The position numbers and the translations under genes are program-made. The notes under the pieces are model-generated. The model was not told the origin of the DNA and made no database searches. It worked only from the letters and a program-made list of their open reading frames with translations. This document shows positions 1 to 36,541 of a stretch of DNA of 36,541 bases, in pieces. Positions within the stretch are counted from its first letter, which is position 1; each line of letters opens with the position of its first letter. This DNA comes from a virus: positions 1 through 36,541 of IMG/VR virus record IMGVR_UViG_3300044697_000015; one strand, written 5' to 3'.

Positions 1-2
1 AG

Positions 3-236
3 ATCGGCTCCTACGCGGAGATCGGCTCCGACGCGGAGATCGGCCCCGGCGCGAAGATCGGCTCCTACGCGAAGATCGGCCCCGACGCGAAGATCGGCTC
101 CTACGCGGAGATCGGCCCCGACGCGAAGATCGGCTCCTACGCGAAGATCGGCTCCGACGCGGAGATCGGCCCCGGCGCGAAGATCGGCTCCTACGCGGAG
201 ATCGGCTCCGGCGCGAAGATCGGCTCCTACGCGAAG
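3..236 (+). repeat. 13 tandem 18-bp repeats encoding hexapeptides
   Basis: Thirteen contiguous units of ATCGGC[T/C]CC[TAC/GAC/GGC]GCG[G/A]AG fill 3-236 and then break off at GGCGAG. Only three codon positions vary: Ser/Pro, Tyr/Asp/Gly and Glu/Lys. Units 1-4 and 8-11 carry the same residue series at the second variable position, which hints at a higher-order duplication of seven units (126 bp). The array continues the reading frame of the enclosing gene and probably extends left of the window. Confidence 0.95.
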
Positions 237-497
237 ATCGGCGAGAAAGACACACTGGAGTTCTCCCCTTTAGCCGTGCAAGGGTCAAAGCACTTGGCGG
301 GGAATTACCAGGCCGGAATGATCCAGATTGGCTGTCACGTAAAAACGTTCGCTCAGTGGAATCTGCACTATAAATCAATCGGCAACGCAGAAGGCTACAC
401 CACTGCGCAGATTGAGGAGTACGGGAAAATCATCGAGTTCTTGATTGCGAATGGACGCCCGGCTCCCCCGGATGCGATAGCAGAGGAGAAAAAGTGA
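3..497 (+). CDS. Hexapeptide-repeat (left-handed beta-helix) protein, 5' partial
   Basis: The frame is open from the left edge to the TGA at 495-497, so the N-terminus is missing. The first 78 visible residues are 13 perfect hexapeptides of the form I-G-[SP]-[YDG]-A-[EK], the signature of a left-handed parallel beta-helix (transferase hexapeptide fold). A non-repetitive tail of about 86 residues follows, with an I-G-C motif and a helical, Tyr-rich end. From memory, phage proteins with this layout carry a similar tail (I-G-C followed by a Y-T-x-x-Q-I-x-x-Y segment); their function is unknown. No acyltransferase catalytic loop is visible in this part, so enzymatic activity should not be assumed. 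An internal GTG at 276 could act as a start but would discard the helix. The last codons contain AGAGGAG, the ribosome site of the next gene, whose GTG overlaps this stop. Confidence 0.8.
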   Translation: MGSYAEIGSDAEIGPGAKIGSYAKIGPDAKIGSYAEIGPDAKIGSYAKIGSDAEIGPGAKIGSYAEIGSGAKIGSYAKIGEKDTLEFSPLAVQGSKHLAGNYQAGMIQIGCHVKTFAQWNLHYKSIGNAEGYTTAQIEEYGKIIEFLIANGRPAPPDAIAEEKK

Positions 498-1009
498 TTT
501 GGACGACGCCACAGCCGTTGTTTGACGTGCTGAATCGGGAGTTCCATTTCGCGATAGATTTGTGCGCCGATCTCGGCAATGCGAAGTGTGCGAAGTGGCT
601 CGATCGGAGGGTTTCGCTTGATGCCGATTGGGGCGGAGGCGGCCTTGGTAATCCAAACTCTGAAGGTGTTGCGTGGCTGAATCCCCCGTATGGGCGCGAG
701 ATCGCGGAGTGGACTGCGAAGGTCGTGGAATCGGCGCGGATCATTGTGGCATGTCTGCCTGGGCGCACAAACCCTCCGTGGTGGCATGATCATGTGATGC
801 AGGCTAAACAGGTGCGATTCCTGCGGCGCAAGCAGGGATTCGATGGAGAGAACGGGAACACTGGAGTTCCGCCGTGGGGAGTGGTGATCGCAATTTTCTA
901 CCCTTACGGGAAGCCCGGATACTTTGAACGCGACCGCGCCACACCGGAATTCATAAGCTGGGACTGGAAGGCGCTGGCCCATCCCAGCACAGAGCAGGAG
1001 AAAAAGTAA
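494..1009 (+). CDS. Phage DNA N6-adenine methyltransferase (Dam family)
   Basis: 171 residues, typical of the small phage Dam family (PF05869-like). The N-terminal W-T-T-P-x-x-L-F segment is followed by E-F-x-F-A-I-D-L-C-A (residues 16-25), which is the family start. The catalytic N-P-P-Y-G motif sits at residues 63-67. Proteins of this family transfer a methyl group from SAM to adenine N6 in DNA, usually to shield phage DNA from host restriction. The start is GTG 494, overlapping the preceding TGA, with AGAGGAG five bases upstream. The stop TAA abuts the next ATG. Together with the C5-methyltransferase downstream it forms a DNA-modification pair. Target specificity cannot be read from the sequence. 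Confidence 0.9.
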   Translation: MIWTTPQPLFDVLNREFHFAIDLCADLGNAKCAKWLDRRVSLDADWGGGGLGNPNSEGVAWLNPPYGREIAEWTAKVVESARIIVACLPGRTNPPWWHDHVMQAKQVRFLRRKQGFDGENGNTGVPPWGVVIAIFYPYGKPGYFERDRATPEFISWDWKALAHPSTEQEKK

Positions 1010-1243
1010 ATGCGGCGATACATTCGCGCCAAGACGGAGATTTTAGATGAAGCCGCACGAATCTTCCGACTCGGCTGCGCAACGTGGTGGGCGAAACAGC
1101 GCGGGCAATTCGACCCTGACAAGCACAGCCGGTGCGCGGCTTGCGAGAAGGCGGGATGCAATTACGAGCGGACTGGCAAGTGGTGCGATTGCGTCTGTCA
1201 TGCCCTGAGAGGCGCGGCGCTAACTACACAACCGCCGAGATAA
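1010..1243 (+). CDS. Small Cys-rich hypothetical protein
   Basis: 77 residues, starting at the ATG immediately after the previous TAA, with CAGGAG about ten bases upstream. The C-terminal half has C-A-A-C-E-K-A-G-C, then C-D-C-V-C-H. This spacing suits a small zinc-binding or other metal-binding knuckle. The N-terminal half is basic and helical. I do not recognise a named family. Its tight placement between two methyltransferase genes suggests it belongs to the same early transcription unit. A DNA-binding helper role is possible but is only inference. Confidence 0.7.
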   Translation: MRRYIRAKTEILDEAARIFRLGCATWWAKQRGQFDPDKHSRCAACEKAGCNYERTGKWCDCVCHALRGAALTTQPPR

Positions 1244-1289
1244 TCGGGGCTGAGGAAGCAGTCTGAGGTGCTGGAGAAAAGGAAATGAC

Positions 1290-2573
1290 GTGGGAGCCTT
1301 TTACAACGAGATCGACCCGCAAAAAGCTGCATGGTTGCGGGAGTTAATCAAGGCGAACGTAATCGCACCGGGAGAAGTGGATGAGCGAAGCATCACAGAC
1401 GTGGAAGCGACCGACCTTCGAGGTTTTACCCAGTGCCATTTCTTCGCCGGAATTGGAGTGTGGAGTTACAGCCTCCGACTCGCCGGCTGGCCCGATGACC
1501 GACCTGTTTGGACGGGAAGTTGCCCTTGCCCCAGTTTCAGCGCCGCAGGAAAAGGCAAAGGGTTTGCAGACCCTCGTCACCTCTGGCCACATTGGATACG
1601 CCTCGTCCGGGAGCGCCGCCCTCCAGTCATCTTTGGAGAGCAGGTTGCAGCAGCGATTGGACACGGCTGGCTCGACCTTGTTTACGTTGACCTGGAAGCG
1701 GCGGCGTACTCCGTTGGGGCGGTCGTACTTGGAGCGTGCAGCGTCGGTGCGCCGCACATCCGGCAGCGGCTGTACTTCTGTGCCCACGCCGAACACGCCG
1801 AGCGAAGGCCCGAATTCGAGATCGACCGCAACGCACACGGGCGGGATGGATTTGGATGGAGTAGCGACACTGAGCGCAGTTCCGACATGCAAAGCGTCGG
1901 ACGGAGAATGGGGAAGGCCAAGAACGAGCGGACGTCCGATAGAAAAAACGCAGCACTTGCAGACGATAGCGAGCCTGTCATCAGTTCCGACTCCAATGTC
2001 CGGCTCCCCAGCCACGGAGACCTACAACGCAGCGGGGAACAACGACTACTCGCGGAAGATAGTGGAACTGGCGACCGTAGCGACTCCCCGCAGCGAGGAC
2101 TCCCAATGCACGGGAGCGCACCGGGGAACGCCGGACACGCTGCACAGCCAAGCGAATCTGGCATCGGTGCCGACGCCCCAGTCTTGTTCGCCGAACAGTT
2201 TGCGCGGCAAGGGGCAAGACCCGGAGAAGCGGAAAGAGGGCGGCCATGCGGTGAACCTGCAAGACACGGTGACGCTTTACGCATCTGGCGTGGACCCGGA
2301 TGGCTCGATCCGCTCACGGCTCGATCCGTTGCCGAGGCAGGCGCAACCCGCGGATTCTGGGCCGACTGCGACTGGTGGCACGCCCGCGACGAAAAGTATC
2401 GGCCAATTGAATCCGGACTATTCCCGCTGGCTCATGGGGCTACCCGCCGAGTTCTCAAGCTGCGCGGATACGGCGATGCTATCGCGGCGCCGGTCGCAGC
2501 GGAATTCATTAAAGCGTTCTTAGAGGCTGAGGGGCTGGAGAGTAACTCGAAGGAAAAAGGAGCAACGCGATGA
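1290..2573 (+). CDS. DNA cytosine-C5 methyltransferase (Dcm-like)
   Basis: 427 residues. Motifs of the C5-methyltransferase fold appear in order: SAM-binding F-F-A-G-I-G (residues 51-56), the catalytic Pro-Cys in G-S-C-P-C-P-S-F-S (76-84, Cys80), F-G-E-Q-V in place of the usual ENV motif (115-119), A-P-H-I-R-Q-R-L-Y-F (154-163, the QRRxR equivalent), and G-Y-G-D-A-I-A-A-P near residue 393 (motif X region). The usual Gln after Pro-Cys is Pro here. The stretch between residues 165 and 340 is low in structure and rich in Arg, Ser, Asp and Gly. It occupies the place of the target-recognition region and coincides with the core of the second-frame ORF. The start is GTG 1290 with AAAGGA seven bases upstream. 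The stop overlaps the next ATG (ATGA). It likely methylates phage DNA against host restriction. Confidence 0.9.
   Translation: MGAFYNEIDPQKAAWLRELIKANVIAPGEVDERSITDVEATDLRGFTQCHFFAGIGVWSYSLRLAGWPDDRPVWTGSCPCPSFSAAGKGKGFADPRHLWPHWIRLVRERRPPVIFGEQVAAAIGHGWLDLVYVDLEAAAYSVGAVVLGACSVGAPHIRQRLYFCAHAEHAERRPEFEIDRNAHGRDGFGWSSDTERSSDMQSVGRRMGKAKNERTSDRKNAALADDSEPVISSDSNVRLPSHGDLQRSGEQRLLAEDSGTGDRSDSPQRGLPMHGSAPGNAGHAAQPSESGIGADAPVLFAEQFARQGARPGEAERGRPCGEPARHGDALRIWRGPGWLDPLTARSVAEAGATRGFWADCDWWHARDEKYRPIESGLFPLAHGATRRVLKLRGYGDAIAAPVAAEFIKAFLEAEGLESNSKEKGATR
1381..2523 (+). CDS. Second-frame ORF inside the C5-methyltransferase gene, possibly overprinted
   Basis: 380 codons in the +1 frame, nested entirely within the methyltransferase gene. 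It starts at ATG 1381 with GGGAG about seven bases upstream. The product is Ser/Thr/Pro-rich. It has an S-L-E-S-R-L segment, then G-S-T-L-F-T-L-T-W-K, R-A-A-S-V-R-R-T-S-G-S, at least three repeats built on [AS]-S-V-P-T-P, and a C-terminal L-N-P-D-Y-S-R-W-L-M-G-L-P-A-E. From memory, proteins with these same landmarks (often W-P-T-P instead of V-P-T-P) are common database hypotheticals in phages. That would mean the second frame is conserved and not accidental. I know of no function. The alternative is that conservation is forced by the methyltransferase frame, so whether it is translated is uncertain. Confidence 0.5.
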   Translation: MSEASQTWKRPTFEVLPSAISSPELECGVTASDSPAGPMTDLFGREVALAPVSAPQEKAKGLQTLVTSGHIGYASSGSAALQSSLESRLQQRLDTAGSTLFTLTWKRRRTPLGRSYLERAASVRRTSGSGCTSVPTPNTPSEGPNSRSTATHTGGMDLDGVATLSAVPTCKASDGEWGRPRTSGRPIEKTQHLQTIASLSSVPTPMSGSPATETYNAAGNNDYSRKIVELATVATPRSEDSQCTGAHRGTPDTLHSQANLASVPTPQSCSPNSLRGKGQDPEKRKEGGHAVNLQDTVTLYASGVDPDGSIRSRLDPLPRQAQPADSGPTATGGTPATKSIGQLNPDYSRWLMGLPAEFSSCADTAMLSRRRSQRNSLKRS

Positions 2574-2854
2574 GCGATAAGTTCACTGCTGGGCCGTGGA
2601 CGATTGGAAGCCTGACGACAAGCAATCAGGGCTTCCCGACGAAGCACCCACACTATGAGATCGTGGGTCCGAATTCGATGGAGTGGATCGCGCACGTTCT
2701 GTGCTTTACCGATGCGAACGAGGGCACGAAGTACCAGGCCAACGCACGCCTAATCTCCTCCGCTCCAACTCTTTATGAGTTCGTCCGTCGCAAGGCGTCC
2801 GAGGGGGACGCCGAAGCGAAGATTATCGTTGACTCATTGCCATTTGGCAATTAG
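2570..2854 (+). CDS. Hypothetical phage protein with N-A-R-L-I motif
   Basis: 94 residues; the ATG overlaps the preceding TGA, and a GAAGGAAAAAGGAG ribosome-binding run lies upstream. It begins with F-T-A-G-P-W-T-I and has A-N-A-R-L-I-S-S-A-P-T-L near residue 60. This layout is seen in a large set of small phage and prophage proteins (T-P-G-P-W at the start, A-N-A-x-L-I-A-A-A-P later) that have no assigned biochemical role. It probably sits in the early transcription unit with the methyltransferases. The -35 and -10 boxes for the following gene lie within its last codons. Confidence 0.8.
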   Translation: MSDKFTAGPWTIGSLTTSNQGFPTKHPHYEIVGPNSMEWIAHVLCFTDANEGTKYQANARLISSAPTLYEFVRRKASEGDAEAKIIVDSLPFGN

Positions 2855-2864
2855 ACTAGCATCC
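2829..2864 (+). promoter_or_regulatory. Sigma-70-like promoter of the HNH gene
   Basis: TTGACT (2829-2834), a 17-base spacer, then TAGACT (2852-2857), followed by seven bases and the ATG at 2865. The match to the sigma-70 consensus is good. The start point would fall at or next to the ATG, so the transcript would be leaderless or nearly so. This fits the lack of a Shine-Dalgarno sequence before 2865. Confidence 0.6.
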
Positions 2865-3377
2865 ATGAAAGACAGTTTGGGACGCGAGAATAGGGTGCTA
2901 ACTGAACGGAAGTGCCCCGAGTGCGGACTCGATTTCCGCCCTCTAAGGGCCAGTTCCAAGTATTGCAGTCGGAAGTGCATGTGGGCTAACAATGGCGGCC
3001 ACAATCGTCGGCAGGTAGCATCGTGGTGGAAGGATTCGCGCGGTTACATTCAGGGCCGCGTATGGATTGGCGACAAGGCGGTACATTACAAGTTCCACCG
3101 CTGGCTGATGGAGCAGTTTTTGGGACGCCCGCTGTTACCCTCCGAGGACGTGCATCACAAAAATGGGATTCGAGACGATAACCGGATAGAGAATTTAGAA
3201 CTGGTCGATCATCGGAGCCATACCCTCATCACGAACGCTGGCCGCGTCTATCACAAGGGATACACGTTGAATCTGACCGAATCTCAACGCAAGTCAAGAT
3301 CGGAAAGAGCAAAGCAGCAGCGGGTAGGGATGCCCCGATTCAAGAAGGCCCGTGGCCCAGAAGGAGGCTCGAAGTGA
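2865..3377 (+). CDS. HNH endonuclease with N-terminal zinc knuckle
   Basis: 170 residues from ATG 2865. A treble-clef-like zinc motif near the start (C-P-E-C-G, then C-S-R-K-C) is followed by an HNH core: the HH pair in E-D-V-H-H-K-N-G and the closing N in D-D-N-R-I-E-N-L-E-L. A K-F-H-R-W-L-M-E-Q segment precedes the core, as in phage homing-type HNH_3 nucleases. Such enzymes nick or cut DNA and often behave as free-standing mobile genes. An upstream start at 2775 would overlap the preceding gene by 80 bases. I prefer 2865 because a promoter ends seven bases before it and the protein motifs need nothing earlier. The C-terminus is basic and ends with R-G-P-E-G-G-S-K. Confidence 0.85.
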   Translation: MKDSLGRENRVLTERKCPECGLDFRPLRASSKYCSRKCMWANNGGHNRRQVASWWKDSRGYIQGRVWIGDKAVHYKFHRWLMEQFLGRPLLPSEDVHHKNGIRDDNRIENLELVDHRSHTLITNAGRVYHKGYTLNLTESQRKSRSERAKQQRVGMPRFKKARGPEGGSK

Positions 3378-3519
3378 AGGTAATCGTGTTTGTTCTGGCA
3401 TATGTCGCAGTGATGGGAGGAGTGATACTTGGCCCACACATAGTAGCTGGGTCTAAGGCGAGTCGATACTGCATCGTTTGCTGGCTGGTTGGAAGAAACG
3501 GGCGTGGCCCAGAAGGAGG
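3351..3519 (+). repeat. 17-bp direct repeat at two gene ends
   Basis: The 17-mer CGTGGCCCAGAAGGAGG occurs at 3351-3367 and again at 3503-3519. Both copies lie in the last codons of a gene (encoding R-G-P-E-G-G), and both supply AAGGAGG as the ribosome site of the next gene. The spacing is 152 bp. It looks like a duplicated junction, either from insertion of the 50-codon gene between the copies or from recombination at ribosome-site sequences. Confidence 0.8.
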
Positions 3520-3526
3520 AAAGTAG
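3374..3526 (+). CDS. Small single-pass membrane peptide
   Basis: 50 residues from GTG 3374, overlapping the HNH stop (GTGA). AAGGAGG lies about seven bases upstream. It starts M-K-V-I-V-F-V-L-A-Y-V-A-V-M-G-G-V-I-L-G, a clear hydrophobic helix of about 20 residues. A short basic tail follows with a C-I-V-C pair and R-G-P-E-G-G-K at the end. It is too small for most gene callers. I do not recognise a family. The two flanking 17-bp repeats suggest that it came in as a unit. Inner-membrane location is inferred from hydrophobicity. Confidence 0.6.
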   Translation: MKVIVFVLAYVAVMGGVILGPHIVAGSKASRYCIVCWLVGRNGRGPEGGK

Positions 3527-3529
3527 GAA

Positions 3530-3931
3530 ATGGCCGACGCGATTCAATTCTTGTGGTGGGCTTGGAAGGCATACCGTGCGGCACAGAAGACTGGCAGTCC
3601 AGAGCTACTCTCGGCATTGGAGCGGATGCTGCGAAACTTCCACTTCATACTGAACCGAATGCCTGCCCTCGACCAGCACCTCATGTGTGTAGGGAGAAAG
3701 GACTCTGCAATGGTTGGCCACGCTTCTGATACAACGTCTGTGCCCTCAACGCCCGACAAATGTCCCGCTTGCTACAGCACTGTGCCGAAGATCAGATTCG
3801 AGATAAAGATTCACGGGAGCGTTGCGCCGGAACACTGGATGCATTGCTTCCATCCTTGGCATGCGGTCCCCTCCGAAGTCACGCCGCCCACAACGCCCGA
3901 CGCGCGGCCCGCCACAGGAGGTGAGAAGTGA
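3530..3931 (+). CDS. Hypothetical protein with a C-P-A-C motif
   Basis: 133 residues from ATG 3530 with AGAAGGAGGA about nine bases upstream. The N-terminal half is helical and rich in Trp, Leu and Arg. The second half has C-P-A-C followed about 25 residues later by H-W-M-H-C-F-H-P-W-H, which could bind a metal through Cys/His ligands. A Pro/Thr-rich tail ends in G-G-E-K, where the codons double as the ribosome site AGGAGGTGAG for the next gene. The stop overlaps the next GTG. I do not recognise the family. Confidence 0.7.
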   Translation: MADAIQFLWWAWKAYRAAQKTGSPELLSALERMLRNFHFILNRMPALDQHLMCVGRKDSAMVGHASDTTSVPSTPDKCPACYSTVPKIRFEIKIHGSVAPEHWMHCFHPWHAVPSEVTPPTTPDARPATGGEK

Positions 3932-5037
3932 GCGACTTCGAGGTGTACGTTTCTTTGGCGATTCTCGTTGCTTGGGTCCTGCTGATTTTTATTTTACCTG
4001 GGAAGGGGTCTTTGATGAGCGACATTCGACGACTAGGCAATCCGGGGCCGACCGACTCTACCGTACCAGCCACAAAGATAGTTGTGAGGATTGAATTCGG
4101 TTCCCATCTGTACGGGACTAACACCGAGAGCAGCGACCACGATTACAAATCGGTCTATGTGCCGTGCGCGAATGACATTCTTCTTCAGCGAGTGAAGGGA
4201 TCGCTCGGCCATAAAGTAAAACGCTATGAAGGAGACAAGAATTCGCCAGAGGATACGGACGATGAAATGTACTCGCTCCAACGGTATCTGGGCCTGCTGT
4301 CGGAGGGGCAGACGGTGACCATCGACATGCTGTTTGCACCGAAGCCGCTGATATCGAGCGCCTTGTGGGAGGAGATCAGAGCGAACAAGGACTTGCTTCT
4401 GACCAAGCGTAGCGCGGCATTCGTGGGCTACTGCCGGACGCAGGCGAACAAATATGGCATCAAGGGAAGCCGAGTAGCGGCGGCGAAAGAAGCAGCGGAG
4501 TTCTTCAAGGCGCAATGCGACCGACTGGGGACCACTGCGAAGCTGCATGAACTTGCGGGATCGCTCTCGCCGCTTCTCGGTGAGCATACGAAGATCATGG
4601 ACCTCGACACTACTCCCGGCAATACGGAGACGTTCTTCGAGTGCTGCAATCGTAAGGTGTCGTTCGGAAACACGATCAAAGCGGCGGCGGAAATCTATGC
4701 CAGAATCTACGAGAACTATGGGAAGCGTGCGCGACTCGCGCAAACAAATGAAGGGATAGACTGGAAAGCCCTATCCCACGCCGTCCGCGTCGCTAATGAG
4801 GCGTTGGAACTGCTGACCACAGCGCACGTTACATTCCCACTGCCAAACGCAGCACACATCCTCGCAATCAAACGCGGACTGGTGACCTATGAAGCAGTTG
4901 CAGAAGAAATCGAAGGTTTGCTAGCAAAGGTAGAGCGCGCCTCAGAAATATCAACACTGCGGGACGATGCCGATCAAGGCTTCATCGAAGCGATGGTGCG
5001 CCGAGAGCATAGAAATTCAATCTTGGAGGAATATTGA
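3928..5037 (+). CDS. Nucleotidyltransferase (Pol-beta/RlaP-like) with optional membrane anchor
   Basis: 369 residues from GTG 3928, or 340 from ATG 4015 in the same frame. The core has the Pol-beta fold signature: G-S-H-L-Y-G-T (residues 58-64), S-D-H-D-Y (69-73) with two metal-binding Asp, and a third acidic residue in T-I-D-M-L-F. It resembles the RlaP-type nucleotidyltransferases (PF10127-like) found in phages and linked to RNA repair or tRNA end processing. The target here is unknown. With the first start, residues 8-24 form a transmembrane helix (Y-V-S-L-A-I-L-V-A-W-V-L-L-I-F-I-L), which would tether the enzyme to the membrane. GTG 3928 has an excellent AGGAGGTGAG site, and ATG 4015 has a weaker GGGAAGGGG. 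Both forms may be made. Confidence 0.8.
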   Translation: MSDFEVYVSLAILVAWVLLIFILPGKGSLMSDIRRLGNPGPTDSTVPATKIVVRIEFGSHLYGTNTESSDHDYKSVYVPCANDILLQRVKGSLGHKVKRYEGDKNSPEDTDDEMYSLQRYLGLLSEGQTVTIDMLFAPKPLISSALWEEIRANKDLLLTKRSAAFVGYCRTQANKYGIKGSRVAAAKEAAEFFKAQCDRLGTTAKLHELAGSLSPLLGEHTKIMDLDTTPGNTETFFECCNRKVSFGNTIKAAAEIYARIYENYGKRARLAQTNEGIDWKALSHAVRVANEALELLTTAHVTFPLPNAAHILAIKRGLVTYEAVAEEIEGLLAKVERASEISTLRDDADQGFIEAMVRREHRNSILEEY

Positions 5038-5414
5038 TGAGCGAATCGAATGCACCAGCAAGCCAGCCCAGCGCGGAAGAGCAGGAACGAGAGCGCAAAG
5101 CATGGATAGCGGCGATTAATGCCGAACTAGCAGATCTTCGTGCATGGGCTAATCGGGAGGCTAAACGTGCAGGAGAGGTTGAGGCGGAACTCCAGCAGGC
5201 ACGGGAGGAAGCCGAACGCCGCGACGCGCAACTACAGAGCGTGATGAATGAACTGGACGCCGCCGAATCCGAGGTATTCAGACTCCGGGGCGCGCTGGCG
5301 AAATACGGCCACCATCTATTTGGTTGCCCTGTAACGATGACTGGCGCGAACGATTGCTATTGCGGCTTGGAGGCGGCGTTGAAGCCTATACCGGATACCA
5401 CCAAGGAGAAGTAG
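5037..5414 (+). CDS. Coiled-coil protein with a C-terminal Cys/His motif
   Basis: 125 residues from ATG 5037, which shares one base with the preceding TGA. GGAGGA lies six bases upstream. A TTG at 5034 is also possible but less likely. Residues 15-90 are a long charged helix rich in Glu, Ala and Arg with heptad character. The end has G-H-H-L-F-G-C-P-V, then D-C-Y-C-G-L-E-A-A-L, a small Cys/His motif that I recognise from many short phage proteins and which probably binds a metal ion. No function is known to me. The last codons, K-E-K, supply AAGGAGAAG for the next small gene. Confidence 0.75.
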   Translation: MSESNAPASQPSAEEQERERKAWIAAINAELADLRAWANREAKRAGEVEAELQQAREEAERRDAQLQSVMNELDAAESEVFRLRGALAKYGHHLFGCPVTMTGANDCYCGLEAALKPIPDTTKEK

Positions 5415-5415
5415 G

Positions 5416-5595
5416 ATGCGTGAGCGATTCTGGCAGTTCGTGCATGACAAACTGGAGCAGGCGTGGCATTGGGTCTACTATCACAAACTCGCGCGACCCT
5501 TGGAATTGGGGACCCCCAAAAACTACGAATACTCAGCGCGTGGCATCACTGCCTCAAGTTCCCGAAGAACTAGATCACTTCCCCGGAACACTTAG
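5416..5595 (+). CDS. Small basic hypothetical protein
   Basis: 59 residues from ATG 5416, one base after the TAG of the previous gene, with AAGGAGAAG just upstream. It starts M-R-E-R-F-W-Q-F-V-H-D-K-L-E-Q and is rich in Trp, Tyr and Arg. The second half (S-S-S-R-R-T-R-S) looks disordered. It is the last plus-strand gene of the early block, and its stop lies 95 bases from the stop of the convergent late block. It is supported by junction geometry and ribosome site only. Confidence 0.5.
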   Translation: MRERFWQFVHDKLEQAWHWVYYHKLARPLELGTPKNYEYSARGITASSSRRTRSLPRNT

Positions 5596-5609
5596 TCCGC
5601 GGCTTAACC

Positions 5610-5635
5610 GTGGCCGGAATCACCGAGTAGGCCAC
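5610..5635. terminator. Possible terminator hairpin between convergent blocks
   Basis: GTGGCC (5610-5615) and GGCCAC (5630-5635) can pair around a 14-base loop. Downstream on the plus strand is a C-run followed by a pyrimidine-rich stretch (CTTCTTTAACTTT, 5649-5661), not a clean T-run. An imperfect palindrome, CCGCGG/CCGTGG, lies just before it. The rest of 5596-5689 shows no gene. A transcription end is expected here from the layout, but the hairpin itself is weak. Confidence 0.3.
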
Positions 5636-5689
5636 CCCCCACTCAACCCTTCTTTAACTTTGCGCGAATAATGGCCCGCTCAATCACGT

Positions 5690-8548
5690 TCATTGAAACT
5701 GCACTCCCGGCGCAACCTGCACGCCGTTTGTAAACATGAAATTAGTGAACATCGGTGGGGGCGGAGCACTCCCGCTATCCAGCGCCAGAATGAAAATGTC
5801 CGCGCGGGTTGCATTGCTCGAATCGGTTGCTAATTTCCCGAGCATACTGCTGGACCATTCCCAGATGCGGCCATCCTGTGATACGGTGCCGATTGCATTT
5901 GAGGCAGTGAAGTAGACATCAAAAGGACCGGCATTCGTCGTTCCGCAACCAGAGGCATTGCCAGGACCAAGAATAAAGTTGTGGCCGAATCGCACTAGCG
6001 TTCCATTCTGCAGGAGTGCGTAGTTTTCATTCTGCCCGGCCGATCCCCAAGTCGAAGTTGCTGCGGAGGTTGTGTAATTATTCTGCGCTGTGCTTCCGAT
6101 GATCGGCTGAGTCTGAGCAGAAGTCGCATTCCGCCATGAGAAATGGTTCTCGCAGTTTCCTGGAAGCGCTGGGTTTGTCGGGATGCTGGCGTAAGACGTG
6201 AAGGGCGTTGCGCTGTTCGCATTCGATGGAACAAAGTTAACGAAGTTCGGATTCGAGATCGCCACTTCATTCTGATAGCCGAAGGTGTTATGTCCGGCAC
6301 AGAGAGCGCTTCCTCCGGTAAACGTGCCTGTGCAGGGCACGATATGCGTCGTCAGCGCATCCCAGAAGATCGACGTATTTCCGCAGTTTGTTCCTGTCGA
6401 GGCGCCACTGACTTGAACGTATTGCGTACCGCTGAAGCCGAAGGAGTCGTGAATGTGGGCTTTTGCGCAACTTGAGTCGATTGGTCCACCGGTAGCTGTC
6501 CCGCTGGCCGTGACGACGGCCGTGTAGGTGTTGTAGAGAGCTGCTGCACTCCCGGTAAACGTGCTTGCGCCTGGGGTTCCACTCCAACTGCCTTTTACCG
6601 CGAATTGGTGGACGCCTGTCCCTTGCCCACCATTCACCTTGAAAGAATAGGTTCCGCTGGCCCCATTCCACGCTGGCGTGATTGTGCCGGTCGTGCCAGT
6701 CCCACTGGACTGACTGAAGCTAACCTCATCCAAATATTCCGTCACTGTGCCGCCAACTGGACTCACATCAACTTGCTCCTGATTCCCGGTAGCATCCGCG
6801 AATGCGGTTGGACCAACCGGCTGCGCAGCGAATCCTGTGTATGTGGTCCCGTCAAATACCAAAGAGTCATAATAGATGCAAGGAGTGCCCGAGCAGGCGG
6901 TGTCGCCCGGAATCCTATGCACATTCCAAACAATTGAGTGCCAGGTCGCAGCCGTGTAGTTGCACGGCACTGACGTTGCGATCCATGTCGAAGTCAGTTG
7001 GCTCCAGATATCCCAGACTCCGCCGATCACGCACTGCGATCCAAACATATACTCAGTGCCGCCGTTGAACTGAAACTGATCGAACTCCAGGGCGTTGACA
7101 TTCGCCACCGATGCCACGTAGGAATGCCACGTTGAACTAAAAATCGTACTTGCATCGTTTGCGCCCGGCTTGAACCCCCATAGAGCATTCGAGTAGCAGG
7201 GCTGGTTGCTGCCAGAACCGCAAACTGATCCGCTCTTTCCAGTAACACTGAGCGCCATTGACGCACCGTCAAGCGACGGTGTGGGATTATTGATGGTTTG
7301 CGAGGTAGCCGTAGGGTTACCGGTTCCACCGCAGCACACAGTTCCGGAATTATTGAACCAGTTCGTCAGGCTGTCGTCGATGTTGGAATTGGTTTGCGTA
7401 GGACCTACTGCGGTAATGGTATAAGTGTTGTTGATGCCATTCAGGATCACCGTTGCATCCACGAGCGAGCCATCGGTCGGGAGCGTGCCAGTTACCATCG
7501 TGAAAGCGGACGAACCATTAGCCAGAGTCGCAGTGTCAGCGGAAATGCTCCGGACATTCGACATCGAGATCCAGAAAAGTTGATCGTTGATGTCTTCCGA
7601 GAGTGGGCCAGTCCAGCCAGCGTCGTATGCTTGGCCATTCGGGAGCACGCCCGAGAGCCCGATATCGTAAATTGCGACCGGACTAGAGAAGGTCAGGGGA
7701 TGGCCGATGACTGTATCCCAAGCATAGGTTACCGCGTAGATCACAGGATCGTTGACTTGTGAGCCTGCGGTCGGCGTCCCCATGAAATACGCTACCCAAG
7801 GATTCTGATGGCTCCATGTCAGAGCCCCGCACGGTGACACCGTGGCCGTGGTGTTAGAGAATGGGGCAACTACCTGAAGAATGCCGTTGACGAATTCAAT
7901 CCCTTCCACGTAAGGACATCCGCCCTGAAACGTTGAGAGCAGATAAACGGATGCGTTCGCGCACGCTGTTGAAGTATCGGCACGGCCGGCGCAGTTCCAA
8001 CCCTCGTCGTTGTCTCCGCCGGAAGCTGTCGAGGAGAGTGTACGGCCGCCCACCGATCCGCCATCACTCGCTCGCGTGATCGGATTCAATGGGTAGGGAT
8101 TCAGGCTGATATCGTAACCAACAGAGTTCAGACATGCCCCGAGGCAAGCGGTGTAATTGATATACGTAGCTCCAGATTGGCTCCCCGGATGGCTCATCAA
8201 TGTAGCCGACGTTGTTGAATTCCAAGTCGCTACCCCGAATTTTATCCCGTTGATCGTGATATTTCCGCCATTGCCCGACCCGATACCCGAGGACCATGTG
8301 GTCGTAAATTGCTGCCCGCCTGTCCACTGCATACAGCCCTGACTAGCCAAAGGAGTGCAACTCCCAAGGGCGGAATTTGAGGTAGTCACGCTTCCTGTGG
8401 GAAGGGTCGAAACGAACGGCGGATTGTTCGGCGTCTGCACTATCGCCGTCGAAGTCGAGGAGCAGGAATAGGTCGGCGGCCCGCACTGCGCGCGCGCCGC
8501 GACGGATAAACAACAGCTAATTGCCAGAAGTAATAAAATTTTCTTCAT
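5690..8548 (-). CDS. Exported fibre/adhesin-like protein with a concanavalin-like domain
   Basis: 952 residues. The start is ATG 8548, which overlaps the upstream TGA (ATGA). A longer frame up to 9127 only reads the neighbour's DNA out of frame. It begins M-K-K-I-L-L-L-L-A-I-S and ends its signal at A-A-R-A before Gln. The mature chain is Gly/Ser/Thr/Asn-rich with about 24 Cys. A central segment (S-L-D-G-A-S-M, Y-M-F-G-S-Q-C, W-D-I-W, T-W-H-S-I-V-W, Y-D-S-L-V-F-D-G, Y-L-D-E-V-S-F) matches my memory of a concanavalin-like module in acidobacterial secreted proteins. The C-terminus is unlike a catalytic domain. It is the last gene of the late transcript. A receptor-binding or surface-display role is inferred. 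Confidence 0.75.
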   Translation of the reverse strand: MKKILLLLAISCCLSVAARAQCGPPTYSCSSTSTAIVQTPNNPPFVSTLPTGSVTTSNSALGSCTPLASQGCMQWTGGQQFTTTWSSGIGSGNGGNITINGIKFGVATWNSTTSATLMSHPGSQSGATYINYTACLGACLNSVGYDISLNPYPLNPITRASDGGSVGGRTLSSTASGGDNDEGWNCAGRADTSTACANASVYLLSTFQGGCPYVEGIEFVNGILQVVAPFSNTTATVSPCGALTWSHQNPWVAYFMGTPTAGSQVNDPVIYAVTYAWDTVIGHPLTFSSPVAIYDIGLSGVLPNGQAYDAGWTGPLSEDINDQLFWISMSNVRSISADTATLANGSSAFTMVTGTLPTDGSLVDATVILNGINNTYTITAVGPTQTNSNIDDSLTNWFNNSGTVCCGGTGNPTATSQTINNPTPSLDGASMALSVTGKSGSVCGSGSNQPCYSNALWGFKPGANDASTIFSSTWHSYVASVANVNALEFDQFQFNGGTEYMFGSQCVIGGVWDIWSQLTSTWIATSVPCNYTAATWHSIVWNVHRIPGDTACSGTPCIYYDSLVFDGTTYTGFAAQPVGPTAFADATGNQEQVDVSPVGGTVTEYLDEVSFSQSSGTGTTGTITPAWNGASGTYSFKVNGGQGTGVHQFAVKGSWSGTPGASTFTGSAAALYNTYTAVVTASGTATGGPIDSSCAKAHIHDSFGFSGTQYVQVSGASTGTNCGNTSIFWDALTTHIVPCTGTFTGGSALCAGHNTFGYQNEVAISNPNFVNFVPSNANSATPFTSYASIPTNPALPGNCENHFSWRNATSAQTQPIIGSTAQNNYTTSAATSTWGSAGQNENYALLQNGTLVRFGHNFILGPGNASGCGTTNAGPFDVYFTASNAIGTVSQDGRIWEWSSSMLGKLATDSSNATRADIFILALDSGSAPPPPMFTNFMFTNGVQVAPGVQFQ

Positions 8549-10563
8549 TGCATTTCCAAGAGCGCAAACATCCCTACGGCCGGCGCTGCCACAACCGGAG
8601 CCGAAGAGGTATAGGTATAAGAATTCACCGTGCTGTCGCTTTGCGTGCTGGTGCCCGCTATGATCTTGAGAGTCTCCGCCGAAACCACGGAAATCGCGGT
8701 CGAGTACTGCGTGCCCGTGGTGCAGCCAGTTCCCGAACCGTTGGTGGCTGGAGTCGTGCCCGTCGTGGTGTAGCAGGCCACGGTCGTGCCACCATTCGGA
8801 TTTGTGCAAGTGACTGTCTGGGGTACAACTCCGGAAGTTGGAGAGCACGTTGCCGGGGTTGCCTGCGTGTTGATGACATAGACATAAGAATTGACTGGAC
8901 TGTCCGTCAGCGTGCTCGTCCCTGCGATGATATTGATCGTAACCGAGGCCGCTACTGTGATTGTCCCGCCGCTGGTCAGAAGAGTTCCGGTTGTGCAGCC
9001 GGTTCCTAAACCATTCGTGGCCGGGATCGTTCCGTTGATCGCATAGCACTGAACCGTCGTCCCTGAATTTGGGTTCGTGCAGGCTGGAGTCTGAGTTGAG
9101 GAGTACGTTCCTGATCCTGGAGAGCAAGTTGAGGGAGAAGCTTGAGAGGCCGTGGGTGCATCAATGCCAAGCAACGGCACGATCTGCGGGCTGCTCGGAT
9201 CGTTGTCGGTGATCTGCAAAGTATCTCTGACTGGCCCCGTTCCTGTGGGCGCGTAGGTTACGGTAATCGTGCAACTGGCAGCGTTTGAAATTGATGTGCC
9301 GCAGTTGTTCGTCTGCGAGAAGTTTGTCCCAGTTGTGAAGGCGACGGAGAGGCTACCGAGGTTTCCCGTATTCCCTGCAGTGAGCGTGATGGTTTTCTGA
9401 TTCGCGGAGGCGGGGAGCCAGAGCAGGCTGCTCGCCGAGAGATTCCCGCAGTGGGTATTGCTGCCTTGGTCGGTTGCGCTGTTTGGAGTTGTGCTCTGAA
9501 TCCAATACTGGCCATTCATGCCAGAGGTCGGAGTCCATGAAATCGGGGCGGCTGTCCAGGTAGTTCCGGCTAAGAATGAGATTGTGTTGCATCCCCATGC
9601 GCTGCCAGATCCAAGAGTAGCCGCATTGTTATAGAGCGGACCATTGACCTCAGCTAAGTCGGTGCCGAGCGAATTGTGGCTAACGAAGGAGTTCGTCGGC
9701 GCAGGTGATGCTCCGGGGAAAAACGCCGCCGTGTATCCATAGCCGCAGAGATAATTGAAATTTGTCTGCATCGAGGCATAGCCAGACGTACTCCCCTGAT
9801 ACGCGATGCCCTGAGTGTTTCCGATGGAGCAATTCGTGTTGCCCTGCAAGGTCACATTGCTCGGAGCGGCCGTGCCGTTCAGGTAGCCAGGGCCATCGGT
9901 GTGGTCACCGAAAGTTGCCGCATATCGTGAGTCGTGCATCCAGCTATTGACCACAGTCTGCGAGTTGCTGGAGTAGAAAGTAATTGCGTTGGCGAACCCC
10001 CACATATCCATGCCCGTGACATAGACGGGTCCGCCTGAGGGAATGTTAATTCCATACTGATAGCCGCTGCTCCCAATGATTGCGTTCGTGCCGGAAACCT
10101 GAGTGGTCGTATTCTGTCCCGCTCCAGCCGAAGGCCATGCCGCTCCCGGCGGAGATGTGGCGAATGACGCCAAGGGCACAATGCTTGGATAGACCAGGTA
10201 AACGTTCGCGCCTGTAATCTGGACGTTGTAATTAGCCAGATCGTTGGACTGAAAGCGGCACCCCTTAAACAGAACATTGGAGCCAGTGACCAGCGTTCCC
10301 GACGTGGTACCGGTCCCGTAGAAGTCAACGCTGTCGAACTCGCAGTAATTGCAGTTGATCGTCTGGTAAGAACTGTATGTACAATTCGAGATCTTAGTCC
10401 GCGTCGCCCAGCTTGAGCCGCTAGAGAAGGCTCCGCACGCGGTGCCATTCAGCGATCCGTAGGCCGCATAGCCCACGGTGTTCCCAGATTGCCCAGGCCA
10501 CGGAGCTTGCGCCGTAGCAGAAATTGAGCACAGCCCGATAATGACAGCAGGAAGATATCTCAT
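8545..10563 (-). CDS. Exported beta-helix protein with choice-of-anchor D and two CHB_HEX_C domains
   Basis: 672 residues from ATG 10563. The signal peptide M-R-Y-L-P-A-V-I-I-G-L-C-S-I-S ends at A-T-A before Gln. Residues about 30-390 look like a right-handed beta-helix (short repeated strands with Asn and Gly turns). About 391-472 is an ASH/choice-of-anchor D immunoglobulin-like domain (N-L-G-S-L-S-V-A-F, S-C-T-I-T-V-T-Y-A-P). Residues 473-565 and 566-655 are tandem copies of a CHB_HEX_C-like domain, each with C-Y then a T-P-A-T-N-G turn and I-I-A-G-T-S-T. About 19 Cys are present. These modules are typical of bacterial secreted proteins, not virion parts. Adhesion to a surface glycan is a reasonable inference. 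Confidence 0.75.
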   Translation of the reverse strand: MRYLPAVIIGLCSISATAQAPWPGQSGNTVGYAAYGSLNGTACGAFSSGSSWATRTKISNCTYSSYQTINCNYCEFDSVDFYGTGTTSGTLVTGSNVLFKGCRFQSNDLANYNVQITGANVYLVYPSIVPLASFATSPPGAAWPSAGAGQNTTTQVSGTNAIIGSSGYQYGINIPSGGPVYVTGMDMWGFANAITFYSSNSQTVVNSWMHDSRYAATFGDHTDGPGYLNGTAAPSNVTLQGNTNCSIGNTQGIAYQGSTSGYASMQTNFNYLCGYGYTAAFFPGASPAPTNSFVSHNSLGTDLAEVNGPLYNNAATLGSGSAWGCNTISFLAGTTWTAAPISWTPTSGMNGQYWIQSTTPNSATDQGSNTHCGNLSASSLLWLPASANQKTITLTAGNTGNLGSLSVAFTTGTNFSQTNNCGTSISNAASCTITVTYAPTGTGPVRDTLQITDNDPSSPQIVPLLGIDAPTASQASPSTCSPGSGTYSSTQTPACTNPNSGTTVQCYAINGTIPATNGLGTGCTTGTLLTSGGTITVAASVTINIIAGTSTLTDSPVNSYVYVINTQATPATCSPTSGVVPQTVTCTNPNGGTTVACYTTTGTTPATNGSGTGCTTGTQYSTAISVVSAETLKIIAGTSTQSDSTVNSYTYTSSAPVVAAPAVGMFALLEMQ

Positions 10564-10565
10564 GG

Positions 10566-11333
10566 CTACCAGTACGTGAAGAGTGAGGTTGCGATGCGAA
10601 TGTCATCAACGATGAAATCCGTCCCCGTCTGGGATAGAAAATTAACGCGGGCGACGTTGGCCGTCCATGTTCCGTTTGTCGAAGCCGTTCCAGTCGTCCA
10701 CGAACTACCGTTCGACGAGAAGTACGGCGTGCAAGTGGCGTTTGCTCCAGTCCCCGCAACAGCCTTGATCGCTATGTAATAAGTGGTATTGGTCGCTAAC
10801 GTAACCGCCGTGGTTTGGGTCGTGCCGCCTGTGTTGGAAACATTGAATTGATTGTTGCTGAAGAAACTCAGCCGGCACAGAAGATTGTCAGACCCATCCA
10901 ACACTGAGAATAAAAACTCACTGGACGCAGGCAGGGTATCGACGTTCACCATAATCCCGGCGTAAAACGTACTTTGCGCGGTGACTTGCTCTTCGACGTT
11001 TACCGAACCGCCTGTTGCTACATAAAACGAGCGGGTTTGTTGGAGGGGTGCCGGAGGAGTTGTGTAAGCAAAATTTGGGGTACCTGCCGCGAAGAATACC
11101 CCTTGATCGCAGGTTGAGCCGTAGCTCGCATAGCACAGCGTCGAACCCTCAAACGTTTCCCGCAGAAGGCACCCTGATGAACCAGTCACGGATGGAGGAC
11201 CGGAACATCCTGAAATCGCACGTATGCCTGGAGTCAGCACTGAGCCTTTGTTGAACTTGGCGCCCTTGTTAACCGTTAACCCCTGCCCAAAAGCGAAAGA
11301 GCAGAGCAGCGAGATGGTGAGCAGCGTTCTCAT
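10566..11333 (-). CDS. Exported lectin-like (LamG/concanavalin fold) protein
   Basis: 255 residues from ATG 11333, which overlaps the upstream TGA. A start four codons earlier is possible. The signal peptide is M-R-T-L-L-T-I-S-L-L-C-S-F-A-F-G before Gln. The body from about residue 60 reads as a beta-sandwich: F-E-G-S-T-L-C-Y, an A-G-I-M-V-N-V-D strand, F-L-F-S-V-L-D-G, T-T-Y-Y-I-A-I-K-A, a W-T-x-N-V-A-R strand and a final F-I-V-D-D-I-R-I-A. This order of strands, ending in a V-D-D-I motif, is characteristic of concanavalin-like carbohydrate-binding domains. Six Cys occur in the mature chain. It probably binds glycan as part of the exported set; the ligand is unknown. Confidence 0.7.
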   Translation of the reverse strand: MRTLLTISLLCSFAFGQGLTVNKGAKFNKGSVLTPGIRAISGCSGPPSVTGSSGCLLRETFEGSTLCYASYGSTCDQGVFFAAGTPNFAYTTPPAPLQQTRSFYVATGGSVNVEEQVTAQSTFYAGIMVNVDTLPASSEFLFSVLDGSDNLLCRLSFFSNNQFNVSNTGGTTQTTAVTLATNTTYYIAIKAVAGTGANATCTPYFSSNGSSWTTGTASTNGTWTANVARVNFLSQTGTDFIVDDIRIATSLFTYW

Positions 11334-14300
11334 TGGAATCTGCACGAACTTCCGAGGAAGATTGTCATTACATCCGTGCCCGTCGTGTTCTTGGCTTGTA
11401 CTGCTACCGTGCCCGCTGTGGTGCCGTTCGCTAGTCCCATATAAATATGCGCCGTATACGTGGCAGTGTCGGAGACTAAGCTTCCAAAGGGGTCCAACGA
11501 AGTAGAAAAGGCATTCGCGTTTGCACTTGCGAAGTTAGGTGCCGTGGTATTCCCAGTCCCTTCAAAGGTATAGGAGACGGCGGTTGGGCTGGCGGGTCCG
11601 GTAATCTGAATATTCGGAGAGTTGGTAACAGCGGTCGCACCCTGATAAGTCAGAGTGCAGTCGAGAACGTAATCCTGACTCGCCGCAACCGGCCATGACC
11701 ATGAGCGCGTTCCGTCAGACACGGTAGTGAAGGTCGTATTGCTGTTGGTGAAACTGGTATGAAGAACCGTCGTCTGCGGAAGCTGCTGCGTCTGTGTTTG
11801 GTTGTTTCCATTCCAGCGCCATACGTGAACCGTCGAATCGGGATAGAGGAGATCTACGTTAGCCGCAGGGGTGCTCGTCGTGCCCTCATTTGAGCAGATC
11901 GCGCCCGCAGTTCCGGCGGCACACGTTGGAGCCGAGGAGCCCAAAGAAAGGCCACCACTAGAAGTTATCGCGAACGTTTGCGTCTGCCCTGACAACACGC
12001 CAGCAGTCCACGTTCCCCCGGTGCCCCCAACAATGCACCCTGTCTGCGTCGTCGCGCAATTCACATTTAGCGCGCTTTGCCCAGTTGAAGTTCCCGGGGA
12101 AGAAACACCAAGAGTGATCGAAGTGTTATTATTTGACGAGTTAGTATTCTGAAAGACCCAAGGGGCCGTAAGATTGGCAGTTGCGATTCCTGCGCGCGTG
12201 ATCGACGCCGTGGCCGCGCCTTCTGTAATCGTTCCGGCAGCCGCCGCCCCGGTGAGAAAGTTTTCGGGAATGGTCGCTGCCGCGGTGCAACCGATTCCAG
12301 TCGTGGTCGACCATGTAAGGCCAGAAGTGCAATTGCTCCCAAACGCCGCAAACGTTGGGTACTTGATCGTGAACCAGTGGCCTGGCGCTGTCGTCGAGTC
12401 CTGATAGACGAAGGCCGCGAAGTTGGGGATGATGGTTCCATTCGCCGCCCCGTCAATGAGGTCCGAGGCTCCAGCGTTCGGCGTGACCGTCAGCGTCGTA
12501 CTCGTATTCTTGATGACGAAAGCATAATTGGATGCAAAGTTCGGCGCAGCCACGGCCGGCAATGCCAATGCCGTCCCAGAAGTCCAGTTGAGATAGTTCG
12601 CGCGATCTGTTGATAGCAGCGTGGCCGGGTTCGTCGCATCTACCGGAACGCCTGCCAAGGTAGAAACAAAGTCAGTGCCATTCCCCGCCATCAAACTGCG
12701 ACTAGCGGCCGCGCCGGCAATCTGAAAGCCCACCGCTGCGTTGACTACGCCCGTTGGAGTCGAGGAACCACTCGTGCTTCCAATCGTCAAACTATTGAAC
12801 TGGCTGCTGACCGTTGGTGAAGAACTCCACACTGTCGGCGGTGTTCCGTGCCCCAGAAGATAAGTTACTACCTGCTCTGTCGCCGAGCCGGTGATCGTAT
12901 GCGCTGTGATATTGTCTTGCAGGATGGTGCCCGTCTTTGCTCCGACGTTCACACCCATAATGTTGATGTCGTTGCAATTTGATCCGTTACCCGAGGTTCC
13001 AATATCAATCCCGATTCCGCCCGCCGCGAACGCAACCAGGCCACCTGCATTCCAGTTGACCCCAGAAGTGATTGTGGAACCGTAGAACGAATAGAATGTT
13101 GAGTTGATTGCTGAGTCGCCGCAGAAGTCAGCGCCATTCTCCATGAACTCGGTATGGGCATCTCCAAGGGACAAATGCTGGCCAATGCCGATGATCCCGG
13201 TGGGCTGCGAAGCTCCAGAGGGCAAGAAGATGCAAGCCGTGGTTGCGGTCTTGTCCTGACACGAAACCGTCAGCCGGTCGATAATGCCACTGCCCTGATT
13301 TCCCGCGACACCGGTGATCTGTGCGCCTACCCAGTTCGGATTGACGCAAGGGTTTGGAGTCAATACGCCGAAGTTTGCTGTCCCGGCTCCGCAAGTAATC
13401 CCTGAGCCGACTGGAACTTTCCCACCCGCCGAGCACGTTCCTACACTAGTGTTCGAGCAGTTCGCACCCCCGACCAGCGTTACAGGAAACGGGTTGTAAT
13501 TGACGGTGATGTTCGAATAGATACCGGCGTTCGTGGTTCCGATCGCACCGTTGCCGCCATAAATTCCTGACTGCTCCAGTTCAAACCCTGACTCCGGGCA
13601 GTTGTAGATGTTCACAAATCCATCGGTGCCGGTGCCTTCTTCCCCTTGTCCGTTGACGAATCCAGATCCGCCGATCATCAAATGGCAGTCCAGAATCAGA
13701 TCCCCGAAGCGTGTTCCATACGCGCCGTTGCCCCCACCGTAGCCAATTGAGATCAGCGGCGTATTCAGGTAGGCCACTGCCGCGGTGCAAGGCGAAGCGC
13801 AAGTTGTCTGCGTGGTGGAATCGACGTTCAAGACAAAGACTTGCGGCGCAGTCGAACTCGTTACTGAGGCGATGGTAAAACAGCCATTGTCCTTCGAGGC
13901 AGAAGTGGCTCCAGCAATACAGATCTTCCTTCCGGCGACTAACTGGTTGACTGTGGTTCCTGCTGCTGTAAAGGGTGCGCCGGCCGCGAGCGTCACGGTC
14001 ATCAGGGAGCCTGATACGCTCAACCCGATGGTGGTCGCGGAACTATTCTGAATCTGGAAACCGCCATTAGGACAAGCGTCCGTCAGCGGGTTGCACATCG
14101 CAATCGAAGTGTTTTCTCCAATTAAATCTGTCGAGGAGCCGCCCATGCCGTGCAACTGCGTCGATGTCGGCAGAGTCACCGTACTCATCCCATCGACCAT
14201 GATTAAGTGCTGGGTACCGTTCGCTTTGATGTCGAGCCGGCCAGTGAAGTTCGAAGGAAGTGGCTCCTCCGTCCAGAACTGCGTGCCGGTCATATCGTCG

Positions 14301-15085
14301 ATGATGTTGCAACTCGCGCCATTGCTTGTCGTACACCCATAGGCTGTGACCATGGCGCGAATCGCATGTGACTCATCGGTGATTCCGCCGCCTGGATTAC
14401 AGGTGGTCGTGCTCCCGCAATAGGCAGAGACAAAGACTTGCGAAGGAGAACTGAAGTTCAGGGCGGTAGCCGAGGAGGTTGTAGTCGGAGTCTGCCCTTC
14501 AACTTGATTGGAAATGGCTCCCCCTCCCCCACTCGCTGCCGTATAGCAGGGATTCGGCGAACTCGCCGTCGTATATTCCAGCACTTCTCCATTGGTCGGA
14601 GTGAATCCCGTGCAGAGCGGAACAGTGTCAATACCGACGACCTGCTGAGATGTATTTGTCCCGCTGAGATCACCTCCGGCAGTGAAACTCCCCCCGCCCC
14701 CTCCGCGCCCATTCCCCGAGGCAATCGGCGTTCCCTGAAACTTCACTGTTGCTGTATTGGTGACGGTGTTTCCGCAAAGCTGGAAGAGAGTCGTGCCCGC
14801 AACCAGAGTTGCGGTGTAAACTCCGTTCGCAGTGATGGTGGATTGTGCCGTGGAACTGGTCGAAGGAGTGACCTGAGTGTTCTGCGCCGGATCGCCGCCG
14901 ATGGCAACTTCGGGCTGGATGGTTCCACTCCAAGTCCCCGTGATGCTCATGCCTACGCTTCCAAGGCCCGTGGTGTCGATTCCGACGCACTGAGTTCCGG
15001 TGATGGTTAATGGTTTAGTTTGCCCCCGCGCGAAAGGCGCAAGGCAGAGGATAACGAAGAGACACAGCTTCCTGCGAATGTGCAT
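11330..15085 (-). CDS. Giant exported tail-spike-like beta-helix protein
   Basis: 1251 residues from ATG 15085, 12 bases after the previous stop. The signal peptide is M-H-I-R-R-K-L-C-L-F-V-I-L-C-L-A-P-F, cleaved before Gln. Near residue 235 the segment T-D-E-S-H-A-I-R-A-M resembles the start of pectate-lyase-like phage spikes (D-D-T-x-A-I-x-x-A). A Gly/Asn-rich beta-helix follows to about 720. The last third has Y-L-N-W-T-S-G-T-A-L-A-L-P, a capping element common in phage fibres, then a Gly-Ser-Thr-rich shaft and a small C-terminal beta domain ending S-S-C-R-F-Q. About 32 Cys occur in the mature chain, very unusual for a fibre folded in the cytoplasm. It may degrade or bind capsule, but no catalytic residues can be assigned. 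Confidence 0.75.
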   Translation of the reverse strand: MHIRRKLCLFVILCLAPFARGQTKPLTITGTQCVGIDTTGLGSVGMSITGTWSGTIQPEVAIGGDPAQNTQVTPSTSSTAQSTITANGVYTATLVAGTTLFQLCGNTVTNTATVKFQGTPIASGNGRGGGGGSFTAGGDLSGTNTSQQVVGIDTVPLCTGFTPTNGEVLEYTTASSPNPCYTAASGGGGAISNQVEGQTPTTTSSATALNFSSPSQVFVSAYCGSTTTCNPGGGITDESHAIRAMVTAYGCTTSNGASCNIIDDMTGTQFWTEEPLPSNFTGRLDIKANGTQHLIMVDGMSTVTLPTSTQLHGMGGSSTDLIGENTSIAMCNPLTDACPNGGFQIQNSSATTIGLSVSGSLMTVTLAAGAPFTAAGTTVNQLVAGRKICIAGATSASKDNGCFTIASVTSSTAPQVFVLNVDSTTQTTCASPCTAAVAYLNTPLISIGYGGGNGAYGTRFGDLILDCHLMIGGSGFVNGQGEEGTGTDGFVNIYNCPESGFELEQSGIYGGNGAIGTTNAGIYSNITVNYNPFPVTLVGGANCSNTSVGTCSAGGKVPVGSGITCGAGTANFGVLTPNPCVNPNWVGAQITGVAGNQGSGIIDRLTVSCQDKTATTACIFLPSGASQPTGIIGIGQHLSLGDAHTEFMENGADFCGDSAINSTFYSFYGSTITSGVNWNAGGLVAFAAGGIGIDIGTSGNGSNCNDINIMGVNVGAKTGTILQDNITAHTITGSATEQVVTYLLGHGTPPTVWSSSPTVSSQFNSLTIGSTSGSSTPTGVVNAAVGFQIAGAAASRSLMAGNGTDFVSTLAGVPVDATNPATLLSTDRANYLNWTSGTALALPAVAAPNFASNYAFVIKNTSTTLTVTPNAGASDLIDGAANGTIIPNFAAFVYQDSTTAPGHWFTIKYPTFAAFGSNCTSGLTWSTTTGIGCTAAATIPENFLTGAAAAGTITEGAATASITRAGIATANLTAPWVFQNTNSSNNNTSITLGVSSPGTSTGQSALNVNCATTQTGCIVGGTGGTWTAGVLSGQTQTFAITSSGGLSLGSSAPTCAAGTAGAICSNEGTTSTPAANVDLLYPDSTVHVWRWNGNNQTQTQQLPQTTVLHTSFTNSNTTFTTVSDGTRSWSWPVAASQDYVLDCTLTYQGATAVTNSPNIQITGPASPTAVSYTFEGTGNTTAPNFASANANAFSTSLDPFGSLVSDTATYTAHIYMGLANGTTAGTVAVQAKNTTGTDVMTIFLGSSCRFQ

Positions 15086-15097
15086 GGTGAACTCCAG

Positions 15098-18085
15098 TTA
15101 GAGCTTGAGAGAGATTTGCATCGAGTAAAAAGTTTCAGAGATGGCGGTTGCGGTGTTCTTGTTGTCTCCAGTGAAGAATAGGTCGCCATTGCCATTTCCC
15201 CCACTGGAGGCCAGCGGGATGTTCGTCGCAATCGTGGCCTTTAGCACGCCGTCGATGTAGTAGTCGATGGAAGTTCCAGTCGCATTCATCGCCATCTCGA
15301 ACAGGTGGACATTGGTGTCTGGAGCCACTCCCGTGTCTACCGTGGTCTGCGCTCCAGAAGAAGCGCCGGCAATAATTGCCACTGCCTGCCAGTGCGTGTC
15401 CGTGGTCGAGGAGAAGCGGAAACCGATGGTCGATTTGTTGGGCGTGTCTGTGGCGTAAGCGGTGGTGCCGGTAATGGCTGTGCCGTTATTACCCGTGCCG
15501 CCCGAATCGAAGCAGGCCATCCCCATCCAGTACCGGACGCTGGTGGTGTTCCCAACCGCTGCTCGGTACGACCAGCGGTTGATGGCTTGCATCGTAAGAA
15601 GGGAAACGCTCCCATTCTCGCCGAAGTGGGCCCCAATGACGGTGTTGGTCGATCCTGAGGCGCTCGCAGATATCGAAGTTCCAGCCTGCAATGTCGCAGT
15701 GGCATTTACAGTGGAGGTGCTTCCGAGTGGCGTTACTGCCGAAGTACCGAGAATCCCGGTCGGCTGTAGGGTTCCACTTTGACTCACCGCGTACAACGCA
15801 ACACTAGCTTGCGCATAATTCACCGCATCCCAAGCGTTGTCTCCGTTGACGTTGTAGCGGATGATATCGCCGGTCTCTGGTGCGCTGGGGAAGTCCGTAA
15901 CTGCCACCCATGTATTCGCTGGGTAGCAGACATACAAAACCGTGGACGCGCTCGATGCGGATGCGTTCGTGTACGAAGAGCCAACCGTACAATTGCCGGA
16001 GGGGACACCTGCGCCGGAACTGAAGAGATTTGTCTGATTGTTGAGGATCAATCCGCCCGGCACAATGCTGGCTACTATGCCCGTACCGTTCGGCTTGAGA
16101 TCGATTCGCGCCCCAGTTGGATCTCCGCGAACTTCTAAAATGTTCACCGAGTCCAGGCCAAAACAAAGTTCGATTGTCCCGCTGGCGTTCTGACAGAGCA
16201 GCCCCCCAGCTCCACTGCCATTAAAGTTCCCAATGTACTGGTTTTGCAGAAGCGAAAAGCCGGTCGCGAAAGCACTGTTGTTCGAGGTAATGGCCGTCGA
16301 ACTGAAACTGAAAGCCCCAGTCCCCACCAACCCGCCAATCGCGTTTGAGTTGAAGATGTTTGCCGAGGGCGTATTGGAGACAAACGATTCGCAGATTCCG
16401 TATGAGAACCGATGCGAGGTGATGGAGAGAATCGGATTCGAGGTAACGACATTGTTCGTAGTGTCAACCAAGTTGTAGGCGCAGTAGCTGTTGTCTGCGC
16501 CGTTTGCCCCAGCATGGACGTTGGCGGAAAAAACGTTGGTTGCGGACGATGGCCCTGAGTGGACCGAATCCCATCCGTTGATCTTTACATCTGGCCCTTT
16601 ATTATTGCTGAAATCATTTCCGATGTACTGATTAAACCCTCCGTTGAGCACCCCTGCATTAGACAAACCAGAAATGCTTACGCCTCCCAAAAAGTTCCCA
16701 GAAATGTCGGAGTGTTCAACCCGGAAAGTGCTGCAATTGGTTTCGAGGATTCCCCATCCCGTTGTTGAGTTTTCAAATTCAGAGTTGGTCGCAAACAGGT
16801 CGGTCGTATTTGTGCAATTCACGGCGTTCCCGCCGTTATCCAGCACCATCACCTGAGACATCTTCATCGCGGCGGCTTGATTCGATGTTCCGGTTGAGGT
16901 GATTTGAATCCCATCCCCCGCGAAGCGCAATACGTTTCCGTTCTGTAGGCTGAAGCGATCGCCAGTGACCGCGATTCCCGCACCAGTTGCACTGGAGTTC
17001 AAGCCGTCGAGCACACCGAAGTTCTGGATCGATACCTGGTTGCCACTTACGAGAAACGCCGCGCCTGAGCTGACGTTAGGACGAAGGATCAGTGCCGGGT
17101 ATTCATTGACTCCATCCAGCATGGCCGTGGGCGGTCCGCGGAAGCCTGCGCCATTGCTGAATGTGATCGTATGGATGGCATAGGTTCCGCCAGCGGTCAT
17201 GTCGAGTGTGACCCCGGTGGGAATCGTCACCGCGCTCCATTGAGAAGTACCGCATCCGGAATCAACAACGATGGTCCCCGTTAGTCCGGCGGTGGTGAAC
17301 ACCGCCGCAGCAGCGTTTATATTCAGACCACAATCGCTCAGGCCGTAGTCGGCGGCGTATTCAGTGTGGGTGCTGAATGAGTTCAAGCATGGCACTTCCG
17401 CTCCGTCATTCACGGAGCACACCCAGCCCGCAGAAGTAGACCGAAAATAATTCTGCCCTGAAGTGGGCGTCCCCGCTGCGCTACCTTGCCCAGAGGCGAT
17501 GCAATTTGTTGCGGCTCCGCAAGCTGTTGGTGCGGACGGCCCGATACTTAATGAGCCTACAAGAGACTCCGTACCCTGGCAGGCGATATTCAGCCCGGTA
17601 AACGTGCAAGGTGCGTTCGCGATCGTGCTTGGGCCGGTCCATCCCGCAAAATTTCCCGTCGTCCCACTCCCGCTTACAGAACCAGAACCATTTGCGCCGA
17701 GAGTCACTGTGTAAGGGCCGAAGCAATTGTTCTGGATGCAGACGGTATAGTCATAGGTTCCGGCTGGTGCCCAGAAACCGATATTGCCTTGCGCGTCTCC
17801 CGTGCTTTGGCAGGCAGAAGTGAGAGCGTTTGGATCTGGAGTGTCTTGAGCTCCGTTCCCGCAGGCTACGCCCTGCCCGGTGAAGGTCGTCGCATAGTTG
17901 GTACACGGAACTTGATTCGCTGGGGAACTGCATACAGCCAAGACTGGGGAGTTGGGCGGGACATTGGCTGTCAAGTAATAGGGGAACACATTGGAAACGC
18001 TAGGGAACGGAGCGGCATAGCGAACGTTTTGCCCGTAGCACACCGAGCCCATCAGCACAAGAGCCGCGAGGAATAATTTATTCAT
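15098..18085 (-). CDS. Exported tail-spike-like protein with beta-helix and C-terminal lectin fold
   Basis: 995 residues from ATG 18085, overlapping the upstream TGA by ATGA. The signal peptide is M-N-K-L-F-L-A-A-L-V-L-M-G-S-V, cleaved near C-Y-G before Gln. An N-terminal beta domain (about residues 20-135; W-A-P-A-G-T-Y-D-Y-T-V-C-I) is followed by a linker. From about 235 comes a right-handed beta-helix with N-G-A, S-I-Q-N-F and G-I-A-V-T-G style rungs, running to about 600. The last 200 residues look like a concanavalin-like sandwich (I-G-F-R-F-S-S, H-L-F-E-M-A-M-N, I-D-Y-Y-I-D-G-V-L-K-A-T-I). About 23 Cys are present in the mature part. Phage spikes with this plan bind or cleave surface polysaccharide, but here the Sec signal implies export from the cell. 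Confidence 0.75.
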   Translation of the reverse strand: MNKLFLAALVLMGSVCYGQNVRYAAPFPSVSNVFPYYLTANVPPNSPVLAVCSSPANQVPCTNYATTFTGQGVACGNGAQDTPDPNALTSACQSTGDAQGNIGFWAPAGTYDYTVCIQNNCFGPYTVTLGANGSGSVSGSGTTGNFAGWTGPSTIANAPCTFTGLNIACQGTESLVGSLSIGPSAPTACGAATNCIASGQGSAAGTPTSGQNYFRSTSAGWVCSVNDGAEVPCLNSFSTHTEYAADYGLSDCGLNINAAAAVFTTAGLTGTIVVDSGCGTSQWSAVTIPTGVTLDMTAGGTYAIHTITFSNGAGFRGPPTAMLDGVNEYPALILRPNVSSGAAFLVSGNQVSIQNFGVLDGLNSSATGAGIAVTGDRFSLQNGNVLRFAGDGIQITSTGTSNQAAAMKMSQVMVLDNGGNAVNCTNTTDLFATNSEFENSTTGWGILETNCSTFRVEHSDISGNFLGGVSISGLSNAGVLNGGFNQYIGNDFSNNKGPDVKINGWDSVHSGPSSATNVFSANVHAGANGADNSYCAYNLVDTTNNVVTSNPILSITSHRFSYGICESFVSNTPSANIFNSNAIGGLVGTGAFSFSSTAITSNNSAFATGFSLLQNQYIGNFNGSGAGGLLCQNASGTIELCFGLDSVNILEVRGDPTGARIDLKPNGTGIVASIVPGGLILNNQTNLFSSGAGVPSGNCTVGSSYTNASASSASTVLYVCYPANTWVAVTDFPSAPETGDIIRYNVNGDNAWDAVNYAQASVALYAVSQSGTLQPTGILGTSAVTPLGSTSTVNATATLQAGTSISASASGSTNTVIGAHFGENGSVSLLTMQAINRWSYRAAVGNTTSVRYWMGMACFDSGGTGNNGTAITGTTAYATDTPNKSTIGFRFSSTTDTHWQAVAIIAGASSGAQTTVDTGVAPDTNVHLFEMAMNATGTSIDYYIDGVLKATIATNIPLASSGGNGNGDLFFTGDNKNTATAISETFYSMQISLKL

Positions 18086-18375
18086 TGATGAGTTCCTGTG
18101 AAGGCAGCCCCTTCGACATTGCTAGCGATTGAGCCAAGCGAGTAAGCCATGGCTAGTTTCGCGTGATGATGTTTACGCAATTCGTGGGGCACCAGAATCC
18201 CGGCAAGAGCTTCGCTGGAGAAAAATACGACGCAGCCTTTCGTTGAATGCACGAACGGTCTGGCGAAGGGATTATGCTCGCGGAATATACCTCCGCTTTG
18301 CGCTCCGCGATTCGTGAAGTAGGCATCAGAGCCGCTGGCGGCCAGTTGGAGCACGATCAGAAGTGCGGTTTTCAT
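18082..18375 (-). CDS. Small exported or membrane protein
   Basis: 97 residues from ATG 18375, with the stop overlapping the next ATG. The N-terminus M-K-T-A-L-L-I-V-L-Q-L-A-A-S-G-S-D-A is a signal peptide or first membrane helix. The following Y-F-T-N-R-G and F-R-E-H-N-P-F-A-R-P-F resemble a family of small bacterial integral-membrane proteins in which an early D-A-x-x-T-x-x-G is followed by E-x-N-P and two more helices (DUF5658-like, from memory). A second hydrophobic stretch lies at about 48-62 (C-V-V-F-F-S-S-E-A-L-A-G-I-L). Function unknown. Its place between two spike-like genes suggests a membrane helper for them, which is inference only. Confidence 0.65.
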   Translation of the reverse strand: MKTALLIVLQLAASGSDAYFTNRGAQSGGIFREHNPFARPFVHSTKGCVVFFSSEALAGILVPHELRKHHHAKLAMAYSLGSIASNVEGAAFTGTHQ

Positions 18376-18378
18376 CGG

Positions 18379-19737
18379 CTAACTAAATGTACAAACATAG
18401 TTCCACGAATATTGAGTTGCCCCTGTCAACCCGCTAGCCCCGCTAATAATTTCAAAGGCTGTGGGCTCAACCATGAGTACTCCAACTTGAGCGGCACTGA
18501 GCAACGCCTGCGCTGCTCCGAAAGGAGTAATGCTGCAATGCGCTGCGGTGTGCGTGCCTCCGAATGTTACCGTGACCACGGTGGCACTGGAACCGGTAGG
18601 GGAGGAGCCCGTTGTAATGACGAGGAAACCGCCGCTGTCAGTGCACGTATCGCTGCAGGCGATTGTCGGCCCAGTCCCAGCTCCCGTGCCTCCCACTGTC
18701 GATGCGATTGCAGATTGACCGAGAAGATTTATTAACGATGGTGATGTGACGATGCCCGGACTGAATAAATTTACTGACTGGGAACCGGTCCCGGTCGATA
18801 GCACCAACCCCAATACCTGCCCACTCCCTGCTACCGGATACGTTCCTGCTCCGGTATCGTGGCAATTCCCAGGGACGGAAGTGCTCACTTGAAAATAATC
18901 GCCAGCAGTGGTGCCCCCATCGAACGCGCAATTCACAATCCCAGACTGCTGGATGGTCGCGGTTCCCGTAATTCCTGCGCCAGCGGTGACAATACCGATA
19001 ATGGCGCTCGTCGTTGAGCTGGGCGCGACGGTGGCTGTAGATGGCGCTCCCGTCGCGATCGCGAGTTCGTTCAGTATTGTTGCCGTTACTGAATTGTTCG
19101 GGATGCACACATAAGTTGCGGGTCCATTCGTCACTCCGCAGCCATTGATCTCAGTTCCGGTCGTGAGATTTTTATCAGTTAGTATCTGGGTTGCATTTTC
19201 GCTGACGAGCGTATCGCTTGCAGTCAGCACTGGCCCGTGAAGGATAACGTTTGAACTGGTCGGCGGAATGTCGAGTGTCGTCTGTGTTCCTGAAGGCGAG
19301 CCGAATACCAGTTGCAGATCGGACAGGTTAAAATACGTTGTCGCGTCAAAGGTCTGAGACGCGGCCCACACATTTGCGTTGTTGAGTAGACTCCCGTTTA
19401 CCCCATTCACCGTGAGAATTGTCGCTCCAGAAGCGCAATTCACTCCGCCCGAGCTCTTGATAACCACGGAATAAATCAGTCCTGACTGGAACCAGATATT
19501 AGCTGTGCCGCCTGCGGAAAGTGGCGTAGGATCGGGATTCAATGTGACCCCAGAATAATCTGTGTACGTCGCCAGTGGGGTTGTCGTGCCAGAATAATAT
19601 GTCCCGACACAGCCGAACGCATTCATCGCGCCCGATGGAAGGATACTTACGAACTGTGGGTAGGTTCCCAGACTGACCGGAACTTGCGCGAGAGCAGAGC
19701 CGCACAGCAAAAGCAGGACTGCAAGAATCTTTTTCAT
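18379..19737 (-). CDS. Exported tail-fibre-like protein
   Basis: 452 residues from ATG 19737, which overlaps the upstream TGA (ATGA). The 16 codons of frame upstream are the neighbour's DNA. The signal peptide is M-K-K-I-L-A-V-L-L-L-L-C-G-S-A-L-A before Gln. Residues 20-100 match a domain common at the start of phage fibres: a P-Q-F strand, G-T-T-T-P-L-A-T-Y-T-D, N-P-D-P-T-P-L-S-A-G-G-T-A-N-I-W and a G-L-I-Y-S-V-V-I-K strand. The remainder is a Thr/Ser/Gly-rich shaft with about ten Cys in total and a C-terminal F-E-I-I-S-G-A beta unit. It is the first gene of the exported series, directly after the ejection proteins. Confidence 0.75.
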   Translation of the reverse strand: MKKILAVLLLLCGSALAQVPVSLGTYPQFVSILPSGAMNAFGCVGTYYSGTTTPLATYTDYSGVTLNPDPTPLSAGGTANIWFQSGLIYSVVIKSSGGVNCASGATILTVNGVNGSLLNNANVWAASQTFDATTYFNLSDLQLVFGSPSGTQTTLDIPPTSSNVILHGPVLTASDTLVSENATQILTDKNLTTGTEINGCGVTNGPATYVCIPNNSVTATILNELAIATGAPSTATVAPSSTTSAIIGIVTAGAGITGTATIQQSGIVNCAFDGGTTAGDYFQVSTSVPGNCHDTGAGTYPVAGSGQVLGLVLSTGTGSQSVNLFSPGIVTSPSLINLLGQSAIASTVGGTGAGTGPTIACSDTCTDSGGFLVITTGSSPTGSSATVVTVTFGGTHTAAHCSITPFGAAQALLSAAQVGVLMVEPTAFEIISGASGLTGATQYSWNYVCTFS

Positions 19738-21329
19738 TTTGGACTGCCCTCGACTTCTGTGCCCAACTCGTGCCCGGCGTCCCACTCCTCGGGTGAAATG
19801 GAATCCTCGTCGCTCACGATAGGCTTAAACGCAATCCGCTTTCCGTTCACGATTGTCGCGACGCGCGGGCCGATCTTGTCCTTCAAAGCGTGCCAAGCCT
19901 TCCCCTTGGAATCCGCCGCTTCAAACTTCGCAACATCTTCTGGGGCAGCATCGCCAAACACGTAAACTTTGCTCGGATCACTCTTCATCTGCACTTCAAA
20001 CTCTTTCGAGGCTGGATCGTATTTATAGGAACTGAGGGCTGTTGAATCGACAGGAGTATGTCCCGGCGCGAGATCGACTGCTGGTGCTTTCGGAGTCACA
20101 ACTCCCCCTTGATTCTTGAGTGGCACATTCGGCTGCAACGGCTTCGGGATATCGCCGCCTGCCCCTTCTACTGCCAAGTTTGCGATCTGATTCGCTCTTG
20201 CTGTCAGACTCGGAATTGGGGCAGAAGGTCCAAGTTCCTTGATTGCCTGCATGACGGCTGGAACAGGCAGTTCTCCCAAGCCCTTTGCGGGGTCAATCGC
20301 TGGTTTTGCGCCTTCGCGTAGGGCGTTGCCCTGGAGAAGTTCTGGAGAAGGTGCTTGCGGCTCAAAGGCTCCAGGATATTGCGGGCCTGCCGGCAGTTGT
20401 AGACCCGTCCGCGGCGGCATTATGCGCTCAATAGAGGGCCGAGCATTGACTCCGGGGATTGGACCCTCAGGGGCCACGCGTTCGGGGCTTATTTGGCCCG
20501 GTAACGTCCGTGCAGGGCTAACCAGCGAGGGATTTAACTGTTCTGGCGTTGCAGAAGGCTGATCATGGAGCACTTCTGGCGGAACCGGAACGTTCGCAGA
20601 CCGAGCCTTCAATTCATCTGGGAGCCCTCGCCAAGCATCTACGATCTTGCCGAGGCGATCGAATGTCAGAACGTCTGCCGTCTTGCCAAGAGCCTTCATG
20701 ATCGGATGATTAAGAATTGCGGACGTAGTATCTAGTGCGGTACTCGCTGCGGAAGGGGCGGCCTCGGCAATAGCCGGGGCGGCCTTAGCCACGCCAGCGG
20801 TTACCGCCGCGGCCACGGGAACCGCAGCCGCATGCCCGAACACCGCTCCTGGATCACCCCCCTCCGCCGCTTGTTCTTCCCCTTTGACGTTGACTCCAAG
20901 GGCCTCGTTCGCTGCGGCACCTACTTTGTATGGAACGCCTTCCGCCCTTGCGGTTCGCGCATCCCAATTCTGCTTTAACTGTTTGATTCTGTCGATGCCT
21001 TCTTGGAGAGCCAGCGGGGGCGCGATAATTGCCTCTGTCGCTGTTTTTGCCATGCTAGGAACGCCGGCTGCCATTCCTTTGAGGTCCGACCAGAGGGCTG
21101 AACCTGCACTAGAAAGGAAGTCTTTCGCCGGTTGCTCTGCTATGGGATCGATCTTGGCACCCGCTTTGGCAGCCTCCTGATACCGATCAGCAGGAACGAC
21201 TCCCGGCGTCCCATCTGGCGCGGTGATATGCACCCCCGGCTTTGCTCCGGCTTTCACTGCCGCGGCAAGATTCGCTGCGGGGATATCGCCTAGCGTTCCG
21301 TCAGGCGCGAAAATGGGGACTGTGCTCAT
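19734..21329 (-). CDS. Putative internal/ejection protein with KTSC-like C-terminus
   Basis: 531 residues from ATG 21329, overlapping the upstream TGA. Residues 1-60 carry two tandem copies of a unit built on A-P-D-G-T-x-G-x-[IV]-P-A followed by a short helix ending A-G-A-K. Residues 60-240 are Ala-rich helices that may cross or line a membrane (V-P-V-A-A-A-V-T-A-G-V-A). Residues 240-420 are Pro-rich and disordered. The C-terminal part (S-S-Y-K-Y-D-P-A-S-K-E-F-E-V, then F-E-A-A-D-S-K-G-K-A-W) resembles the KTSC domain (PF13619). No Cys is seen. Position after two ejection-protein candidates suggests a capsid-internal protein delivered with the DNA; this is inferred. Confidence 0.65.
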   Translation of the reverse strand: MSTVPIFAPDGTLGDIPAANLAAAVKAGAKPGVHITAPDGTPGVVPADRYQEAAKAGAKIDPIAEQPAKDFLSSAGSALWSDLKGMAAGVPSMAKTATEAIIAPPLALQEGIDRIKQLKQNWDARTARAEGVPYKVGAAANEALGVNVKGEEQAAEGGDPGAVFGHAAAVPVAAAVTAGVAKAAPAIAEAAPSAASTALDTTSAILNHPIMKALGKTADVLTFDRLGKIVDAWRGLPDELKARSANVPVPPEVLHDQPSATPEQLNPSLVSPARTLPGQISPERVAPEGPIPGVNARPSIERIMPPRTGLQLPAGPQYPGAFEPQAPSPELLQGNALREGAKPAIDPAKGLGELPVPAVMQAIKELGPSAPIPSLTARANQIANLAVEGAGGDIPKPLQPNVPLKNQGGVVTPKAPAVDLAPGHTPVDSTALSSYKYDPASKEFEVQMKSDPSKVYVFGDAAPEDVAKFEAADSKGKAWHALKDKIGPRVATIVNGKRIAFKPIVSDEDSISPEEWDAGHELGTEVEGSPK

Positions 21330-23152
21330 TTCGGTCTAACCTGCCCCCCGTACTGCGAGAAGAAATCGGACCCTTGTGCGGAAGGCGGGATGGTATTACC
21401 CGTTTTCATCCTGTTCTGAATATCCGCGATCTGCTGTTGATATGCTTGGTGCCGATTCCCCATGTCTTGACGCAAAACATTCGCAGCCGAGGCAATCTGG
21501 CGCAGAGTAGCATTCGGTCCGATCAACCCTTCGACTTCATGCCGTGCGGAATCCGAGAGCACACCCGAAGCATTTGATGAGTTGAGCACCTTAGCAATTT
21601 CGGTCACCGCAGTCTGTCTCGCAGCATTGAATGCCGCCTGCTCTGCCGAACCCAGTGCTCCAGCATCCACTGAACGAAGCGGCGCGTTAATCCATGGCGA
21701 ACCAGAATCGAGGACTGGCTTGGCCGTTTGCAGAAAGAGATCGAGGTTCTTTCCGGCAGTATTCTCGAAAGCTGTAACCTGGTCAAAGTTTGTTTGCAGT
21801 TTTCCGAGAGACTGCTGATTCGCTTTGTATTCCGCCGAATTTGCGGCGAGACTCGCGCCGGGGTGAAGGTCTCCAGCACGATTCATCAATTCTCGATTGA
21901 GAGCAATTCCAGAAATACCCCGCCCTACCTGGGGAAGTTGGCCAGTGGAATAATATTTCTCCGCAGCCTGGTCGAAAGCCTCTTGCGTCATGCCAAAGCG
22001 CTTGGCAACTTGTGCGGGATTTGAAGCTCCTCCGGTGGGATTTCCTGGCACACCTCCGCCACTCTCCAACGAGTAGCGCGTATCAATCGGAAGCGTGGAC
22101 TTATAATGCAGGAAATCCGCTGGGCCTTTCCCGGGATTCTGCTTGATCCAGTCCTGCATCTCCTGCTGCTCGACCGGGGCTACTCCGTGAATCACTTGCC
22201 CTGTTTTAAAGTTGACTAGTGTCCCTTCGCCGGCTGGCTTCCACTGAGAAGCTTCTCCCTCCGCCTGTTTCTGTGTAGCCGTGGCTTGCGATTCTGCCGT
22301 CTTCGCCAATTCCGCGGCGTTCAATCTAGCTTGTTTCAGGGAACCGACTTCCGCTTCCGCCAAATCGATATCGCGCCCATCCTGTAGCGTCGGTGGCAAT
22401 CCTTGAATCGGAATTCCCTGATGCGCGAGATTGAGAAGTGCTGCCTGGTATGCCTGTTGAGTCTTAGGGCCGATGGGTCGCGGAGCATTCGCCATAGCAG
22501 TCTGGATTGCTCCCTCGGAACCGGTGGGGGCAGTCCCGACAGGAGGCGTCCCCAGTGATGTCGGGGAACCTGGCGCAGCCGCTCCGATATTAGTTGTCGG
22601 CGCGGTCACATCGTAAGGTGCGGGGGCTGGAGGCTGGAGCGGCGACGGAGTGGCTTGCGGAACTGCTGCAGGTGGTGCGGCGGGGGCGGCAGGCGGATTT
22701 TCCTGCGATTCCTTATCGTAAACGCCCTTGACCGTCTCCAGTTGATTCTGGATTGCTCCGTGGGTCTTATCCCAATTGTCGATCTGTGCGGAGTTCAACC
22801 CCAAAATGTTTTTCTGGAGTTCAATCTGTGACATCCGCATCTTCTGGATGCTCAGCGGATCTGCGCCGCCCTGCAGCATGGCATTGTAGAGCCCGTCATT
22901 GTCGAAGCCAGTAACTTTCCCATTGTCGTCTTTTTGCACGTACTGCGGAGCGAGTTGGCGACGCAGCATTTCGTCCTTTAATGCGAGGCCCTGCGCTTGA
23001 TTGGCCTGCTGCAGCCCTTGGGTCTGCGCTTGAGTCTGTGCGGTTTGGGCCGCATCTTGGCGCAAGGATGCCGCTCTTTGTTGCTCCTCCAGCGCATTCG
23101 GTGGCGGAGTCGGTCTAACGTCGATTTGAGGGTAGAAACTGTTTGCGCTCAT
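21326..23152 (-). CDS. Putative internal/DNA-ejection protein
   Basis: 608 residues from ATG 23152, three bases after the preceding stop. The N-terminal 120 residues are a Gln/Ala-rich helix (Q-T-A-Q-T-Q-A-Q-T-Q-G). Residues 150-215 are Pro/Ala-rich and likely disordered. The C-terminal half is helical with few hydrophobic runs. No Cys is seen, in strong contrast to the genes downstream. Its place and composition fit the P22 gp20/gp16 type of internal proteins that leave the head with DNA and form the conduit across the envelope. Sequence-level homology cannot be shown by eye. Confidence 0.65.
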   Translation of the reverse strand: MSANSFYPQIDVRPTPPPNALEEQQRAASLRQDAAQTAQTQAQTQGLQQANQAQGLALKDEMLRRQLAPQYVQKDDNGKVTGFDNDGLYNAMLQGGADPLSIQKMRMSQIELQKNILGLNSAQIDNWDKTHGAIQNQLETVKGVYDKESQENPPAAPAAPPAAVPQATPSPLQPPAPAPYDVTAPTTNIGAAAPGSPTSLGTPPVGTAPTGSEGAIQTAMANAPRPIGPKTQQAYQAALLNLAHQGIPIQGLPPTLQDGRDIDLAEAEVGSLKQARLNAAELAKTAESQATATQKQAEGEASQWKPAGEGTLVNFKTGQVIHGVAPVEQQEMQDWIKQNPGKGPADFLHYKSTLPIDTRYSLESGGGVPGNPTGGASNPAQVAKRFGMTQEAFDQAAEKYYSTGQLPQVGRGISGIALNRELMNRAGDLHPGASLAANSAEYKANQQSLGKLQTNFDQVTAFENTAGKNLDLFLQTAKPVLDSGSPWINAPLRSVDAGALGSAEQAAFNAARQTAVTEIAKVLNSSNASGVLSDSARHEVEGLIGPNATLRQIASAANVLRQDMGNRHQAYQQQIADIQNRMKTGNTIPPSAQGSDFFSQYGGQVRPK

Positions 23153-23155
23153 GCC

Positions 23156-23971
23156 TTATCCGCCATAAGATCCCAGCCCAGAACTGCTTCCCGGTGCGGT
23201 TGGAGCGAAGTTATTCCCTGCCCCGCCGCCTGGCGCGTAGCCTCCTGCACTCTGATTGCTTGTTCCCACTCCGCCGCCGTAGGGATTCTCGTTCTGCAGC
23301 CCTTGAATCATTGCGTTCCAGGCGTTTGCCGATCCGATATCCCCAGCCGCCACCGCATTTCCGTAGTTGTTAAGCTGCGTGGCTTGCTGCTGCCCGCCAG
23401 TCAAGTACAGGTTCGAGAGGTTATTCGCCGCTGCCTGACCGTACTGCCCAAGTTGACCTGTGGAAGTCAGCCCAGCCTGCATCCCACCCGCAGCGGTCCC
23501 GACATTCGTCTGATACTGATTCAGCGCGTTCTGGTATGCCTGCTGATAGGTAGTGGTCGCAAGACCTTGCCCGTACTTCTGGAGCGCAACTCCTGTGTTG
23601 CCGGAGTTGAGGTTTCCCGTGGCCGCGGCTTGCTCATTAATCGCCTGCGTGCCTTGCTGGAGATTGAATTGGTAGCCCGGAGTGTTCTCTGCTTGCGCGA
23701 GAGTTGGGGCTGTGAATGGATTGTTGACGAGATTCGCATAAGCATTTGCGGAGGTCTGTCCTACTTGCTGATAGGGCTGCTCGGCAGTCGTCAGTCCTTG
23801 CAGTTCGTTGGTCTGGAAATTGACGCCGGACTGCTGATTCTGGAGTTCAAGGGCCTGAGCTTTCTGGTCGGCAGATTCTTGTGCTTGCGTAGCATTTTGG
23901 ACAGCATTTCGGGTCTGGATGCCCCCGACGACCGTCCCGACCATATTTGCGATTGCGCCGGCTACAGGCAT
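23156..23971 (-). CDS. Putative internal/DNA-ejection protein (gp7-like position)
   Basis: 271 residues from ATG 23971. It opens with a small hydrophobic segment (A-G-A-I-A-N-M-V-G-T-V-V-G-G-I) and then Gln/Ala-rich helices. The middle has A-E-N-T-P-G-Y-Q-F-N-L-Q-Q-G and Y-Q-Q-A-Y-Q-N-A-L-N-Q-Y, landmarks that I recall from minor structural proteins of many metagenomic podoviruses. The C-terminus is Gly/Ser/Asn-rich and flexible. No Cys is seen. It follows the hub gene by position and probably is ejected with the genome, like P22 gp7. A plus-strand promoter lies just upstream of its start. Confidence 0.7.
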   Translation of the reverse strand: MPVAGAIANMVGTVVGGIQTRNAVQNATQAQESADQKAQALELQNQQSGVNFQTNELQGLTTAEQPYQQVGQTSANAYANLVNNPFTAPTLAQAENTPGYQFNLQQGTQAINEQAAATGNLNSGNTGVALQKYGQGLATTTYQQAYQNALNQYQTNVGTAAGGMQAGLTSTGQLGQYGQAAANNLSNLYLTGGQQQATQLNNYGNAVAAGDIGSANAWNAMIQGLQNENPYGGGVGTSNQSAGGYAPGGGAGNNFAPTAPGSSSGLGSYGG

Positions 23972-24000
23972 ACTTTGGGCTCCTCAGTGCTTGACTGAAG

Positions 24001-24016
24001 TGCTAAACTTGTGGGC
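24001..24016 (+). promoter_or_regulatory. Extended -10 promoter, predicted leaderless start
   Basis: TG-C-TAAACT (24001-24009) is an extended -10 element, and ATG 24017 begins exactly seven bases after it. The 17-mer CTAAACTTGTGGGCATG at 24003-24019 recurs identically at 32856-32872 before another plus-strand gene. A TTGACT at 23991-23996 is too close to serve as -35 for this -10. No Shine-Dalgarno sequence is present. Confidence 0.5.
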
Positions 24017-24283
24017 ATGAAAATTACTTTCCAGATAGAAAACATTAGCGAAGGTGTTCAGGAAATGGAACTTGGGGAGTACTTTCCCCGAGAAGCCCAT
24101 GCCACCATCAAGATTTGCAGCAGTGACCTAGAATTGCCGCTCGATGTCTTTTTTGAAAGACACTGCATGCCGCTCATCGCTCGCGCTAAACAGGAGTTCG
24201 ATGCTATTTGCATGCAGCAGTCGTTCTCCAGAATCGATGCCATTAAATTTCGCGATGATTCCGCTCTACCTGAAAAGGAGTAA
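24017..24283 (+). CDS. Plus-strand hypothetical protein in the late block
   Basis: 88 residues from ATG 24017; a GTG two codons upstream is possible but would lie inside the presumed promoter spacing. The protein is acidic, begins M-K-I-T-F-Q-I-E-N-I and alternates short strands with a helical second half (R-A-K-Q-E-F-D-A-I-C-M-Q-Q). No known family is recognised. It runs opposite to the structural genes and lies in a gap between two of them, so it does not overlap a minus-strand gene. Its last codons (E-K-E) supply AAAAGGAG for the next gene, so the two form a small operon, probably expressed separately from the virion genes. Confidence 0.65.
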   Translation: MKITFQIENISEGVQEMELGEYFPREAHATIKICSSDLELPLDVFFERHCMPLIARAKQEFDAICMQQSFSRIDAIKFRDDSALPEKE

Positions 24284-24286
24284 GCC

Positions 24287-24505
24287 ATGCGATACGCGAT
24301 AGTTGATCCTTCCCCTGATATTGTCTGGGTCCGTCCCGGAGTTTGCGTGCGGGTAGTCGCTGGCATTCGGCACGATTGGCTTGAGCAGATAGCCGCTATG
24401 CCTTTAGACATCGCCAGATTTCCATATCGCACAGAACGCGAGGTCAAAGTCACCGCGACAATTCTCCGAGTACACCGTCCGGCTTGCTTATCCCCAATAG
24501 AATAG
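24287..24505 (+). CDS. Second plus-strand hypothetical protein in the late block
   Basis: 72 residues from ATG 24287, with AAAAGGAG seven bases upstream. It begins M-R-Y-A-I-V-D-P-S-P-D-I-V-W-V and reads as a compact alpha/beta protein with a V-C-V-R-V-V-A-G strand. Its last 56 bases overlap, on the opposite strand, the 3' end of the GNAT-like gene. It is coupled to the preceding 88-residue gene. Function unknown. Together they look like a moron unit, a self-contained pair with its own promoter placed among late genes. Confidence 0.6.
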   Translation: MRYAIVDPSPDIVWVRPGVCVRVVAGIRHDWLEQIAAMPLDIARFPYRTEREVKVTATILRVHRPACLSPIE

Positions 24506-24932
24506 AGTCGTGCAATGTCCCGCGCTTCATATAGCTCTTAGGATTAACTCCGTAGCACACCAGTCCGCACCGTTTTGCGAATGACAGCGCCAGCCTATTG
24601 TATTCTGGGACCAATGTCACGATCCTCAAGCAGCGCGTATTCTCCCACACCCACCGGATCATGCCGCGCCCCGCTGCCTCTGCTTGAGAACCATAGCTTT
24701 TAGGTAACAAGCACGTATGCACGTCCCAGCAGATTTCATTCTGCGGAATAAAGAGAAACATGCCTAGCAATTCATCGCCATCCATTGCGAGGACGTACCA
24801 GAGGCCCTCATCGTCGGTTGCCTTCCAATCTTCTGGCTTTGCTGCGAAGTCATCCGACACGTGCGGATAGATTGCGGGGTGTGTGACAATGCTTTTGACT
24901 AGCGTCCAATTGCGCGTGCGCTCGAAAGTCAT
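24450..24932 (-). CDS. GNAT-like (DUF2824-like) protein
   Basis: 160 residues from ATG 24932, directly after the TAG of the upstream gene. The sequence follows the acetyltransferase fold: an N-terminal helix pair, W-Y-V-L-A-M-D-G-D-E-L-L-G-M-F-L-F strands, E-I-C-W-D-V-H-T-C-L-L, then an A-A-G-R-G-M-I-R-W-V-W helix and N-R-L-A-L-S-F-A-K-R-C-G-L, the usual closing element. Phage GNAT-like proteins of this size occur in the tail module of podoviruses (T7 gp13 has been placed near this group). It may be a virion assembly factor, not an enzyme. The acetyl-CoA loop (Q/R-x-x-G-x-G/A) is only partly matched by Q-A-E-A-A-G-R-G. Confidence 0.7.
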   Translation of the reverse strand: MTFERTRNWTLVKSIVTHPAIYPHVSDDFAAKPEDWKATDDEGLWYVLAMDGDELLGMFLFIPQNEICWDVHTCLLPKSYGSQAEAAGRGMIRWVWENTRCLRIVTLVPEYNRLALSFAKRCGLVCYGVNPKSYMKRGTLHDSILLGISKPDGVLGELSR

Positions 24933-25268
24933 CTAACCTACAGGCCACCAAACTATTCCGTCCGACTTGATACGGATCACATCTTGATAAGCGTGCAGCA
25001 TGAATGGACCGCCCTCCACGTTAGTCAGTGTGAACGTATTCGCATCTTTGCTGATTTTGGTGTAAGTGATCTCTACATTTTGGTTGGACTGGCCGCTGCC
25101 TTGGATTCCCGCCGGAGGAGCCTCTTCTGAGTACGGACCTTCCGACGTGTCCACAGTGCGTAGCGGATTCGATACTTGCACTTGGAGATGCCATTTACTC
25201 ATCGGCTCTCCCACATTCTGCCCATATCGAAGCGGAGGAGGAGGAAGAGTTGACTGATTCGTAGGCAT
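24933..25268 (-). CDS. Hypothetical protein between hub and GNAT genes
   Basis: 111 residues from ATG 25268; the start shares a base with the upstream TGA (TGATG). The N-terminal third is Pro/Gln-rich. From about residue 66 it reads as a small beta domain (V-E-I-T-Y-T-K-I-S-K-D-A-N-T-F-T-L-T) ending W-W-P-V-G. No family is recognised. Placement just after the gp10-like gene makes a small tail-associated part plausible, but nothing in the sequence proves it. Confidence 0.65.
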   Translation of the reverse strand: MPTNQSTLPPPPLRYGQNVGEPMSKWHLQVQVSNPLRTVDTSEGPYSEEAPPAGIQGSGQSNQNVEITYTKISKDANTFTLTNVEGGPFMLHAYQDVIRIKSDGIVWWPVG

Positions 25269-26767
25269 CAGTTGTAAACCTGCTCTCCTTCACACATCAC
25301 TCGGATAGAAGTATCGATGATCCGCCACGGAATCGGATCGCTACCGCTCAACTCCAGCACTGGCTTTCTCGCGCGTCCAAGCATCAGCTTCCGCACGCGC
25401 ACATCGTATTCACCAGCTTGTCCGCAGTCGAGGATGAATTCATTGCCCCACGTCTTTGAACCATCGCGCGAGACTCGCAGCATGACTTGCGGGGCGCGGG
25501 GCTGGCCGTTCCCATCGAGAAGCGGCGGAATTGGGCCGAGTCCGGTTTCGAGAATGAACTCCACCTCAGGAATGGAGAGCCACTTATTTTGAAACATCAT
25601 CAGTGGCCCGCGCCTCAGCCAGCGCAAAGGATTCCCAAAATCGGTATATGTTCCGATCGCCATCTGGTAAATGTTCCCCGAGGCCCAATCGCCTACCAAG
25701 TGCATCCCAAAGGCATAAGCGTGTGATGTTGAACGGTGGGCCGTGTATGAAGCAGTCGGCTGATTCCAGAAACCTCTGCGATGCCACAGATTCGTGAGGA
25801 AATCGTAGGCCCAAGTTCCCTTGGGGAACCTGATCACCCAGAATGTGTGTCCTTGATCTTCATAGGCGTAAGCTTGCGCCGCCGCGATATCACTGGCAGA
25901 GTACTGCTGCCATGCAAATTCAGTGGCTAATGTCGAGATCCTCTGCCCTGCAGTTCCGCTTGCCAGAACTTTCGCTTGCACCGGTCCGCGTTCGTTCTGA
26001 GATAGCCAACACACCGTGTCCGCGACTTGCACTGTCGCAAATGTCGCCGCGCAACCATCTTCGAGAAATGCGCCTTGGATCGGGATGAACGGCGGAAATC
26101 CTGACCCGGAGTTGTAGTAGATGATCGATTTCTTCCCTGAAAGAAATCCGATATTCCGATGATCCACTTTCATCGATACAATATCGTCGGGGAAGTAGGA
26201 GATGGTCGAGATAAACAGCCCGCTCCAGGTTGTGCCATCCTCAAGATTTGATACTTGAAATGTGTTTGAGTCCTGAATCGTCGCGCAGAAGTATCCATCG
26301 CAGAAATCAATCTGCAAGACAGGCCCGTTGAATTGCGACATATCGACGGCGATGAATGTCCCTGCGGGCTGCAGATTATTATTCGAGTCCGTGAAGGCTG
26401 TCAGGACGTAAACAAAGAGATCGCCATTCGAGAGAATCAGCAGATGCGTCTGACAGGAAAAGATTTGCGTCGGCGAAAGTGGTGGCCCGTTCAGAGTTCC
26501 GATGGTGTTGAATGTGAAATTCGCGAACAGTTCATAGAACTTCGCCCCGGCTGCAAACGTCCTCCCGTTGACTTCAAAGATGCACGGCACCGCCGTTTCC
26601 GGTAGAGCGTATTTCACCGTCAACCCCGGAGTGTGCATAAGAGTCATTGGAGTAGTAGAGGCTTCGCTCTCGGGTTGTTCCGGGTATAGGTTGAAAATTT
26701 CCTCGCAGCCGGCAATCGGGGATTGAATCGTATACGCCCCTCCGCAGAATCGCCACTTTGTCGGCAT
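25268..26767 (-). CDS. P22 gp10-like tail hub / packaged-DNA stabilisation protein
   Basis: 499 residues, close to P22 gp10 (472). It begins with F-x-G-G-A-Y in an antigen-like start and E-I-F-N-L-Y-P-E, typical of this family, in which N-L-Y-x-E follows a G-x-Y-x-x-x-S segment. The body is a beta-propeller with repeated strand groups (F-C-A-T-I-Q-D-S-N-T, N-I-G-F-L-S-G-K-K-S-I, W-V-I-R-F-P-K-G-T-W-A-Y-D). The C-terminus has the family's signature S-R-D-G-S-K-T-W-G and G-E-Y-D-V-R-V-R-K-L-M-L-G-R-A-R, ending S-D-P-I-P-W-R-I. It closes the portal channel and joins the head to the tail. ATG 26767 follows the previous TAG directly. Confidence 0.85.
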   Translation of the reverse strand: MPTKWRFCGGAYTIQSPIAGCEEIFNLYPEQPESEASTTPMTLMHTPGLTVKYALPETAVPCIFEVNGRTFAAGAKFYELFANFTFNTIGTLNGPPLSPTQIFSCQTHLLILSNGDLFVYVLTAFTDSNNNLQPAGTFIAVDMSQFNGPVLQIDFCDGYFCATIQDSNTFQVSNLEDGTTWSGLFISTISYFPDDIVSMKVDHRNIGFLSGKKSIIYYNSGSGFPPFIPIQGAFLEDGCAATFATVQVADTVCWLSQNERGPVQAKVLASGTAGQRISTLATEFAWQQYSASDIAAAQAYAYEDQGHTFWVIRFPKGTWAYDFLTNLWHRRGFWNQPTASYTAHRSTSHAYAFGMHLVGDWASGNIYQMAIGTYTDFGNPLRWLRRGPLMMFQNKWLSIPEVEFILETGLGPIPPLLDGNGQPRAPQVMLRVSRDGSKTWGNEFILDCGQAGEYDVRVRKLMLGRARKPVLELSGSDPIPWRIIDTSIRVMCEGEQVYN

Positions 26768-27037
26768 CTACTTCTTTCCTTGCAAGTCCGCCAGAATCGG
26801 CACTAGATGCTTGGTTGCGAAGTCTACTGACGGCAATGCCAGATCAGTCCGCGGAATCTTTACCGTGCTCCACCATGCGCTTTTCTTTGCATTCTGACGT
26901 TCGCGCGGATCGTGCAAGCGCACGGTGAGAGTGAGTATGTCTGGCCCGTCATTCGGCGGCGCTGACACAAGCACGACTTGCTTTGCCTTTGGGTCCCACT
27001 CGCGTTGCATGTTTTCGGGTTGCGGTGTATCAGGCAT
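26768..27037 (-). CDS. Hypothetical small protein before the gp10-like gene
   Basis: 89 residues from ATG 27037. The longer frame up to 27232 would run antisense through the plus-strand gene and looks unlike protein, so I reject it. The product is charged with a short beta segment (I-L-T-L-T-V-R-L-H) and a C-terminal helix (F-A-T-K-H-L-V-P-I-L-A-D-L). No Shine-Dalgarno sequence is obvious. It lies between the gp4-like and gp10-like genes, but separated from the first by a plus-strand unit. Function unknown. Confidence 0.6.
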   Translation of the reverse strand: MPDTPQPENMQREWDPKAKQVVLVSAPPNDGPDILTLTVRLHDPRERQNAKKSAWWSTVKIPRTDLALPSVDFATKHLVPILADLQGKK

Positions 27038-27049
27038 GTGCTGTATACT
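27020..27049 (+). promoter_or_regulatory. Sigma-70-like promoter of the 113-residue plus-strand gene
   Basis: TTGCGG (27020-27025), an 18-base spacer, then TATACT (27044-27049). A GGAGG ribosome site (27057-27061) and ATG 27072 follow. The promoter overlaps the start of the minus-strand gene at 27037, so divergent transcription must share this DNA. Confidence 0.55.
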
Positions 27050-27071
27050 TTCGCGCGGAGGTACTTCCACA

Positions 27072-27413
27072 ATGAAACAGGAAACAGGATTGGTGCTTGC
27101 CGGGAACTCGAAACTCGGTCGGGCTCTGATCATCGAAGCCAATAAAGCAAACAACGAAAAGATGCAGAAGCGCGTCGTCGCCACCGTGCAGGAACTCATG
27201 GCGCAGATTGAGCGGCAGAAGCAGCAAATCAAGATTCACCAATCGGCCGTCAAGATCATGGAGCGGCGAGTCATCGCGATCAAGGCCGGGAAATTCACTG
27301 TGAATGAGCTCGGCACAATCACTTTCACCGAAGCCGAACTTGGCAAAGACCAAGCCTTCGTCACCACCTGCGGTCAGTGCGGTTACTCCAAGACCGTAAT
27401 CGCGAAAATCTAG
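27072..27413 (+). CDS. Plus-strand coiled-coil protein with C-terminal zinc-type C-x2-C
   Basis: 113 residues from ATG 27072, with GGAGG ten bases upstream. Residues 10-75 form one long basic helix (K-M-Q-K-R-V-V-A-T-V-Q-E-L, I-E-R-Q-K-Q-Q-I-K-I-H). A short strand (N-E-L-G-T-I-T-F-T) and an ending with T-T-C-G-Q-C-G-Y follow. Only one C-x2-C is present, so a metal site would need a dimer. The gene has its own promoter and terminator and is flanked by minus-strand virion genes, as in moron loci. The family is not recognised. Confidence 0.75.
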   Translation: MKQETGLVLAGNSKLGRALIIEANKANNEKMQKRVVATVQELMAQIERQKQQIKIHQSAVKIMERRVIAIKAGKFTVNELGTITFTEAELGKDQAFVTTCGQCGYSKTVIAKI

Positions 27414-27417
27414 CATA

Positions 27418-27452
27418 CGCGGGAGTTCTCGGTTGACTCCCGCGATATTCTT
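27418..27452 (+). terminator. Intrinsic terminator after the plus-strand moron gene
   Basis: CGCGGGAGT (27418-27426) pairs perfectly with ACTCCCGCG (27436-27444) around a nine-base loop. A short AT-rich run (ATATTCTT) follows on the plus strand. The stem begins four bases after the stop codon of the 113-residue gene and ends ten bases before the stop of the convergent gp4-like gene. Confidence 0.75.
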
Positions 27453-27454
27453 AA

Positions 27455-28264
27455 TCACTCAGCCCTTCCCCCAACAGCCCCGCCGGTTGCCCAATTGAAG
27501 TCCGCTTTCTTGCGGCCACTTCGCGGCATCCCAGAATCCTGCAACGAAATCCTAGGCGCCGGTGCGTTTGGACCTACCATTGCCGCCCTCGCCACAAGCG
27601 CCGCCTTCTCTAACATCGGCGGGACTGCCACTTGCAAGCCGGGACACAACGTCTCCGCCAGCGTTAGTTTGATTGCGGTGCGATAGGCTGGGGGAAGCGT
27701 TCCAATTCCCCCAGGTCCCCCGATCGGATCGGTAATGGAATCGAACTGCGGGACCGTGGTCCATGTTTGCAATCTGACCTGATCGCCCTCATTGATGACG
27801 GGCCAGAAATACAGTGAGGCATCCGGCCAGGTGTAATCCGGGTAAACGTCGGTAGGCACATTCGTTTGAATGCTCTTGACTTGGTTGCGCGCCCACCAGT
27901 CTTTATCCCGAATATTGATCGGCAGATCGACCGGGAAACCCGCATTTAGAATCAGCGCCGCACTTTCGAGTCGCACAGGACGCTGCGGAACCGACCAATT
28001 CGCTACCGGACTTGGCCCCATCAATACCGGATTCACTCCAGCAGGGAACGTGAACAGCGTGAACTGATACGAGTACACGCGATTCCGCATCGCCTGCCAT
28101 ACGTCCATCAATTCGTTTGCTTTCCTGAACGCCCATTGAAGCACGTTCGGGTCGCTGTTCGATTCCCCCGGTGAGTATGCTCCGGTTTCGATTAGAGCAT
28201 CGGCGCACAAATCCCCGATGGTGTACTGGATCGGAGCTTCCGATAGCGGTGGAGTGATCGGCAC
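27455..28264 (-). CDS. gp4-like head-completion / head-tail joining protein
   Basis: 269 residues from GTG 28264, directly after the upstream TAG, with GGGGGAG upstream. The N-terminal half has I-G-D-L-C-A-D-A-L, helices with A-N-E-L-M-D-V-W and Y-Q-F-T-L-F-T-F; then I-N-I-R-D-K-D-W-W and Y-F-W-P-V; then L-P-P-A-Y-R-T-A-I-K-L-T-L-A-E. This order matches my memory of phage proteins that bind below the portal (P22 gp4 / podovirus connector family), which carry a W-P strand and L-P-P-x-Y-x-x-A-[IL] helix. It is longer than P22 gp4 (166). The role is to extend the portal and receive the gp10-like hub. Confidence 0.7.
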   Translation of the reverse strand: MPITPPLSEAPIQYTIGDLCADALIETGAYSPGESNSDPNVLQWAFRKANELMDVWQAMRNRVYSYQFTLFTFPAGVNPVLMGPSPVANWSVPQRPVRLESAALILNAGFPVDLPINIRDKDWWARNQVKSIQTNVPTDVYPDYTWPDASLYFWPVINEGDQVRLQTWTTVPQFDSITDPIGGPGGIGTLPPAYRTAIKLTLAETLCPGLQVAVPPMLEKAALVARAAMVGPNAPAPRISLQDSGMPRSGRKKADFNWATGGAVGGRAE

Positions 28265-28660
28265 CTAGAGTTTCGCTCCCCCCGTGCATGACCCGCGGTG
28301 AGGACTCTTCCCGCAGCCGCGCGAACAGAGTTCCGCCTCGGCATCGGGAAGCACTTCGTCTTCGCCGTAGACTGAGATCGGATTTTTGAGGTATCCCTCT
28401 TTCATCTTCGCGGCCATCTCTTCCTCGTTCTTCACGATGATGGTCAGATAGGGGACTGTCGGGAGAAGTTCCATCTTCTCGGGGTGGAGCTTGTTGTAGA
28501 GCACGATGCGGTTATATTCGGCCAGCCAATTCTTATCTTTGGCTGTTGGGTGGTAGAGCATACGCGGGAACTGATTCTTTCGCGGGTCAAAAGGCACGCG
28601 CGGCGGATTATTGATGTCCACCATCTTCCCACTGACGAATGAGTTGCTAACCTGTGACAT
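28265..28660 (-). CDS. Hypothetical head-region protein
   Basis: 131 residues from ATG 28660, which has AGGAGA six bases upstream. A longer frame to 28783 would couple to the preceding stop (TAATG), but its extra 41 residues lack protein character and contain an inverted repeat. The product starts M-S-Q-V-S-N-S-F-V-S-G-K, with P-P-R-V-P-F-D-P, Y-L-T-I-I-V-K-N-E-E-E and a C-S-R-G-C-G motif near the end. A Cys-x-x-x-Cys plus His suggests a small metal knuckle. It is placed between an Ig-like gene and the head-tail joining gene. The family is not recognised. Confidence 0.65.
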   Translation of the reverse strand: MSQVSNSFVSGKMVDINNPPRVPFDPRKNQFPRMLYHPTAKDKNWLAEYNRIVLYNKLHPEKMELLPTVPYLTIIVKNEEEMAAKMKEGYLKNPISVYGEDEVLPDAEAELCSRGCGKSPHRGSCTGGAKL

Positions 28661-28721
28661 TGTTTCTCCTAACTGTTGTGATCGGATTGCGGTATTTCTT
28701 TCGACTCCCCCAAGGTCCATC

Positions 28722-28753
28722 TCCAAGGGCCAGCGTTCGCGCGGACCCTTGGA
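28722..28753. repeat. Inverted repeat in the leader of the 131-residue gene
   Basis: TCCAAGGG (28722-28729) and CCCTTGGA (28746-28753) form a perfect 8-bp stem around 16 bases. It sits in 28661-28782, the only stretch here without a firm gene on the minus strand. No T-run follows on either strand, so it is not a clear terminator. It may be an RNA structure ahead of the ribosome site. Confidence 0.5.
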
Positions 28754-28782
28754 ACTGAACTCACGAAACACCCTAGGCGGCA

Positions 28783-29097
28783 TTACGCCCCGCTGTCGGT
28801 CACGTCGAGAACGAAGGTTCCGGTGCCGGCCACGCTGGGCGTACCGGAAATGGTGACGTTTCCACTGCCGTCGATTGCAGCGGTCAATCCCGGCGGCAGC
28901 GCCGAAGGGCTGGCCGGATCAATCACAGGGGCCAGATACGGGCCAGTGCCACCGGTAATCTGCGCGACTGGGACAGCCGAAACTGCCATCCCCACAGTCT
29001 CAGCGGGCAAGGTCACACTCGAGGGGCTTGCTACCAGAGGTGGAGGGGCGGGAGGGTTGATGGTGAGAGTTACGCTGATCTGAACTGTCTGCGGCAT
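28783..29097 (-). CDS. Putative Ig-like (He_PIG type) decoration protein
   Basis: 104 residues from ATG 29097, with GAGGA about seven bases upstream. A start at 29166 would add 23 residues and overlap the upstream gene by 25 bases. The sequence ends with the pattern of the putative immunoglobulin-like fold He_PIG (PF05345): A-Q-I-T-G-G-T-G-P-Y, L-P-P-G-L-T, I-S-G-T-P-S-V-A-G-T-G-T-F, L-D-V-T-D-S. Phages often use single Ig-like domains to decorate the capsid or tail and to bind cell-surface carbohydrate weakly. Its place a few genes after the coat gene fits a decoration role, which remains inference. Confidence 0.7.
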   Translation of the reverse strand: MPQTVQISVTLTINPPAPPPLVASPSSVTLPAETVGMAVSAVPVAQITGGTGPYLAPVIDPASPSALPPGLTAAIDGSGNVTISGTPSVAGTGTFVLDVTDSGA

Positions 29098-29141
29098 TTT
29101 GTTATCCTCAATGATTACGGTGATGTGCGGGTTGAAATTGA

Positions 29142-29405
29142 TTACGACTTCGCGGGTTTGCCCCATGATGCCGCCTTCTTCGGAGCAGTGGATTCCTTGG
29201 ACTTCTCTTCCGCAGCCACAGCATCCAGATCTGCGGCAGACGGTACTACTGGTTTCGGTGCATCCCCCAGCAATTCGGTAAGCGTGTCGCGCAACCGCTT
29301 CGCTTCCGCGATCGATAGTGTGCGCTTCAGGTTGGTCAGAAAGTGGATGTTTTCCGGCCCTGAGATGGAGGCCGGAACTCGATTGACAAAAAATTCATTC
29401 GCCAT
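29142..29405 (-). CDS. Hypothetical protein after the capsid terminator
   Basis: 87 residues from ATG 29405 with AGAGGAAA seven bases upstream. The longer frame to 29633 runs out of frame through the upstream gene and is rejected. The N-terminal half is a compact fold (M-A-N-E-F-F-V-N-R-V, I-H-F-L-T-N-L-K-R-T-L). A helix with R-L-R-D-T-L-T-E-L-L follows, then a Lys/Ala-rich tail. It is the first gene downstream of the intrinsic terminator, so its transcript depends on read-through or another start. The family is not recognised. Confidence 0.65.
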   Translation of the reverse strand: MANEFFVNRVPASISGPENIHFLTNLKRTLSIAEAKRLRDTLTELLGDAPKPVVPSAADLDAVAAEEKSKESTAPKKAASWGKPAKS

Positions 29406-29417
29406 GATTTCCTCTGT

Positions 29418-29450
29418 GAAAAAGTTCCGGGCCAGCCGAAACTGGCCCGG
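29418..29450 (-). terminator. Strong intrinsic terminator after the coat/exported-protein pair
   Basis: On the minus strand, CCGGGCCAG pairs with CTGGCCCGG around TTTCGG, immediately followed by AACTTTTT. Plus-strand coordinates of the arms are 29427-29435 and 29442-29450. The nine-bp GC-rich stem and T-run are textbook features. It lies nine bases after the stop of the 326-residue gene and would cap a high-level coat transcript. Confidence 0.85.
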
Positions 29451-29458
29451 ATGTTGAG

Positions 29459-30439
29459 CTAGTACATCTCGAAATACGGTCCCTGCGTGGTCGTGTAAGC
29501 CGTGGGTGCCGTAATGGTTGCGGGGATGGTCGCGTAAGTCTGCCCCGTATAAATCTGGGTCAGCACTCCAGCGTTTCCGTCCGCAGTAACCACTAAGTTG
29601 AGCGTGTCCGTACTGCTTTGCGCCTGAGAGCACACAAAGTACAGTGCCGGACCCACTGCAACAAACGACGTGGTGAGGGCAATCCGCTGAAACTGGCTTG
29701 CGGTTCCCGTGGTCGTCGTGCTTCCCGTATTGGCCAGCAAAATGCCCGACGCATCGTAAAGAATCGCGTTGCGGTGGCCGTTTGCTGTGGCTGTTCCATT
29801 CAACCAGCCAAGACCGGTAACCAACCGAGTCGCAGGAAGGTCGAACTCAGTGCAATACATGCTGGTGTTCGTGGTAGCCGTCGAGGTGCCAATGCCGGTC
29901 AGCACTGAACCACCCACCGGAGGCGAGTTTACGATGGTCGGCGACATTCCCTGAGCCGGAATATTGCCGTTGACCCAGACTCCGCCTAAGCAGTCGGAGA
30001 TCAGCGTCGGAGCCCCACCCAAACCCACCGAAATTACCGGAAGGTATGCGACATTCGACCGAGTACAGCTTCCTGTCGGCGCCACGGTATTCAGCGCATT
30101 GGGATACCCGATCTGGCTGTTGGCTGGAATCACGAACACCAACGCACCAGACAGGTGTGGACGCGCTTTTCCCAATGACTGATAACCGCGGGTTACGCCA
30201 ATCGTGTTCGCGGTCGTATTGACCGAGTTCACGAACATGGCTTCCCCCAACCCATCGGCTACGAAGATCATGGAACTCGTAGCCGTGAGTCCGGTGACCG
30301 ACGTGAGCGAGATGCTCGTGGTCGAGCTGGTCGTCACCGCAGCCGCCAGCGTGGTGTGAGTGAGGATAGTCTGCCCGAACGACATCGAAGCCGCCAAGAG
30401 CAGGACCGAGAGAATCAGCGAGGTTTTGAGAGTTTTCAT
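29459..30439 (-). CDS. Exported protein encoded directly after the coat gene
   Basis: 326 residues from ATG 30439, with AAGGAC about eight bases upstream. The signal peptide M-K-T-L-K-T-S-L-I-L-S-V-L-L-L-A-A-S is cleaved near S-F-G before Gln. The mature chain starts with a beta domain (I-S-L-T-S-V-T-G-L, I-G-V-T-R-G-Y-Q-S) resembling a short structural module of phage fibres. It then has an N-L-V-V-T-A-D-G style beta-sandwich at the end. Four Cys are present in the mature part. It lies 12 bases from the coat gene and just before a strong terminator, so it should be among the best-expressed late proteins. An exported partner of the coat is odd for a podovirus. Function unknown. Confidence 0.75.
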   Translation of the reverse strand: MKTLKTSLILSVLLLAASMSFGQTILTHTTLAAAVTTSSTTSISLTSVTGLTATSSMIFVADGLGEAMFVNSVNTTANTIGVTRGYQSLGKARPHLSGALVFVIPANSQIGYPNALNTVAPTGSCTRSNVAYLPVISVGLGGAPTLISDCLGGVWVNGNIPAQGMSPTIVNSPPVGGSVLTGIGTSTATTNTSMYCTEFDLPATRLVTGLGWLNGTATANGHRNAILYDASGILLANTGSTTTTGTASQFQRIALTTSFVAVGPALYFVCSQAQSSTDTLNLVVTADGNAGVLTQIYTGQTYATIPATITAPTAYTTTQGPYFEMY

Positions 30440-30451
30440 GGTCGTTTGTCC

Positions 30452-31702
30452 TTACTGACCTGCGACCACTACACAACCATTGTCCGTGTAGAGGTTGCCG
30501 AATCCGATCACCATATCGAAGCGGTGAATTTCCATGCTTCGCACAGGGTCCCAGGCTTTGACGAATCGGACAGCGAGGCCGGTACGCGGATCGCGCTTCT
30601 GTGAGCAAACTTCCACAGCTTTCGGGCTGTAGAGTTTCGCGCCAGAGAGAGCGAAGGCGTACTTGGTCAGAGCCAGTCCAATCGTTCCTGTCTTGCCATT
30701 CGGGGAAGTGGTTCCAGGCCAGAGCGTCAGCAATGCCCCATTAACAGGCAAAGCGTCAACGTTCTGGTACTGCGAACCAGGCCCGTAGATGGCAGGCAGG
30801 ATTTGCAGAGTGTCACCGGTCGTGGTTCCGTTTCCGGTTCCAGTCAGGGCTTGCGTGATGGTGAATTGCTGTGCCGTCAGCGGTCCAGCGGAGCGCCGAG
30901 TACGAGGGTTGACTGCGTTCACATTGGCGATGGAGAACTTATCGCCAAGATTGAACGTGTCTCCGGTATTGTCAACAATTGCCAGCGAAGTTCCAGTCTG
31001 CCCCCCGCCATTGACGACAATATCCGCAGGAGTTGCCCAAGTGCCAGCCGTGAGAGAGTACAGCGACTGTTCTTCAAACCAGTCGAAGTTCTTTGCGCGA
31101 CCAATGACGCCTTCCTTGAATGCCTCAGTGATTTCATCAACCGGCTGCAAGAGAGTAGTGATTGCAGAGTTGATCGAAACCATCTGAGACGAGGACACCA
31201 ACATACAGCGTTTCCCCGGAGGGGCTGCCTTCTGGAGCAAACGCGACCGCGCCAGATCATAAGTCGTCAGGCTGGTCGGATCGGTCCCCAAGGCTCCGAC
31301 TACGTTATTCGCGTAGATCGTTGCCCAGTTCGCCGCGCGGGAATCAACTTCCTGCGCCAACTGCACAGCCGCCGGCATGAGATACTGCTCGCGGATTTCT
31401 TCTTCCGTCCGCTCTGCCTTCACCGCATTTTCGTAATCATCCCACTGGAAATCAATTCCAAAGGGCTGATCAAGGTTGACCGTGGTCGAAATTCGGTCAA
31501 TGCCTTGCGGGTCATATCCGAGGCCATCTCGGATGGTGAACTGCTGCGGAAATTTGACTTGAACCTGAGCTCCGACTGCGAACTCTTTGTTGAAGTCGCC
31601 TTCCCATTCAGTATTGAAGTATTCGGAAACCGTCAGCGAGTTCGTGAGGTTCCGCAACACGTCCATACTGATCCAACTCGTGTTGAGAAATAGGTTAGCC
31701 AC
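30452..31702 (-). CDS. Major capsid (coat) protein, P22 gp5-like
   Basis: 416 residues, close to P22 gp5 (430). The start is GTG 31702, with AAGGAT five bases upstream. It begins M-A-N-L-F-L-N-T-S-W-I. The early part has V-G-A-Q-V-Q-V-K-F-P and Y-D-P-Q-G-I-D, typical of this coat family (PF11651-like). A helix in E-E-I-R-E-Q-Y-L-M-P-A-A and a large beta insertion around residues 220-330 (G-G-G-Q-T-G-T-S, N-V-N-A-V-N-P-R-T) follow; the insertion fits the I-domain position. The C-terminus has R-F-D-M-V-I-G-F-G-N-L-Y-T. It self-assembles with the scaffold into the procapsid. Three Cys only. Confidence 0.9.
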   Translation of the reverse strand: MANLFLNTSWISMDVLRNLTNSLTVSEYFNTEWEGDFNKEFAVGAQVQVKFPQQFTIRDGLGYDPQGIDRISTTVNLDQPFGIDFQWDDYENAVKAERTEEEIREQYLMPAAVQLAQEVDSRAANWATIYANNVVGALGTDPTSLTTYDLARSRLLQKAAPPGKRCMLVSSSQMVSINSAITTLLQPVDEITEAFKEGVIGRAKNFDWFEEQSLYSLTAGTWATPADIVVNGGGQTGTSLAIVDNTGDTFNLGDKFSIANVNAVNPRTRRSAGPLTAQQFTITQALTGTGNGTTTGDTLQILPAIYGPGSQYQNVDALPVNGALLTLWPGTTSPNGKTGTIGLALTKYAFALSGAKLYSPKAVEVCSQKRDPRTGLAVRFVKAWDPVRSMEIHRFDMVIGFGNLYTDNGCVVVAGQ

Positions 31703-31705
31703 GGA

Positions 31706-32806
31706 TTATCCTTTGCGGCGGCCATTCCTTTCGCGCATCCGTGCAAGCTGTTTTTCATTTTCCAGCCGCACATACGCTGCTTGGTCGCCTTCTTCTACGG
31801 CTTTCGCCAGCGGATCGGCAGTCGGCGCTTGGCCACTGACTCGATGCGGAGGACGAGGAGCCTGGGTAATTGTCCGTGCAGGAGGTTTTGGAGTGTTCTG
31901 AGAGGTGATCTGGAGTTCGAGTCTCGCCAGTTCGATCATCTGCAAGCTTGGGGGTATGGCGTTTTCCCACACGCCAGTCATGCCCTTATTGCCCGATGGA
32001 TCGCGATAGAACTTCGCCAGAATCTCTGGATGCTTGCCGAGATGGTAGGCCATCTCCGCAGCATTGTCTGAATTCCTGATGAAGATATCGGCGGCAGAAC
32101 CGCGCGGCAGAAACAGAGCAGGATTTCCCACGACTTCCTTGAAGTCGGAATACTTTTCGACTCCGGGAGCGAACTTCTGTTGAAGTCCTTCATTGAGAAA
32201 CTTCTCTTCCGCTTCTGCTTTGGTGCGCGCTTCGACCGTCTTGAATCGCCCTTCAGTCTCCGCAGAGATTTGTGCCCGCAACCATGCCGTATGCTCTTTT
32301 TGAAATTCGGCGATTGTGGCGAAGGGTTTCCCAGTCTTGACATTGATGCCGCCAAGGTCCGGTTCTGGCTCCGACTCAGTTTTCGGCTCAACTTTCTTCT
32401 CGGGCTCTGCCGCTGCCGCTTGCGAGGCCGGCTTACGCAACTTCTCGGTTTCTTCCCGAATTTCTTTCAGTACCCGAGCCGCTTCTCTGATTTCCTCTTG
32501 GAGTTGGTTCTTGCGTTGCTCTCCGTTTGCCTTCCTGCGTGGGGCGGGGGCCGAGTCCGCGTGAGTGACGGCTGCGGAAGGTGCCGAATCTTCCTCTTCT
32601 GACGACTCAATCTCTTCTTCTGTCGCTTCTTCTTCAACTTCCGCGACAGCTTCGTGCTTAATCTCTTTGGGAGGGGCCGAGTCCTCCACGGTTGACGGCA
32701 GTTTCCCAGTCTTGCGGAATTCGTCGTAACCCGGTGTTCCGGGGCTGGGGAATTCAAAGTCTGCCGAGGCCGAGTCGGTCAGGTTCACGGCGTCTACTGG
32801 TGTCAT
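31706..32806 (-). CDS. Scaffolding protein
   Basis: 366 residues from ATG 32806. Order portal-scaffold-coat is that of P22-like phages. The N-terminal 150 residues are very acidic and Pro/Glu/Ala-rich, with a long coil (Q-L-Q-E-E-I-R-E-A-A-R-V-L-K-E-I). The middle has a helical segment with Y-H-L-G-K-H-P-E-I-L and W-E-N-A-I-P-P-S-L. The C-terminus is basic (A-R-M-R-E-R-N-G-R-R-K-G), as in coat-binding tails of scaffolds. No Cys occurs. It directs coat assembly and leaves the head before DNA packaging. Confidence 0.8.
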   Translation of the reverse strand: MTPVDAVNLTDSASADFEFPSPGTPGYDEFRKTGKLPSTVEDSAPPKEIKHEAVAEVEEEATEEEIESSEEEDSAPSAAVTHADSAPAPRRKANGEQRKNQLQEEIREAARVLKEIREETEKLRKPASQAAAAEPEKKVEPKTESEPEPDLGGINVKTGKPFATIAEFQKEHTAWLRAQISAETEGRFKTVEARTKAEAEEKFLNEGLQQKFAPGVEKYSDFKEVVGNPALFLPRGSAADIFIRNSDNAAEMAYHLGKHPEILAKFYRDPSGNKGMTGVWENAIPPSLQMIELARLELQITSQNTPKPPARTITQAPRPPHRVSGQAPTADPLAKAVEEGDQAAYVRLENEKQLARMRERNGRRKG

Positions 32807-32832
32807 TTAGCCTTTCGTGAAGCGTTTCCCAT

Positions 32833-32862
32833 TTGACGGATTGGGTCCGAGACTTCTAAACT
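32833..32862 (+). promoter_or_regulatory. Sigma-70-like promoter of the 45-residue plus-strand gene
   Basis: TTGACG (32833-32838), an 18-base spacer, then TAAACT (32857-32862). ATG 32870 starts exactly seven bases after the -10. The 17-mer CTAAACTTGTGGGCATG (32856-32872) is identical to the one at 24003-24019. The expected start point coincides with the ATG, so translation would be leaderless. Confidence 0.6.
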
Positions 32863-32869
32863 TGTGGGC

Positions 32870-33007
32870 ATGTGGATATTAGCGATAATCATCATTGCAG
32901 TTGTTGTAGATATCACTACTGCGGTTGATCGGACTCGCCTTGTTGCGCCTGTTGCGCCATTGCCGACTGATGCGCCTGATCGGAAGCCTGAGATTGAGAG
33001 GCCGTAG
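32870..33007 (+). CDS. Tiny plus-strand membrane peptide overlapping the portal gene
   Basis: 45 residues from ATG 32870. It begins M-W-I-L-A-I-I-I-I-A-V-V-V-D-I, a single strong membrane helix, followed by a Pro-rich charged tail (A-P-V-A-P-L-P-T-D-A-P-D-R-K-P). The last 92 bases overlap the 3' end of the portal gene on the other strand. The case rests on the promoter and on the 17-mer shared with the unit at 24017. A holin-like, superinfection-exclusion or purely regulatory role cannot be told apart by eye. Confidence 0.4.
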   Translation: MWILAIIIIAVVVDITTAVDRTRLVAPVAPLPTDAPDRKPEIERP

Positions 33008-35237
33008 CGGCCTGCGCTGCTTGCTGGCTGGCGGCGATCTGCGCTTGCTTGTCAGCGATTGAGTGCTCGTGCGCGTGGTCTACGGCCTGAATTCCAACAT
33101 CATGCGCTGCATTGTGGTTCTCTTTCCAGAACGTCTCATACATCTGCATGCGCTGATTCTGGTCTTGGGCCTTAGCGGTGATCTCGGCGATCAGCACTTT
33201 GACATTGTTTGCTAGTTGTGCAATTGCCTGCTGGTTTGTATGATCTGCGGCGTCGGCCGCGCCCGCTCCCTCTTGCTTCATCTGCTCAATCTGAATCTTT
33301 GTCTGCTGCTCCAGCACTCTCGCCGCACGATCCTGGTGCAGTGCCGCGTTCTCGGTCTGCAACTGCTGTAACTGACCTTGGAGTTGAGACATAGCCGCTT
33401 GCGCTGCAGGAGGCCATTGCGACATATCCGTGGGCGGGTCAAGCAATTCCTGAATCGCTTCACCAATCGGCCCAACATCTTTCAGTTTCACGCCCAGCGC
33501 CAGAATCTTGATTGCGATCGCTGGCGGAATCGCCAACTGCTGCCAATTCTCAATCAGGTGGTCGACGAAGTCTGACGCTTGTTCGCGCTGCGACTGATAG
33601 CTCGGCCCGGTGGAAATCGTTACATCGAAATCCCCTTTGCCGGTATGCAAATGCTCGATAGGTGAGCCGTCGTCGTTCTGCGGAAGTCCCTGCACTTCAT
33701 AAGATCCATCATCGTCCAAGGGGTGCGAGGAGTTCCCTACCAATTGCAGAGTTGCGGCTTTGCCGTCCGCCTTCATAATCGGGACTTCGCGTTGGGTATC
33801 ATAGATCGGCGTGATCAGTTCATTCACTTGCCAGCCGAGATTCTGTAATGCGCGGTCGAAGTTATCGGTGAAGTGAAAACTGCCAATCGATTCCTGTGTC
33901 GAGATACGCTCCAGCGCAATTCCAGACTTCTCGCTGTCGCGCTGCGCCGCCGTGGGGAGCGGACTGATGCCCATTGCAGCTTGAATTGAGCGCCGGATTG
34001 AATCCTTGGCGACTTCGTAAGCTTCAAAGTTCGGAGTCCACGGTAAACGTGCGGGAGGGCCGGCCGCTTCTCCGCCAGAGTCGAGCACCGTATCGTATTC
34101 GATAAATGCGAATGGCTGCTCCAGAATCAATTCCCATGACTGCCGCGCCGACTCAAACTGTCCCTTAGCGCCCATGAACGGCGATTTCGGCGTCATCTTC
34201 GCTTCTTCCGCTTCCTGCGTACACATGTAAGCGAATAGCATTTGCGGGTCACGCGCCAAACGAATCATCGACAGCAGTCGGCGTTTCCCGCCACTGCCTT
34301 CGTCGACCCAAAGCTCTTTCCCAAAGCAGGAAATAATCGGAATACGCGATCCGGCCCAAGGAATCTCATCCAGAATCTCAAGTCCGTTGGTCACGTACTC
34401 GATTACATCTTTGATATCAACCATCCGCTCGCGCGCTACTTCTGCTTTTGTGGGTTTGCGACCTTCGAGATCGTCGGCCCATACCGGGAGAAGTAGTTCA
34501 TTCCCGTCTTGCATCGTTCGCACCAGCAGCAACTTCTTCGGCGTCTTGTGAATCTTCCAGAATTCCGCGATTTGTAAATCTTTTTCGCTGATCCAGTCTT
34601 TCGCCTGCTTCATATCATCCGCAGTGAAACTCTGCTTGTCAGCGCCCGGATACTTGCGCGCAAATTCGCTACGCTTGATGCGCTTCAACACGAAGCCGTC
34701 TTCTACATCTGAGGCGTCGGCTTTCTCGAATCCCGGATTCAGGAGAATCATGTCGGGGTTGGCCACGCGCTGGATCGTGATTTTCTGCTCAAACATGCGC
34801 TCATCGGCGTCGTCGCCGTCTTTCGCATCGTCTCGATAGGCCGTGCCTAAGAGCAGATAGCCGTAGCTTCGTGCCGCAGCATTCTCTGCCATCGTGATAT
34901 AGGCTTCCTGCGCGTTCGATTCATTCTCAATTCCGCGGATAATGTTCTCGCGTCGAGTTGCATCCTCATCCTTCGCCCCGCTGCCTTTCGGGATAACCTG
35001 GATCGCTCGCTTGTTCTGGCGCAGGGTATTGTTGTATTGATTCAGGTATTGATTGAGCTCGTCGAGCGAGATGCACGGGCGTCCAGCCTCTTCGCGTTTG
35101 AGGCGATCTTGCTTGTCCCAAGGGTCTCCGGCCACATAGCGAACGTCTATGCTCGCTTCTTCTCGAACGTCGGCCCATTCATTCATATAGTCCGAGTACA
35201 TATCTCGGATTTCTTTTGGCGTGGGAGTCTTGGGCAT
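32916..35237 (-). CDS. Portal protein, P22 gp1-like
   Basis: 773 residues (P22 portal is 725). The N-terminus has E-I-R-D-M-Y-S-D-Y, then I-D-V-R-Y-V-A-G-D-P-W. The core has N-T-L-R-Q-N-K-R-A-I-Q-V-I-P and A-A-A-R-S-Y-G-Y-L-L-L-G, characteristic of the P22-portal family (PF16510-like), and E-F-W-K-I-H-K in the wing region. The C-terminal 140 residues are Gln/Ala-rich helices, the position of the long barrel in P22-type portals. Twelve copies would form the DNA gate and the terminase docking site. ATG 35237 follows the previous TAA by three bases. The end overlaps the plus-strand membrane-peptide gene. Confidence 0.9.
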   Translation of the reverse strand: MPKTPTPKEIRDMYSDYMNEWADVREEASIDVRYVAGDPWDKQDRLKREEAGRPCISLDELNQYLNQYNNTLRQNKRAIQVIPKGSGAKDEDATRRENIIRGIENESNAQEAYITMAENAAARSYGYLLLGTAYRDDAKDGDDADERMFEQKITIQRVANPDMILLNPGFEKADASDVEDGFVLKRIKRSEFARKYPGADKQSFTADDMKQAKDWISEKDLQIAEFWKIHKTPKKLLLVRTMQDGNELLLPVWADDLEGRKPTKAEVARERMVDIKDVIEYVTNGLEILDEIPWAGSRIPIISCFGKELWVDEGSGGKRRLLSMIRLARDPQMLFAYMCTQEAEEAKMTPKSPFMGAKGQFESARQSWELILEQPFAFIEYDTVLDSGGEAAGPPARLPWTPNFEAYEVAKDSIRRSIQAAMGISPLPTAAQRDSEKSGIALERISTQESIGSFHFTDNFDRALQNLGWQVNELITPIYDTQREVPIMKADGKAATLQLVGNSSHPLDDDGSYEVQGLPQNDDGSPIEHLHTGKGDFDVTISTGPSYQSQREQASDFVDHLIENWQQLAIPPAIAIKILALGVKLKDVGPIGEAIQELLDPPTDMSQWPPAAQAAMSQLQGQLQQLQTENAALHQDRAARVLEQQTKIQIEQMKQEGAGAADAADHTNQQAIAQLANNVKVLIAEITAKAQDQNQRMQMYETFWKENHNAAHDVGIQAVDHAHEHSIADKQAQIAASQQAAQAATASQSQASDQAHQSAMAQQAQQGESDQPQ

Positions 35238-35240
35238 GAC

Positions 35241-35879
35241 TTAGTTGATTGGGGGTTTGCACTCAGGGCAGTAGGCTTTGAGGTTGTCGATAAACCATCC
35301 AGCCTCCGCCACAATCTTGAACAGCGAACTGCGGTGCTTCATGCGGAATTCCTGCTGCCTGGTGCATTTGTGGCAGATTAAGGTATTCTTTACTCGAGCT
35401 TGGCCTTCGCGGAGATCGCGGTTGATAGCTTCCTCGGCTACTGCGGTGAGCTTGCTGATAGGCTTTTTCTCCGGCGCTGCTGACGTGCTTTCTTTCGGCC
35501 CATGCTCCAAGCAGTATTTCGACCCAGCAATCTCGCAGACGCGACACTTAGTGATCGTAGAGAACTCTTGCGGCTTGAATTCCTTCGCTTCGAGCGTTGC
35601 CGGATCGTAGGTCGGGAGTTGGTTCTGTTCAGCCAGGCGTTTGGATTCCGCTTCGTAATCCGCAAGTGGCTTCGCTTTAAACCGAAGATTCGGAGCCAGA
35701 GCTTCATACCACTTCTTGCGGTCCATTCCTTCGGGGATGTGCATGAGGATGCCGCGAAAGTGAGCATGGTCCCGCACGCACACCGCAAACTGCAAGGGCA
35801 AACTTGGATCTTTCAGCGAGCCGAAGCCGAGGCGCTGAAGTTCGCGGTTTACCTTGGAGCGTTCGAGCACGGATGGCAT
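35241..35879 (-). CDS. Zinc-ribbon-type hypothetical protein upstream of portal
   Basis: 212 residues from ATG 35879, which overlaps the previous stop (TAATG). Two Cys groups are visible: C-R-V-C-E then C-L-E-H near residues 110-130, and C-H-K-C-T with C-P-E-C at the end (about 169-208). The last pair is a classical zinc ribbon. The N-terminal part is helical and charged with H-F-R-G-I-L-M-H-I-P. No family is recognised. It sits between the small accessory genes and the portal gene, so a packaging or late-regulatory role is possible. Confidence 0.7.
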   Translation of the reverse strand: MPSVLERSKVNRELQRLGFGSLKDPSLPLQFAVCVRDHAHFRGILMHIPEGMDRKKWYEALAPNLRFKAKPLADYEAESKRLAEQNQLPTYDPATLEAKEFKPQEFSTITKCRVCEIAGSKYCLEHGPKESTSAAPEKKPISKLTAVAEEAINRDLREGQARVKNTLICHKCTRQQEFRMKHRSSLFKIVAEAGWFIDNLKAYCPECKPPIN

Positions 35880-36313
35880 TAAACGCCCTCACTGTCCTCT
35901 TCCACTTCGGCCGCAGGCGGTTCGTGCGGGGCGGCGTGCATCTCGCCTTCTGGATTCTTTGGAGAAGGAGCTGCGCCGATGCCGAGGTGCTCTTTCAGGT
36001 GGGCCATCATTTTCTTGCCTTCGCCCTTGCCGAATACGTGCGTCTCCGGCTCTTTGTGCTCCATGAATGCTCCGGTGCCTTTCATGGTGGGTTTGAAGTG
36101 GTGTTCGATCACGGTTCCGCCATTCTCGGCGGGGGTGATGCGCATGTGCTCCATTTTCATCGCTGGTGCTTTCGCCATCGCTGCTGATCCCTTCTTTTTA
36201 TGGCCTAGGGCCGGATTCTCGTGCAACTCCGAATTCATTTTTGACTTCTGCGCGGAAGTTAGCGGTGATCCGCTCGACTCTAAATATCGAACTTGTCGCC
36301 TCGTATATGGCAC
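35879..36313 (-). CDS. Hypothetical phage protein of the pre-portal region
   Basis: 144 residues from GTG 36313, directly after the previous TAG. It begins M-P-Y-T-R-R-Q-V-R-Y-L-E-S-S-G-S-P-L-T. The middle contains V-I-E-H-H-F and E-H-K-E-P-E-T-H-V-F-G. From memory, podovirus and prophage proteins lying just before the portal share this arrangement of a histidine pair and an E-P-E-T-H-V-F-G motif. The second half is Met/Lys-rich and Pro-rich. Function unknown. Confidence 0.7.
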   Translation of the reverse strand: MPYTRRQVRYLESSGSPLTSAQKSKMNSELHENPALGHKKKGSAAMAKAPAMKMEHMRITPAENGGTVIEHHFKPTMKGTGAFMEHKEPETHVFGKGEGKKMMAHLKEHLGIGAAPSPKNPEGEMHAAPHEPPAAEVEEDSEGV

Positions 36314-36499
36314 CTACTTGCCCTCCCACCGTTGGCAGTAAGCATTCGCCTGAATCGGGCTGGCCACGGCTTGGCAACCGTGCGGCGAGATGAAGTGCTT
36401 GCAGTTCCCGCAGCGCTCACCGACATGCGTCGATGGTCTTTCGTAGTTCACGCTACGGTGACTCAACTTTTCATCCACCGGACGTTCACCTTCAGCCAT
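36314..36499 (-). CDS. Small four-Cys protein, HiPIP-like
   Basis: 61 residues from ATG 36499; a TTG at 36514 would add five residues. It has C-G-N-C-K-H-F, then G-C-Q-A-V, then A-N-A-Y-C-Q-R-W-E-G. The spacing C-x2-C-x8-C-x12-C resembles the small high-potential iron-sulphur-like proteins found near portal genes of several phages. That likeness is from memory. Four Cys could bind a cluster or zinc. Function unknown. Confidence 0.65.
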   Translation of the reverse strand: MAEGERPVDEKLSHRSVNYERPSTHVGERCGNCKHFISPHGCQAVASPIQANAYCQRWEGK

Positions 36500-36541
36500 C
36501 GTCGCGCTCCACAATAACCGCTACCGTTTCCCATCGCTCAT
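36492..36541 (-). CDS. C-terminal end of an upstream gene, partial
   Basis: One minus-strand frame is open from the right edge to the TGA at 36494-36492 and reads E-R-W-E-T-V-A-V-I-V-E-R-D-D-G. It would overlap the start of the following gene by eight bases, as is usual in this tightly packed block. Too short to name. The large terminase gene would be expected further upstream. Confidence 0.35.
   Translation of the reverse strand, partial: ERWETVAVIVERDDG

Follow-up and report, generated by a model that had tools for sequence, protein, structure and literature searches.

Tailed phages are taught as assembling wholly in the cytoplasm, and in phage P22 the docking of the tailspike is the last assembly step. 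Virion proteins with cleavable signal peptides are known from the filamentous phages, whose coat proteins carry them and whose particles are assembled at the membrane and extruded without lysis. Here we describe a stretch of viral DNA of 36,541 nucleotides (IMG/VR record IMGVR_UViG_3300044697_000015; hereafter the window), which is part of the genome of a P22-like podovirus and in which the tailspike and several other proteins of the structural region are preceded by predicted Sec signals. We consider it probable that these proteins are virion parts of an Acidobacteriota phage that take a detour through the Sec pathway and are joined to the rest of the particle after lysis.

The P22-like core

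Genes for a P22-type portal, coat protein, scaffold, gp10-like closure protein and ejection proteins lie together in one module (phrog_156, phrog_283, phrog_8865, phrog_578 and phrog_598; Table 1), and the portal shares 29% identity with those of named P22-like phages. The ejection gene at 23156-23971 was identified by phrog_598; for the remaining two, the assignment follows from position and composition. A terminase gene was not seen within the window, whose end lies just upstream of the portal region; in the relative G001, a large ORF at 31524-33029 occupies the corresponding place. Prophages in Acidobacteriota genomes, together with Tunturi 1 (described below), support Acidobacteriota as the hosts of this family of soil phages.

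Table 1. Features of the window, with predicted signals and the last residues before and the first after the predicted cut
Feature	Position	Strand	Remarks
A, fibre/lectin-like, exported (predicted)	5690..8548	-	952 aa; signal 8489-8548, ARA-Q; mature 24 Cys
B, exported (predicted), ASH Ig-like domain	8545..10563	-	672 aa; signal 10510-10563, ATA-Q; mature 19 Cys
C, exported (predicted)	10566..11333	-	255 aa; signal 11286-11333, AFG-Q; mature 6 Cys
D, exported fibre (predicted)	11330..15085	-	1251 aa; signal 15023-15085, ARG-Q; mature 32 Cys
E, exported fibre (predicted)	15098..18085	-	995 aa; signal 18032-18085, CYG-Q; mature 23 Cys
F, small protein	18082..18375	-	97 aa
G, tailspike	18379..19737	-	452 aa; signal 19687-19737, ALA-Q
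P22-type tailspike head-binding domain of G	19363..19686	-	first 108 mature residues; one Cys pair
Three ejection-protein genes	19734-21329, 21326-23152, 23156-23971	-	no signal, no Cys
Head-closure protein (Hc3), P22 gp10-like	25268..26767	-	phrog_578 E 1e-82; no signal
Head-tail adaptor-like protein, P22 gp4 position	27455..28264	-	phrog_12985, weak phrog_637; no signal
H, exported (predicted), adjoins major capsid gene	29459..30439	-	326 aa; signal 30374-30439, SFG-Q
Major capsid protein	30452..31702	-	phrog_283 E 2e-49; no signal
Scaffold	31706..32806	-	phrog_8865; no signal, no Cys
P22-like portal	32916..35237	-	phrog_156 E 7e-71; no signal

Export signals on the tail genes

A first-pass annotation had assigned signal peptides to eight open reading frames of this region, here designated A to H, all of which are present. 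They were scored with an in-house version of the classical von Heijne prokaryotic matrix and not with SignalP; a signal required a matrix score of at least 3.5, a hydrophobic core of at least 1.9 and an n-region charge of at least +1. Six of the eight genes pass this strict rule and none of the 22 other genes of the window does. D (3.2) and E (0.9) fall below the cleavage-matrix cut-off only, and have strong cores (3.5 and 3.1) and a G-Q site. Seven of the eight signals are convincing. The exception is F, which contains a further hydrophobic stretch, matches DUF5658 weakly and is probably a small membrane protein rather than a soluble exported one; the exported count is accordingly seven. Gln stands at +1 in seven of the eight genes, as first read, and is also the commonest +1 choice among host exported proteins (16 of 51). 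Chance and wrong starts were rejected as explanations: A, C, E and G begin in 4-base start/stop overlaps (with B, D, F and the third ejection gene, respectively), and the starts in Tunturi 1 are author-annotated.

Conservation of the signals points in the same direction. In the G family their mean identity is 32%, lower than the 51% of the domain that follows, yet the residue at -1 is A, G or S in 37 of 37 cases and the hydrophobic core and +1 Gln are kept, a pattern that indicates selection on signal function. Every related phage or prophage with a readable tail region, including prophages of Acidobacteriota genomes such as that of the isolate Acidicapsa dinghuensis, bears signals on the tail genes that follow the ejection proteins, which argues against mere chance. 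A few family members with a long n-region resemble membrane anchors. Viral contigs were scanned successfully with the G-family alignment, with the caveat that the 80 loci were ranked by likeness to a signal-bearing query; scans of viral contigs with single proteins (G, the gp10-like protein, E) gave few or zero matches.

Comparison with other acidobacterial phages, as the first-pass annotation had proposed, extends the pattern beyond these relatives. Tunturi 1, an isolated, imaged and plaque-forming acidobacterial podovirus, has signals at the annotated starts of five tail-region genes, whose products contain 1.3-2.7% Cys, and Tunturi 3, from the same host strain, has zero signals and 0-0.85% Cys. 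A scan with the N-terminus of Tunturi 1 ORF12 gave short partial matches only. The assumption that tail proteins of ordinary podoviruses have no signals was confirmed in seven named or spring-water P22-like phages.

Pfam and PHROGs scans with the eight full-length proteins were almost empty. The ASH Ig-like domain of B was recognised by PF15780 (E 8e-8). The N-terminal domain of D is common to three relatives, with one Cys pair kept in each, and the 145 N-terminal residues of E, signal included, are 54-72% conserved across three relatives; the C-termini of both proteins are variable. H is a probable capsid decoration or fibre protein; its best PDB match is 9jwb_Z (E 8e-6), from the capsid asymmetric unit of cyanophage A4, tail-tip proteins match too, and 4 Cys are found in nine of nine family members.

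A tailspike domain behind a signal

By profile (E 1e-8), by fold matches to Pan3, Pam1, P22 and Sf6, and by a match to 7eeq_A ('Tailspike head-binding domain'), G is a tailspike whose P22-type head-binding domain directly follows the predicted signal. The gene lies directly behind the ejection proteins, where P22-like phages encode the tailspike, and no signal-less tailspike candidate was seen in the window. Within the exported set, only G has a recognised virion-binding domain.

Across phages the head-binding domain occurs both with and without signals: G and its acidobacterial relatives have one, and the proteobacterial homologues have none. In the signal-less homologues the domain begins at the initiator Met, exactly in the register of the signal-bearing domain after cleavage, so that cleavage would restore the normal virion-binding end. 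Cysteines follow the same division, with exactly 2 in 26 of 28 domains behind a signal and 0 in 40 of 42 domains lacking one (MWU p about 1e-14); the sites of the Cys pair differ between branches.

Paired cysteines in the predicted exported proteins

The seven exported proteins have a pooled Cys content of 2.47% and the remaining late genes one of 0.60% (Fisher p=2e-13), and host exported proteins have a median of 0.48%, compared with about 2.5% in the phage ones. The counts first made by eye for mature A, B, D and E match exactly, and the scaffold and three ejection proteins have zero Cys, as had been noted. The mature Cys count is even in 54 of 61 non-redundant signal-bearing proteins (p=2e-10) and in 26 of 30 under strict clustering, as against 60 of 131 phage control ORFs. 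Of the 19 proteins with an odd Cys number in the signal itself, 15 have an even mature count; B and E have odd mature counts. Plain composition was discarded as an account of the Cys richness, since the even-number bias and the pairwise gain are found neither in other phage ORFs nor in host proteins, and so was a peculiarity of the host cytoplasm, since Tunturi 3 has Cys-poor, signal-less fibres in the very strain that hosts Tunturi 1. The pairing statistics strongly support disulphides in the exported proteins, and the host genomes code for DsbA-like proteins (three of three) and VKOR (two of three). Taken at the sequence level, the Sec signals are in all likelihood functional and the disulphides formed.

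Proposed assembly in two compartments

The mature signal-bearing proteins are very likely virion parts. The signal-less core (portal, shell, scaffold, neck and ejection proteins) would arise in the cytoplasm. The peripheral proteins, namely tailspike G, the fibres (A to E) and the probable shell decoration H, would be synthesised with cleavable signals and reach the periplasm via host Sec, to be cut at A/G-Q and then oxidised by host DsbA-type enzymes. DNA-filled heads and exported parts would be kept apart until lysis mixes both compartments, whereupon the head-binding domain would dock on the tail. Actual export, presence in the virion and docking after lysis are steps that we infer, and the joining of heads and exported parts after lysis is probably correct. 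Two counterpoints should be noted: this reading does not account for the retention of enough exported spike near released heads, and a role in the virion has been assigned to none of A, B and C. A two-compartment virion, with a cytoplasmic DNA-filled core and periplasmic disulphide-bonded outer parts completed at lysis, is somewhat more likely than not; it would have had two or more origins among acidobacterial podoviruses, through addition of signals to ordinary tailspikes.

Alternative explanations

The first-pass annotation had left open two readings, tail parts matured outside the cytoplasm or a virion-independent exported adhesin/receptor system. The former accords with the head-binding domain behind the signal of G, its signal-less counterparts in ordinary phages and the Cys pairing, and was retained. 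The latter finds its fullest form in the proposal that the proteins are exported and never enter the virion, acting as free adhesins, decoys or polysaccharide-degrading enzymes in the envelope or colony, during infection or lysogeny. The signals and disulphide signature fit this proposal, exported phage proteins that act on the envelope are known (Lom, PMC12309495; endolysin Lys44, PMC6116005), and no virion domain is known in A, B or C. Yet it leaves unexplained the virion-binding domain and gene position of G, the absence from the window of a signal-less tailspike candidate and a Cys content far above that of host exported proteins; moreover, the conserved N-termini and variable C-termini of G, D and E are typical of virion-anchored receptor-binding proteins, and Sec by itself reaches the periplasm, not the cell surface. 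We regard it as unlikely. Slightly less likely still is a dual fate, in which a non-exported share is built into cytoplasmic tails and the exported share serves another role, e.g. receptor blocking against superinfection. Such an arrangement avoids the problem of joining after lysis and is compatible with all sequence data, but molecules that escaped export would retain their signals and lack disulphides, and the near-universal Cys pairing implies selection for the oxidised form.

That the N-terminal hydrophobic segments are embedded in the virion or tether the proteins to a membrane, uncleaved, is improbable. Cleavage here is predicted from sequence, and F and the long-n-region members do look like membrane anchors; against this stand the small -1 residue and +1 Gln, conserved as in host exported proteins, the post-cleavage domain register shared with signal-less homologues, and the even mature counts left by signals with odd Cys. 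The least probable alternative, which we disfavour, holds that host exported proteins were captured by recombination and that the signal is a relic. The phage signals do resemble those of the host, but host exported proteins are Cys-poor and the phage ones rich, the first protein is a phage tailspike, and the signals have been retained over wide divergence.

If assembly in two compartments is true, a compartment other than the cytoplasm can serve for the maturation of receptor-binding parts that are attached once lysis has occurred, disulphide-stabilised adhesins become accessible to phages, and phage infectivity would hinge on the Sec pathway, signal peptidase and disulphide enzymes of the host. 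Annotation pipelines may mistake such tailspikes for host secreted proteins. Both Tunturi 1 and the strain it infects, Tunturiibacter psychrotolerans X5P2, are available as cultures, and the signal-less Tunturi 3, from the same strain, offers a built-in control.

Relation to known systems

Our literature search, with subscription journals and preprints outside its coverage, found no paper reporting that tailspikes of tailed phages carry signal peptides. The window and the phages P22, Sf6, Pam1 and Pan3 are alike in placing the tailspike gene behind the ejection proteins and in their type of neck, portal and capsid, and their tailspikes resemble G in fold and profile over about the first 100 mature residues. 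Those tailspikes begin with the initiator Met and their synthesis is cytoplasmic, whereas G has one Cys pair and, by prediction, a Sec signal that is cleaved off; the signal-less relatives examined are almost Cys-free in this domain. Xanthomonas phage PBR31, Shewanella phage X14 and Rhodoferax phage P26218 have the same genome type and a homologous N-terminal domain (33-47% identity), but all of their tailspikes lack a signal.

Tunturi 1 (PMC11924767) shares the use of signals: five genes of its tail region encode Cys-rich products that bear them, and among these five are two annotated 'tail spike' and 'virion structural'; signal peptides go unmentioned in its published text. It differs from the window in its 63 kb genome and in signal-bearing proteins that do not cluster with the window group and, unlike G, have no detectable A4-type head-binding domain. 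Lys44 and the SAR endolysins likewise use the host Sec pathway, with disulphide control in the SAR case (PMC6116005), but they act on the cell wall and, in contrast to what is proposed for the window proteins, are not virion parts. From the filamentous phages, finally, the window phage is set apart by a tailed capsid that must be filled in the cytoplasm.

Gene layout and export signals

The 36.5-kb IMG/VR record contains the greater part of the late genes of a P22-like podovirus, with minus-strand genes for portal (about 29% identical to those of named P22-like phages), scaffold, major capsid, adaptor-like, gp10-like closure and ejection proteins; no terminase gene was seen in the 36.5 kb, and the record is probably incomplete. 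The eight genes (here A to H) that the first-pass annotation had described as encoding Sec-exported, often Cys-rich proteins are all present. Seven form one run directly behind the ejection-protein genes, the position of the tailspike gene in P22, and H adjoins the capsid gene.

Features of the record and of related loci
Record	Position	Strand	Feature
Window	5690-8548	-	A
Window	8545-10563	-	B
Window	10566-11333	-	C
Window	11330-15085	-	D
Window	15098-18085	-	E
Window	18082-18375	-	F
Window	18379-19737	-	G
Window	29459-30439	-	H
Window	3-497	+	hexapeptide-like repeats (IGSYAEIGSDAEIGPGAKIG...) at left end, interrupted by record end
Window	494-1009 and 1290-2573	+	two DNA methyltransferase-like genes, judged by eye
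Window	2775-3377		HNH-like gene, downstream of these two
Window	3928-5037		nucleotidyltransferase-like gene, after the HNH-like gene
Window	24450-24932	-	acetyltransferase-like gene (phrog_651 'head morphogenesis', phrog_1249) between closure and ejection genes; same placement in several relatives
Window	28783-29166	-	short Ig-like-looking protein without signal or Cys, between adaptor region and H
G001 (L049/L088), related record	7232-8824		G homologue; second head-binding-domain profile match at residues 389-491
L072 (Tunturi 1)	39529-39912		ORF43, small, lipoprotein-like start (SLSGCAHQ); surrounding region early-type
L073 (Tunturi 4)	45645-46250		annotated 'regulator of chromosome condensation'; strong Sec-like signal at start

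Under a classical signal rule, with approximate matrix scores, six of the eight pass; D and E fall below the matrix cut-off despite strong hydrophobic cores and a G|Q site. None of the 22 other window genes passes. F was left out of the exported set because it contains a second hydrophobic segment and weakly matches DUF5658. In A, C, E and G the start codon lies in a four-base overlap with the stop codon before it, which speaks for their signal-bearing starts being the true ones.

Identity of G and H

G is a tailspike. A profile of signal-bearing members only matched 7eeq_A, 'Tailspike head-binding domain' (E 1e-8), and an AlphaFold2 model (pLDDT 84) matches the tailspikes of two cyanophages, Pan3 and Pam1, as well as the P22 and Sf6 head-binding domains. 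For the H model (pLDDT 78) the best PDB match is one chain from the capsid of cyanophage A4 (E 8e-6), with weaker tail-tip matches also present, so that H is only probably a shell decoration protein.

Distribution of the signals

Searching with the portal gave matches in 33 viral contigs. Large tail genes behind the ejection proteins bear signals in every longer record with that region readable (G001, G002, G008, G010, G012, G013, G014 and G015), as do tail genes on prophage-type contigs of Acidobacteriota genomes, including the isolate Acidicapsa dinghuensis 4GSKX. All 12 members of the G family and all nine of the H family in this set carry them. A signal-bearing relative also lies on a 29-kb contig (L068 / G018:C94) of a 'Betaproteobacteria' MAG; since the parts read are phage-like throughout, the contig may have been placed in the wrong bin.

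Tunturi 1, which infects Tunturiibacter psychrotolerans X5P2, is a podovirus that forms plaques and has been seen by electron microscopy (PMC11924767). Its ORF12, 13, 14 ('tail spike'), 16 and 17 ('virion structural protein') have signals at their annotated starts, and the signal-bearing proteins contain 1.3-2.7% Cys. In contrast, the structural genes of Tunturi 3, from the same host strain, and of Tunturi 4 lack signals and encode few Cys. The trait is therefore a property of some phage lineages, absent from other phages of these hosts.

In viral contigs the head-binding domain occurs in two forms. Where there is no signal (n=42, non-redundant), it begins at the initiator Met and lacks Cys within its first 100 residues in 40 of 42; in the signal-bearing form (n=28, a share that is no frequency estimate, as the 80 loci had been ordered by similarity to a query that has a signal), it begins at the cleavage site and has exactly two Cys in the same stretch in 26 of 28. 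The sites of the pair vary: besides the main arrangement, another branch has a C-x-x-C pair, and there are others. That ordinary podovirus tail proteins lack signals, as the first-pass annotation held, is true of seven P22-like phages from named hosts or spring water. Among matches to the same alignment, signals occur in three of four from Acidobacteriota genome surveys and one of six from Pseudomonadota, the latter being the doubtful contig.

Selection on the signals and disulphide bonding

Mean identity within the G family is 32% for the signals and 51% for the domain behind them; the hydrophobic core and A/G/S at -1 are kept in 37 of 37 members, nearly all with Gln at +1. In a 400-kb sample of the Acidicapsa chromosome, too, Gln is the residue most often predicted at +1 (16 of 51 signals; background 3.8%). 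Exported proteins of this host sample are Cys-poor (median 0.48%), which argues against the phage proteins being simple loans from the host.

Exported proteins with disulphide bonds are known to be marked by an even Cys number (PMC7678975). Among mature signal-bearing phage proteins sharing less than 60% identity, the count is even in 54 of 61 cases (p=2e-10), and in 36 of 43 and then 26 of 30 after stricter clustering; the controls gave 60 of 131 (phage ORFs without signals) and 20 of 33 (host signal-bearing proteins). For signals that themselves contain an odd number of Cys, the mature part has an even count in 15 of 19 cases (p=0.01; 8 of 11 under strict clustering, p=0.11), which suggests that signal removal precedes Cys pairing. 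Genes for DsbA-like proteins are present in the hosts, and two of the three also have one for VKOR.

A possible route of assembly

The division is regular: parts that need assembly around DNA or scaffold have no signals, and parts that could be attached from outside carry them. On the simplest reading, the outer parts would be exported from the cytoplasm, cleaved and oxidised, and would, we infer, dock after lysis. P22 tailspikes are the last to join finished heads and can also do so in vitro. Competing with export followed by docking are the explanations that the products are free secreted proteins, or that they have a dual fate.

A P22-like phage, a tailspike and a Sec signal are each of a known kind, and a search of open-licence papers did not find the three combined. 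Exported phage proteins are already known, e.g. Lys44 (PMC6116005) and Lom (PMC12309495), for which the envelope is the site of action; if assembly after lysis is shown, the present system would constitute a new assembly route.
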